Source: Amphibalanus amphitrite
Lineage: Eukaryota > Arthropoda > Thecostraca > Balanomorpha > Balanidae
NCBI RefSeq assembly: GCF_019059575.1
Contig: NW_024881989.1
Location: 62,001 to 126,000 of the forward strand
Length of the DNA stretch: 64,000 bases
Reading direction: 5' to 3'
Shown one piece after another: positions 1-64,000 of this stretch. How positions within the stretch are numbered: the stretch's first letter is position 1; every line of letters begins with the position of its first letter. The translations under genes were made by a program, and so were the position numbers. A model generated the notes under the pieces. That model did no database searches, was not told the origin of the DNA, and saw nothing but the letters and a program-made list of their open reading frames with translations.

Positions 1-835
1 AAACAAGGAGAATTCAATAAAAATCGAAGGAATTCAAATTAAATCTGATTTTGATGTAGTTAAATGTGGATATTTTGAATCGGTTTGTTTGCTAATTATC
101 AAAGCAGAAGCATCTCCCACTCTGATGTCATTTTCCTCCAGATACACATTTTCAGCCTCCAAGCTGTAGGTATTGGGCAGAACCCTCTCACGAGCGTGAC
201 CATCGAGGCATCATGCTATCTGAATATCATGCCATTCTTAATATCATGCCTTTCCTTGCCCATTCTTTTATATTTTCCTCGCATGAAGCCTGGCTTTACA
301 CCACGTCGTCGCGGCTCACCATAGGTTTTCGTTCATGGTATCAAAATAGTCTACATTGGATTCATCTTCACTTACATCTAAGCTCATTTTGTACTCAAAT
401 AGCGAACAAAACTTGTAAACGAAGACAAGAACCTCTAGGTCAAGTTCTAGGTGAAAATGCGCATTTTATTGTACATGTTTTTTTGCATCTCGTATTGTAC
501 GCACGCGAATATTATCATGGCCACTGGCCAGCCTTTATGGGTATTCCGCTTTAGAAGAAAATGAATGGAGAATGAATTAAGATTCAGCGATAATTAAAAT
601 ACCGAATGAGCATTCCCGCCAAAATATCAAGCATATACTTCTTATGACATTTTTGGGTTTAACTTGAATTCCTTGGTTTTAATTTGAATCCTAATATTTT
701 TAAATGAAATTCCCTCGCTTTGATTTGTTGCCCTGGTGTTTTAATTTGAAGTCCTCTTGCTTTCATTTGAAGTCCTATTTATTTTATTTGAAGTCCTTTT
801 ATTTTAACTTGATGGTAAAAAGGTGTATACGCCTT
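1..835. other. AT-rich non-coding flank with short diverged repeats
   Basis: No convincing gene is visible. From about 665 to 815 a roughly 20-bp motif around ATTTGAAGTCCT recurs several times. The first 60 bases hold GAATTC-rich sequence that looks like a diverged inverted counterpart of the segment at 665-700. The stretch is probably decayed repeat DNA beyond the 3' end of the minus-strand gene. I see no domain in any short open frame here. Confidence 0.45.
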
Positions 836-936
836 CTGCTCCCTGAGTTATCCGAAGCCAGAGCATCTTTCTGTAATTTAGCTGAGGTATTTTTTCAGGC
901 TGAGAAACAGGGAGGAAGGAGGAGGGATGGGACAGA

Positions 937-1523
<587 letters not shown>

Positions 1524-1631
1524 AGCCCATTAGGTCAAGCAGCTGGAACAAATTTACTGTTACAAATCCATCACAAAGGGAGCTGAATTCCCTGTAAGCG
1601 ATACAGCACCGTAGGCTGCTAACTGACGTCT

Positions 1632-1815
1632 ATCCGATAGCTCGGTTGGTAGAGCGCTGGACTGCCGGTAGTGAAAGCCCGGGTTCGAGCCGCTCCGGCG
1701 CTCGATATTTGGGACTCCTGACGGGGATGGTCCGTGGTTGGTGGGAGCAGCCGCGGTCAGTTGAAGTCGTGAGTGGGGCGGACCGCGTCCAGCTTTGCTG
1801 AGCACGTTTAACCAC
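1632..1815 (+). mobile_element. tRNA-derived SINE, copy A
   Basis: A tRNA-like head carries a box A (TAGCTCGGTTGG, near 1638) and a box B (GGTTCGAGCC, near 1682). It is followed by a non-tRNA body with GACTCCTGACGGGGATGG and a stretch ending near GCACGTTTAACC. The same head-plus-body arrangement recurs at 36904-37110 with GCCTCCTGACAGGTATGG. Two dispersed copies sharing both parts indicate a SINE rather than a tRNA gene. The exact 3' end is uncertain. Confidence 0.72.
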
Positions 1816-2293
1816 GGCCTGTAATTTTCCCCATTACCCGGAATTGCCTAATCGGACGGGTAGGGGCTGGGGCCTGCGCGACCATCTGCTTAACGTGGGC
1901 TCCGGCTCTGTCAATCCGCCTATTCAAACATTCGAACAAAATTTTGACAACTACCGATAGCAAGCAACCGAAAGCTGAAAGAGCCCAAGGCGAGAAAATC
2001 AACAAACAGCAAAAGATTTAAATCATGTATACCATATACCGTAACAGCACAAAACACGCCACTTGCTCACCAACACTCACGAGCGATTCCAAACAACCTA
2101 GACCCCGACCGGTCCCTGGGCACAGGCAGTGGCGCAGGATAGCCCCGGCCGGCCCTAGGCGGGCCGCGCAGCCAACTCACCGCGTGCTGCAGTGCCGCCT
2201 CCGGGAGCGACTCTCACCGGCCTGGCGCGGCGCCAGCTCCGCCGCTCACCGGCGCAGCCCGGTGCCAGCTCACCGACTCAGCGCGGCGCCAGC
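1816..2293. other. 3' flank of the zinc-knuckle gene
   Basis: The transcript of the minus-strand gene would leave its stop codon here. I see no consensus AATAAA on the minus strand within this stretch. The 3' UTR may therefore extend further left, or use a variant signal. No other gene, RNA or repeat is recognised. Confidence 0.4.
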
Positions 2294-2894
2294 TCACCAT
2301 CCCGGCCCGGCGCCAGCACCGCCGCCCGCTCGCAGCCGGTCCCTGTTCCTTTTCCGCCGGGTCTTGGCGCCGGCGGCGGCGGCTCGGTCGCCCACAGCGG
2401 GCGCCTCTCCGGCCGTCCCCTTCCACTGGCTGGCGCGCTGCTTCTTGCGCTGCTTTCTGCTCAGTTTGGGTGTGCGCGCGGCGCTCTGCGCGTGTTCCCG
2501 ATCCTCTCTGTCGAGCAGTGACAGGTCCCAGGAGCGTCCGGCCGCCGTCAGTGCGGAGAGCTCCGAGCCCGGCTCGTCGTCCGACTCCAACGTCACGGTG
2601 AGCGGTACCTCCGACACCTCGGCGGGCGAGCGGGCGTCCTCGGAGCCCGAGTGCAGCTCCACCTCCAGCACCTCAGCCGGCGCCGACCTGCGCGCGGCGG
2701 CGGCCCGCTGGCGGCGCCGCGGCCGCGGGCTGGCCGGAGCGCTGGCCGCGCCCGCCGGCGACTCGCCGCGGGCCGGCGAGGACGGCGCACTGCTGGGCCG
2801 CGGCCGGGGCAGCCGCTGACCCTGCAGCAGCGTCTGCACCAGCTGGTGGGCCGCCCGAGCCGCCGACACATCACCGGAGATGTTGATCAGCCAC
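2294..2894 (-). CDS. ZCCHC7: ZCCHC7-like exon 8 (terminal exon)
   Basis: 601 bp from an acceptor (CCGTCCGCCGCCAG) to the stop at 2294. It begins WLINISGDVSAARAAHQLV, then QTLLQGQ, which reads like a short amphipathic segment. A Pro/Ala/Arg-rich stretch and two acidic patches follow (VLEVELHSGSED, LTVTLESDDEPGSE), then a strongly basic tail (LSRKQRKKQRASQWKG, KTRRKRNRDRLR). The acidic patches resemble those of exon 1, which supports a common protein. The basic tail fits a nuclear RNA-binding protein. Confidence 0.68.
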
Positions 2895-5800
2895 CTGGCG
2901 GCGGACGGGGGGGGGGGGGGCACTGATAGCGACAGGGGACGGGCGGATGGTGGGGGGCACTGATAGCGACAGGGGACACTTCTAGCGATAAGTTCGAGAA
3001 GCATGCATATTTCACAACGAAAACAAACGTGGATGTGTGCCAGCAACAAACATAAGTGCACTAGCAATTTTAACTTTTTTGCGACCGAACAATGAAAGGA
3101 CATACCTAGTTACTAGCTTCAGCTTCCTGACAGCTTTCGTGCGTGAAGCATCCTAGCATGATACCTATGCAATAGCACGAGATAATATGACTGAGACCAG
3201 CGAGAGCTCAGTCGGCCGAATGAGACCGGCAGTGGTCCCCGCCCGCCACTCACCCTCGCCCCCCGCCACTCACGAGTCATGGTCCCCGCCCCCCCCCCCC
3301 GCCACTCACGAGTCATGGTCCCCCCGCCACTCACGAGTCATGGTCCCCGCCCCCGCCCCCCCCCCCCCTCCCCCGCCACTCACGAGTCATGGTCCCCCGC
3401 CCGCCACTCACGAGTCATGGTCCCCCGCCCCCGCCACTCACGAGTCATGGTCCCCCCCCGCCCGCCACTCACGAGTGGTCGCCCAGCTGCTCGTAGGTGA
3501 GTTCGGCGCCCGTTTCGCGCTCGATGCGCCGGCGCCGTTTTGGCGCGAACACGGCGTCCATTTGGGCGGGTGTGGCCACCAGGCCGGACACCTGGCGGCA
3601 GGCGCGCGCCGTCTCCGTGTACGAGACGACGCGCTGCGAGAGTGACGACCGGATGGTGTACCGCTGGAGACGGAGCAGGGCCGTCAGAGCACAGAGCAGA
3701 CTGACGGAACAGAGGCCGTCAGAGCACGGAACAGACTGACGGAACAGACACCGTCAGAGCACAGAGCAGACTGACGGAACAGAGGCCGTCAGAGCACGGA
3801 ACAGACACCGTCAGAACATAGAGCAGACCGTCAGAACAGACACCGTCAGAGCACAGAGCAGACACCGTCAGAGCAGACACCGTCAGAGCACAGAGCAGAC
3901 ACCGTCAGAGCACAGAGCAGACTGACGGAACACACACCGTCAGAGCACAGAGCAGACACCGTCAGAGCACAGAGCAGACACCGTCAGAGCAGACACCGTC
4001 AGAGCACAGAGCAGACCGACGGAGCAGGGACCGTCAGAGCACAGAACAGACTGACGGAACAGACACCGTCAGAGCACAGAGCAGACTATCAGAACACAGA
4101 CACCGTCAGAGCACAGAGCAGACTGACGGAACAGACACCGTCAGAGCACAGAGCAGACTGACGGAACACAGACACCGTCAGAGCACAGAGCAGACTGACG
4201 GAAGAGACACCGTCAGAGCACAGAGCAGACTGTCAGAACAAAGACACCGTCAGAGCACAGAGCAGACTGACGGAAGAGACACCGTCAGAGCACAGAGCAG
4301 ACCGTCAGAACAGACACCGTCAGAGCACAGAGCAGACTGACGGAACACACACCGTCAGAGCACAGAGCAGACTGTCAAAACAGACACCGTCAGAGCACAG
4401 AGCAGACTGACGGAACAGACACCGTCAGAGCACAGAGCAGACTGTCAGAACACAGAACAGACTGTCAGAACAGACACCGTCAGAACACAGAGCAGACTGT
4501 CAGAGCACAGAGCAGACTGACGGAACAGACACCGTCAGAGCACAGAGCAGACTGACGGAACAGACACCGTCAGAACACAGAGCAGACTGACGGAACAGAC
4601 ACCGTCAGAACACAGAACAGACACCGTCAGAACACAGAGCAGACTGTCAGAGCACAGAGCAGACTGACGGAACAGACACCGCCAGAGCACAGAGCAGACT
4701 GACGGAACAGACACCGTCAGAGCACAGAGCAGACTGACGGAACAGACACCGTCAGAGCACAGAGCAGACTGACGGAACAGACACCGTCAGAGCACAGAGC
4801 AGACTGACGGAACAGACACCGTCAGAGCACAGAGCAGGGCCGTCAGAGCACAGAGCAGACTGACGGAACAGACACCGTCAGAACACAGAACAGACTGACG
4901 GAACAGACACCGTCAGAGCACAGAGCAGACTGTCAGAACACAGACACCGTCAGAGCACAGAGCAGACCGACGGAACACACACCGTCAGAGCACAGAGCAG
5001 ACTGACGGAACACACACCGTCAGAGCACAGAGCAGACTGACGGAACACACACCGTCAGAGCACAGAGCAGACTGACGGAACAGACACTGTCAGAGCACAG
5101 AGCAGACTGACGGAACACAGACACCGCCAGAGCACAGAGCAGACTGACGGAACAGACACCGTCAGAGCACAGAGCAGACTGACGGAACAGACACCGTCAG
5201 AGCACAGAGCAGACTGACGGAACAGACACCGTCAGAGCACAGAGCAGACTGACGGAACAGACACCGTCAGAGCACAGAGCAGGGCCGTCAGAGCACAGAG
5301 CAGACTGACGGAACAGACACCGTCAGAACACAGAACAGACTGACGGAACAGACACCGTCAGAGCACAGAGCAGACTGTCAGAACACAGACACCGTCAGAG
5401 CACAGAGCAGACCGACGGAACACACACCGTCAGAGCACAGAGCAGACTGACGGAACACACACCGTCAGAGCACAGAGCAGACTGACGGAACACACACCGT
5501 CAGAGCACAGAGCAGACTGACGGAACAGACACCGTCAGAGCACAGAGCAGACTGTCAGAACACAGAACAGACTGTCAGAACAGACACCGTCAGAGCACAG
5601 AGCAGACTGACGGAACAGACACCGTCAGAGCACAGAGCAGACTGTCAGAACACAGAGCAGATTGACGGAACAGACACCGTCAGAGCACAGAGCAGACTGA
5701 CGGAACACACACCGTCAGAGCACAGAGCAGACTGTCAAAACAGACACCGTCAGAGCACAGAGCAGACTGTCAGAACACAGACACTGTCAGAGCACAGAGC

Positions 5801-8800
5801 AGACTGACGGAACAGACACCGTCAGAGCACAGAGCAGACTGACGGAAGACACACCGTCAGAGCACAGCGCAGACTGTCAGAGCAGACACCGTCAGAGCAC
5901 AGAACAGACTGACGGAACAGACACCGTCAGAGCACAGAGCAGACTGTCAGAGCACAGAGCAGACTGACGGAACAGACACCATCAGAGCACAGAGCAGACT
6001 GACGGAACAGACACCGTCAGAGCACAGAGCAGACTGTCAGAACACAGACACTGTCAGAGCACAGAGCAGACTGACGGAACAGACACCGTCAGAGCACAGA
6101 GCAGACTGACGGAACAGACACCGTCAGAGCACAGAGCAGACTGACGGAAGACACACCGTCAGAGCACAGCGCAGACTGTCAGAGCAGACACCGTCAGAGC
6201 ACAGAACAGACAGACGGAACAGACACCGTCAGAGCACAGAGCAGACTGACGGAACACACACCGTCAGAGCACAGAGCAGACTGACGGAACAGACACCGTC
6301 AGAGCACAGAGCAGACTGTCAGAACACAGACACTGTCAGAGCACAGAGCACACTGACGGAACAGACACAGTCAGAGCACAGAGCAGACTGATGGAACAGA
6401 CACCGTCAGAGCACAGAGCAGACTGACGGAACAGACACCGTCAGAGCACAGAGCAGACTGACGGAACACACACCGTCAGAGCACAGAGCAGACTGTCAGA
6501 GCACAGAGCAGACTGACGGAACACAGACACCGTTAGAGCACAGAACAGACACCGTCAGAGCAGACACCGTCACAGCACAGAACAGACTGACGGAACAGAC
6601 ACCGTCAAAGCACAGAGCAGGGCCGTCAGAGCACAGAGCAGACTGACGGAACAGACACCGTCAGAGCACAGAGCAGACTGTCAGAACACAGACACCGTCA
6701 GAGCACAGAACAGACTGACGGAACAGACACCGTCAGAGCACAGAGCAGACTGACGGAACAGACACCGTCAGAGCACAGAACAGACTGACGGAACACACAC
6801 CGTCAGAGCACAGAGTAGACTGACGGAACACACACCGTCAGAGCACAGAGCAGACTGACGGAAAACACACCGTCAGAGCACAGAGCAGACTGACGGAACA
6901 CACACCGTCAGAGCACAGAGCACACTGACGGAACAGACACCGTCAGAGCACAGAGCAGACTGTCAGAACACAGAACAGACTGTCAGAACAGACACCGTCA
7001 GAGCACAGAGCAGACTGACGGAACAGACACCGTCAGAGCACAGAGCAGACTGACGGAACAGACACCGTCAGAGCACAGAGCAGACTGACGGAACAGACAC
7101 CGTCAGAGCACAGAGCAGACTGACGGAAGACACACCGTCAGAGCACAGCGCAGACTGTCAGAGCAGACACCGTCAGAGCACAGAACAGACTGACGGAACA
7201 GACACCGTCAGAGCACAGAGCAGACTGTCAGAGCACAGAGCAGACTGACGGAACAGACACCATCAGAGCACAGAGCAGACTGACGGAACAGACACCGTCA
7301 GAGCACAGAGCAGACTGTCAGAACACAGACACTGTCAGAGCACAGAGCAGACTGTCAGAACAGACACCGTCAGAGCACAGAGCAGACTGACGGAACAGAC
7401 ACCGTCAGAGCACAGAGCAGACTGTCAGAACACAGACACTGTCAGAGCACAGAGCAGACTGACGGAACAGACACCGTCAGAGCACAGAGCAGACTGACGG
7501 AACAGACACCGTCAGAGCACAGAGCAGACTGACGGAACAGACACCGTCAGAGCACAGAGCAGACTGACGGAACACACACCGTCAGAGCACAGCGCAGACT
7601 GTCAGAGCACAGAACAGACTGACGGAACAGACACCGTCAGAGCACAGAGCAGACTGTCAGAGCACAGAGCAGACTGACGGAACAGACACCGTCAGAGCAC
7701 AGAGCAGACTGACGGAACAGACACCGTCAGAGCACAGAGCAGACTGTCAGAACACAGACACTGTCAGAGCACAGAGCAGACTGACGGAACAGACACCGTC
7801 AGAGCACAGAGCAGACTGACGGAACAGACACCGTCAGAGCACAGAGCAGACTGACGGAACAGACACCGTCAGAGCACAGAACAGACACCGTCAGAACACA
7901 GAGCAGACTGTCAGAGCACAGAGCAGACTGACGGAACAGACACCGCCAGAGCACAGAGCAGACTGACGGAACAGACACCGTCAGAGCACAGAGCAGACTG
8001 ACGGAACAGACACCGTCAGAGCACAGAGCAGACTGTCAGAACACAGACACTGTCAGAGCACAGAGCAGACTGTCAGAACACAGACACCGTCAGAGCACAG
8101 AGCAGACTGACGGAACAGACACCGTCAGAGCACAGAGCAGACTGTCAGAACACAGACACCGTCAGAGCACAGAGCAGACTGTCAGAGCACAGAGCAGACT
8201 GACGGAACAGACACCGTCAGCGCACAGAGCAGACTGTCAGAACACAGACACTGTCAGAGCACAGAGCAGACTGACGGAACAGACACCGTCAGAGCACAGA
8301 GCAGACTGACGGAACAGACACCATCAGAGCACAGAGCAGACTGACGGAACAGACACCGTCAGAGCACAGAGCAGACTGACGGAAGACACACCGTCAGAGC
8401 ACAGAGCAGACTGACGGAACAGACACCGTCAGAGCACAGAGCAGACTGTCAGAATACAGAACAGACTGTCAGAACAGACACCGTCAGAACACAGAGCAGA
8501 CTGTCAGAGCAAGAGCAGACTGACGGAACAGACACCGTCAGAGCACAGAGCAGACTGACGGAACAGACACCGTCAGAACACAGAGCAGACTGACGGAACA
8601 GACACCGTCAGAGCACAGAGCAGACTGACGGAACAGACACCGTCAGAGCACAGAGCAGACTGACGGAACAGACACCGCCAGAGCACAGAGCAGACTGACG
8701 GAACAGACACCGTCAGAGCACAGAGCAGACTGACGGAACAGACACCGTCAGAGCACAGAACAGACACCGTCAGAACACAGAGCAGACTGTCAGAGCACAG

Positions 8801-11800
8801 AGCAGACTGACGGAACAGACACCGCCAGAGCACAGAGCAGACTGACGGAACAGACACCGTCAGAGCACAGAGCAGACCGACGGAACAGACACCGTCAGAG
8901 CACAGAGCAGACTGACGGAACAGACACCGTCAGAGCACAGAGCAGACTGACGGAACACACACCGTCAGAGCACAGAGCAGACTGTCAGAGCACAGAGCAG
9001 ACTGACGGAACACAGACACCGTTAGAGCACAGAACAGACACCGTCAGAGCAGACACCGTCACAGCACAGAACAGACTGACGGAACAGACACCGTCAGAGC
9101 ACAGAGCAGGGCCGTCAGAGCACAGAGCAGACTGACGGAACAGACACCGTCAGAGCACAGAGCAGACTGACGGAACAGACACCGTCAGAGCACAGAACAG
9201 ACTGACGGAACACACACCGTCAGAGCACAGAGCAGACTGACGGAACACACACCGTCAGAGCACAGAGCAGACTGACGGAACACACACCGTCAGAGCACAG
9301 AGCAGACTGACGGAACACACACCGTCAGAGCACAGAGCAGACTGACGGAACAGACACCGTCAGAGCACAGAGCAGACTGTCAGAACACAGAACAGACTGT
9401 CAGAACAGACACCGTCAGAGCACAGAGCAGACTGACGGAACAGACACCGTCAGAGCACAGAGCAGACTGTCAGAACACAGACACTGTCAGAGCACAGAGC
9501 AGACTGACGGAACAGACACCGTCAGAGCACAGAGCAGACTGACGGAACAGACACCGTCAGAGCACAGAGCAGACTGACGGAACACACACCGTCAGAGCAC
9601 AGCGCAGACTGTCAGAGCAGACACCGTCAGAGCACAGAACAGACTGACGGAACAGACACCGTCAGAGCACAGAGCAGACTGTCAGAGCACAGAGCAGACT
9701 GACGGAACAGACACCGTCAGAGCACAGAGCAGACTGACGGAACAGACACCGTCAGAGCACAGAGCAGACTGTCAGAACACAGACACTGTCAGAGCACAGA
9801 GCAGACTGACGGAACAGACACCGTCAGAGCACAGAGCAGACTGACGGAACAGACACCGTCAGAGCACAGAGCAGACTGACGGAATAGACACCGTCAGAGC
9901 ACAGAGCAGACTGACGGAAGACACACCGTCAGAGCACAGCGCAGACTGTCAGAGCAGACACCGTCAGAGCACAGAACAGACTGACGGAAGAGACACCGTC
10001 AGAGCACAGAGCAGACTGACGGAACACACACCGTCAGAGCACAGAGCAGACTGACGGAACAGACACCGTCAGAGCACAGAGCAGACTGTCAGAACACAGA
10101 CACTGTCAGAGCACAGAGCAGACTGACGGAACAGACACCTCAGAGCACAGAGCAGACTGACGGAACAGACACCGTCAGAGCACAGAGCAGACTGACGGAA
10201 CAGACACCGTCAGAGCACAGAGCAGACTGTCAGAACACAGACACTGTCAGAGCACAGAGCAGACTGTCAGAACACAGACACCGTCAGAGCACAGAGCAGA
10301 CTGACGGAACAGACACCGTCAGAGCACAGAGCAGACTGTCAGAACACAGACACCGTCAGAGCACAGAGCAGACTGTCAGAACACAGACACTGTCAGAGCA
10401 CAGAGCAGACTGACGGAACAGACACCGTCAGCGCACAGAGCAGACTGTCAGAACACAGACACTGTCAGAGCACAGAGCAGACTGACGGAACAGACACCGT
10501 CAGAGCACAGAGCAGACTGATGGAACAGACACCATCAGAGCACAGAGCAGACTGACGGAACAGACACCGTCAGAGCACAGAGCAGACTGACGGAAGACAC
10601 ACCGTCAGAGCACAGAGCAGACTGACGGAACAGACACCGTCAGAGCACAGAGCAGACTGTCAGATGTGACTGTCAGAACAGACACCGTCAGAACACAGAG
10701 CAGACTGTCAGAGCAAGAGCAGACTGACGGAACAGACACCGTCAGAGCACAGAGCAGACTGTCAGAACACAGACACTGTCAGAGCACAGAGCAGACTGTC
10801 AGAACACAGACACTGTCAGAGCACAGAGCAGACTGACGGAACAGACACCGTCAGCGCACAGAGCAGACTGTCAGAACACAGACACCGTCAGAGCACAGAG
10901 CAGACTGACGGAACAGACACCGTCAGAGCACAGAGCAGACTGTCAGAACACAGACACCGTCAGAGCACAGAGCAGACTGTCAGAGCACAGAGCAGACTGA
11001 CGGAACAGACACCGTCAGCGCACAGAGCAGACTGTCAGAACACAGACACTGTCAGAGCACAGAGCAGACTGACGGAACAGACACCGTCAGAGCACAGAGC
11101 AGACTGACGGAACAGACACCATCAGAGCACAGAGCAGACTGACGGAACAGACACCGTCAGAGCACAGAGCAGACTGACGGAAGACACACCGTCAGAGCAC
11201 AGAGCAGACTGACGGAACAGACACCGTCAGAGCACAGAGCAGACTGTCAGAACACAGACACTGTCAGAGCACAGAGCAGACTGTCAGAACACAGACACCG
11301 TCAGAGCACAGAGCAGACTGACGGAACAGACACCGTCAGAGCACAGAGCAGACTGTCAGAACACAGACACCGTCAGAGCACAGAGCAGACTGTCAGAGCA
11401 CAGAGCAGACTGACGGAACAGACACCGTCAGCGCACAGAGCAGACTGTCAGAACACAGACACTGTCAGAGCACAGAGCAGACTGACGGAACAGACACCGT
11501 CAGAGCACAGAGCAGACTGACGGAACAGACACCATCAGAGCACAGAGCAGACTGACGGAACAGACACCGTCAGAGCACAGAGCAGACTGACGGAAGACAC
11601 ACCGTCAGAGCACAGAGCAGACTGACGGAACAGACACCGTCAGAGCACAGAGCAGACTGTCAGAATACAGAACAGACTGTCAGAACAGACACCGTCAGAA
11701 CACAGAGCAGACTGTCAGAGCAAGAGCAGACTGACGGAACAGACACCGTCAGAGCACAGAGCAGACTGACGGAACAGACACCGTCAGAACACAGAGCAGA

Positions 11801-14800
11801 CTGACGGAACAGACACCGTCAGAGCACAGAGCAGACTGACGGAACAGACACCGTCAGAGCACAGAGCAGACTGACGGAACAGACACCGCCAGAGCACAGA
11901 GCAGACTGACGGAACAGACACCGTCAGAGCACAGAGCAGACTGACGGAACAGACACCGTCAGAGCACAGAACAGACACCGTCAGAACACAGAGCAGACTG
12001 TCAGAGCACAGAGCAGACTGACGGAACAGACACCGCCAGAGCACAGAGCAGACTGACGGAACAGACACCGTCAGAGCACAGAGCAGACCGACGGAACAGA
12101 CACCGTCAGAGCACAGAGCAGACTGACGGAACAGACACCGTCAGAGCACAGAGCAGACTGACGGAACACACACCGTCAGAGCACAGAGCAGACTGTCAGA
12201 GCACAGAGCAGACTGACGGAACACAGACACCGTTAGAGCACAGAACAGACACCGTCAGAGCAGACACCGTCACAGCACAGAACAGACTGACGGAACAGAC
12301 ACCGTCAGAGCACAGAGCAGGGCCGTCAGAGCACAGAGCAGACTGACGGAACAGACACCGTCAGAGCACAGAGCAGACTGACGGAACAGACACCGTCAGA
12401 GCACAGAACAGACTGACGGAACACACACCGTCAGAGCACAGAGCAGACTGACGGAACACACACCGTCAGAGCACAGAGCAGACTGACGGAACACACACCG
12501 TCAGAGCACAGAGCAGACTGACGGAACACACACCGTCAGAGCACAGAGCAGACTGACGGAACAGACACCGTCAGAGCACAGAGCAGACTGTCAGAACACA
12601 GAACAGACTGTCAGAACAGACACCGTCAGAGCACAGAGCAGACTGACGGAACAGACACCGTCAGAGCACAGAGCAGACTGTCAGAACACAGACACTGTCA
12701 GAGCACAGAGCAGACTGACGGAACAGACACCGTCAGAGCACAGAGCAGACTGACGGAACAGACACCGTCAGAGCACAGAGCAGACTGACGGAACACACAC
12801 CGTCAGAGCACAGCGCAGACTGTCAGAGCAGACACCGTCAGAGCACAGAACAGACTGACGGAACAGACACCGTCAGAGCACAGAGCAGACTGTCAGAGCA
12901 CAGAGCAGACTGACGGAACAGACACCGTCAGAGCACAGAGCAGACTGACGGAACAGACACCGTCAGAGCACAGAGCAGACTGTCAGAACACAGACACTGT
13001 CAGAGCACAGAGCAGACTGACGGAACAGACACCGTCAGAGCACAGAGCAGACTGACGGAACAGACACCGTCAGAGCACAGAGCAGACTGACGGAATAGAC
13101 ACCGTCAGAGCACAGAGCAGACTGACGGAAGACACACCGTCAGAGCACAGCGCAGACTGTCAGAGCAGACACCGTCAGAGCACAGAACAGACTGACGGAA
13201 GAGACACCGTCAGAGCACAGAGCAGACTGACGGAACACACACCGTCAGAGCACAGAGCAGACTGACGGAACAGACACCGTCAGAGCACAGAGCAGACTGT
13301 CAGAACACAGACACTGTCAGAGCACAGAGCAGACTGACGGAACAGACACCTCAGAGCACAGAGCAGACTGACGGAACAGACACCGTCAGAGCACAGAGCA
13401 GACTGACGGAACAGACACCGTCAGAGCACAGAGCAGACTGTCAGAACACAGACACTGTCAGAGCACAGAGCAGACTGTCAGAACACAGACACCGTCAGAG
13501 CACAGAGCAGACTGACGGAACAGACACCGTCAGAGCACAGAGCAGACTGTCAGAACACAGACACCGTCAGAGCACAGAGCAGACTGTCAGAACACAGACA
13601 CTGTCAGAGCACAGAGCAGACTGACGGAACAGACACCGTCAGCGCACAGAGCAGACTGTCAGAACACAGACACTGTCAGAGCACAGAGCAGACTGACGGA
13701 ACAGACACCGTCAGAGCACAGAGCAGACTGATGGAACAGACACCATCAGAGCACAGAGCAGACTGACGGAACAGACACCGTCAGAGCACAGAGCAGACTG
13801 ACGGAAGACACACCGTCAGAGCACAGAGCAGACTGACGGAACAGACACCGTCAGAGCACAGAGCAGACTGTCAGATGTGACTGTCAGAACAGACACCGTC
13901 AGAACACAGAGCAGACTGTCAGAGCAAGAGCAGACTGACGGAACAGACACCGTCAGAGCACAGAGCAGACTGTCAGAACACAGACACTGTCAGAGCACAG
14001 AGCAGACTGTCAGAACACAGACACTGTCAGAGCACAGAGCAGACTGACGGAACAGACACCGTCAGCGCACAGAGCAGACTGTCAGAACACAGACACCGTC
14101 AGAGCACAGAGCAGACTGACGGAACAGACACCGTCAGAGCACAGAGCAGACTGTCAGAACACAGACACCGTCAGAGCACAGAGCAGACTGTCAGAGCACA
14201 GAGCAGACTGACGGAACAGACACCGTCAGCGCACAGAGCAGACTGTCAGAACACAGACACTGTCAGAGCACAGAGCAGACTGACGGAACAGACACCGTCA
14301 GAGCACAGAGCAGACTGACGGAACAGACACCATCAGAGCACAGAGCAGACTGACGGAACAGACACCGTCAGAGCACAGAGCAGACTGACGGAAGACACAC
14401 CGTCAGAGCACAGAGCAGACTGACGGAACAGACACCGTCAGAGCACAGAGCAGACTGTCAGAACACAGAACAGACTGTCAGAACAGACACCGTCAGAACA
14501 CAGAGCAGACTGTCAGAGCAAGAGCAGACTGACGGAACAGACACCGTCAGAGCACAGAGCAGACTGACGGAACAGACACCGTCAGAACACAGAGCAGACT
14601 GACGGAACAGACACCGTCAGAGCACAGAGCAGACTGACGGAACAGACACCGTCAGAGCACAGAACAGACACCGTCAGAACCATTAGCGTCGCCACGGGGG
14701 GGGCAAGCGGGGCAGCTTGCCCCCCCAACCTCGGACCGGGCACCCCCTGAGATCGATACAGATCCGATGAGATTTTGGAGTCGGGAAAAAATTGGGGGGG

Positions 14801-17800
14801 GGGGTACCTTTCTGAGAATGTGTGTAAGGTCAGACTCGGTTGGAGCGTGCAGTTCAAACCAGAGTCAGAGTCGCAGTCGCCAAAATCTTCAAGACTCCGA
14901 CTCCAGACTCGGAAATGTCAATGCTGTGATTCATTCCATGTTCCTAGTTGGTTCTTTATTACATTTTATAGCTGATTTTCATAAGTTTTGGAGTGCTGAC
15001 ACATAATTTTCGTTCAAAGCGTGACACGAAATCTATGGGGCTTTTCTCGACTCGTCAAATGTCTGCGACAGGCGCAAGTACCGTTCAAGTGCCGCAGGGC
15101 TCATGAGCCTGCTTTTCACACAGGCTCCTAAGGAGCTCCACTGATGTCTAAGAAGCTTTCAGAGGGCCCAAACCGGCCTCTGAGAGTCCCACTGGTGTCC
15201 ATGTTCTCTGAGGGCCCATACAGGGATCTTTTAGGACCTTATAAATACGTAGACCTCTGAAGGGCCACACGAATCTTTGAGGATGCCTTCGAAAATTTCT
15301 GAGAACCTTAACTGGCCTCTGATAGTTCAGCCGAACTTTTGAAGCGACAGACTTTGCTACCCCCCAGCCGGCATCTAAGGGGTCACAACTCACGTGTCCC
15401 TATGAGGGCCGCAACACATGTTTCTTATGTCCCTATACGTAGGGTCCTTAGGGATTCAACACAGACCCCAACGGTTCACACTTATCCGAGGGCTCTAGGC
15501 TCACCCTGGGCCTAGTCTCTTAGCGCCCGCCGCCTACACTGGCTTCTGAGGGCCCCACCTTGGGCTCGGAAAGCCGTAAAGCACCACATACACGTAAATA
15601 TTTGGGGTGACCCACGCCGATCTCCGGGATCCTAAGCAGGCTTCTGAGAGTCCACACTGACCCTGAGTGGCCTGAGATGGCCTGGAAGTCCAAAGCCTAT
15701 CTCTAAGGGATCCATTGCCGCTATGCCGTGCGTAACTTTTGGCTCCGTTTAACATTTTTGTTCACGTTTGCAGTGCTTCCCTTCACACGAAAAACAAGAA
15801 ACTTTTTGTTCGCACTCGAGTGAACAAAACATTTCCTCCCACTGGAGCAAAGATAAATTACCAACTAATTTACTTCCGATTCACACTTCCGACATTCGCT
15901 CTCAGTCTCCGTCGAATGCCCAATTCTTAGCTACAATCGGCGGCTGGGATAAGTTCTATGCATTTCACGTAAAATCTCTGCATGCATGCGTGAATGGAGG
16001 TTTTAGCAGGGTGATCCGATTAAATGGAGCGTTTTTCACCTTTTTCTGGGTAATGATCATGAGTGACGAGAGTCTGCACAGGGACCCTCTGCAGTGCGTC
16101 GTCAATTGCAGCCACTGTAATTCTACCCAGGGGTGCGGAGCCGGAGCCGGAACTGGAGCCCGAGCCGCCGGAGCCGGCACATTTTGCCCGGAGCCGGAGC
16201 CGGAGCCGTGAAACAATATATGTAGCCCGGAGCCGGAGCTGGAGCCGGAGCCGTCAAAAAAGGGGGCGACTCCGGCTCCTTTTTTAAGAGGAAAAATTAT
16301 TGACCTAGTTCGGTTTGACAGTTCATGGCAGTAAAACATGCGGTATTCAAAATATGAAAATAGCCTTGTTATGCAAATTCAGAAGCATCGTGCACCAATC
16401 CCATCGTCTTTTTTCTTCCACCCGTATTTAATTGTATAGGGGATGTACTGAGCATTTGGAGCCGGAGCCGGAGCCGGAGCCGCCGGAGCCGGACCATTTT
16501 ACTCGGAGCCGGAGCCGGAGCCGGAGCCGCCATGGCATTTCACCCGGAGCCGGAGCCGGAGCCGATTTTTTTCTCCGGAGCCGGAGCCGGAGCCGTCTGA
16601 AATTCCAACGGCTCCGCATCCCCGAATTTCTACCGGTCGTTTTCAGGGGCCCGGGAACGATTTTCAAGTTGGGGGGGCGAGCCTAAAATGCCTGACATGA
16701 TGCATAGGTATGAAACAGTGGCGTAGCTAGGGGTCTAAGGGGACACGTACCCCCCCCCCCCCCCCATCGGGATAAAAGGGACCCTCGGGTCCGAGGGGCC
16801 CTGCGGCGCCATTGGACCGCTGAGGGTTAACGATGGCCATATTTCTACTCAGAAGGGCGCCATGGGGCTCGTTAGAGCACCTCATGGGCCCTAAATAGCC
16901 ACACTAAGATCTCCATAAGGGCCCCACGCCGGCTTCTGAGGGCCTCTTGCGGCTTTTTAAGGGCACCTCGGTGGTCTCCAAAGGCCCGTTACTGGCCTCT
17001 GAGAGGTCTTACCGGCCTATGAGGGGCCGGTTCTAGGGGCATTTCCCGCCTGTGATGGTCCCACACTTATTTTTCTGAGGGCCCATAACGGCAACTGTGA
17101 GGCCCTCGTCGGCGCCTATGAGGGCCCACACCGGTGTCTCTGAGGGTTTCACACCCCCCAACTCTGAGTGCCTACACCAGTGCCTATTAAAGCCCTATAT
17201 CGGCGGCTCTGAGGACCCAACCAACACCTGCGCATCTAAAGGCCACCCACTGCAACTGGTGACTTTTGAGGGCCCCACACCGGTGACTTGAGGGCCCCAC
17301 CGACGTCTGACAGTACCATGCCGGTCTCTAAGGACCCCACAGGACTTCTTCTGCCGGCCTAAGGACCCCTTGCCGGTCACTGAGACCCCCTGCCGGCTTG
17401 TAGAGATTTTGCGACAGCAGCTCTAAAGGCCCCACACCCGTCTGTAACGGCTCCACACCAGCGTCTATGAGGGCCCACAGCAACGCCTGTAAGGACCCTC
17501 ATCGGCGCCTCTGAGAGAATCACACTAGCACCTCTGAGCGCCCACACCGGCACCTGCATGGCGGTCCCACACCGGTGCCTCATAAAGGCCCATTACCGGC
17601 GGCTCTGAGGGCCCTACGCCGGTGATTCTGAGGGTGCTACCGATAACCGAAGGCACCACACATGACACAAGCCCTTAGTGTCGCTGAGCTTTAATCCCAT
17701 ACCGGCCCTCCGAGGGCGCCACGTCAGTGCACTCATTGCCCCACACCCCTCCATCACACCCGGAGCGGGTAAACTGTGTTATACCTATAGCAACGATTTT

Positions 17801-20800
17801 ACCACCGTTGTACGTTATGTATTTCTCAAAGTTGACTCAAGCTTGTGCAGTATAAAATCTGGCCTGCCAAACTTACGGCCAAGGTCAGGCCCAAATCAAA
17901 GCGGGATGACAATAGCAGATGTTGTCAAATCGATACTGTATCAGCAGAAACCATTCAGATGGCAAGGAAAATGCCGTGTGTTGATGAGTAGATGTATAAA
18001 GGAAACAAGATGGAAAGAAGTCCGGAAAAGGGAGGAAAGATCTTTTCTCGCTGACTCAATGTTGAGGGGGCGCCGCCCCCTCGGCTCCCAAGTTGGGGGG
18101 GGGGGGGCAAGCGCCCCTGCTGCCCCCCCCTGTTCCCGGGTCTATGGTCGTTTTTGTCCACAAATTTTAAAATTTCGATTTTTTTCTGTAAAAACATACA
18201 TGTCATAGCTAGAAGGAAAACTTTTGTCACCATCAGATTCCTCGCACCATTGCGCGTCGAATGATATGCAAAACGAGTGAGTAACGACTGGGGAAAGGCA
18301 AGATTTCACACAAAAGTTGATTTTGCCCCCCCAACCGAAAATCTCTGGCGACGCCTATGGTCAGAACACAGAGCAGACTGTCAGAGCACAGAGCAGACTG
18401 ACGGAACAGACACCGCCAGAGCACAGAGCAGACTGACGGAACAGACACCGTCAGAGCACAGAGCAGACTGTCAGAACACAGACACTGTCAGAGCACAGAG
18501 CAGACTGACGGAACACACACCGTCAGAGCACAGAGCAGACTGTCAGAGCACAGAGCAGACTGACGGAACACAGACACCGTTAGAGCACAGAACAGACACC
18601 GTCAGAGCAGACACCGTCACAGCACAGAACAGACTGACGGAACAGACACCGTCAGAGCACAGAGCAGGGCCGTCAGAGCACAGAGCAGACTGACGGAGCA
18701 GACACCGTCAGAGCACAGAGCAGACTGACGGAACAGACACCGTCAGAGCACAGAACAGACTGACGGAACACACACCGTCAGAGCACAGAGCAGACTGACG
18801 GAACACACACCGTCAGAGCACAGAACAGACTGACGGAACACACACCGTCAGAGCACAGAGCAGACTGACGGAACACACACCGTCAGAGCACAGAGCAGAC
18901 TGACGGAACAGACACCGTCAGAGCACAGAGCAGACTGTCAGAACACAGAACAGACTGTCAGAACAGACACCGTCAGAGCACAGAGCAGACTGACGGAACA
19001 GACACCGTCAGAGCACAGAGCAGACTGTCAGAACACAGACACTGTCAGAGCACAGAGCAGACTGACGGAACAGACACCGTCAGAGCACAGAGCAGACTGA
19101 TGGAACAGACACCATCAGAGCACAGAGCAGACTGACGGAACAGACACCGTCAGAGCACAGAGCAGACTGACGGAAGACACACCGTCAGAGCACAGAGCAG
19201 ACTGACGGAACAGACACCGTCAGAGCACAGAGCAGACTGTCAGAACACAGAACAGACTGTCAGAACAGACACCGTCAGAACACAGAGCAGACTGTCAGAG
19301 CAAGAGCAGACTGACGGAACAGACACCGCCAGAGCACAGAGCAGACTGACGGAACAGACACCATCAGAGCACAGAGCAGACTGACGGAACAGACACCGTC
19401 AGAACACAGAGCAGACTGTCAGAGCAAGAGCAGACTGACGGAACAGACACCGCCAGAGCACAGAGCAGACTGACGGAACAGACACCATCAGAGCACAGAA
19501 CAGACTGTCAGAACAGACACCGTCAGAACACAGAGCAGACTGTCAGAGCAAGAGCAGACTGACGGAACAGACACCGCCAGAGCACAGAGCAGACTGACGG
19601 AACAGACACCATCAGAGCACAGAGCAGACTGACGGAACAGACACCGCCAGAGCACAGAGCAGACCGACGGAAGACACACCGTCAGAGCACAGAGCAGACT
19701 GACGGAACAGACACCGTCAGAGCACAGAGCAGACTGTCAGAACACAGAACAGACTGTCAGAACAGACACCGTCAGAACACAGAGCAGACTGTCAGAGCAA
19801 GAGCAGACTGACGGAACAGACACCGTCAGAGCACAGAGCAGACTGTCAGAACACAGACACCGTCAGAGCACAGAGCAGACTGTCAGAACACAGACACTGT
19901 CAGAGCACAGAGCAGACTGACGGAACAGACACCGTCAGCGCACAGAGCAGACTGTCAGAACACAGACACTGTCAGAGCACAGAGCAGACTGACGGAACAG
20001 ACACCGTCAGAGCACAGAGCAGACTGATGGAACAGACACCATCAGAGCACAGAGCAGACTGACGGAACAGACACCGTCAGAGCACAGAGCAGACTGACGG
20101 AAGACACACCGTCAGAGCACAGAGCAGACTGACGGAACAGACACCGTCAGAGCACAGAGCAGACTGTCAGAACACAGAACAGACTGTCAGAACAGACACC
20201 GTCAGAACACAGAGCAGACTGTCAGAGCAAGAGCAGACTGACGGAACAGACACCGCCAGAGCACAGAGCAGACTGACGGAACAGACACCGTCAGAGCACA
20301 GAGCAGACCGACGGAACAGACACCGTCAGAGCACAGAGCAGACTGACGGAACAGACACCGTCAGAGCACAGAGCAGACTGACGGAACACAGACACCGTCA
20401 GAGCACAGAGCAGACTGACGGAACACACACCGTCAGAGCACAGAGCAGACTGACGGAACACACACCGTCAGAGCACAGAACAGACTGACGGAACAGACAC
20501 CGTCAGAGCACAGAGCAGGGCCGTCAGAGCACAGAGCAGTCTGACGGAACAGACACCGTCAGAGCACAGAGCAGACTGACGGAACAGACACCGTCAGAGC
20601 ACAGAGCAGACTGACGGAACAGACACCGTCAGAGCACAGAACAGACACCGTCAGAACATAGAACAGACTGACAGAGCACAGAGCAGACCGACGGAACAGA
20701 CACCGTCAGAACACAGAGCAGACTGACGGAACAGACACCGTCAGAGCACAGAACAGACTGACGGAACACACACCGTCAGAGCACAGAGCAGACTGACGGA

Positions 20801-23800
20801 ACACACACCGTCAGAGCACAGAGCAGACTGACGGAACACACACCGTCAGAGCAAAGAGCAGACTGACGGAACAGACACCGTCAGAGCACAGAGCAGACTG
20901 TCAGAACACAGACACTGTCAGAGCACAGAGCAGACTGACGGAACAGACACCGTCAGAGCACAGAGCAGACTGACGGAACAGACACCGTCAGAGCACAGAG
21001 CAGACTGACGGAACAGACACCGTCAGAGCACAGAGCAGACTGACGGAAGACACACCGTCAGAGCACAGCGCAGACTGTCAGAGCAGACACCGTCAGAGCA
21101 CAGAACAGACTGACGGAACAGACACCGTCAGAGCACAGAGCAGACTGTCAGAGCACAGAGCAGATTGACGGAACAGACACCGTCAGAGCACAGAGCAGAC
21201 TGACGGAAGACACACCGTCAGAGCACAGAGCAGACTGACGGAACAGACACCGTCAGAGCACAGAACAGACACCGTCAGAACATAGAACAGACTGACAGAG
21301 CACAGAGCAGACCGACGGAACAGACACCGTCAGAACACAGAGCAGACTGACGGAACAGACACCGTCAGAGCACAGAACAGACTGACGGAACACACACCGT
21401 CAGAGCACAGAGCAGACTGACGGAACACACACCGCCAGAGCACAGAGCAGACTGACGGAACACACACCGTCAGAGCAAAGAGCAGACTGACGGAACAGAC
21501 ACCGTCAGAGCACAGAGCAGACTGTCAGAACACAGACACTGTCAGAGCACAGAGCAGACTGACGGAACAGACACCGTCAGAGCACAGAGCAGACTGACGG
21601 AACAGACACCGTCAGAGCACAGAGCAGACTGACGGAACAGACACCGTCAGAGCACAGAGCAGACTGACGGAAGACACACCGTCAGAGCACAGCGCAGACT
21701 GTCAGAGCAGACACCGTCAGAGCACAGAGCAGACTGTCAGAACACAGACACCGTCAGAGCACAGAGCAGACTGTCAGAGCACAGAGCAGACTGACGGAAC
21801 AGACACCGTCAGAGCACAGAGCAGACTGTCAGAACACAGACACTGTCAGAGCACAGAGCAGACTGACGGAACAGACACCGTCAGAGCACAGAGCAGACTG
21901 ACGGAACAGACACCGTCAGAGCACAGAGCAGACTGACGGAACAGACACCGTCAGAGCACAGAGCAGACTGACGGAACACACACCGTCAGAGCACAGAGCA
22001 GACTGACGGAACACACACCGTCAGAGCACAGAACAGACTGACGGAACAGACACCGTCAGAGCACAGAGCAGACTGACGGAACACACACCGTCAGAGCACA
22101 GAGCAGACTGACGGAACAGACACCGTCAGAGCACAGAGCAGACTGACGGAACAGACACCGTCAGAGCACAGAGCAGACTGACGGAACACACACCGTCAGA
22201 GCACAGAGCAGACTGACGGAACAGACACCGTCAGAGCACAGAGCAGACTGTCAGAACACAGAACAGACTGTCAGAACAGACACCGTCAGAACACAGAGCA
22301 GACTGACGGAACAGACACCGTCAGAGCACAGAGCAGACTGTCAGAACACAGACACTGTCAGAGCACAGAGCAGACTGACGGAACAGACACCGTCAGAGCA
22401 CAGAGCAGACTGACGGAACAGACACCGTCAGAGCACAGAGCAGACTGACGGAACACACACCGTCAGAGCACAGAGCAGACTGACGGAACAGACACCGTCA
22501 GAGCACAGAGCAGACTGTCAGAACACAGAACAGACTGTCAGAACAGACACCGTCAGAACACAGAGCAGACTGTCAGAGCAAGAGCAGACTGACGGAACAG
22601 ACACCGTCAGAGCACAGCGCAGACTGTCAGAGCAGACACCGTCAGAGCACAGAACAGACTGACGGAACAGACACCGTCAGAGCACAGAGCAGACTGTCAG
22701 AGCACAGAGCAGACTGACGGAACAGACACCGTCAGAGCACAGAGCAGACTGACGGAACAGACACCGTCAGAGCACAGAGCAGACTGTCAGAACACAGACA
22801 CTGTCAGAGCACAGAGCAGACTGACGGAACAGACACCGTCAGAGCACAGAGCAGACTGACGGAACAGACACCGTCAGAGCACAGAGCAGACTGACGGAAC
22901 AGACACCGTCAGAGCACAGAGCAGACTGTCAGAACACAGACACTGTCAGAGCACAGAGCAGACTGTCAGAACACAGACACCGTCAGAGCACAGAACAGAC
23001 TGACGGAACTGACACTGTCAGAGCACAGAGCAGACTGTCAGAACACAGAACAGACTGTCAGAACACAGAACAGACTGTCAGAACACAGAACAGACTGACG
23101 GAACAGACACCGTCAGAGCACAGAGCAGACTGACGGAACAGACACCGTCAGAGCACAGAGCAGACTGCCAGAACACAGACACCGTCAGAGCACAGAGCAG
23201 AGACCGTCAGACCGTCAGAACACAGACACTGTCAGAATATAGAACAGACACTGTCAGAGCACAGAGCAGACTGTCAGAACACAGACACCGTCAGAGCACA
23301 GAACAGACTGACGGAACTGACACTGTCAGAGCACAGAGCAGACTGTCAGAACACAGAACAGACTGTCAGAACACAGAACAGACTGTCAGAACACAGAACA
23401 GACTGACGGAACAGACACCGTCAGAGCACAGAGCAGACTGACGGAACAGACACCGTCAGAACACAGAGCAGACTGCCAGAACACAGACACCGTCAGAGCA
23501 CAGAGCAGAGACCGTCAGACCGTCAGAACACAGACACTGTCAGAATATAGAACAGACACCGTCAGAACACAGAGCAGAGACCGTCAGAGATCCCACGCCA
23601 GTGGGTATGCACTGTCCGGGTAACCGTCCCCACACTGGTGGCCGGGGTGGGGTAACTGTTACCCACACTGGACGTGTCTGGAGTGGGAGTAACTATTACC
23701 TACCTCGTCCCCACACTGGTGTCCAGACTCCAGGGTGGGGGTAATTAGTACCCACCTCGTCGCCACACGGTGGGCGAAATGGAGTAACTATTACCCACAC

Positions 23801-26800
23801 TGGTGGCCGCGTGGGGGTAACATTACCCACCTCGTCGCGACACTGGTGTCCCGGGTGGGGGTAACATTACCCACACTGGTGTCCCGGGTGGGGGTAACTA
23901 TTACCCACCTCGTCGCCACACTGGTGGCCGGGGTGGCCGCGCTGACCGCACTGCCAGCAGTAGAGGCGTCTCGCCGGCCTCTTCTCCAGGGCCGGCGGCG
24001 GCCGCAGCGCCGGGCCCGGCCTCGTCTGACGGGGGGGGGAGGGGGGGGGGGGCGGGTCACACACCGACACAGGGTCACAGACACTCAGACACCGGCAGAC
24101 AGCCCTCCTCCGGAGCCCCCGCGACCGGCGGTAGATCGCAGTACTGACCCGTGACCTACAGCTGCCGGTACAGCACACTCGTCTCACTGCGCAGTAGCTG
24201 GCAGGCTTTTTTTCGGCAAAACCGATATTAACTCGAGGGCTATGGTATCATATCAGTCGATCGGAACTCATAAATTGCAGACGTGCGATGATCTACTCTT
24301 TCGATTGGGCCTATTGTATAACAAATCATGCGCCCAGTGTGGCAGCATAAAATCAAATGTTTTGGGGGCAAATATTAACTTTCGTGCATTGCCGTCACAC
24401 TGGATGAAAATCGTAACGACGATGAGCCTAATATCTAAGGGGTGGAGCCTCTTGCGTATCAGTGTTGTGATCTCTGCGTGACCGATAGCATAGTCTTCGA
24501 GTTATTCTCGGTTTCATCGAAAAAAAAGAATACCCACTACGTCGTGAGACGAGAGCTGTACACCTATGTGTCCTCATAGGCGTGCCATTGTTTCTATAAG
24601 CCCCCCCCCCCCCCCTCCGAGTACAGACGCGTCCATCTGTCCCCGTGCAGTCACGCCTCTATCCCCTCCCCGCGCGCCCGTGGCGGGCCGTCGTCGCCCA
24701 CTGACCGTGGCGTGGAGCCGCCGCCAGCGATCGGTGCACTCGTCTGAGGTGTGTCCGGACGCCTGGCAGAGGGCGCAGAACACTGGACGCACCCGGCGGG
24801 CGCAGCGGCTGGACGGGTGGTCCGGCCGGCCGCACTGCCCACAGACAGACACAGGGCGGTCACAGAGGGCGGTTACAGGGGTGGTCACAGGGCGGTTCAG
24901 AGGGCGGTCAGAGGGCAGTCACAGAGGGCGCAGAGCACGGGCCGCACAGAGCACTGTACGGACCATATATGGACCGCACCAAGCACCATACAGACCTTAC
25001 GGGGACCATACAGGACCAAACAGCACCATACCGGGGACAATACCGAGGACCGCACAACCTATGTGTGATTGTGGACCCCACAAAGTATCAAAGAGGGCTA
25101 CACCATGGATGGGAGAATAGTACCTGAATATCCTTGGAAGGAACACCTTTGGAGGCCATGGATTCTTTCATCGATGGCAACGTAGAGGGCAGTACCGACC
25201 AACCAAGATCGATTGAGGACCATAAAGGAAAATACAGGACCATACAGAGAACCACAAATGGCCATACAGAGGACCATTGGGGACCGTACTGGGACAGACA
25301 GCGGACCGTACTGGGACAGACAGCGGACCGTACTGGGACAGACAGCGGACCGTACTGGGACAGACTGGGACAGACAGCGGACCGTACTGGGACAGACAGC
25401 GGACCGTACTGGGACAGACAGCGGACCGTACTGGGACAGACAGCGGACCGTACTGGGACAGACAGCGGACCGTACTGGGACAGACTGGGACAGACAGCGG
25501 ACCGTACTGGGACAGACAGCGGACCGTACTGGGACAGACAGCGGACCGTACTGGGACAGACAGGACCGTACTGGGGCAGACAGCGGACCGTACTGGGACA
25601 GACAGCGGACCGTACTGGGAGAGACAGCGGACCGTACTGGGACAGACAGCGGACCGTACTGGGACAGACAGCGGACCGTACTGGGACAGACAGCGGACCG
25701 TACTGGGACAGTCAGCGGACCGTACTGGGACAGACAGCGGACCGTACTGGGACAGACAGCGGACCGTACTGGGACAGACAGCGGACCGTACTGGGACAGA
25801 CAGCGGACCGTACTGGGACAGTCAGCGGACCGTACTGGGACAGAAAGCGGACCGTACTGGGACAGACAGCGGACCGTACTGGGACAGTCAGCGGACCGTA
25901 CTGGGACAGTCAGCGCACCGTACTGGGACAGACAGCGGACCGTACTGGGACAGACAGCGGACCGTACTGGGGACAGACAGCGGACCGTACTGGGACAGAC
26001 AGCGGACCGTACTGGGACAGACAGCGGACCGTACTGGGGACAGACAGCGGACCGTACTGGGACAGAAAGACAGAGAGGTAACACCCGGCACGGCCCCGAG
26101 GATGTAACATACGCACCACCCGGCACAGCCAGGGGGCGTGGAGTGGAGACACTGGCGATGTGCACTGCGCAGCGGAGCTCAGAGGAGCACCGCGGCAGTA
26201 CAAGTCCTCCACGGCGGTACAAGTCCACCACGGCACTACAAGTCCTCCACGGCGGTACAAGTTCTCCACGGCGGTACAAGTCCTCCACGGCGGTACAACT
26301 CCTCCACGGCGGCACCTCCCGCCTCCCCCAGAGCGGATCTGGGACGCACCGCCGCAATGTCCCAAAATATGCTGATTTGAGTGGGAAACGACACCCAATG
26401 ACGAATAATTTTCCACTCTCATATATGAGTTTCGAAGTGATTTTCCCACTCTCAAAAGGTCCTTTCGCATAAATGAGTAAAATAACACCAAGACCAGTGC
26501 CGTAACACTGAAGCCACACTGAAATCGTCGAGTTTTTCCTCACCTTTCAAACTCATAATCCCACATTTTGATGCCCATTTTCCACTCTCATTGGCCTTTT
26601 CGGCCTCGAATTTTCCACTCCGACACCCAAGCCAAATTGTAATTTTGGGACACTGCACCGCCGACGTCACGCGCACACTGTGCCGCGGCCCGTCAGCCAG
26701 CGCTCACCATGTAGCAGAACAGGTTGGGGCAGCGACCCTCGGCCGAGTGACCGCTGCCGCCGCACAGGTAACACGTCGGCGGCCGCGGGCAGGCGGCCAT

Positions 26801-29800
26801 CACGTGACCGACCTCGTCACAGCGGCGACACCTGTCGACAGAAACGGGAACCTCAGCTTCGGTTTGGCAGAGCCGCGTGGGAGGGAAAACGCTTCGGCAA
26901 AACTGCAAAGTGGAGAGTGACGTCATTAAAATTTACGAAGATTTATAAATATATGAAGATTTATTGTTAGATTGCATTTGTACTCAACATTCAAAATAAT
27001 GATTGAGGTTAAGTAAGCGGAAAATCAAACTTTAACACTATTTTAGAATATCAATATGCCGGGCAGCTGAACAGTGAAATCATTGCAGCTTTGAAGCACC
27101 AGCGCTGGTTACCAGGCCTGCAGTCGGCAGGACATACCTGTTCTTGGCCAGATTACTGTAGTAGCGAGCGGCGGCCGGCCGGGCGGCCGCCGGCCTCTGG
27201 CGGTATTCAACAGGAACATCCCACCCGCGGTCTGAGGGAGAGAGACAGGGACCAGTGTACATAGCGTCCTACCCGCGTACCGGGGGAGAGACAGAGACAC
27301 ACACACACACACACACTGAACACAGCGTCCCACCCGCGGTCTGAGGGAGAGACAGGGACCAGTGAACAACACAGCGTCCCACCCGCGGTCTGGGAGAGAG
27401 ACAGGGACCAGTGAACAACACAGCGTCCCACCCGCGGTCTGGGAGAGAGGAGGGAGACCACTTTACAGAGCGTCCCACCCGAGGACCGGGGAGACACGCA
27501 CCACTTGATAGAACGCCGAGCAGAAAAGGAGTCAATCAGGGAACCAGACAGCGAGCCAGACAGCGAGCCAGTCAGCCGACCGGTCATGGAAAACGACAGC
27601 AGACCGGACAGGGAAAGATTGAACCAGGCGGACAACCAGACAGCTGACCCGACTCCGGACTGGGAACCAGATAGAAAATCAGACAGAGAACCAGACCGTC
27701 GACCATACAGGAAACCACACATAAAGAACCAGTCAGAGAGCCGGACAAGGGAAAATACAGAAAGTCAGAGAGGGAACCATGAGTCAATTGATCACACAGG
27801 ACCCGGATAGCAGACCACTCAGCCCACCAGACAGGATCTGAATGTGGCTTGGGCTCTGAAGAACAGACAACAGTTCAGTTACGGGCGTTTCGTTTTATCG
27901 GACCTGCCACGGCCGCCCCAGGGCCCGTAGTGTCAGCTATAGTGTGTAGTGTGTAGTGACTCACCCGACATGGTCTCCTGCAGGCCGTGGACCTCCGACG
28001 GCCCGTAGTGCCGCGGGGTGGCGTAACCCTCCCTCTGGCGGGCGCTCCATTTGTGGCAGACCGGGGCGCGGCAGAGAGGCTCCAGCAGACGCCGCTCCGA
28101 CTCGGCCAGCGACACACTGGACAGGGCGCGCCTGAGAAACACACCGCACAGTCAGCGACACACTGGACAGGGTGCGCCTGAGAAACACACCGCACAGTCA
28201 GCCACACACTGGACAGGGCCACACACCGCACAGTCAGCCACACACTGGACAGGGCCACACACCGCACAGTCAGCGACACACTGGACAGGGCGCGCCTGAA
28301 AAACACACCGCACAGTCAGCGAGACACTGGACAGGGCACGACTGAGAAACACACCGCACAGTCAGCGACACACTGAACAGGGCGCGCCTGAGAAACACAC
28401 CGCACAGTCAGCCACACACTGGACAGGGCCACACACCGCACAGTCAGCGACACACTGGACAGGGCGCGCCTGAGAAACACACCGCACAGTCAACGAGACA
28501 CTGGACAGGGCACGACTGAGAAACACACCGCACAGTCAGCGACACACTGGACACTGCATAGGGTGCGACTGAGAAACACACCGCACAGTCAACGAGACAC
28601 TGGACAGGGCACGACTGAGAAACACACCGCACAGTCAGCGACACACTGGACAGGGCGCGCCTGAGAGACACATCGCACTGTCAGCGAGACACTGGACAGG
28701 GCACGACTGAGAAACACAACGCACAGTCAGCGACACACTGGACAGGGCGCGCCTGAGAAACACACCGCACAGTCAACGAGACACTGGACAGGGCACGACT
28801 GAGAAACACACCGCACAGTCAGCGACACACTGGACAGGGTGCGCCTGAGAAACACACAGCACAGTCAGCCACACACTGGACAGGGCCACACACCGCACAG
28901 TCAGCGACACACTGGACAGGGCACGACTGAGAAACACACCGCACAGTCAGCGACACACTGGACAGGGCGCGCCTGAGAAACACATCGCACAGTCAGCGAG
29001 ACACTGGACAGGGCACGACTGAGAAACACACCGCACAGTCAGCGACACACTGGACACTGGATAGGGTGCGACTGAGAAACACACCGCACAGTCAACGAGA
29101 CACTGGACAGGGCACGACTGAGAAACACACCGCACAGTCAGCGAGACACTGGACAGGGTGCGCCTGAGAAACACACAGCACAGTCAGCCACACACTGGAC
29201 AGGGCCACACACCGCACAGTCAGCGACACACTGGACAGGGCGCGCCTGAGAAACACACCGCACAGTCAGCCACACACTGGACAGGGCCACACACCGCACA
29301 GTCAGCCACACACTGGACAGGGCCACACACCGCACAGTCAGCCACACACTGGACAGGGCCACACACCGCACAGTCAGCCACACACTGGACAGGGCCACAC
29401 ACCGCACAGTCAGCCACACACTGGACAGGGCCACACACCGCACAGTCAGCGACACACTGGACAGGGCGCGCCTGAGAAACACACCGCACAGTCAACGAGA
29501 CACTGGAAAGGGCACGACTGAGAAACACACCGCACAGTCAGCCACACACTGGACAGGGTGCGCCTGAGAAACACACAGCACAGTCAGCCACACACTGGAC
29601 AGGGCCACACACCGCACAGTCAGCGACACACTGGACAGGGCGCGCCTGAGAAACACACCGCACAGTTAGCCACACACTGGACAGGGCCACACACCGCACA
29701 GTCAGCGACACACTGGACAGGGCGCGCCTGAGAAACACACCGCACAGTCAGCGACACACTGGACAGGGCCACACACCGCACAGTCAGCGACACACTGGAC

Positions 29801-32800
29801 AGGGCACGACTGAGAAACACACCGCACAGTCAGCGACACACTGGACAGGGCGCGCCTGAAAAACACACCGCACAGTCAGCGAGACACTGGACAGGGCACG
29901 ACTGAGAAACACACCGCACAGTCAGCCACACACTGGACAGGGCCACACACCGCACAGTCAGCCACACACTGGACAGGGCCACACACCGCACAGTCAGCGA
30001 CACACTGGACAGGGCGCACACACCGCACAGTCAGTGACACACTGGACAGGGCGCACACACCGCACAGTCAGCGACAAACTGGACAGGGCGCGCCTGAGAA
30101 ACACACCGCACAGTCAGCCACACACTGGACAGGGCCACACACCGCACAGTCAGCGACACACTGGACAGGGCGCGCCTGAGAAACACACCGCACAGTCAGC
30201 CACACACTGGACAGGGCGCGCCTGAGAAACACACCGCACAGTCAGCGACACACTGGACAGGGCGCACCTGAGAAACACACCGCACAGTCAGCGACACACT
30301 GGACAGGGCCACACACCGCACAGTCAGCGACACACTGGACAGGGCGCGCCTGAGAAACACACCGCACAGTCAGCGACACAATGGACAGGGCCACACACCG
30401 CACAGTCAGCGACACACTGGACAGGGCGCGCCTGAGAAACACACCGCACAGTCAGCGACACACTGGACAGGGCGCGCCTGAGAAACACACCGCACAGTCA
30501 GCGACACACTGAACAGGGCCACACACCGCACAGTCAGCGACACACTGGACAGGGCGCGCCTGAGAAACACACCGCACAGTCAGCGACACACTGGACAGGG
30601 CGCGCCTGAGAAACACCGCACAGTCAGCGACACACTGGACAGGGCCACACACCGCACAGTCAGCGACACACTGGACAGGGCGCGCCTGAGAAACACACCG
30701 CACAGTCAGCGACACACTGGACAGGGCCACACACCGCACAGTCAGCGACACACTGGACAGGGCCACACATCGCACAGCCAGCGACACACTGGACAGGGCC
30801 ACACACCGCACAGTCAGCGACACACTGGACAGGGCACGACTGAGAAACACACCGCACAGACAGCGACACACTGGACAGGGCGCGCCTGAGAAACACCGCA
30901 CAGTCAGCGACACACTGAACAGGGCCACACACCGCACAGTCAGCGACACACTGGACAGGGCGCGCCTGAGAAACACACCGCACAGTCAGCGACACACTGG
31001 ACAGGGCGCGCCTGAGAAACACACCGCAAAGTCAGCGACACACTGGACAGGGCGCACACACCGCACAGTCAGCGACAAACTGGACAGGGCGCGCCTGAGA
31101 AACACACCGCACAGTCAGCGATACACTGGACAGGGCGCGCCTGAGAAACACACCGCACAGTCAGCGACACACTGAACAGGGCCACACACCGCACAGTCAG
31201 CGACACACTGGACAGGGCGCGCCTGAGAAACACACCGCACAGTCAGCGACACACTGGACAGGGCGCGCCTGAGAAACACACCGCACAGTCAGCGAGACAC
31301 TGGACAGGGCACGACTGAGAAACACACCGCACAGTCAGCGACACACTGAACAGGGCCACACACCGCACAGTCAGCGACACACTGGACAGGGCCACACACC
31401 GCACAGTCAGCCACACACTGGACAGGGCGCGCCTGAGTAACACACCGCACAGTCAGTGAGACACTGGACAGGGCCACACACCGCAAAGTCAGCGACACAC
31501 TGGACAGGGTGCACACACCGCACAGTCAGCGACACACTGGACAGGGCGCGCCTGAGAAACACACCGCACAGTCAGCGACACACTGGACAGGGCGCGCCTG
31601 AGAAACACACCGCACAGTCAGTGACACACTGGACAGGGCCACACACCGCACAGTCAGCGACACACTGGACAGGGCGCGCCTGAGAAACACACCGCACAGT
31701 CAGCGACACACTGGACAGGGCGCACACACCGCACAGTCAGCGACACACTGGACAGGGCGCGCCTGAGAGACACACCGCACAGTCAACGAGACACTGGACA
31801 GGACGCACATGAGAAACACACCGCACAGTCAGCCACACACTGGACAGGGTGCGCCTGAGAAACACACCGCACAGTCAGCGAGACACTGGACAGGGCCACA
31901 CACCGCACAGTCAGCGACACACTGGACAGGACGCGCCTGAGAAACACACCGCACAGTCAGCGACACACTGGACAGGGCGCGCCTGAGAAACACACCGCAC
32001 AGTCAGCGACACACTGGACAGGGCACGACTGAGAAACACACCGCACAGTCAGTGACACACTGGACAGGGCGCACACCGCACAGTCAGCGACACACTGGAC
32101 AGGGCGCGCCTGAGAAACACACAGCAAAGTCAGCGACACACTGGACAGGGCACGACTGAGAAACACACCGCACAGTCAGTGACACACTGGACAGGGCGCA
32201 CACCGCACAGTCAGCGACACACTGGACAGGGCGCGCCTGAGAAACACACCGCACAGTCAGCGACACACTGGACAGGGCGCGCCTGAGAAACACACCGCAC
32301 AGTCAGTGACACACTGGACAGGGCGCGCCTGAGAAACACACCGCACAGTCAGCGACACACTGGACAGGGTGCGCCTGAGAAACACACCGCACAGTCACCC
32401 ACACACTGGACAGGGCCACACACCGCAAAGTCAGCGACACACTGGACAGGGTGCACACACCGCACAGTCAGCGACACACTGGACAGGGCGCGCCTGAGAA
32501 ACACACCGCACAGTCAGCGACACAATGGACAGGGCCACACACCGCACAGTCAGCGACACACTGGACAGGGCCACACATCGCACAGCCAGCGACACACTGG
32601 ACAGGACGCGCCTGAGGAACACCGCACAGTCAGCAACACACTGGACAGGGCCACACATCGCACTGTCAGCGACACACTGGACAGGGCCACACAACGCACA
32701 GTCAGCGATACACTGGACAGGGTGCACACACCGCACAGTCAGCGACACACTGGACAGGACGCGCCTGAGAAACACACAGCACAGTCAGCGACACACTGGA

Positions 32801-34097
32801 CAGGGCACGACTGAGAAACACACCGCAGAGTCAGTGACACACTGGACAGGGCGCACACCGCACAGTCAGCGACACACTGGACAGGTCGCGCCTGAGAGAC
32901 ACACCGCACAGTCAGCGACACACTGGACAGGGTGCATACACCGCAGTCAGCGAGACACTGGACACATATTGTTCAGTGGCGCCCTGAAGGGCTGCAGGAC
33001 GGTCGGTTTCCGTACACACAGAGCGGCCCGGTCACCCATAATCCCTCTCCCCCTCCCCCCCCACACACAGACACACAGAAACTGACCGGTAGGCAGGCTC
33101 GGGCAGAGCCGGTTCCTGAGCGGCCACCTGCTCCGGCCGCCGCCCCGGACGCTGCTCCACAGCGGCGCCCCGCACGTTCATCTGGATATTGCAGTCCAGC
33201 GGCAGGCCGGCGGCGCCGTCGCTGTCCTCTGCCGACGAGCTGAGGTCGGAGCTGGTGCGCGGTCTGGGCCGCGAGTCGCCGGCCGGCGGGACCACCTCCG
33301 GCTCCGAGGAGGACGTCGAGCCGTCCAGGGTGACCAGGGCGGGCGCCTGGGCGCGCCGACACCTCCCGCACGCCGTCGTCCGCGGACAACTCCGAGTCCG
33401 AGGAGGAGCCGTGCACGGTGACCAGCGGCCGGGCCGGGCCGGGCCGCGCCTGCCGCCGCCGCTCGCTGGCTGCCAGCGCCGCCGTCTTCGTCTCTGCGTC
33501 ATCACTGGAGGAGGACGAGAGACGCGGCCGCTTGGCCGGCCGGCTGGCTGGCGGGTGGGCCAGCTGCACCGAGTCCCCGAGAGTGACGGAGGCCCGGCCC
33601 GGCGCCCCCGCGGCCGCGGCCGGGCGCGGGTCGGCGGTCTCAGACGCCCGGTCAGCGGCACCAGTCGGCTGCGCCGGGCCGTCCGCCGGGCGACTGGTGA
33701 TGGCAGCACCAGCCGGACTGTGGCCCGCAGGGCGCCGCCCCACGCCGCCAGTCCCGGGTGTCTCGGCGGTCCCTGGCGATTGGCCCCTGACGACAGGCGC
33801 GGGAGTCCCTGCCGCCGGGGCGGCACCGGGTGCCGTCCCCTCTGCTCTCCCCTCCCCCGGCGGGTCGGCGTGACCCAGTCCATTGGCGAGGGCAGCCGGA
33901 GCCGCTGCGCCAGGGCCGGACGTTTTGGACGGCCCGGGCTCCTCAGGCACGCGCTGTGACGGGGCAGGCAGAGCCTCCACCGCCCCAGTGGCGGCGTCCG
34001 GCGCGGCGTAGTGGATCTGGGCGTAGAGCATGGCCTCGAGCTCCTCCCTGTCGGCCTGCTCCATCTCCTCCAGGTCAAACTCGGCGTCCGCGGCCAT
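2294..34097 (-). CDS. ZCCHC7: ZCCHC7 / Air1-Air2-like zinc-knuckle protein (whole gene, 8 coding exons)
   Basis: Exons in transcript order: 34097-33087, 28116-27965, 27231-27138, 26831-26708, 24834-24706, 24025-23909, 3663-3473, 2894-2294. All have GT donors and AG acceptors, and the phases agree at all seven junctions once one +1 frame change in exon 1 is allowed. The product is about 805 residues: N-terminal ELEAMLYAQIHYA (compare LYSQIHYA recalled from vertebrate ZCCHC7), Ser/acidic patches, a long low-complexity region, RYYSNLAKNR just before the knuckles, five CCHC knuckles (residues about 420-539), and a basic C-terminal tail. In this family the knuckle protein bridges a non-canonical poly(A) polymerase and the MTR4 helicase in the nuclear TRAMP complex, which tags aberrant RNA for the exosome. 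That role is inferred from family membership. The least certain parts are exons 7-8, joined by phase and position across a 20-kb satellite intron, and the true 5' end. Confidence 0.82.
2895..3239 (-). other. Intron 7, unique part
   Basis: Next to the exon 8 acceptor is a G-run (plus strand 2907-2920) and a short duplication around CACTGATAGCGACAGGGGAC (twice, 2921-2975). The rest appears unique, with no recognisable gene or element. Confidence 0.5.
3240..3472 (-). repeat. Minisatellite made of copies of the exon 7 splice donor
   Basis: Seven or so copies of a 25-35 bp unit around GCCACTCACGAGTCATGGTC lie immediately downstream of exon 7. On the minus strand each reads GACTCGTGAGTGGC, so every unit contains CTC|GTGAGT, the sequence of the real donor at 3467-3472. 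Spacer length varies through C-runs. The authentic copy differs only by continuing into the exon (GGTCGCCCAG on the plus strand). Confidence 0.85.
3473..3663 (-). CDS. ZCCHC7: ZCCHC7-like exon 7 (post-knuckle)
   Basis: 191 bp between acceptor CTGCTCCGTCTCCAG and donor CACTC|GTGAGT. It encodes RYTIRSSLSQRVVSYTE, then CRQVSGLVATPAQMDAVF, APKRRRRIERETGAE and LTYEQLGDH. The basic KRRRR stretch is a plausible nuclear localisation signal. It starts in phase 0, matching exon 6, and leaves two bases, matching exon 8. I recognise no domain. Assignment to this gene rests on strand, order and phase across a 20-kb intron. Confidence 0.65.
3664..14673. repeat. 35-bp satellite array, left block (about 11 kb, intron 6)
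   Basis: The array is a composite tandem repeat of about 35 bp. It is built from a 20-bp part (GTCAGAGCACAGAGCAGACT) and a 15-bp part (GACGGAACAGACACC), with frequent 17-bp variants GTCAGAACACAGACACT and other substitutions. It starts directly at the exon 7 acceptor. In the transcribed direction the unit reads as repeated pyrimidine-rich TCTGTTCCGTCAG, close to that acceptor (CTGCTCCGTCTCCAG). No coding frame is credible. The large-scale order includes a 3,211-bp tandem duplication, listed separately. Confidence 0.95.
7981..14469. repeat. 3,211-bp higher-order tandem duplication inside the satellite
   Basis: Rare markers recur at a constant offset of 3,211 bp: AGAATACAG at 8451 and 11662, GCGCAC at 8220 and 11431, and CAGATGTGAC at 10661 and 13872. 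The match appears to run from about 7981/11192 to about 11258/14469, slightly more than one full period. Variant order looks identical at the markers I checked, so the duplication is recent, or the segment was duplicated during assembly. Confidence 0.85.
14674..14679. other. Left target-site duplication TCAGAA
   Basis: TCAGAA immediately precedes the inverted-repeat element at 14680 and is repeated directly after it at 18361-18366. The satellite normally reads GTCAGAACACAG, so excising the element plus one TCAGAA restores a perfect satellite unit. Confidence 0.8.
15120..15720. repeat. Diverged minisatellite, CTCTGAGGGCCC family, block 1
   Basis: Loose units of about 30-45 bp contain CTCTGAGGGCCCAC or CTCTGAGAGTCC followed by ACTGG-type words. 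The same family continues in block 2 (16850-17720) of the same transposon. Divergence between units is high, so this is older than the surrounding satellite. The flanking 14830-15119 and 15721-16127 hold no recognised gene. Confidence 0.6.
16128..16626. mobile_element. hAT-like MITE with (GGAGCC)n interior
   Basis: Ends are CAGGGGTGCGGAGCCGG and its diverged inverse (CGGCTCCGCATCCCCG). Flanks ATTCTACC (16120-16127) and TTTCTACC (16627-16634) form a 7/8-matching 8-bp target duplication, as expected for hAT elements. The interior consists of GGAGCC hexamers in two blocks (16137-16250 and 16458-16590) and a unique middle. It parallels the (GGAGTC)n element at 38113-38395, which has the same CAGGG-TGCGGAG ends. 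Confidence 0.7.
16850..17720. repeat. Diverged minisatellite, CTGAGGGCCC family, block 2
   Basis: About 25 imperfect units of 30-37 bp are built around GAGGGCCCCACACCGGCG-type sequence. They continue the family seen at 15120-15720. The rest of the transposon up to 18060 shows no recognisable gene. Confidence 0.7.
18361..18366. other. Right target-site duplication TCAGAA
   Basis: Partner of 14674-14679. It marks the point where the satellite resumes after the inserted transposon. Confidence 0.8.
18367..23590. repeat. 35-bp satellite array, right block (about 5.2 kb, intron 6)
   Basis: Same unit family as 3664-14673, continuing on the other side of the inserted transposon. Near the right end (23000-23580) the pattern changes to runs of GTCAGAACACAGAACAGACT. 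A duplicated segment of roughly 300 bp is also present: ACGGAACTGACACTG occurs near 23002 and 23311. The array ends at GAGATCCCACGCCAG. Confidence 0.93.
23600..23908 (-). repeat. Minisatellite made of copies of the exon 6 splice donor
   Basis: Units of about 40-60 bp contain CACCTCGTCGCCACACTGGTG and GGGGGTAACTATTACCC. On the minus strand they read CACCAGTGTGGCGACGAG|GTGGGTAA, which is the last 18 bases of exon 6 plus its donor. About six units are visible, some lacking the GACGAG part. Each complete unit would therefore offer a duplicate of the exon 6 end and donor. Confidence 0.85.
23909..24025 (-). CDS. ZCCHC7: ZCCHC7-like exon 6: zinc knuckle 5
   Basis: 117 bp (39 codons) between acceptor CCCCCCCGTCAG and donor GAG|GTGGGT. 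It encodes a Pro-rich linker (TRPGPALRPPPALEKRPARR) and LYCWQCGQRGHPGHQCGDE, a canonical CCHC knuckle. It corresponds to the last knuckle of the family (YCYHCAQKGHYGHEC in vertebrates, from memory). Its 3' end (CACCAGTGTGGCGACGAG plus the donor) is copied several times in the adjacent intron at 23600-23905. Confidence 0.86.
24026..24167 (-). other. Intron 5, proximal part
   Basis: A G-rich run (24031-24052) next to the exon 6 acceptor supplies the pyrimidine tract on the minus strand. It is followed by short CACAGAC-type repeats and unique sequence. Confidence 0.5.
24168..24562. mobile_element. MITE family M1, copy 1 (in intron 5)
   Basis: About 395 bp, about 70-75% similar by eye to 56915-57296. 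It shares GGTATCATATCAGTCGATCGG-like and TTTTGGGGGCAAATATTAAC words. Long imperfect terminal inverted repeats include GTTATTCTCGGTTT and TCGAAAAAAAAGAATACC, mirrored at the left end. No coding capacity. Two full-length copies 33 kb apart establish it as a dispersed element. The superfamily is unknown. Confidence 0.75.
24563..24705 (-). other. Intron 5, distal part
   Basis: Holds a C-run (24601-24615) and unique GC-rich sequence leading to the exon 5 donor GTCAGT. No further feature is recognised. Confidence 0.45.
24706..24834 (-). CDS. ZCCHC7: ZCCHC7-like exon 5: zinc knuckles 3-4
   Basis: 129 bp (43 codons) between acceptor CTGTCTGTGGGCAG and donor GTCAGT. Joined to exon 4 it completes CYM|CGRPDHPSSRC, a perfect C-x2-C-x4-H-x4-C split by the intron. 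It then gives CALCQASGHTSDEC followed by TDRWRRLHAT. The TDRWRRLH stretch corresponds to TEIWRQYHL recalled from vertebrate ZCCHC7, a strong family marker. Phase 0 at both ends. Confidence 0.88.
24835..25276 (-). repeat. Intron 4, acceptor-proximal short repeats
   Basis: First come several copies of a CACAGAGGGCGGT-type unit (24840-24930), which read on the minus strand as pyrimidine-rich ACCGCCCTCTGTG next to the exon 5 acceptor. Looser ACCATACAGGACCATAC repeats follow. No gene is seen. Confidence 0.6.
25277..26065 (-). repeat. 22-bp minisatellite in intron 4 (about 35 copies)
   Basis: The unit is 22 bp, with core GGACCGTACTGGGACAGACA. Because 22 is not a multiple of three and the unit lacks stops, five of the six frames stay open for hundreds of codons with a 22-residue period (for example DRQRTVLGQTADRTGTDSGP). 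These frames are artefacts. In the transcribed direction the unit reads CTGTCTGTCCCAG|TACGG, which resembles the exon 5 acceptor CTGTCTGTGGGCAG|TGCGG. Confidence 0.92.
26190..26325. repeat. 20-21 bp minisatellite in intron 4
   Basis: About six to seven copies of a unit around TCCTCCACGGCGGTACAAG. It is adjacent to, but distinct from, the 22-bp array. No coding meaning. Confidence 0.8.
26357..26655. mobile_element. Short inverted-repeat element (MITE-like) in intron 4
   Basis: Starts near TGTCCCAAAATAT and ends near AATTTTGGGACACTG, an inverted repeat. It contains internally repeated TTTTCCACTCTCAT in both orientations (26408, 26580, and mirrored near 26378). No open frame of interest. Target duplication is not clear. 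Confidence 0.55.
26708..26831 (-). CDS. ZCCHC7: ZCCHC7-like exon 4: zinc knuckles 1-2 and start of 3
   Basis: 124 bp between acceptor TTTCTGTCGACAG and donor ATG|GTGAGC. It holds CRRCDEVGHVMAAC (C-x2-C-x4-H-x4-C) and CYLCGGSGHSAEGRC (x5 before the last Cys), then NLFCYM. The FC of that ending is the first ligand of knuckle 3, completed in exon 5. CCHC knuckles in this protein class bind RNA and contact the poly(A) polymerase. The exon ends in phase 0. Confidence 0.88.
26832..27137 (-). other. Intron 3
   Basis: 306 bp, AT-rich in its middle, with no minisatellite or element that I can recognise. It is one of only two introns here that look ordinary. Confidence 0.6.
27138..27231 (-). CDS. ZCCHC7: ZCCHC7-like exon 3 (RYYS linker)
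   Basis: 94 bp between acceptor CTCTCCCTCAG and donor GTATGT. It encodes DRGWDVPVEYRQRP, an Ala/Pro/Arg run and RYYSNLAKNR. The RYYS element directly before the first knuckle matches the vertebrate protein (RYYSANKN, from memory), which supports the assignment. Phases (2 bases in, 2 bases out) agree with exons 2 and 4. Confidence 0.8.
27232..27500 (-). repeat. Minisatellite made of copies of the exon 3 splice acceptor
   Basis: Four to five units of about 45-55 bp are built on CGTCCCACCCGCGGTCTG and GGGAGAGA, with GACAGGGACCAGTG in most. On the minus strand each reads CTCTCCCTCAG|ACCGCGGGTGGGA, which is the authentic exon 3 acceptor and first exonic bases (27221-27242). A (CA)n run interrupts one unit at 27296-27317. 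Confidence 0.88.
27501..27964 (-). other. Intron 2, remainder
   Basis: Short tandem GAACCAGACAGCGAGCCAG-type repeats (27540-27800) are followed by unique sequence up to the exon 2 donor. The repeats are diverged. No gene is seen. Confidence 0.6.
27965..28116 (-). CDS. ZCCHC7: ZCCHC7-like exon 2
   Basis: 152 bp encoding VSLAESERRLLEPLC, then PVCHKWSARQREGY and HGLQETMS. The exon follows acceptor CCCTGTCCAG and ends at the strong donor G|GTGAGT. It enters with one base to complete an Arg codon and leaves one base, matching both neighbours. There is no recognised domain; it is the linker before the zinc knuckles. Its acceptor and first ten exonic bases are the core of the 46-bp minisatellite that fills intron 1. 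Confidence 0.75.
28117..32965 (-). repeat. 46-bp minisatellite filling intron 1, copies of the exon 2 splice acceptor
   Basis: About 4.85 kb of units, 46 bp in the full form (CAGTCAGCGACACACTGGAC, then AGGGCGCGCCTGAGAAACA, CACCG on the plus strand) and 36 bp in the short form. In the transcribed direction a unit runs TTTCTCAG GCGCGCCCTGTCCAG|TGTGTCGCTG. The last part is identical to the exon 2 acceptor plus its first ten exonic bases. Every unit thus holds one or two plausible AG acceptors. The resulting open frames (ATHWTG, SVSLTVRCV) are repeat artefacts. Confidence 0.93.
33087..34097 (-). CDS. ZCCHC7: ZCCHC7-like exon 1 (first coding exon)
   Basis: The ATG at 34097-34095 opens MAADAEFDLEEMEQ and, a few residues on, LYAQIHYA, the family's N-terminal signature. 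The rest is Pro/Ala/Ser-rich and probably disordered, with acidic serine patches such as VTVHGSSSDSELSADD and VTLDGSTSSSEPE. The reading frame moves +1 between these two patches (33340-33375). The downstream frame is the one that joins exon 2 in phase (TACCG, donor GTCAGT, leaving two bases). The exon is unusually long and GC-rich. The sequence before the ATG, TGTGCTGTTTCAG, looks like a 3' splice site, so a non-coding 5' exon probably lies upstream. Confidence 0.8.
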
Positions 34098-34118
34098 TCT
34101 GAAACAGCACAGCCGAGT
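34098..34118 (-). promoter_or_regulatory. Probable 3' splice site before the first coding exon
   Basis: Reading the minus strand, CGGCTGTGCTGTTTCAG lies directly before AATGG at the start codon. The pyrimidine-rich run and CAG fit an acceptor, which implies a 5' UTR exon further upstream. The first intron would then contain the retroelement at 34168-36310. The upstream exon itself is not recognisable by eye. Confidence 0.5.
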
Positions 34119-34167
34119 CACACACTAGTCAAGGTCAATGTCAAAAACAATGTCAGGTCGCCAAAGG

Positions 34168-36310
34168 TCACTTTAAACAACAATCGATTGTTCTGATGGA
34201 CCGCTTTTGAGGACCGCCGGGGCAGCTTGGGAGTCTGTACATATGATGGCGACATCTTCGTGAGCCGGGTGCTCCAGAAGGTGTCTCAGGGCCGTGCGGA
34301 CTGCGGAGGGCTACCATCTCGGCCCGGTAGCTGCTACACAAACTGCCGGCCGGGGCACGGAGATCTCCCGATGTGTCATCCAGCCACACGATGAGTGCTC
34401 CGGCGCCGCCGTCCCTGAAGCCCTCCCTCCGCTGAACCATCCGTCCACACTCAGGTGGTGCACTGGGGAAGGGAGGCCAGATAGAGGGCAGCCTCTTGTC
34501 TCCGGCGTTCTGCGGGCGATCCAGGTGGAAGGCGCGTCCCGGCCTCCAGGTCAAAGGTGACCGGCGCGGGTCGCAGCCACGGTGGGGTACGGGGCTGAAG
34601 GATGGGCTCCATCCTCGCCTCCACTCCAGCCTCCGTCCACGCCACCTGTCCCACTTCTCTCCAGAATGTCACCGATGACCGATGCAGCCGCTTCACTGCC
34701 GTGCTGTCCGCAACTAGTCGGAGGGGGTCCTCTTCAGGGAGGGCTCGCGCCTTCGCCAGCAGTCGAGCAGCTAGCGTGGTCCTTCTTGAAGCCACCCGGG
34801 CGAGGCTCGCTTCCGCCATCAGCGCATGTGTCGCGTTCGACGCGACGCAGCCCGTGATAATCCGAGCCGCAACCCTCATCTCGCGTTCCAACACCTCGAC
34901 GTGGGACGGTGGGGTTGAAGGGAGCCAAGCTTCCGCCGCGTGCTCTAACGCTCCTCGTACGTAGCCGTTGGCCACCGTGCGGAGCTGCTTCTCCTCCAGA
35001 CCTCAGTCCCGTCCTGTCCGGCGCCGCAGGTGGGCGAGCCTCGGCCGGGTACGTTGTTTCAGTTTCTTGCAGTGGTGACCAAAGTATAGGAGGCGGTCTA
35101 GCGTCACACCGAGCAGGTTGAGGGTGTCTCGCGCCTTCACTGTCACTCCGGCCACCTGATGGAGAGGTCCACTGCGTCCCTGGCCCACTGCGAGAGGACC
35201 ATCACCTGCGTCTTTTGGCCGGCGACCAACATCTTCGACGATCTTGCCCACTTGACGAGTGATTCGGCTGCCAGCTGGGCGCGCTGCCTGGCCGTCTGGA
35301 TGTCAGCGCCTGAGCACAGTGCTGCCGTGCCGTCCGCGTACATAAATGGCGACCATTCTGGGATGTCCTTGAGGGAGCGTATGAGCGGTGCTGCCCATAA
35401 CAAAACAAAGGGCGGGGCTAGGCCGCTACCTTGAGGCAATCCTGCCCGGAACACACGCTCTCTGCTGAGCTCTTCACTCCGTTTACCTCCACACGGACTC
35501 TTCTGTCTTGCAGCCACTGCCATAGCCATCGCACCATGCAGAGGGGAAGGCCCCAGTTCGAGAAACCGGACACGAAACAGGCGGTGGTCCACCACGTCGT
35601 AGGCCCTGGCGAAGTCAAAAGCCGTTAGCAAGAACTTCTGTGCCGTCGTGCCCTCGGGTGGGTCCTTCTTCCTCGCCTTGGGGAGATGCCAGCCATCGTG
35701 TACTTCTTGGATGAGTCTCCCGATGCTGTCTCCCACCGACCGGCCCCTTCTGAAGTCGACTTGCTCCGGGGGGATCAAGCCGCGGGACTCTGCCGGGAAC
35801 ACGAGGCGTGCCTTGATGAGGCGCACCACCAGTTTTCCTACGTGGGAAGTGAGGGCGATAGGTCTGAAGCTGGCGACGAGCCTTCTGTCTTTTCCGGACT
35901 TCGGGGTGGGCACAACGGTGGCGGCCCGCCACTGTCGTGGAACCTGACCGGTTGTCCAGGACTCGTTGGTGATTGTCAGCAGTTCACCGCGGGCGACCGG
36001 GCCGAGGTGACGAATCATCTCGCTGGACAGTTGGTCGGGGCCGGGCGACTCCTTCAGCTGTAGTCTGCTGATCTCACTCACCAGGTCTTCCATGTAGAAG
36101 AGGGAACAGGCTGTGTGAGCTGCGATGGCCCTCACACTCCTGACAAGAGCGCAACGTTTGTCGGGTCATCTTGTGGCGAGCGAATCCGGTCCAGCTGCGG
36201 GACGCGGACTTGGCGAAACACGCACGTACTCGCGAGCGAACGCCTCTGCTTTGTCCTTGTCCGTGCTGATGGTTCCGGTACCTGGTAACCTCGGGAGGGT
36301 TCACAAGACA
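34168..36310 (-). mobile_element. Decayed non-LTR retrotransposon (RT plus C-terminal region, 5' truncated)
   Basis: The minus strand reads reverse transcriptase from about 36135 to 35150: SPGPDQLSSEMIRHLG, WRAATVVPTPKSGKDRR, RPIALTSHVGKL, FRRGRSVGDSIGRL, TAFDFARAYDVVDH, GLPQGSGLAPP and FMYADGTAAL. Further frames continue with GVTLDRLLYFGHHCKKL, then ANGYVRGALEHAAEAWL, ALMAEASLARVASRRT and an RNase H-like DGS block near 34440. At least three frame changes separate these pieces. The active-site YADD has become YADG, losing the second catalytic Asp. Order and motifs fit the I/ingi-type group of LINEs, an assignment from memory. The endonuclease is missing, so this is a dead, 5'-truncated copy. 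Confidence 0.8.
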
Positions 36311-36903
36311 CTTGAGAAGTGGGAACGTGGCCTGGACGATGATCCCCGTAATGGACAGGCTATGGAAGATCGCGGCAAAACCATCAGCAAAGTATGGCTC
36401 GCAGCAGTCGCAGGTCGACGAAGCGCACCAGCCCACGTTCAAAGTCCGCACCAATCCTTCGAACAGAGCCGGAAGATCCGCACCGAAGCTGGCTGAGAGT
36501 ACAAAAAAAAAAAAAAATCCGCACCAAGCCCGCACAAGTGACCAGTTGAAAGCCACACTGACCTCAATTATTGATGAGCCACAATCCTGCCGTCTCAGTA
36601 GTGTGGAAACGAAACGAGAAATACGCAATGCAGAACTACAATAAAAGGCATGTCACGCCAATACAAGAACCCTATGCGGTAGCTGCCGCTGGCGATTCAT
36701 CCACGGTGATTATTGTGCAATGTACCATGGTTACCCTAATGGTGTTAACAGCCATTTGGCTCAACGGCTTGACACCTTGCCAAGGCCCCAGTTACAAAAA
36801 ATGGAAATATGAACGGCAAAAAGTGGGCTCATGGCATGCATATGGCATGCATTTTCGGCATTTCTCGTTAGCTCATTAGCTGTATCGAACAACAAATATA
36901 ATA
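36311..36903. other. Intergenic sequence upstream of the retroelement
   Basis: Contains an A-run at 36502-36516 and unique sequence. No gene or recognised repeat. The minus-strand frame here shows no domain. Confidence 0.45.
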
Positions 36904-37115
36904 GCCGGTCCCGTAGCTCAGTTGGTACTTGGTAGAGCGCTGGACTCCGCGTGGTGAGAGCACGCCTTCTCGGTTATAACAGTCCGGGTTCGAAGCGCGA
37001 CGGGCGCTCGACATTTATAGGCCTCCTGACAGGTATGGTTGCGGTTGGTGGCAGGCCGTAGCCAGGCGAAGTCAGTGAGGGGACCGGCCGTGCGCGGCTA
37101 TGTGCGCACGTTAAA
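36904..37115 (+). mobile_element. tRNA-derived SINE, copy B
   Basis: Box A TAGCTCAGTTGG (36911) and box B GGTTCGAAGC (36988) frame a tRNA-like head with an insertion (TTGGTACTTGGTAGAGC duplication and a long variable arm). The body (GCCTCCTGACAGGTATGG, then GTGCGCACGTT) matches copy A at 1632-1815. The damaged head rules out a working tRNA. Confidence 0.75.
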
Positions 37116-38104
37116 CTTTGGACTCTAAATTATGCCATAGAACTGGAATTGCGCGATCCGAGGGTAAAGGGCAGGGTCACCGCAACAAGCTCCGCTTAGC
37201 GGTGGCTCTGTCCTTGCGGATCCTTCCTATCAAAAGGTTCGGACTAAATTTATAAAAAAAAAACAAAACAGGCAAGCCATTCACAGCGGATTTGACTACT
37301 TAGCCGCGGCAAAGCGATGGTCCTGAAGGCCTGCCATCAACCATGCGCATCTCGCTCTACCTACCACCGAGCGACAACGCCAAGTTTTCACATGAGCCGA
37401 GCGCATCTAGTTGACGAACGCTGCAGAGTGCAGAATGCAACAAACTCAGCTTCTTTCAACACAGCCAGGCTGGTCGAAAGTACCCGATAACTTGTTCGCG
37501 TTTGACTGCTTGAAGCGGCGGAGCGGTGATTTTCTAGCCCCCGGCTCCCATTGGCCGTATGAATCTTAAGCTCGAGGAGATGAGATCTCATCGGCCGTGC
37601 CCATCCCTCTCACTCTACCGCCGCCGCCTCGCAAAACCGAGCGGTGAGTTTCGTGTTGTAGGTAACAGTGCAAAGAGTGCGAACTTGCGGGCGAGCCACG
37701 TCACACGTGATTGATGGGACCACCAGCACCGGCAGTCCGTTCCGACAACCTCACACTCATTTTGACCCGAGAGCACACTGAATTACCTACGTGATTTCAT
37801 CAAGGCTCCAATAATGCTTTTTTCCTCATCTATCTCGTCGGGTCTGTCTGTCATGCCCGTCACTAAGCCAATTCCGCACCGCACTTCACCAGCCGACCTA
37901 GTCCACACCGACGAGATCACGTCGAAATTGCCATACTTTGCAGACTGGGTTGACCTGACCTGGAAGGTCAACCAATGACCTAGGACCTTTAATGGGGTAT
38001 CATTGGCTTCCTCTCGTCGCGGGCATCACGCTCGTTTTTTTTCTGCAAAGCTCTAGCTCGATGAAGGGCCAAACAGCAAGGGAGGTCCAAAGCAACCCCC
38101 CTTC
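37116..38104. other. Intergenic DNA, no gene recognised
   Basis: Mixed unique sequence. Near 37950 a GACCTGACCTGGAAGGTCA motif matches one at 49010-49030 and suggests a fragment of a dispersed element. Nothing else can be supported. Confidence 0.4.
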
Positions 38105-38112
38105 CTTATAGG

Positions 38113-38395
38113 CAGGGCTGCGGAGTCGGAGTCGGAGTCGGTCGGAGTCGACAGTTGTGACCGGAGTCGGAGTCGGAGTCGATTTTAGAAACCCGAGCCG
38201 GAGTCGGAGTCGGAGTCACCGAAAATCTGTCGACTCCGCAGTCCTGCTAGGACTGCGGAGTCGGAGTCGGGAGTTGGAGTCGGTCGAAGTCGACAATTCT
38301 GCCCGGAGTCGGAGTCGGAGTCGGAGCTGGTTTTTGAAAGCCGGAGTCGGAGTCGGAGTCGGAGTCCCCGAAAATCCATCGACTCCGCAGCCCTG
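38113..38395. mobile_element. hAT-type MITE with (GGAGTC)n interior and perfect 8-bp duplication
   Basis: Left end CAGGGCTGCGGAGTCGG is the exact inverse of the right end (GACTCCGCAGCCCTG). The perfect 8-bp duplication CTTATAGG flanks it (38105-38112 and 38396-38403). An 8-bp duplication with CAGGG termini is typical of hAT elements. The interior is GGAGTC hexamers in two halves around a central CTGCTAGGACTGCGGAGTCG. It has no coding capacity and must be mobilised by a transposase encoded elsewhere. Confidence 0.9.
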
Positions 38396-38403
38396 CTTAT
38401 AGG

Positions 38404-39746
38404 TATTTTCGCGGCTGGCAAAACACCAATACGGTATCAAAACACCAATACTGTCCGCATAACGGGCTGACTGTGCCAAAATTTTGATTTTTTATCAAAA
38501 TTTTGGCAGAGTCCATCCATATTCCGTTATGCCAGACTTGTCCGCCGTCAGTAATACGGATTTCTCTTCCGGCTCCAGTGCTGGAAATGAGGCCGCTTTC
38601 TAGTTTCTGGTCCCGGCGTTTTATTCTCCGGGTGGGTTAGCCCCGTCTTAGCCTTTCAGGACCCCTCAGAGCCGTGGTTATTTTCGCCGCTCGGCCCATT
38701 CGAGATGCAAAGTTGATAGTCACACCAAGTTTATTTGGGGCCTCTGAATACACGACTTTGAAATCAATCGATTCTACGAAACATTTTTCTTCAATCTATA
38801 TGCATACAGTAACTCCAGCCTAGGCTGGTTTGGCTGGTCCTAAATAAGCTTTGCCCAGCTGCAGCACCACGCTGGGCTTTTCAGCCATTGGCGCCCTGCT
38901 GGGGGGGGGGGAAGATTCTGACCCCCCCCCCGCCTAACTTCCGAACAGATGGTCGTATAAAGACGGGGAAAACGGCAATCGAAAGCTCTCAACAAGGCGG
39001 ATCTTAAGTGCCCAATTTTTTCTTCGGGTGAGATCAAGTAAAGGTGTTAACCTCGGTCAAGGTCAGGTCACAGCCCGTCAGGTCACGAAGCTGGTCAAAG
39101 CATAGAGATCTTATATACAATTTAATTTGGGATAGTTTAATTCAAGTCGGTATGAATCCGACTTGACAATTTACTAGGAGGGTTTTGCAGCGCTATTAGT
39201 TCGGCATTTAATTATAAATCATTGCTAATTTCGATCCGGATATCGTTATTCAATGCTGGCCTTTGCGTCCTCAGAAAGTTGTTTATAGTCATGAAGGCTT
39301 GCATTGACCCATACTTTCCATTTTTCAGCACCATTATTCGCCGTAGTTGACCAGGTGTTTTTCTTCAGCTCTCCCCTGAATCCTTTGGCTTAGACCTGGC
39401 GTATCACCCGTGCATCGCAAGACGCACCTACCACACACAAGTTCATGATCCCCACGAACCCACATCAGCGTCCGTTCGCTTGGTGTGTGACCCCTTGACC
39501 TTTGGCCGCGACAACTGCCAGCTTGCTGGAGCACCCCTCCCTACACCCCTCCCTACGCCCGCTCCCCTCCCTCCCCCCCCCCCCCGGGTCGTGTCACAAA
39601 GGTTCGGGCTTACGCTACTACCGGCCGCTGCGCAGCTGTCACCTAGCGCTTGGGAATGTGTGGTCTGGTGCGGATTCAGCCAACTACCGGCTCGCGACAC
39701 CAGCGCCACGTAGTGGCGACGGCACATTCTTTTTAGACACACTGTA
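38404..39746. other. Repeat-rich intergenic DNA with a fragment of the TTAA-flanked family
   Basis: 38880-39110 has the G-run/C-run hairpin followed by CTAACTTCCGAACAGATGGTC, CAATCGAAAGCTCTC and GGTCAAGGTCAGGTCA, all shared with the complete element at 54321-55513. It looks like a truncated copy. 39530-39590 is a C-rich run. No gene is recognised. Confidence 0.6.
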
Positions 39747-42700
39747 CAGGTCTCGCGGGTTTTAAGCGTAGGTTTCGCCTTTCCGGCCATATCTTTTTCG
39801 TCTTCAGCTTTGTAGGCTTGAAGATGTGGCCGATTTATTCGTATAACTCCCTTTCATGATCGTGGAAAAGGGTTTGATCGTATGCCGGCTAGTTTCGGAG
39901 AAATTAAAAGAAAACCTCAAAATTCGCCGTTTAGGGCATTCTGACCGCGGCTTCCCTGCAGTCGCCTATGACTACAGTGGCGCCACCCGACGAGTAGGAC
40001 GCTGAAACACAGAGGCATGAATGAATCGAGCGCGTGGTGAACGGTGGATAGAGGCGGGACCCGGCAGGGGCTATCACTGCGGCCCGCCGCGCAGGGCGTC
40101 CTTGGACAGCGGGCGAGCCTTCGGGCGCTGAGGCCAGAGGTCACGATAGCCAGGCTCTGTTTGGCATGAAGGGAGGGGAGGCGCTCGCCTCAGCCAACTC
40201 AGCCGGTTTGGTGTAGTGGTGGTGGTGTGTGTGTGGGGGGGGGGGGCGGCAGGCGAGAGGGGCTAGAACGAACGGGATAAAATAGAATGGAAATGTCGTG
40301 CCATGGTCAACTTACAACATTGTTTACCTTATAAGCATTTATTAACAGTACGAAAGAACCCACCATATTACCCCCGCGCCCCGCTGGGGTCTACGGAGCA
40401 ACGCGCCTTGCTGGGGGGGGGGGAATCCCCCCTAAGATCTCGAAAACCACGCAACATAGCGACAAGCGGCAAACGGTGTTGGATAGCCCCATCAGGGAAC
40501 TACCTTGTGACCCGATTTCGTTGACCTAGGTCAAACCGATGACGTCACAGGTCACGTCAAATGTCGAATTTTCACCGTTTACCTACAGGCATTTCAAGAA
40601 ATGCGTTGTAAAATCGAGGTAAAATGCATTTCATTGAAAATCATCGATGGGGAAATGTTCGTCAAACACATATTTTGCTACTTGAAGTCACTGATACCAG
40701 GTCAGGTCACAGAGGTCAGGTCAGTGAGGGTCACAATATGAAAATATCATGTGATGCATGTTTTATGGTCCATTTTATATGCCAAATACGATTATGTATG
40801 TCAGGCAGCCTTTGGGGTCAGTTAAGATTATGTTCCGGTGAAGGTCAGGTCAAGGTCAGGTCAAATTAGGTCAAATTTTAAAGTTGATATTTTTGCATTA
40901 AATGGGTATCGATTCGATGCAGCTCGTCACGAGGAGTTCAATGGTAATTTTTGTTTTGCGCTACGTGATCTAGAACTGCTAAAAATTGAGTTTAAAATAT
41001 GACGTCATCAATTTTGAACAGTTTTTTCGCTATAACTTGGCCCAAAAAAAAGGAAGAATCAATCTAAAATTTGGTATGTATATAGAAAAGCGCAGGGACT
41101 ATCACATATATTCCGTTTTTTGAAATTCGGAAAAAAGGATTTTTTTCTTTTAAAATCCCAGAATTTTGAAAATCTAAGATAGCAGTTTTGTAGCGCTATT
41201 TTTTGTCTACATGACCGTGTAAAGAACTTTGAAATTGCTTGGTAATTGTAGCTTTTGTGAGCGTTTAAAGATTTCATGTTTTTTGCTCATTTTTGCTGGA
41301 ACATGACCTCAGTTTGACCTCAATAACTCCTGACCTAATGTGACCTAAGACTTGAAATTTGGTGTGAAGGTGTCAAATTGATGCCCCGAAAGGTAATTTG
41401 GCGGCGCCGCGCGCCTCCGTTTTCTTGCTATTCAGGAAAAACCAAAGGGGGGGGGGCAAATTGCCCCCCCCCCCCCAGCAGGGCAAAGGCTAAATTGAGA
41501 AACATACCTACAGGAAATGTTAATTTTCGATGTTTCCGCTTACTTTGGAAACCCTCTTATTAGGGGTGATAAAATGAGCCCCTTCCTCGTTTTTTCCTGA
41601 ATAACTCGCGTAAATAGTGGCGGATAGCAGCGAAGCTTTCACGTTTTGGAAATGTAGTGCAGCAGAAAAGAAAACTTTGTTGTGAAACGACCTCCAACCT
41701 CAGCAGGTCACGGTAAACCCTCACCCCGTTCGGGGGTGGGCAATATAGCGCCCCTGTGTATTTTCCTGAATAGCAAGAAAACGGCGACGCGCAGCCCCGC
41801 CAAATTTTCAGTAGCTTGCTGGTAATCAATTTGACACCTTCACATAAAATCTCAAGTCTTAGGTTACCTTAGGTCAGGAGTTATTGAGGTCAAACTGAGG
41901 TCATGTTCGAGCAAAAATGAGCAAAAAAAAAACATGAAATCTTGAAACGCTCTCATAAAAGCTACAGTTAACAAGGAATTTCAAAAGCTCTCTACCTAGT
42001 CGTGTAAAGGAAAGACGGCGCTACAAAACTGCAATATGGAATTTTCAAACTTTTGAGATTTTGACCCCCAAATAAAAAATTGGTCTGGTATAAAATAGCA
42101 AAAACAAAAACAAAAGTTCTTCGAATTAAAAATGGAATATATATATATATATTAGTCCCTGCTTTCTTCGATCTACATAACAAATTGTAGATCAATATCT
42201 CCTTTATTGACCAAGTTTTAGCGAAAAAAACAGTTCAAAATTGATTACGTCAATTTTAACTCAATTTTTAGCAATTCTAGACCACGTAGCGCAAAACAAA
42301 GACCACTATTAGCCTTCCCGTGACGAGCTGCATCGAATCGATACCCATTTCAAGCCAAAAAGTATTTCCTCGTTGGGGCAATCCAACACCGCTTGCTGCT
42401 TGTCGCTATTTTTCGTGGTTCTCGAAATCTTGGGGGGGGGGGGCAAAATAATTCTCCCTCCCCCCCCCCCCAATGGGACCTATGCTTGGTAGACCCCGAC
42501 GGGGCGCGGGTTAAATGACAGAACTGTTCCCAAGAAATAGCATTACAGTCGTCTCCCGGCCTCAATGGTAAGCAGCTAAAACTTTGAACGACTACCTATG
42601 GATCGGCACGCTGCCGGCTCACTCCGCCCGCTGGCTACGGGTGGCCTTGACCGTCCAATGCCGATTGGCCAACGGCCGAGGTCGTGGGCTGGTCAGCACG

Positions 42701-42970
42701 CAGAGAGGACGGAACGCGGTACTGCACATTGTGAGTGACCTCTGACCTTTCCCCGTCCCCTGACCGCATGCCGTGTCGCCGGCCCAGACGATAGAAACCG
42801 GTTCTAGCCTCTACGCAGGCTGCCACTCTGACCCTTCCCTCCCCACTTTACTATGTGTCGTAGTACGCACTCGCGAGTAACTGGGCGGAGCAAATGGTCA
42901 CCGATACAGAGGCGGAACCGGTTGCCCTCCCGCTCGCCGAGCGACCTACCGCTAAAACCCGCGAGACCTG
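39747..42970. mobile_element. TA-flanked element with CAGGTCTCGCGGG ends, containing nested insertions
   Basis: Left end CAGGTCTCGCGGGTTTTA and right end (TAAAACCCGCGAGACCTG) are inverted, and TA occurs on each outer side (39745-39746, 42971-42972). The same terminus opens the small MITE at 50476. If the two ends belong together, the foldback element at 40371-42510 is nested inside. Sequence outside the nested part (39765-40370, 42515-42940) shows no gene. The pairing of the ends is an inference. Confidence 0.5.
40371..42510. mobile_element. 2.1-kb foldback element, TTAA family
   Basis: Ends read CCCGCGCCCCGCTGGGGTC and the inverse of CCCGCGCCCCGTCGGGGTC. The right side is followed by TTAA (42511-42514); the left side has decayed to TTAC. 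The two arms are inverted over most of their length: GGGTATCGATTCGATGCAGC at 40903 is mirrored at 42320-42350, and TTCTTGCTATTCAGGAAAA near 41420 is mirrored near 41765. G/C-run hairpins lie near both ends and in the middle. AGGTCA repeats are dense at 40690-40875. No transposase is seen. Confidence 0.75.
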
Positions 42971-44452
42971 TACCATGCTATCAGTATCGACTGAGACTCA
43001 GATAGACTCAGAACGACTCAGGCAGACTCAAACTGACTCAGACCGACTCAACCGACTCAAATAGATTCCGATCGACTCAGACCGACCCAAACTGACTCAG
43101 ACCGACTCAACCGACTCAAATAGATTCCGATCGACTCAGACCGACTCAGAACGACTCAAACAGACTCAGACCGACTCAATCGACTCAAATCGATTCCGAT
43201 CGACTCCGACAGACTCAGAACGACTCAGGCAGACTCAAACTGACTCAGACCGACTCAACCGACTCAAATCGATTCCGATCGACTCAGACCGACTCAGAAC
43301 GACTCAAACTGACTCAGACCGACTCAACCGTCTCAAATCGATTCCGATCGACGCAGACAGACTCAGAACGACTCCGGCAAACTCAAACCGACTCAGGCAG
43401 ACTCAAACTGACTCGATTTGAGTCGGTTGAGTCGGTTTGAATCCGCCTGAGTCTGTCTGAGTCGTTCTGAGTCGTTCTGAGTCTTTCTGAGTCGCTCGGA
43501 ATCGATCTGAGTCTGCCTGAGTCGGTTTGAGTCTGCCTGAGTCTATCTGAATCGGCCCGAGTCTGCCTGAGTCGTTCTGAGTCTGTCTGAGTCGCTCGGA
43601 ATCGAGTTTTGTCGGTTGAGTCGGTCTGAGTCAGTTTGAGTCGTTCTGAGTCGGACGAGTCAGTTTGAGTCTGCTTGAGTCGGTTTGAGTCTGTCTGAGT
43701 CGTTCTGAGTCTGTCTGAGTCTGCCTGAGTCATTCGGAGTCTGCCTGAGTCGCTCGGAATCGATTTGATTCGGTTTGAGTCCACCTGAGTCGTTCTGAGT
43801 CGGTCTGAGTCGATCGGAATCAATTTGAGTCGGTTGAGTCAATCTGAGTCGGTTTGAGTCGGTCTGAGTCGGTTTGAGTCGGTCTGAGTAGTTTGAGTCG
43901 TTCTGAGTCGGTCGAGTCAGTTTGAGCCTGCCTGAGTCGGTTTGAGTCTGCCTAAGTCGTTCTGAGTCTGTCTGAGTCTGCCTGAGTCATTCTGAGTCTG
44001 CCTGAGTCGCTCGGAATCGTTTTGAGTCCGTTTGAGTCTGCCTGAGTCGTTCTGAATCGGTCTGAGTCGATCGGAATCGATTTGAGTCGGTTTAAGCGGT
44101 CTGAGTCAGTTTGAGTCGGTCTGAGTCAGTTTGAGTGGGTCTGAGTCAGTTTGAGTCGGTCGAGTCAGTTTGAGTCTGCCTGAGTCGGTTTGAGTCTGCC
44201 TGAGTTGTTCTGAGTCTGTCTGAGTCGATCGGAATCGATAGGAATCTATTATTAGAGTCGGTTGAGTCGTTCTGAGTCGATTGGAATCGATTTGAGTCGA
44301 TTGAGTCGGTCTGAGTCAGTTTGGGTCGTTCTGAGTCGATCTGAGTCGATCAGAATCTATTTGAGTCGGTTGAGTCGGTCTAAGTCAGTTTGAGTCTGCC
44401 TGAGTCGTTCTGAGTCTATCTGAGTCTCAGTTGATACTGATAGCGTGGTACG
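42970..44452. mobile_element. 1.5-kb foldback element built of GACTCA/TGAGTC repeats
   Basis: The outer 70 bp are near-perfect inverted repeats: TACCATGCTATCAGTATCGA at the left, and the inverse of TGATACTGATAGCGTGGTA at the right. The left arm (43000-43400) is a tandem of GACTCA-containing 10-12 bp units, and the right arm (43401-44440) of TGAGTC units. The whole therefore folds into one long hairpin. Unit boundaries are marked by GATTCCGATC/GATCGGAATC. No gene. Confidence 0.85.
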
Positions 44453-44529
44453 TTCTCTTACCCAGTGACGTCACAGCATGCTACGGCTTGGCACGGTGGC
44501 CCAATACTGCCTAATGCAGGAAACCTTAA
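44453..44529. other. Spacer with left TTAA of the next element
   Basis: Unique spacer. TTAA at 44526-44529 is the left target site of the element that follows. Confidence 0.5.
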
Positions 44530-44960
44530 AGGAAATAGTTCACTTTTAACATGGGGTTTGGAACTGGAATAGCAGTTTTGTTGCTTGCGCTGAGACTAGC
44601 ACAAATGAGAAGCTTTTACGGCCCAACGATCACCCTAGACGAAGATATTCCATTTTTCGTTCCGAAAAGAGTGCCTTGCAGAGGAATGCGTGCCTTGCTG
44701 AGGAATGCAGTCACGTCATCGTCAGCCAATCAGAATGCTGCTTACAGCCGATGGGTTTGTCCTACGCAATATGATTGGTCAACGCGTAATAAGCTTCCGC
44801 GTCAAACATTATTTTATATAGAATATAGTTCTTCTTATACTAAAATATAGAAAAGAATCCTTTTTACAAAAACGTTTTGTTTTAGTTTCTGATCATTTTG
44901 AGCATAAAAAAACATAAATCCATAGCAAAATACTAATTTCAGGAAAGTGAACTATTTCCT
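44530..44960. mobile_element. 431-bp MITE with TTAA flanks
   Basis: AGGAAATAGTTCACTTT at the left and AAAGTGAACTATTTCCT at the right are exact inverted repeats, each bordered on the outside by TTAA (44526-44529 and 44961-44964). TTAA target sites are the hallmark of piggyBac-like elements. The interior has an open frame of about 100 codons without recognisable domains, which I do not call a gene. Confidence 0.85.
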
Positions 44961-45575
44961 TTAACCTTGAACGAAAACGCTACCGGTGACGCCAGGGTTA
45001 CCGATACCGTAGAATCACGTATAACCTTTTTTGTTGTCTTGATTCGTTTAAAAATGAAGATGTTAGAGACGTTTGAAATTTTGCCATTTTTTTAGGCGAA
45101 AATGGCAAAACCGCGACTCTGAGTGTGTTCTGAAAAGCTAAACGCTGGACGGGATTAACCCGCCCACTGCCCAGAGGTTTAGGTTTAGGTTTAGGTTTAT
45201 GTAGTGGGTTAGGTTTAGACACAGTCTATTCAGTACCCACATCATACTGGTTTGGGACAAGATACCTTAAACACTGTGGGGATCAGAAAGCGGCCTCATT
45301 TCCAGCACGGTCTGATTCGCTGGCTCATGTCCTCTCGCCCCCAAATCCTGCAACCAAACCTTTATGTAAGCTTCTCTTACAATAACCTGAAGTTATTGCT
45401 TTAATATTCGCACTAACTTGCTAATTCTGGTAAATTTCGGACAGGGTTGTGAGCTTACCTGTATGTACCTAACTTGATTATCTTGTCACTACAACTAAGA
45501 AAGTTAACTAGCTTTATTTGTTGATAATAATGGCTTTGTCACTTCAAGCACAAGGTAAAAAATCTTCTCAAATAC
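44961..45575. other. Fragment of the TTAA family plus a TTTAGG run
   Basis: 45010-45115 (CACGTATAACCTTTTTTGTT, then AAAAATGAAGATGTTAG and AGGCGAAAATGGC) matches 55223-55322 of the complete TTAA element. It is therefore a solo fragment. 45178-45200 holds four TTTAGG-like units. The remainder is unique. Confidence 0.6.
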
Positions 45576-46928
45576 CGGGGTTACATGAGCGATCCGTTCC
45601 AAATACGCACTACGCTAATGCGCATCAGCTCCCCACAAACGGATCTACGGCACCGGTTACATGAGACTAATTCGTTTTATCTACGTCAAACGGATCTTGT
45701 TTGGCTCACCCGGGCTGACTCCTCGACGGCCGGTAATTCGCATCACAAACGGAATAGGATTAGCGTACAGTCATGGCGCAGTTGCGGCATTTACCGGGAC
45801 GACTGAGCTAAATTTTAAATAATTATATCATTTGATAGGCTTAAAAACATTTAAAATTAACATGAAATCAAAAAATGAAAACAAAGTTTTCTTGTTTTAA
45901 GTCAGTGGGCACTGATTCGCCATGCAGCGACAGCAGGGTGGTAAGAAAAAATTATCTATCAAAATATTTCATTCATTTTATTTCACATGCAAAGACTAAA
46001 CCAAAATACCAACATTTTTTTGTTATTTTCTACGAGGCAGCCAATAAAAAAAAATGCTTAGTATTTTGCATTTTGACGCTTCCAGTCAGCAAAGAATAGT
46101 TCTTGTGAAATACGGCCCGAATGGTGTGCCTCGGACGTTTCGGTTACATGAGCGATCCGTTCCAAATACGCACTATCGCTAATTCGCATCAGCTCCCCAA
46201 GAACGCATTCAGTGCACCGACTACATGAGCAAATTCGTATCAGTGACGTTAAACGGATCTAGTTTGGCTCTCGGCCCGATGCGCATTACAAACGGAATAG
46301 CATACAAATGTGGCGCACTTCCGTAGCAATAGAGGTGACTAAATTAAAAATTTATCATCTTATGTCTTTTTTGCATTTAATCTGCTCAAAACATTCTCAA
46401 TTAACTTAACAAAAAAAGTTGAACATAAAGTTGTCTTGCTTTGACTCATTGGGCAATTGCCTCTCTTGATTCGTCTGTAGTGCTGTCAGAAAAATGTTTC
46501 AACTGAAAGTACTTTGATATTTTCTTTTTGGTTTTCACTATATTTATTGACAAAATACCGACATATTTTTTTAATTATTATTTCAAAAGAAGCAAATGAA
46601 AAAAATACCTATTATTTTGCATTTTAATGTTTCTTTTTGGAAAGAAATAGTTCCTGTAATACGTATCTTGGTCCTATTCGCTTCTAAGCCTCTTTCTCAG
46701 CGGATTTTGTTTGGACCGCCGATTCGTATTAGCAGGTGGATACATGAGTCGGTAGTACGCTCCTGATTCGCATTAGCGGTGAATCCGATCGTGATACGTA
46801 TTTGCTTTGCTCATGTAACCGCGGATCGGATCGCCGATTCGTACTAGCAGGTGGCTACATGAGTCGGTAATGCGTTCCTAATTCGAATTAGCGGCTAAAT
46901 ACGTATTTACTGTGCTCATGTAACCCCG
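45576..46928. mobile_element. 1.35-kb inverted-repeat element (CGGGGTTACATGAGC ends)
   Basis: CGGGGTTACATGAGC at the left is the exact inverse of the right end (GCTCATGTAACCCCG). The subterminal block GATCCGTTCCAAATACGCACTA occurs again at 46153-46175 behind a second GGTTACATGAGC, and related blocks (TACATGAGTCGGTAATGCG) occur near 46735 and 46855. Several end-like modules are thus nested or tandem. No transposase and no clear target duplication. Confidence 0.75.
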
Positions 46929-48300
46929 ATAAAACTAAGGGTTGGATAATCGCATGGTTGTGCTCACAAATAGCTCAGCTGGCCCTCAACAGCAAAGCCT
47001 GACACTCGCGGCGCCCACATGTGACCAACAGTTTGCATGACTCTTTAGTGCCCTGGTTTGCATGTGGCATTCCAAGCTTATTGTAACAAGTGCGTCATCC
47101 ATGTATTAAAAATAAATTATTTTCCGATCAGTTTGTTTTGGCCAAGTTTTGGCAATTTAAGGTAGAAAACGTTAAAAACGATGCCAATACAAACCTTATT
47201 TGTTTATCATGCAAAAATATGTATTCACAAACCTGAATATAATTCGAAATATTGAAATTACATTGTTGTTGTTCTCCTTTTCAATTATGTGACGTCACTA
47301 AAAAGGATGCTGATTCTGAAACTAAAAAGAGTAAAATCAGCAGCCTTGTCATACTTCATGTTCAATTGTACATGCCACTCTGCAAAGGTGCTGCACAAAA
47401 TATGACGTATTTGTCAAATCTCCAAATCCATTTGCTTACGCCTGCTTTTTTGTTCCACCGTCAGCAGCGTTTTTGGCTGTTTGAACACAAATCACGAACA
47501 ATTCCTTATGCCTCTTTTATATGAAGCAGCGATGCCATTCCTTGGGATTTGTCCCAAGATCTTGGGATTTGAACATTAACATTGGGATCTTGTGATTTGC
47601 ACTGCATATCTTGGGATCTGGCAGAAGCTGATTTCACTTTGTCTTCTCATGCTGTCGAATGCTTTTCCTTGGTCGATAATAGATTTAGGATGGATTTGCC
47701 TCACGGACGGTTAATCAAACATTGAAGTAACGGACGAAGCTTGCGATGTTTCTAGCAGGCATTATCTTACCGAGATCGCAGGATTATTTTTGTACCATTA
47801 CTGTTATAGGTATAGTAGCAGCTTTCAGTCGCTTTTCGCAACTGGCGCTCATTTGTTTAATTTCCAACTACCGATCAACGGGGATGGGTGGTTTAGCGGC
47901 ATGATGTTGGGTGGCTATGAAAAGCTTTTACAAATATTATGCCTGAAAAATATTTCAGAAAGCGGCTCCCGCACAAAGCGTTTCATTTTACGGTTTTGCT
48001 CTATGGAGGCTTATCCGTTGACCGCGAACCAAAATAAGGGCAATTTGTCTTTGACCTCGGAAAAGTGTCTGGTCACCTGACCTCTGGGCTCTGCTGGACC
48101 AAAAATAATCAAACTAGCGTAACCTTGCGACCTTCACAACATTGCTGACGGCTTGTAACTATATAGTCCAGGGGACGAGTTAGGTCCTCGTTTAGACCCC
48201 CTCGCCATCGTCGGCTTGAAAATGCATGGGCCCCAGCGGGCACTGGCTTATGCGCAGATTCACAGCATAGGCTTTTCGATTTCGGGATTCACATAAGCTT
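46929..48300. other. Intergenic DNA, no gene recognised
   Basis: Apart from a small cluster of CTTGGGATTTG repeats at 47538-47625, I see only unique AT-rich sequence. The TTAA at 48301-48304 borders the next element. Confidence 0.45.
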
Positions 48301-48304
48301 TTAA

Positions 48305-50113
48305 CCCTCGCCCGCACATGGGGGGGGGGGTGGTTGCCACCCCCCCCCAGGTAGTGTTTCTGCTCTGCACTCGACATTTTAGAGCTAGAAGGCTGATTTT
48401 TCGTATAGCTGCTCCTCTATCCTTTCTTGATGTCCACTGAAAATTTCAAGTTTCTGTGATTTTTGGTTTCGGAGATATGACCTTGTTTGTCAGGTCATGT
48501 CATGACCCAAATGGCCAATTCTCAACATCTTGCGTTTGCTATGGGCCTTGTGAGCTTTTGACACCTTGATTTTGGCCTTTTTTGCCAGTCTTACCTCCCA
48601 CCTATCATGGAACATGTTGTTCGACGATGTACAGGTGTCAAGGTCAGGGTCAAGGTCAACCTAGGTCATCTAAGATAATTGCGTTTTAGGCAAGCTGAAT
48701 TTACTTTTTGTGAATTTTTTTGACTGCATTTTTGGTAAAAGCTTCTCAGATCATGATTTCATGTAATATGGACCGTGGACACATAAACAATCGGTGCACA
48801 CATCAGTATACACACAGACACACACAGACATACAAACACATATAATTGACCTTGACCTAGCTTGACCTGAAATGACCTCAGCAGCAAAAATCTGGTCGGG
48901 TAGTGTGACAAAGAGGTTCTAGCTGGCCTGGCACCAGAAAACGGCATCGTCATCGGTATATGATAAGCAGCGCACTTGATATCCAACGGTGACCCAAAAC
49001 AGCAACATTTTTTAGTTTGACCTGACCTGGAAGGTCAATGACTGACCTGAGAAGGTAAAACTGGGTATCGTTGGATTCGTCTCTTAGCAAAGAATCTTTT
49101 TGGTCTTTACCGCTAAGCTCTAGGGGAAAGTGGGGTATGACGGGCATGTTAGTTTTGCGGGTCTGTACCTCTGAAGTCTTTTCTTCGATTGCTTCACCAA
49201 TTTAGCACAACCATCTTCAGGCATTTTTCTTTCAGTGCCCCTTTGACACCTAAGGTCTAAATCCAATACTTTTCAATTGAGAGTGTTTTTAGCAAGACCC
49301 TGCAAAAACCCGTCTTACCCCACCGGGGAGGGTAAGACGGGCACTGATGTTGGGGCAAGACGGGCACAACGTTAGTTTGAACTTCTTTACATATTTACTG
49401 CCGAATAATTATGCTAATACATCTTACACATCTGGCTTTTGATCTTACAGTCAATATTGTAAGGTTCGTAGCATCGCACGGCTACTTATAGGCGTAATGG
49501 TATTGATCGATGTAATGAAAAAATTAAACAAATTCAAAGCTGTCTATTTAAATAATTTCGATGGAAATGCGTTGCAAATGATGTAGAACAGCGTAAGTTA
49601 GCTTAAAATAACAATATCAGATGGTTTGCATTCCTTTCATCATTGTTGCCCGTCTTACCCCATTCGGCTGCCAATAAGGATATCACACCGCCTCCGGGCA
49701 CCAAATTAAAGGATTCATTCGCCAGCATACACATTTGGATGACACCCTAAGACGAAACTCTCATCAAATTTCCAAAACAAAATATGAAACAGCGAGGTCA
49801 GAAAACACTACGAAACACGATAGTTCTGCTTAGAGTGCAAGGCACGTTTTTAGCTTTTCCACAATTTTTCAAAAACTATTTAAGATGCGTACCTCTGCCT
49901 TCACCTCACAGCAAAGAACCACACGGCCGATTACCAACCACAACAAGAGGTTGCTAGCGCCAACGGTTTGGGCTAGAGGGCCGGTGCCCGTCTTTCCTAC
50001 CCCGCCCGTCTTACCCCACTTTCCCCTATCTCCAACAGGAACGAAATGGCCCGGGGGGGCAACCCCCCCCCATGTGCGTTCTAGGATGGGAAAATGGCAT
50101 GTGCGGGCGAGGG
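48305..50113. mobile_element. 1.8-kb TTAA-flanked inverted-repeat element
   Basis: Left end CCCTCGCCCGCACATGGGGG and the inverted right end (ATGTGCGGGCGAGGG) are each bordered by TTAA (48301-48304, 50114-50117). A G/C-run hairpin lies just inside the left end (48320-48347), and its counterpart inside the right end (50053-50069). AGGTCA-type words (48490-48670, 48850-48870, 49013-49055) resemble the 54321 element. It contains the nested element at 49131-50028. No transposase frame is visible. Confidence 0.82.
49131..50028. mobile_element. Nested inverted-repeat element (TAGGGGAAAGTGGGGTA ends)
   Basis: TAGGGGAAAGTGGGGTATGA at the left, followed by CGGGCA, is mirrored at the right by GCCCGTC then TTACCCCACTTTCCCCTA. 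Internal copies of TAAGACGGGCA and its inverse occur at 49313-49372 and 49649. It lies wholly inside the TTAA-flanked element, so it inserted later. Non-coding. Confidence 0.7.
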
Positions 50114-50117
50114 TTAA

Positions 50118-50475
50118 GAGCTTGTTTTGGAGCCCATATTTCAAAACTCAGTGGTGGAAAACACTTAAAATCAGCCTGACCTCACCTAACCCTAGCTTCT
50201 CCAAATGTGTCACGAGAAAAATTTCGAAATAAATCCAAAATGCCACAGACTTCGTTTCCAAGAAGTTCTAACAGATTCGGACTTTGTGTTTTGGGTCCTT
50301 GACCCACCATTGACGGTCGACGAATGACCTGACCATAATATCAGATACCACCGGCTTCATGTTGTCTAGGCCAGCATCTTCATTTTTCGTGAATCTCTTA
50401 TACTCGGTCAGGAACCGATCAGCTGTAGGAGTCCGATCGCCCCCCTCCCCCTCCCCTCCCCCGGTCCCTCCCCGG
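50118..50475. other. Intergenic DNA, no gene recognised
   Basis: Unique sequence ending in a C-rich run at 50440-50475. Nothing supportable. Confidence 0.4.
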
Positions 50476-50706
50476 TACAGGTCTCGCGGGTTTTAGCGGT
50501 AGGTTTTGCACCTAGAAAAATGAGTGTACTTCAGGCTATATCTTCGTTGTCTGAAGCTTTTAAGTGTTGAAGATGCTATCGATTTGTTGGGTAACAAACC
50601 GGCCATGATCGTGTAAAATGGCTTCATCGTAGATCGATTAGTTTCTGAGATATAACCGGAAATGTAAAAGTGCAAAACCTACCGCTTAATCTCGCTAGAG
50701 CCGTAC
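50476..50706. mobile_element. 230-bp MITE related to the 39747-42970 ends
   Basis: The left end (ACAGGTCTCGCGGGTTTTAG, then CGGTAGGTTTTGC) is mirrored at the right end (GCAAAACCTACCGCTTAATC, then TCGCTAGAGCCGT). The left terminus is the same as at 39747. A TA borders each side. It is nearly a perfect hairpin around a short centre and is non-coding. Confidence 0.72.
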
Positions 50707-50942
50707 ATTAGCTGCTGTAAATACACCAATAAGGACAAGGGTGGACCCGAAGAAGAGAAAGTTGAATACTAAACACACTAATATGTCCAAAATAAGCTAT
50801 GGATTTACTTGGGGTACTCCTAAGGATATGCGATGGATGAGTAGTCTTGTGATTCGAGACGAGAATCTTGGGAAATTCTGGTCGAGATCTTGGGATGGAG
50901 CAAAAATGTGGATGGCATCACTGATATGAAGCTCTTTTATAT

Positions 50943-52386
50943 GGGCCCTGTTTCACCGGTGATAGCAGCACGTTACTATCAAATTGCGCGAGCTGACGTA
51001 ATGTGATGACGTCATACTGCTGACGTAAGGGGCAATTCTGGCGCACGATTGCCGCAATATTGTTTTACGTCATCAGCTAAATGTTCGAAGTTAATGTCAA
51101 AATTTTTCCTAAACCCAACTTCTTTTAAATACATCATATTGAAAAAATATATATCAAAAATATATATACTATCATGACTGCGTAAACTCTTACTTTAAGG
51201 CTCATACGTCACTTAATGCCGCCGCCAAGGTCGCGGCAATCGTGCGCCGGAACTACCCATTACGACAACAGTATGGCGTCACGACATGACCAAGGCCCTA
51301 TATACCAGGGCCCTGTTTCACCGGTGATAGCAGCAAGCTACTATCAAATTGCGCGAGCTGACGTAATGTGATGACGTCATACTGCTGACGTAAGGGGCAA
51401 TTCTGGCGCACGATTGCCGCAATATTGTTTTACGTCATCAGCTAAATGTTCGAAGTTAATGTCAAAATTTTTCCTAAACCCAACTTCTTTTAAATACATC
51501 ATATTGAAAAAATATATATCAAAAATATATTTACTATCATGACTGCGTAAACTCTTACTTTTAGGCTCATACGTCACTTAATGCCGCCGCCAAGGTCGCG
51601 GCAATCGTGCGCCGGAACTACCCATTACGACAACAGTATGGCGTCACGACATGACGTCAGCTCGCGAAACGTGATAGCAGCTTGCTGCTATCACCGGTGA
51701 AACAGGGCCCAGGTAGGGTCGTCCGGCGATTCTACCTTTTCGTGACGTCAGCTCGTGACGTCATTTGGAGTCAAGTCTCGAAGCCCCGTTCAATCCCCAT
51801 GTAAATGAGCGATTTTTGAAGCACTGTAGAATGAAGTCTGCACAAGATATATCAAACCTAAGTATCTTATCTGAAAGAGCAGACAATTTTCTGCAAGTTA
51901 TCTATTACGTGTTTTTCGCTAAATCTTTTGCTTTTTTCACAAAAGCGTAAAATGTCCCCCCATGTCTCCGCAGCCTCCCTGCCGCCGGCCGCCGCGCGGT
52001 CGCGGTAGTGTAGTGGTTAGCGTGCCCGCGCAGTATTCCAAAGGTCCCGAGTTCGAATCTACGCGGTGCGGAACTTTAATAGCAATTCCAAGCTGAATAT
52101 GCGCACGTCCATATTATATTAATATTAGTATAGCTAAACTGTCACGAAGCTATCCATATAAATTGACTTCACCCAAAATATTGGCAAGATTCTATTAAAA
52201 TATAAATTCAAATATGGCGGCTTGGACTGCCGCGTGCGTTAGGCTCCGCCCATAGCTCCGCCCACATGCGTGACGTCATTCGTGTTAGTGGACACACGCG
52301 GAGATAGGGGACGACATGGGCCTGGACATGACGTCAGCTCGCGAAACGTGATAGCAGCTTGCTGCTATCACCGGTGAAACAGGGCC
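50943..52386. mobile_element. Cluster of GGGCCCTGTTTCAC inverted-repeat elements (at least two copies)
   Basis: GGGCCCTGTTTCACCGGTGA starts at 50943 and again at 51308. The inverse end (TCACCGGTGAAACAGGGCC) occurs at 51691-51710 and 52367-52386. 51308-51710 is a complete 403-bp element. 50943-51290 is a near-identical copy lacking its right end. The outermost pair may delimit a larger composite. Arms include the palindrome TGACGTCA (CRE-like) many times. No open frame. Confidence 0.78.
52005..52080 (+). other. tRNA-like sequence, probably a retroposon head
   Basis: TAGTGTAGTGGTTA (box A-like) and GAGTTCGAATC (box B-like) are spaced as in a tRNA. The acceptor stem, however, does not pair well and the T stem is poor, so I do not call a functional tRNA. 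It lies inside the inverted-repeat cluster. Confidence 0.45.
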
Positions 52387-53751
52387 ATGAAGCCTAGCTG
52401 AACTAGGGCTTTAAGATTGGTAATTATTTTCCATCCCCGTATTTCAATTTCTCGAGAGACCTGCTGCAATTGGTAAGACTATCGCAATGGTAAATTTGGG
52501 GATTGGGGTGGATGTTTTTTTCCGGATGAGGGATGAGGAATATTTTTGTCAATTTATTGGCGAATTTGCCCTTTTTCACTCTAGACTCTAAATTGAATAT
52601 AAACACTCCATATTGTCACAAATCCAGACTGGAAAAATCAATGTATCAGTCTTCATGTCAGGCATAGTGGTTGAATTCCATCAAAATTTATATGCAGCGT
52701 TCGGGTTATTTATGTAGGTACGACAGTATTTAAGTGCTCAGGTCAAGGTGGACAAAGAAATTTTGGCTCCATTGGACGGTTTACTTTGATTTAGTTTTAA
52801 CTTTTTAACAATTTGATCTTTTAAGGTGGAAGGGTCCCACACCCTGCTTAGTGTGTACCTATGTGTGTGTGTGTGTGTGTGCATGTGTGTGGAGGGGGGC
52901 CGAGGGGGGTGCTTGGACACCCGGCCCTCCATTTTTTGTGAATGTCTAAAAAAAAAATGGTAGCTCTGAGCACCAACATTTTTTTGTTCACCTTGGGCCT
53001 GTTCCAGCGCCTCCAGAGACCAGAAACCTCCAGAAAGCCCTAGAATTATCCAGAGATTGTTCCAGCACCTCCAGAAAGCTCCAGAAAGCTCTCCCCAAAG
53101 CTCCAGAAACCTCCAGTAGCCTCCAGCAAAGGTATTCAGCTTGACGATAAGGGTAAAAAACAACGATATGGGTCAGCGTATGTGCAAGATGCCCTTCCCC
53201 GGTCAGTTCCTGACCTTGACCCTAGGTGAACTGTTCAAGTTGACCTTTCAAGAGCAAATGATCGTTGATTTGACACGTCTCGATGAGAGAGACACGATGC
53301 TGGTTAAAGTAAGCTTGTGCAAGTCTTGTGCCAAAAGTTATTGCAGAAAAAAAAACATTTTCGCAAAACGTGTACCTACCTACCTGTTTTGGCAGTTTGT
53401 GCAAAATGTATGCTAAACTGTTGACCTTAGCTCGAAATATGAGGATAGTTACAGAAAGATCATTAAAAGCTATCGAATGTACGTTCCGCGGTACTTTAGC
53501 TCTATCCGTTCCTGAGCTATGCACCGCTTTGTTGAAAGCTTCCGAAATAGACGAAATTTGAACTTTGATGGCCTCTGGTCACCTGACCTTTGACCTGACC
53601 AAAAAACATGACTGAAGTAATTTCGTTTTTTACGCTCTTTCGAACGTCGCTTACCCCACGTATCGCTACGTGGCCCAGGAGCCTGAGTTAGAGTTGGGTG
53701 TTCGACCCCTCAGCAGGATGTGGAAATCCAAGAACCCCAGCGGGGCGTGGG
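52387..53751. other. Repeat-rich intergenic DNA ending in a TTAA-family terminus
   Basis: Holds a (GT)n run at 52862-52890 and a CTCCAGAAA-type repeat (53000-53125). The right-hand end (CCCCAGCGGGGCGTGGG) is followed by TTAA at 53752-53755, matching the ends of the 40371 and 54321 elements. The corresponding left end is not found, so the copy is broken. GACCTTTGACCTGACC words near 53590 support the family assignment. Confidence 0.55.
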
Positions 53752-53799
53752 TTAATCTTATATACCATAGGTAGGTACATTCTCTATTGAAACTATCGC

Positions 53800-54110
53800 T
53801 ACTCGAAGTATCGCTATCGCTCCCTGGTATGAGAGCCCCTGGCTTTTGAGGGTTAGCCGCCTGGCCGGGGTGCGTATTCGCCAATAGTATTACACGAATC
53901 GGCCCACCAACTAGCGACATCTCTAGTGCGACGTCATAGCCAGCCGACGTGACAATCATGCATTGAGGCCAGATTTGAGTTGAGACTTTTTTTAATTGTA
54001 TATGGCAATTCAACTGACAGTATGTCGTCATAGCCAAGTGGTTAGAGTCTCGGTGTGATAGGCAAAAGGTCGATGGATCGATTCCTGCTTTAGCGGTTCT
54101 TTTCTAAGAA
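53800..54110 (+). other. Repeat module R1 with tRNA-like 3' part, copy 1
   Basis: A conserved module (CTTTTGAGGGTTAGCCGCC near 53845, then CGTATTCGCCAATAGTATTA with CACGAATCGGCCC near 53870) is followed about 130 bp later by a tRNA-like sequence. That sequence has box A TAGCCAAGTGGTTAGAG (54037) and box B-like GATCGATTCC. The same module occurs inverted at 56423-56760 in front of a different tRNA-like sequence. This is dispersed DNA, possibly a SINE with an unusual arrangement. Confidence 0.6.
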
Positions 54111-54320
54111 GTCGGTTTTAGACACGCATTTTTGGCCCCTAGGCCCTAAGTTCGCACGCCAATATCGTACGCCCAATAAATCTATGACAAGTATTCATCT
54201 GATTAAGGAATAAGTTGCAAAAGAACTGCAGTTGCAGTCTGTACCTGAAATACCAATTGTGTTACGGTACTGTCGATACTGTCGATCCCCTGGTGGCAGA
54301 AATGTTTAAGTTATAGTTAA

Positions 54321-55513
54321 CCCGCGCGGGGCTGGGGTCTCCAGCCGAACGCGCGGGGCTGGGGGGGGGGTAAATTTTACCCCCCCCCCCCTGTTATCTC
54401 CCGAACTAATGGTCCGATTTGGAAAATTCAAACGCCAATCGAAAGCTCTCATCACGAATTACTAAAAACATGTACTTAATTTAAAGTTTGAGGTCAAGGT
54501 CAAGGTCAGGTCAAGGGTACAAATTGCAAGTTTCTACAGTAGGTATCGGCCTTGCACCGTAGTTGCCGAAGAATGGAGTCATGGACTGAGACTGATCGCC
54601 CAAAACGTGTTCTTAGGCTACCAAGACAATATTCGTTGCATACAATATCATTCAGAGGTCAAGGTCAAGGTCAGGTCAGGTCAGGTCAGGTCAGGTCACC
54701 AAAAAACAAAATATAGAAAAGGGCATGTGCGACACATGTTTTATGGGTCATTTTACTCATAGAATTCAATAGGCACACTCAATAAGTGATATGGACCACC
54801 TCTGGATGAATTTCAGGTCGAGGTCAGGTCAAGGTCAGGTCAAGTGAGGTCAAATTTTGAAGTTGGTTGTTAAGGCCTAAAAAGGTGTCTATCTGATGCA
54901 GTTTTTCACGGCGAATCGAATGGTGCTATTTTTGTTTCCGTACGAGGGCTAGAACTTCCAAAGAAGTCATTTTTTCAAAAAATTTGTGTGTCGTGACGTC
55001 ATAAAATTTTGAATAACTCCCACATTTTTGAACCGATTCTTCTAAATTTTGGTATGTAGGTGCACATAGACCACTTCTCTGACATATATTCCGGTTTTTT
55101 TCGATAGACTCAAAATTTTGGATTTTATAATGATTTTCCCAAAAAAGTCAGTTTTTTGAAAAAATTTAGGACAAAATCCAAAATTTTCAAAAAACCGAGA
55201 TAGCCATTTGATAGACAAAGTAAAATTACGTATAACCTTTTTTTTGTTACGTCTTGATTCCTTTAAAAATGAAGATGTTAGCGGCGTTTGAACTTTTGCC
55301 GTTTTTGAGGCGAAAATGGCGAACATGACGTCACTAAAACGTCAATTTCTCAAAAATTTTCCGACGGATTTCGCTCAAATTTTCAGGGAACGTGTCAAAT
55401 TGATGTAAGAAAAGGTACTGAAAGTTTGGCGGCGCTGCGCGCCGCCGTTTTTGAGATATCGCAAAAATTCGCGAGGAGGGTAAAATTTACCCCCCCCCCC
55501 AGCCCCGCGCGGG
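54321..55513. mobile_element. 1.2-kb TTAA-flanked inverted-repeat element (reference copy)
   Basis: Left end CCCGCGCGGGGCTGGGG and its inverse (CCCCAGCCCCGCGCGGG) at the right are bordered by TTAA (54317-54320, 55514-55517). Just inside each end a G- or C-run surrounds the palindrome TAAATTTTA. Three dense clusters of GGTCA direct repeats lie at 54490-54520, 54655-54700 and 54820-54855. Fragments of the family occur at 38880, 45010 and 53750. No transposase. TTAA flanks suggest mobilisation by a piggyBac-like enzyme. Confidence 0.88.
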
Positions 55514-55517
55514 TTAA

Positions 55518-55986
55518 GGCATAGCTCCTATAGATGACGCCTATGACGGCTGGAAACTGATAATCTCGTCCCCTGATTACGCTAACAGCTATGCCCAACT
55601 TTTTTGTGCATGGTGATTCTTACATGAAAATTATCTAATTGCATGCTAACCAGCGTGCGATTTTTAGCTTAGTTTTCGCTACTTTTAGGTACTTTACCTT
55701 GCCATGAGTGCCACCTACTTTCAAAAGGTCAGCGCCACTCCTGTCATATCCAGCAGGAGCTGCGTGCTCGGTGCTATCACCCATTGGCAGTGAGAAATAT
55801 TGATCAATGGTCATCGCCCAGCAGCACCATTTGTCTTTCCATTGGCTACATTCGCATAGTATGCACTATGCATTAGTGATGTCAATTGTCAATCACAGAA
55901 AATCAGAACACCGATACCAAACCAAATTCAAACAAAAACCATTGGAAAATACCGAAACCGAACCAATCGGTTGGACTGCAAATATT
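55518..55986. other. Intergenic DNA, no gene recognised
   Basis: Unique sequence without a supportable feature. Confidence 0.4.
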
Positions 55987-55994
55987 TCTCTTAG

Positions 55995-56306
55995 CAGGGC
56001 ATATTTTAAGGCACTTACTGCGTCCCATTTTGGGACGCAGCCCCCTCGCCATGGGATGTAGCCCCTGCTCATTTGACCCACTGTGTCCCTGCCCTGTCCG
56101 GTTCCCTGACCTGTGCCCTGCTGTCTGCCCTGACCGGTACCCGGCCTTCCCTCTAAAATGTCCTGTGCCATGCCCTGCATCCTGCCGTGCCCTACTTTCT
56201 GCCTTCCTCAGTGCCCTACTCTGTTCCTTGCCCTGTGCCCTTAGTCGTAGCACGTGCCCTCTGCTCAACTTTGGGACGCAGTAAAAATTTGTTAAAATAT
56301 GCCCTG
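55995..56306. mobile_element. 312-bp hAT-type MITE with perfect 8-bp duplication
   Basis: CAGGGCATATTTTAA at the left is the exact inverse of TTAAAATATGCCCTG at the right. TCTCTTAG is duplicated on both sides (55987-55994 and 56307-56314). A second inverted pair, CTGCGTCCCA and TGGGACGCAG, lies inside. The core (56060-56270) is a C-rich repeat of CCCTG-containing words. Termini and duplication length point to the hAT superfamily. Confidence 0.92.
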
Positions 56307-56422
56307 TCTCTTAGGTATGCAACATATTCATTTGAAGAATGCTTACCTCTGATTTCTTAGGTGCACGCCGTTGCAAATGTATCAAAAAAAACGCACAATG
56401 ACAGATAACACGAAAATTGATG

Positions 56423-56760
56423 TCGCCGAGTGGATTCGAACCACCTGCATCCATATCACCATTCCGATACTCCAACCACTGCGCCACGGCGGCAACACGT
56501 ACGACGGAGTTTAAATGTCGTTAAGTTAAAACTTAGCTTCAATAGACTCCACCAAGGGCGAGGACCGAACGTATGACGCCACGCTGACGTCACTCAAGAG
56601 GCACGCTATTGGTCGGGCCGATTCGTGTAATACTATTGGCGAATACGCGGCCGGGGTCGTGAAACCGTGACAACGGTAAGGGCCGGCCAGGCGGCCAACC
56701 CTCAAAAGCGAGGGGCCCTCAAACTAGGGAGTGATAGCCATGCTTTCGAGTACCTAGCAA
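56423..56760 (-). other. Repeat module R1 with tRNA-like 3' part, copy 2 (inverted)
   Basis: On the minus strand the module (CTTTTGAGGGTTGGCCGCC, then CGTATTCGCCAATAGTATTA) precedes a tRNA-like sequence at 56497-56423. That sequence has box A TGGCGCAGTGGTTGGAG, box B GGTTCGAATCC and an acceptor stem that pairs with at most one mismatch. It could be a working tRNA gene or a well-preserved retroposon head. The anticodon cannot be fixed safely by eye. Confidence 0.6.
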
Positions 56761-56914
56761 TGCTTTTAAGAAAGACTTTACAATTATATGCTGGAAAGAT
56801 GCGTATAAACGGTTCCTTAGGCATTCCTTAGAAAGTCTGGAATGGATGATCAAGCACTCTACAGAATGCTCAGTCATTCTAAGAATACGCGATTCCACAC
56901 ATTGCCTGTAACAT

Positions 56915-57296
56915 GTACAGTCCTCTGCACACTGCGCGGTAGGTATTCTTTTTTCGACAAAACCTATAATAGCTCAAAGACTATGTTATCAGTCGGTCGG
57001 AACTCATTGCACATAGATTCGCCATGCTCCACTCCTTCGATTGGGTGTATCACTGACAAAGTATACGCCTAGTGTTGCAGCAAAATGCAAAAGTTTGTTT
57101 TGGGGGCAAATATAAACTTTCGTGTTTCGTTGCCAAACTGGATGGAAAATGTATACCATGATAAGCCCAATCTAAGGTGCGGAGTCTCGCGCGTCTTGCT
57201 GTTACGATTTCTGAGTGACAGATAACATAGTATTCGAGTTATTCTCGGTTTTGTCGAAAAAAGAATACCTACCACGCAGTGTGCAGAGGGCTGTAC
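56915..57296. mobile_element. MITE family M1, copy 2
   Basis: About 380 bp with inverted ends (GTAGGTATTCTTTTTTCGAC at 56939 mirrored by GTCGAAAAAAGAATACCTAC at 57253). The interior is shared with 24168-24562 (TTTTGGGGGCAAATATAAAC). GTACAG/CTGTAC lie at the outer edges. It sits about 170 bp upstream of the RASSF start codon, so it may contribute promoter or 5' UTR sequence. Confidence 0.8.
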
Positions 57297-57461
57297 CTAT
57301 GACAACATGTAAACCTATGTTGAAATTGTTTGTCTTCCGCCTCACGAACACTATAAGACTGTCGAATATAGCAGCGGCGTTTTGCCGGGCATCTACATTG
57401 TACTCTGGTCATTGCAGGGGTCGGACGGTGGCGCCTGCATTAATGCTACACACATTTCAAG
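57297..57461 (+). promoter_or_regulatory. 5' flank / probable 5' UTR of the RASSF gene
   Basis: Sequence between MITE M1 and the start codon. GTCATTGCAG at 57408-57417 could be an acceptor, in which case the first coding exon begins with untranslated bases and another exon lies upstream. No TATA box is apparent. The context of the ATG (TTTCAAGATG) is acceptable for translation. Confidence 0.4.
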
Positions 57462-57501
57462 ATGTGGAAGTGCAGAAGGTGCGAGAAACCGGTGTTCTTC
57501 G
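57462..57501 (+). CDS. Rassf: RASSF exon 1 (start of LIM domain)
   Basis: The coding part is only 40 bp: ATG then WKCRRCEKPVFF, ending G|GTAAGT. It supplies the first zinc ligand pair C4-x2-C7. The leftover G joins CC of the next exon to give Ala, producing VFFAERKQS, the expected LIM continuation. It is too short to be found by frame length alone. The next exon's phase and sequence confirm it. Confidence 0.85.
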
Positions 57502-60500
57502 GTAAGTGACGCTTCGTACTGGAATTACGATTAAATTGAATGCGCTGTTCCTTCAGCTCGGCTGTTTTGAACTCTGTTGAAGGTGTTTCGCTCAGAGTGC
57601 CTCTGACGTTGCCGCTGTTTGTCTGTGGCACGCCGGCTGAAGGGTGACGCGGCTGGGGCTGATGTTCCGCCGGTACCTACCCACTGCCGCCGGTACCTAC
57701 CCACTGCCACCGGTACCTACCCACTGCCACCGGTACACGCCGGCTGACCTGGTGTGTTGTGCGCTGCAGCCGAACGGAAGCAGAGCATGGGCTACGACTG
57801 GCACCCCGAGTGTCTGCGCTGCGACGAGTGCGGCAAGCGGCTCAACCCGGGCCAGCACGCCGAGGTACGACTGACGGCCGACTCGGTAACTGGGGGGGTG
57901 CCCGCCGGGCCAGCACGCAGAGGTACGACTGACGACTCGGTAACCGGGGGGTGGCCGCCGTCCCAGAGGTACGACTGACGACTCGGTAACCGGGGGGTGG
58001 CCGCCGTCCCAGAGGTACGACTGACGACTCGGTAACCGGGGGGGGGGGGGTGCCCGCCGTCCCAGAGGTACGACTGACGACTCGGTAACCGGGGGGGTGC
58101 CCGCCGTCCCAGAGGTACGACTGACGACTCGGTAACCGGGGGGGTGCCCGCCGTCCCACCCTGCTGGCCGTATCGGCTCCTCCCACCCGGGCTGGGGCGG
58201 CACCGTCTCACCAGCTGGTCCCAACACTGCCGAATCGGCTTCGACGCCAACATATTCAGACTCACAGCGGCTCATGTGGTGTACCCTTCTCTTTTCATTA
58301 GCTCCTATTAAAGCTTCATGCAAAGGAACATTGACTGTCTGAGCAGCGTTAGGTGTTGGGTGTTGTTTGTCCCGGCTGGGCTGTGGAGTGTGGCGTGCTG
58401 TCACGTGCGGCGCCGCCGCTGGGCGCTGACGGTGGCCGCGCCTCCGGCAGCACAAGGGCAGCCCGTACTGCCACGTGCCCTGTTACGGCGCGCTGTTCGG
58501 GCCGCACCTGTTCGGCCACGGCACGCACGTGGAGGCGCACGTCAGCTTCGGGCGGCGCGACTCTGCGCCGGAGAGTCCGCGGCAGCCGGACCAGGAGCTG
58601 CTGGCGCGCCAGCTGAGGGCCTACAACCAGTACCACGAGAGCAGCCGCACCCAGATACACAGCCGGGAGGTGAGACCGGACCCAGATCCACAGCCGGGAG
58701 GTGAGACCGCGGGCCAGATCCACAGCCGGACCCAGATCCACAGCCGGTAGGTGAGACCGGACCCAGATACACAGCCGGGAGGTGAGACCGCGGGCCAGAT
58801 CCACAGCCGGACCCAGATCCACAGCCGGGAGGTGAGACCGCGGGCCAGATCCACAGCCGGACCCAGATCCACAGCCGGGAGGTGAGACCGGACCCAGATA
58901 CACAACCGGCAGGTGAGACCGGACCCAGATCCACAGCCGGCAGGTGAGACCGGACCCAGATCCACAGCCGGGAGGTGAGACCCGGGACCCAGATCCACAC
59001 AGTGTACAGCCGGCCGGCCGGTATACACTGTACAGCCGGCCGGCCGGTATACACTGTACAGCCGTCCGGCCGGTATACCCTGTACAGCCGGCCGGTATGC
59101 ACTGTACAGCCGGCCGGCCGGTATACCCTGTACAGCCGGCCGGTATACACTGCACAGCCCGCCGGCCGGTATACACTGTACAGCCGGCCGGTATGCACTG
59201 TACAGCCGGCCGGTATACACTGTACAGCCGGCCGGCCGGTCCGGTATCATCCCTGCGGTGTCGTTGTCATTGACTCCCTCCCCCCCCCCCCGCCCCCTCT
59301 GCAGCGTAACGGGCGTCTCATACTGGACGGCGTGCTCAAACTGTACTGGGGGGTCAACAAACTACTCCAGTTCAAAGAGGACGACGACCAACGACCCATC
59401 GTCCGAAAACGCCATTCCCAGTGGATACAGGTGGGACTCGGTGATACTGCGGGACTCCGACACTGGATAATGTGGGATTCTAACACTGAATACCGGTGGG
59501 ACTCTGTGATACTGTGGGACTCTAACACTGGATACTGTGGGACTCTGTGATACTGTGGGACTCCGACATTGGATAATGTGGGACTCTGTGAGTGGATACT
59601 GGTGGGCCAATGGCCCAATGCTCAGTGGGCGGGTGCTGGGTCGGGTGCGTATTATTTAGGCCAGGGTTCATAATGTCCAGGGCACGATGTGTCCAGTGCT
59701 CAAAATGGCCAGTGCCTTGAATTGGCCAGTGCTCATATTGTCCAGGATTACATAGTCCAAATATGGCCAACTGGCTGCAGATGGGGTAAATTCAAAGAGG
59801 CCAGGGTTCATAATGTCCAGGGCACGATGTGTCCAGTGTTCGAAATGGCCAGGGCTCATAATGTCCAGAGCACGATGTGTCCAGTGTTAGAAATGGCCAG
59901 GGTTCATAATGTCCAGGGCACGATGTGTCCAGTGCTCAAAATGGCCAGTGCGTTGAATGGGCCAGAGTTCATGGTGTCCAGGGATTACATAGTCAACCCA
60001 ACCAAACCTAACCTAACCTAACCTAAGGTAATGCTGTTTGCCTACCGGGGATAAGGAAATAGTTTCTCGCATGAATAGATTGCAAGCAATAGTAAATCAA
60101 ATATTTTTAGGTTAAGCGGTTATGTATCTGGCTTCAGGCCGAAGCCTGAAGCCAGATACATAACCACTTAACCTAAAAATATTTGATTTACTATTGCCTG
60201 TAATCTCTCCTAACTCCTAAGGCATTGCCTTTGGCACTGCACTGCTTCGCATTGAGCTGGTTCCGTGTTTTTTTTTTTACATAATGACGTCACTTTCAGT
60301 GGCTATGTAGGTAATCCCTGGACATTATGAACTCTGGCCCATTCAAGGCACTGGCCATTTTGAGCACTGGACACATCGTGCCCTGGACATTATGAACCCT
60401 GGCCATTTCTAACACTGGACACATCGTGCCCTGGACATTATGAACCCTGGCCATTTCCAACACTGGACACATCGTGCCCTTGACATTATGAACCCTGGCC

Positions 60501-63500
60501 TCTTTGAATATACCCTATTTGCAGCCAGTTGGCCGCATTTGGACCGTGCAATCCCTGGACATGATTAACTCTGGCCCATTCAAGGCACTGGCAATTTCGA
60601 CACTGGGCATATCGTACCCTGGACATTATGAATCCTGGCCAGGATGAATGCTCCCCGCTGGGTCTGACCCGCCCCCCCCCCCCCCGTCACCCTGTCTCAG
60701 CCGACGCGCAGTGAGGCGGTGGACTCGGGCTCGGACTCGGAGTCGGGCTCCCGGCCGGCCACGCCAGCACCGTCGCCGGCGCGCGGCCCGCCGCGCAGCC
60801 AGAGCGTCACGCCGCACGCGCTCAGTCAGCTGACGTATCCGCCAGTGGACACCGACTCGGGACACGGCACGCAGACGCAGACGGAGACGGACGCCGAGAC
60901 GGGCGCCGAGGTACGGGCCGACCGCGCGGCGGCACAGACCCGCACAGAGCCACACAGAGATCCACACAGACCCACACAGACCCAGACACAGAGTACAGAC
61001 CCACATAGACCGGCACAGACCCTCACAGACCCACACAGACCCGCACAGAGCCACACACAGAGTACAGACCCACACAGACCCACACAGACCGGCACAGACC
61101 CGCACAGAGCCACACAGAGATCCACACAGACCCACACAGACCCAGACACAGAGTACAGACCCACATAGATCGGCACAGACCCTCACAGACCCACACAGAC
61201 TGGCACAAACCCAGACACAGAGTACAGACCCACACAGACCCACACAAACCGGCACAGACCCTCACAGACCCACACAGACCCTCACAGACCCACACAGACC
61301 CTCACAGACCCACACAGACCCACACAGACCCTCACAGACCCACACAGACCCCGACATAGAGTACAGACCCACACCAAACCCCTACAGACCCTCGCATGAC
61401 CTGTATGGACCCTGTGTGACCTCTGTGTGACCTCTCTCTGACCTCTGTGTGACCTCTCTCTGACCTCTGTGTGACCTCTCTCTGACCTCTGTGTGACCTC
61501 TATCTGACCTCTGTGTGACCTCCCTGTGACCTCTGTGTGAGCTCAATCTGACCGTGACCTCTGTGTGACCTCTGTATGACCCCCCTCTGACCTCTGTGTG
61601 ACCTGTGACCCCCCTCTGACCGCTGTCAGGTGGAGGTGAACGGCCACCGCGCCGCCGAGGAGGGCGTCGAGAAGGGTCAGCTCGAGTCGGCAGAGGTGGA
61701 GAACTCGGACAAGGAGCCGCCGCCGCCGCCGCCCGGCCCGCCGCCGCGGGTCGACTCCTCGCCCACCGACGAGTCGACCACGGAGCCGCCGCTCCGCGCT
61801 CCGGCCAAATCGCGCGTCATCCGCCGCCGGCCCGGACGGCGCATGAACAAGGCCAAGGTCAAGGTGAGGTCGTGTCGGGGTCACTCTGGGAACCAGCCGG
61901 CCGGGGTGAAGGCGGCTGGTGGCCGGCGCTCGGGAGCTGTGAGCCGTCCCGCACTGTGCCAGGGTCGGTGGGTGGTGTATGGGTGTCAGATTAGTGCCCG
62001 GCTCGGCCGGTCTGTCGGCTGCCTGTTTGGGGCGGGAGGCGGCCGGAGCTCAGTGTGGGCGCCGCTCCAGTCGGGGCGGCGGGGACACGGGCAGAGTGGT
62101 GGGACACTGACTGCGACCGGACGGCGCCTCCCTACCCTACCCCCCGCGTGTGTCGCCCTGTGGTGGCCGCTGTCCGCCGTGTGCTGATCGCCGCCTGTGC
62201 CGCAGCGGCGCTGCTCCATCAACGGACACTACTACAACCGGGAGACGTCTGTGTTCACGCCGCCGCACGGCTCGGCCCTCTCGGTCTGGGTCACCTCGCT
62301 GGTCACCTGCCGGGAGATGATCGACATGGTGCTCGACAAGTACCGCGTCGAGGACCGCGCCGACAACTTCGCCCTCTACATCGTCTGGGACTCGGGAGGT
62401 GCGCCGCCAGGGCAGGGCACGGGCCGGGGGGAAGGGGGCCGGGTCGGGAGGCGGGGGATCGCCCTGATGTCGGCTGGTGTCGGCTGTCGGCGGCCGACAT
62501 CCGCCGCCCGGGCTGCGGTCGTGGCTCGTGGGTGCGACCCAACTTATACAGGGTGTCCGGAAATTATTGGCCCCTCCATCAGTTCGCCGCCATAATAAAT
62601 AAACAAAGAGCCCCCGGGTCATGGTTTATTTACCGATTTATCTCCTGCCCTGTCCTACCCATTCCCTCATCCGCTTTGGTATTCCATAGACCAAGATGTC
62701 CAGAGTATCCGCGCTGATGCTGAGCCACACCCTTCACAGGTTCCTCTAAAGTCCGTTTCCTCTGGGACTGCTGGTACAATCTTGCTGAGCTCCTCCTTCA
62801 TGATTTCCCATTGGTTTTCGATCGGGATTAGGACAGAGGATTCGACTGAGGACAGAGGATTTTGACTTTCTACTTCATTTCAGTCTTTACCATAAGTTCA
62901 GCGCGATGATGCTTTGTCAAATAGTTTCTTTCGTCATAGTAGACACCACGTTCAGGTGCGAGTTACGTCTGAAACAGACTCTTTCCGCAGTCAGGAAATC
63001 GCATGCGAGATCCTTTTCAAATACATGGAAGCACGCTCGCATCAATCGCATGCACCTCCCGCAAGCGATTGATGCGAGAAGAATTATAATGTATTTGAAT
63101 AGGCTCTCGCATGCGATTTCCTGAACGCGGAAAGAGTCTGTTTCAGCCTTTACTTCTGCCAAACACTGGCCCCTGGCGCCTCGCAAGTGTCAAGGTCAAG
63201 TGACCGGGTTAGGTGACCGGGTTAGGTCATGTGACTAACGGACAGCTGTGGATAGCCTGAGGCACGGTCTTAGCAAATTTCCAACAGTTATTACAGCGCA
63301 CGGTGATATTATAGCTGGATGAACAAGGGACAAATAATTTCCGGACACCCTGTAGTGCTGTGACGTGCGCGCTGACCGGCGCGCTGACCTGCGCTGACCT
63401 GCGCGCTGACCTTGTGCGCCGTGTGCGGCCAGAGCGGCGCCGACTGCGCAGCGACGAGTACCCGCTGCTGACGCGGATAGCCAGCGGACCGTCCGAGGCG

Positions 63501-64000
63501 GCCGCCCGGCTCTTCGTCATGGACCGCGAGACCACGGCCGAAATCAGTGAGTGGACCCCGGGACCCCCCCCCCCCCCACCACCACCACCACCACAACCAC
63601 AACCACCACCACCTGTAGAAAAAAAAAACTTTAACTGTACATCTGGCTGCCTAACTGTATATCTGTCTAAATGTGTATCTGTCTTACTGTATCTGTCTGA
63701 CTGTATAGCTGACTGTGTATCTGCCTGTCTGACTGTATATCTGACTGTGTAATGTATATCTGACTGTGTATCTACCTGTCTGACTGTATATCTGACTGTG
63801 TATCTGCCTGTCTGACTGTATATCTGACTGTGTATCTACCTGTCTGACTGTATATCTGACTGTGTATCTACCTGTCTGACTGTATCTGACTGTGTATCTG
63901 GCCGTCTGACTGTATATCTCATATCTGACTGTGTATCTGACTGTGTATCTGACCGTCTGACTGTGTATCTGACTGTGTATCTGACCGCCAGGGAGCGACG
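57462..64000 (+). CDS. Rassf: LIM-domain RASSF protein (gene runs off the right edge)
   Basis: Coding exons: 57462-57501, 57770-57864, 58451-58669, 59305-59430, 60701-60910, 61630-61863, 62206-62398, 63433-63546 and 63992 onward. All borders are GT/AG and all phases agree. The protein begins MWKCRRCEKPVFFAERK and holds one complete LIM domain: C4-x2-C7-x17-H25-x2-C28-x2-C31-x2-C34, then YCHVPCY. An acidic/Pro-rich linker follows (residues about 120-308). Next is a Ras-association domain from about 309 (CSINGHYYNRETSVFTPP, FALYIVWDSGE, EYPLLTRIASGPSE). LIM plus RA is the arthropod RASSF plan; the SARAH domain, expected next, is outside the window. Family members are scaffolds linking Ras-type GTPases and Hippo-pathway kinases or phosphatase complexes; the role here is inferred from the domains. 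Confidence 0.9.
57672..57735 (+). repeat. 20-bp tandem repeat, about three and a half copies, in RASSF intron 1
   Basis: Unit CCGGTACCTACCCACTGCC, lying 35 bp upstream of the acceptor at 57767-57769. It is another small tandem repeat near a splice site, although here the unit does not include the acceptor itself. Confidence 0.85.
57770..57864 (+). CDS. Rassf: RASSF exon 2 (LIM domain, central part)
   Basis: 95 bp between acceptor GTGCGCTGCAG and donor GAG|GTACGA. It encodes ERKQSMGYDWHPECLRCDEC and GKRLNPGQHAE, including ligands H25, C28, C31 and C34. The sequence is very close to the insect LIM-RASSF as I remember it. Its last bases plus the donor form the unit of the adjacent minisatellite. 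Confidence 0.93.
57850..58165 (+). repeat. Minisatellite made of copies of the exon 2 splice donor
   Basis: Six to seven units of about 45-50 bp. Each contains AGAGGTACGACTGACGACTC followed by GGTAACCGGGGGGTG and GCCGCCGTCCC. The first unit straddles the real border (CAGCACGCCGAG|GTACGACTGACGGCC), and the second still carries GGGCCAGCACGCAGAG from the exon. G-runs vary in length between units. Confidence 0.9.
58166..58450 (+). other. RASSF intron 2, remainder
   Basis: Unique sequence leading to the acceptor CCTCCGGCAG. No element is recognised. Confidence 0.5.
58451..58669 (+). CDS. Rassf: RASSF exon 3 (end of LIM domain)
   Basis: 219 bp (73 codons), acceptor CTCCGGCAG and donor GAG|GTGAGA. 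HKGSPYCHVPCYGALFGPH completes the LIM zinc-binding site with C52 and C56, in the style of CRIP-type LIM domains. It is followed by LFGHGTHVEAHVSFG and a linker ending YNQYHESSRTQIHSRE. Phase 0 at both ends. Confidence 0.92.
58648..58990 (+). repeat. Minisatellite made of copies of the exon 3 splice donor
   Basis: About ten units, mostly 31 bp. Each contains ACCCAGATCCACAGCCGGGA then GGTGAGACCG, a copy of the exon end (ACCCAGATACACAGCCGGGAG) plus donor. In several units GGGAG is replaced by GGAC or GGCAG, which weakens the copied junction. The first unit is the authentic border. Confidence 0.92.
58998..59245 (+). repeat. GC-rich minisatellite with CCGGCCGG cores
   Basis: Ten or so units of 22-26 bp of the form ACTGTACAGCCGGCCGGTAT. 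Each unit is largely self-complementary, so the array can form many small hairpins. It directly follows the donor-derived array in the same intron. Confidence 0.9.
59305..59430 (+). CDS. Rassf: RASSF exon 4
   Basis: 126 bp (42 codons) between acceptor CCCCCTCTGCAG and donor CAG|GTGGGA. It encodes RNGRLILDGVLKLYWGVNKL, then LQFKEDDDQRPIVRKRHSQWIQ. The LKLYWGV...KEDDD stretch is characteristic of LIM-type RASSF proteins as I recall them. Phase 0 at both ends. Confidence 0.92.
59419..59610 (+). repeat. Minisatellite made of copies of the exon 4 splice donor region
   Basis: Units of about 30-35 bp read GTGGGACTCGGTGATACTG, GGACTCCGACACTGGATAAT and GTGGGACTCTGTGATACTG. The exon end GTGGATACAG|GTGGGACTCGG is echoed by CTGGATACTGTGGGACTCTG. 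The array begins at the border itself. Confidence 0.82.
59659..60640. mobile_element. 0.98-kb inverted-repeat element in RASSF intron 4
   Basis: GGCCAGGGTTCATAATGTCC at the left is mirrored by the right end (GGACATTATGAATCCTGGCC). Several internal copies of the same block (GGCACGATGTGTCCAGTG) point outward in both arms (59680-59980 and 60310-60620). The centre holds (CCTAA)n at 60002-60030 and a 110-bp palindrome at 60087-60196. No coding capacity or clear target duplication. Confidence 0.82.
60087..60196. repeat. 110-bp near-perfect palindrome
   Basis: The left arm starts CAATAGTAAATCAAATATTT and runs to GGCTTCAGGC. The right arm mirrors it, ending AAATATTTGATTTACTATTG, with only a couple of central or arm mismatches (AAGCGG against CCACTT). 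It could extrude as a cruciform or fold as a hairpin in RNA. Confidence 0.93.
60701..60910 (+). CDS. Rassf: RASSF exon 5 (Ser/acidic linker)
   Basis: 210 bp (70 codons), acceptor CCTGTCTCAG, donor GAG|GTACGG. It encodes PTRSEAVDSGSDSESGSRP, a Pro-rich stretch and ALSQLTYPPVDTDSG, then QTQTETDAETGAE. The composition suggests a disordered, phosphorylatable linker between LIM and RA. There is no domain of its own; membership in the gene rests on phase and position. Confidence 0.82.
60940..61375 (+). repeat. CACACAGACC minisatellite in RASSF intron 5
   Basis: Tandem 10-12 bp words (CACACAGACCCACACAGACC, GGCACAGACC, CTCACAGACC) are arranged in longer units of roughly 90-120 bp marked by GACACAGAGTACAGACC. 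The reverse-strand frames (GLCGSV repeats) are artefacts. Confidence 0.9.
61385..61629 (+). repeat. Pyrimidine-rich minisatellite abutting the exon 6 acceptor
   Basis: About 20 words of the type CTCTGTGTGACCTCTCTCTGA run directly into CCCCTCTGACCGCTGTCAG, the exon 6 acceptor. The repeat word (CTCTGACC) is the polypyrimidine tract of that acceptor, amplified. Confidence 0.88.
61630..61863 (+). CDS. Rassf: RASSF exon 6 (linker before RA domain)
   Basis: 234 bp (78 codons), acceptor CGCTGTCAG, donor AAG|GTGAGG. It encodes VEVNGHRAAEEGVEKGQLES, a poly-Pro run (KEPPPPPPGPPPR) and KSRVIRRRPGRRMNKAKVK. The poly-Pro run could bind SH3 or WW domains. The basic end leads into the RA domain. Phase 0 at both ends. 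Confidence 0.85.
61864..62205 (+). other. RASSF intron 6, no repeats
   Basis: 342 bp of GC-rich, apparently unique sequence. With intron 3 of the other gene, it is one of two introns here without a visible minisatellite or transposon. Confidence 0.6.
62206..62398 (+). CDS. Rassf: RASSF exon 7 (Ras-association domain, first part)
   Basis: 193 bp, acceptor CCTGTGCCGCAG, donor G|GTGCGC. It encodes RRCSINGHYYNRETSVFTPP, GSALSVWVTSLVTCREMIDM, VLDKYRVEDRADNFALYIVW and DSG. It follows the ubiquitin-like RA fold as known in RASSF proteins: strand, hairpin with YNRETSVFTP, helix, and strand FALYIV. It leaves one base, completed in exon 8. Confidence 0.94.
62549..63352 (-). mobile_element. mariner/Tc1-like remnant in RASSF intron 7
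   Basis: CAGGGTGTCCGGAAATTATT at the left and the exact inverse at the right are flanked by TA on both sides (62547-62548, 63353-63354). On the minus strand a fragment reads IENQWEIMKEELSKIVPAVP, resembling the region around the last catalytic residue of Tc1/mariner transposases, soon followed by frame disruption. At 804 bp the element is an internally deleted, inactive copy. A separate hairpin element sits inside it (62969-63148). Confidence 0.85.
62969..63148. mobile_element. 180-bp hairpin element nested in the mariner remnant
   Basis: CTGAAACAGACTCTTTCCGC at the left is mirrored exactly at the right (GCGGAAAGAGTCTGTTTCAG). The arms remain largely complementary inward (AGGAAATCGCATGCGAGA against TCTCGCATGCGATTTCCT). 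It is a small MITE or foldback inserted after the mariner. Confidence 0.82.
63355..63432 (+). repeat. Short GCGCTGACC repeats abutting the exon 8 acceptor
   Basis: Five copies of a GCGCTGACCTGC-like word lie directly upstream of GTGTGCGGCCAG, the acceptor of exon 8. It is a small version of the acceptor-linked arrays seen elsewhere in these genes. Confidence 0.7.
63433..63546 (+). CDS. Rassf: RASSF exon 8 (Ras-association domain, second part)
   Basis: 114 bp, acceptor GTGCGGCCAG, donor A|GTGAGT. It encodes ERRRLRSDEYPLLTRIASGP, SEAAARLFVMDRETTAEI. The pattern LRDDEYPLxxRxxxGPxExxxRLFxxD is a hallmark of RASSF RA domains. It takes two bases to complete Glu and leaves one. Confidence 0.94.
63547..63991 (+). 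repeat. RASSF intron 8: C-rich start, then acceptor-derived minisatellite
   Basis: After the donor there is a C-run and a CCA-triplet run (63565-63613). From 63640 to 63991 units of 12-40 bp (CTGACTGTGTATCTACCTGT, CTGACTGTATAT) run straight into CTGTGTATCTGACCGCCAG, the next acceptor. The pyrimidine-rich word of the acceptor is again the repeat unit. Confidence 0.85.
63992..64000 (+). CDS. Rassf: RASSF exon 9, first nine bases
   Basis: GGAGCGACG follows the acceptor GACCGCCAG. With the A left by exon 8 it reads Arg-Ser-Asp, continuing towards the expected NEVAQFLN-like start of the post-RA segment. The exon and the expected SARAH domain continue outside the window. Confidence 0.6.

Follow-up and report, generated by a model that had tools for sequence, protein, structure and literature searches.

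Tandem duplications straddling exon-intron borders in genes of Amphibalanus amphitrite

The searchable assembly of Amphibalanus amphitrite holds 807.6 Mb in 2644 contigs, and the 64-kb stretch of DNA analysed here (the window) is one part of it. Two of its genes are considered here, and their proposed exon borders were rebuilt from the sequence (Table 1). LIM, RA and SARAH domains were recovered from the joined exons of the plus-strand RASSF gene, and the joined exons of the minus-strand gene gave a zinc-knuckle match, with yeast AIR2 as the best PDB match. By eye, LINE reverse-transcriptase-like sequence lies upstream of the start of the zinc-knuckle gene (34200-36000, minus strand), and ARAGORN predicts a tRNA-Thr (GGT) gene at 56419-56494, also on the minus strand.

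Table 1. Genes of the window and the tandem arrays at their splice borders. Junction and exon-alone p values are from the comparison of border probes with dinucleotide shuffles described in the text.
Feature	Position	Strand	Properties
Zinc-knuckle (AIR2-like) gene	2297..34097	-	eight proposed coding exons; exon 1 with frame break
Donor-type array, zinc-knuckle intron 2895-3472	3240..3472	-	TRF periods 25-30; junction p=0.003, exon alone p=0.15
Minisatellite in 20-kb intron	3664..23590	-	35/105-bp periods; intron end repeated, exon not
Donor-type array, opposite end of 20-kb intron	23600..23908	-	junction p=0.003, exon alone p=0.003
Acceptor-type array	27232..27500	-	49-bp unit; junction p=0.003, exon alone p=0.007
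Acceptor-type array	28107..32964	-	TRF periods 46/82/128; junction p=0.003, exon alone p=0.020
RASSF gene	57462..63546	+	LIM-RA-SARAH; coding exons 1-8; exon 9 from 63992, runs past window
Donor-type array, RASSF intron 2	57850..58158	+	46-47-bp unit; junction p=0.003, exon alone p=0.003
Donor-type array, RASSF intron 3	58642..58999	+	31/50-bp units; junction p=0.003, exon alone p=0.003
Weaker donor-type array, RASSF intron 4	59419..59610	+	junction p=0.003, exon alone p=0.10
Array reaching acceptor of RASSF intron 5	61385..61629	+	intron end repeated; exon not copied
Array reaching acceptor of RASSF intron 8	63640..63991	+	intron end repeated; exon not copied

Tandem arrays (TRF, period 7 or more) account for 73% of the 15 introns and for 11% of 33087-57461, a stretch that includes the first zinc-knuckle exon. 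TRF coverage amounts to 45.6% in the whole window, 21-35% in three 10-kb flanks, one of which overlaps the gene that runs on past the window end, and 0-16% in 17 stretches at arbitrary places on other contigs. The minisatellite of the 20-kb intron takes up most of that intron, with a break at about 14670-18380, and the acceptor-type array at 28107..32964, about 4.9 kb long with 114 TRF copies of its 46-bp unit, makes up 98% of its host intron. The claim that only two introns are free of arrays and transposons was roughly right for arrays, as scored by TRF at periods of at least 7: 61864-62205 indeed has none, but the other intron named, 26832-27137, is 12% array, while 24026-24705 also has none; 62399-63432 follows with 8%. 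At 59693-60630, RASSF intron 4 carries 16/48-bp repeats in two oppositely oriented arms, resembling a MITE with repetitive ends, and an AACCT (TTAGG-like) run lies between them. TTAGG-like repeats and a RASSF with a LIM domain point to an arthropod. Elsewhere in the window, TRF reports a 365-bp unit present twice at 50943-51655 (98% match), and 43001-44426 is an array of 10-bp CTGAGTCGGT-type units, preceded by an array of related, inverted sequence.

The original prediction was that about a dozen of these arrays begin at an exon border and that most of their units contain its sequence. TRF detected the arrays where they had been placed, and the comparison with shuffled junctions that had been proposed was run on the window, using a 30-nt probe (20 exon and 10 intron nucleotides) against its own intron and 300 dinucleotide shuffles. 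Among the 30 junctions of the 15 introns (the last RASSF acceptor probe, at the window end, having only 19 nt), seven reached the floor of p=0.003. The seven comprise five donors (first intron base at 3472, 23908, 57865, 58670 and 59431) and two acceptors (first exon base at 28116 and 27231). Taken by itself, the exon part was significant at five of them (p<=0.02), the exceptions being 59431 (p=0.10) and 3472 (p=0.15), and supported copies were located at one border of each window intron. The dozen therefore falls to seven of 12 arrays. Three more, at 61385-61629, 63640-63991 and 3664-23590, repeat the last 30 intron nucleotides (p=0.002) but not the exon, so that even the largest array, 20 kb in size, adjoins its border without copying exon sequence. 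For the arrays at 63355-63432 (RASSF intron 7) and 25277-26065, the latter listed as a likely acceptor-type case, the window tests did not support border copying. Of the seven arrays assigned to acceptors, 27232-27500 and 28117-32965 hold exon sequence, whereas the other five do not.

Individual units reproduce their borders closely (a slash marks the splice border). Units of the 3240..3472 array include ACTC/GTGAGTGGCGG, those of 28107..32964 include CTGTCCAG/TGTGTCGCTG, and the nearest copy in 57850..58158 reads GGGCCAGCACGCAGAG/GTACGACT. The units are similar to CACCCCGGCCACCAGTGTGGCGACGAG/GTGGGTAA in 23600..23908, to CTCAG/ACCGCGGGTGGGA in 27232..27500 (unit length 49 bp) and to ACCCAGATACACAGCCGGGAG/GTGAGACC in 58642..58999. 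Just beyond the window, the next RASSF intron has a partial exon-end copy without GT (p=0.006). Since each supported unit matches the border beside it and is unlike the others, these units do not represent one repeat family, and the view that no single mobile repeat is responsible holds.

An independent sample was taken from the assembly by family searches (myosin head and protein kinase), and exons were chosen by family match before their sequence was seen. This sample is small and hand-picked from the match lists, and its borders are defined by family matches and a custom splice matrix. For the myosins, 13 loci were fetched from 100 listed matches and 12 were scanned (L025, 99.8% like L024, was left out); nine entered the placement test, L022, L027 and L030 being dropped as second haplotypes. 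For the kinases, 32 exons inside the domain, from different genes as far as could be told, were hand-picked from 140 listed matches; 26 entered the test after removal of second haplotypes or close paralogues, of which L064 has two border events and L037, L042, L058, L061 and L063 have none by scan. As a null model, each minimal-period seed was slid across its own locus at present intron lengths, with wholly exonic positions barred. One cluster was skipped as a whole-exon duplication, and the window itself was excluded because it had been chosen for the observation.

The 35 loci, with 111 defined borders, yielded 25 local tandem-duplication events, and ten of these span a border, compared with 2.24 expected by random placement (P=1.6e-5). 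The excess was found in either family, with five of six events for the kinases (0.94 expected, P=3.7e-4) and five of 19 for the myosins (1.30 expected, P=6.8e-3). If the odds of detecting border events are doubled, P becomes 2.3e-3, and if they are tripled, 0.023. These figures supersede an earlier placement test with the longest seed (5/6, P=3.8e-3). Most borders are unaffected, copies being present at ten of the 111 sampled. Inspected by eye, the remaining 15 events comprise nine that look interior, four that adjoin a border without an exon copy and two at Myo5 borders, which were counted as non-border because their exons are absent from the family matches.

Once the two window genes are included, border-spanning copies are present in eleven genes of this one assembly, and border events were found on thirteen contigs; the expectation that the effect reaches beyond two genes is thereby confirmed in myosin and kinase exons. 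A muscle-myosin donor carries an 84-bp repeat, another muscle-myosin gene has a border-spanning duplication at one acceptor, and a further myosin has such duplications at one donor and two acceptors. The first and the last of these three are direct examples of the few-copy stage. Two more events belong to Myo5, at exons outside the family matches. The kinase events involve four donors (L041, L044, L048 and L057) and one acceptor (L039, weaker), and L064, a near-copy of L044, has events at both donor and acceptor. L044 is the clearest kinase case, with TACATCAGTCCAGAGATCCTCCGC/GTGAG repeated at 29-bp spacing.

Probes from the ends, starts and middles of 51 exons were compared. At p<=0.01, six exon ends matched their downstream side and six exon starts their upstream side, compared with three and four for mid-exon control probes, all but one of the latter coming from duplicated exons of L027, L028 and L031. 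When the duplicated whole exons of these three loci were omitted, end and start probes gave three and three matches and mid-exon probes zero and one; among these residual matches, the end-probe match of L029 concerns intron sequence only and the mid-exon match, at L026, is borderline. The duplicated whole exons lie side by side in muscle-myosin genes (L027 3682-4675, L028 5134-6108 and L031 3160-3493) and were left out of the counts; presumably they are mutually exclusive exons, as in insects. A first pass over the myosins, in which five of 21 resolved pairs were judged wrong and dropped, was nearly negative, with one of 32 junctions at p<0.01 in the 16 resolved introns tested, most of them short. 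Array units from the 17 arbitrary stretches contained a good donor in 0 of 31 cases, the same as shuffles; this donor-motif test is insensitive, because no excess is seen either among 45 arrays from the window plus flanking DNA.

We then considered what the copies themselves have retained. Of 49 donor copies, 42 still carry the GT, where flank identity would predict about 73%; three of the seven copies without GT are off-register matches. Such retention could mean that selection keeps the extra splice-site copies as useful, for example as back-up or regulatory sites. However, the GT excess is weak because the copies are not independent, and donors have been lost in the second (intronic) copy of the 84-bp muscle-myosin repeat, where AT stands in place of GT, and in Myo5 (CTGAGT). 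In addition, most unit lengths are not multiples of three, so that use of an inner copy would often shift the frame. We therefore regard selection for useful copies as improbable.

Between exons and copies, 21 of 44 distinct codon differences are synonymous, which departs from full neutrality (p=5e-4) and not from the 39% expected for a constrained exon (p=0.14); the raw count of 55/86 was discarded because it is pseudo-replicated. This fits a constrained exon beside neutral intronic copies. The same pattern would be expected if junctions had no mutational bias at all, with tandem duplications arising everywhere in short introns, exonic ones being purged, and border ones being tolerated and decaying more slowly because their exon copy is under selection. 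The general richness of the window introns in arrays agrees with such an account, as do the nine interior-looking events and the four that adjoin a border without an exon copy. Against it, border events exceed random placement even when their detectability is doubled, and nearly all kinase events lie at borders. An absence of bias is thus possible, although we consider it rather unlikely.

Near-duplicate contigs, read here as putative haplotypes, differ in copy number at several loci, which indicates that turnover is recent. Counting the true border in each case, a Myo5 donor has three near copies on one contig versus one on the other, with an additional older copy common to both; a Myo5 acceptor with a 96-bp unit has five versus two; and a muscle-myosin acceptor has three versus two. 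In the kinase donor array of L044/L064 the units differ, and the exon end on one contig is similar to the second array unit on its counterpart. This one locus suggested that exon ends exchange with array units, an idea that the codon test does not need and that was not retained. Four loci show no difference. For RASSF intron 3 and L048, identical copies are present on a second contig (C1487 for RASSF) in pairs with 100% identity across the pieces queried, which may be duplicates made in assembly; the L041 and L057 pairs align colinearly at 96% and 92%. In Myo5, a 20-bp minisatellite of L023 (4554-5037) has no counterpart in L022 and sits within about 1.2 kb of extra sequence.

The contig pairs C492/C1487 and C867/C1438 are 100% identical over the queried pieces, from which it follows that the assembly contains unpurged haplotypes or duplicates. 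Near-duplicate contigs of this kind might raise the concern that the repeats are an assembly artefact of collapsed or misjoined sequence. Yet the units differ by substitutions, contigs about 91-96% alike have older copies in common, and the border events are spread over thirteen contigs, which makes an artefact scarcely credible. It is also very improbable that the repeats are relics of intron origin by tandem duplication of exon segments with AG/GT. Passages of PMC3087553 propose that some globin introns of amphioxus came from mirages in this way, but the window copies are confined to one border per intron and several loci vary between putative haplotypes.

Taken together, many genes contain tandem duplications of segments of roughly 25-125 bp that straddle exon-intron borders, and both donors and acceptors are affected. 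The duplications range from one or two extra copies to minisatellites that fill much of the intron, with more than 100 copies by TRF. We propose that this probably reflects border-biased tandem duplication, followed by tolerance and then expansion. A short tandem duplication, caused by slippage or by end joining or template switching after a break, would initially arise at splice borders more commonly than at other sites of the gene. It would be tolerated because the outermost copy, beside the exon body, presumably remains the spliced one and the extra copies become intronic decoys, whereas selection would remove duplications wholly within exons. Unequal exchange and slippage could then expand the array. 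The original prediction of a process that amplifies splice-junction DNA is supported by the 4.5-fold excess over random placement, but part of this excess may instead reflect tolerance of border-spanning copies and the slower decay of their exon copy. Border events stay visible longer because their exon copy is constrained, whereas both copies of an intron-intron pair decay. This slower decay accounts for part of the excess, and a junction-directed mutation bias, as judged from genomic sequence, is accordingly favoured but not proven.

The precedent cited in the original prediction, the mirages of amphioxus, is correct. As described in passages of PMC3087553 and PMC3902484, mirage genes include Adh3, the globins BflGb6 and BflGb9 and troponin C, with similar repeats in PGBD5; their units are about 10 to 160 bp long, many with AG/GT signals, and copy number varies between haplotypes. 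The same passages suggest regular splicing, from Adh3 data and globin RT-PCR, and PMC3087553 reports somatic instability of the Adh3 mirage. The structures found here match these mirages, which in those passages are known from a handful of genes: the unit includes sequence from both the exon and the intron side of its border (seven of 30 window junctions and ten sampled events), both 5' and 3' borders are affected, and copy number differs between putative haplotypes (Myo5 donor and acceptor, muscle-myosin acceptor). Unlike the amphioxus cases as presented there, they occur in an arthropod rather than a cephalochordate, in eleven genes of one assembly and with an array of about 4.9 kb and more than 100 TRF copies; the border excess was measured against placement, and the structures are known from genomic sequence alone. 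The Rogers model of intron gain by tandem duplication, as cited in PMC3087553, likewise duplicates a segment with splice signals, and parts of PMC2891723 and PMC4974935 describe cases in Drosophila and potato; here, in contrast, existing introns grow at their borders. In the literature searched, with most subscription papers outside its scope, we found no report of arthropod border-spanning minisatellites. Introners are families of introns that multiply. Introner-like elements, in the portion of PMC4457414 consulted, also tie repeated DNA to introns, whereas each locus here has its own unit matching its own border, and the supported units do not form one family.

What is new is the lineage, the number of genes (eleven), the scale of the arrays, the presence of few-copy stages beside grown arrays and the estimate of enrichment. 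A curiosity of lancelet genes thereby becomes measurable across many genes in another lineage, with a possible explanation for intron growth and for genic minisatellites. More tentatively, a splicing- or transcription-coupled process may make junctions hotspots of tandem duplication, with intron size set largely by junction-seeded minisatellites. If this were true, coding exon ends would join fast-evolving arrays, and a sizeable share of borders would be affected, as in the sample. Duplicated splice sites are also a supply for alternative splicing and intron gain. Because few-copy alleles and grown arrays occur in one genome, the path from duplication to minisatellite is directly testable, and the genes described here offer a system for asking whether splicing or transcription guides mutation.
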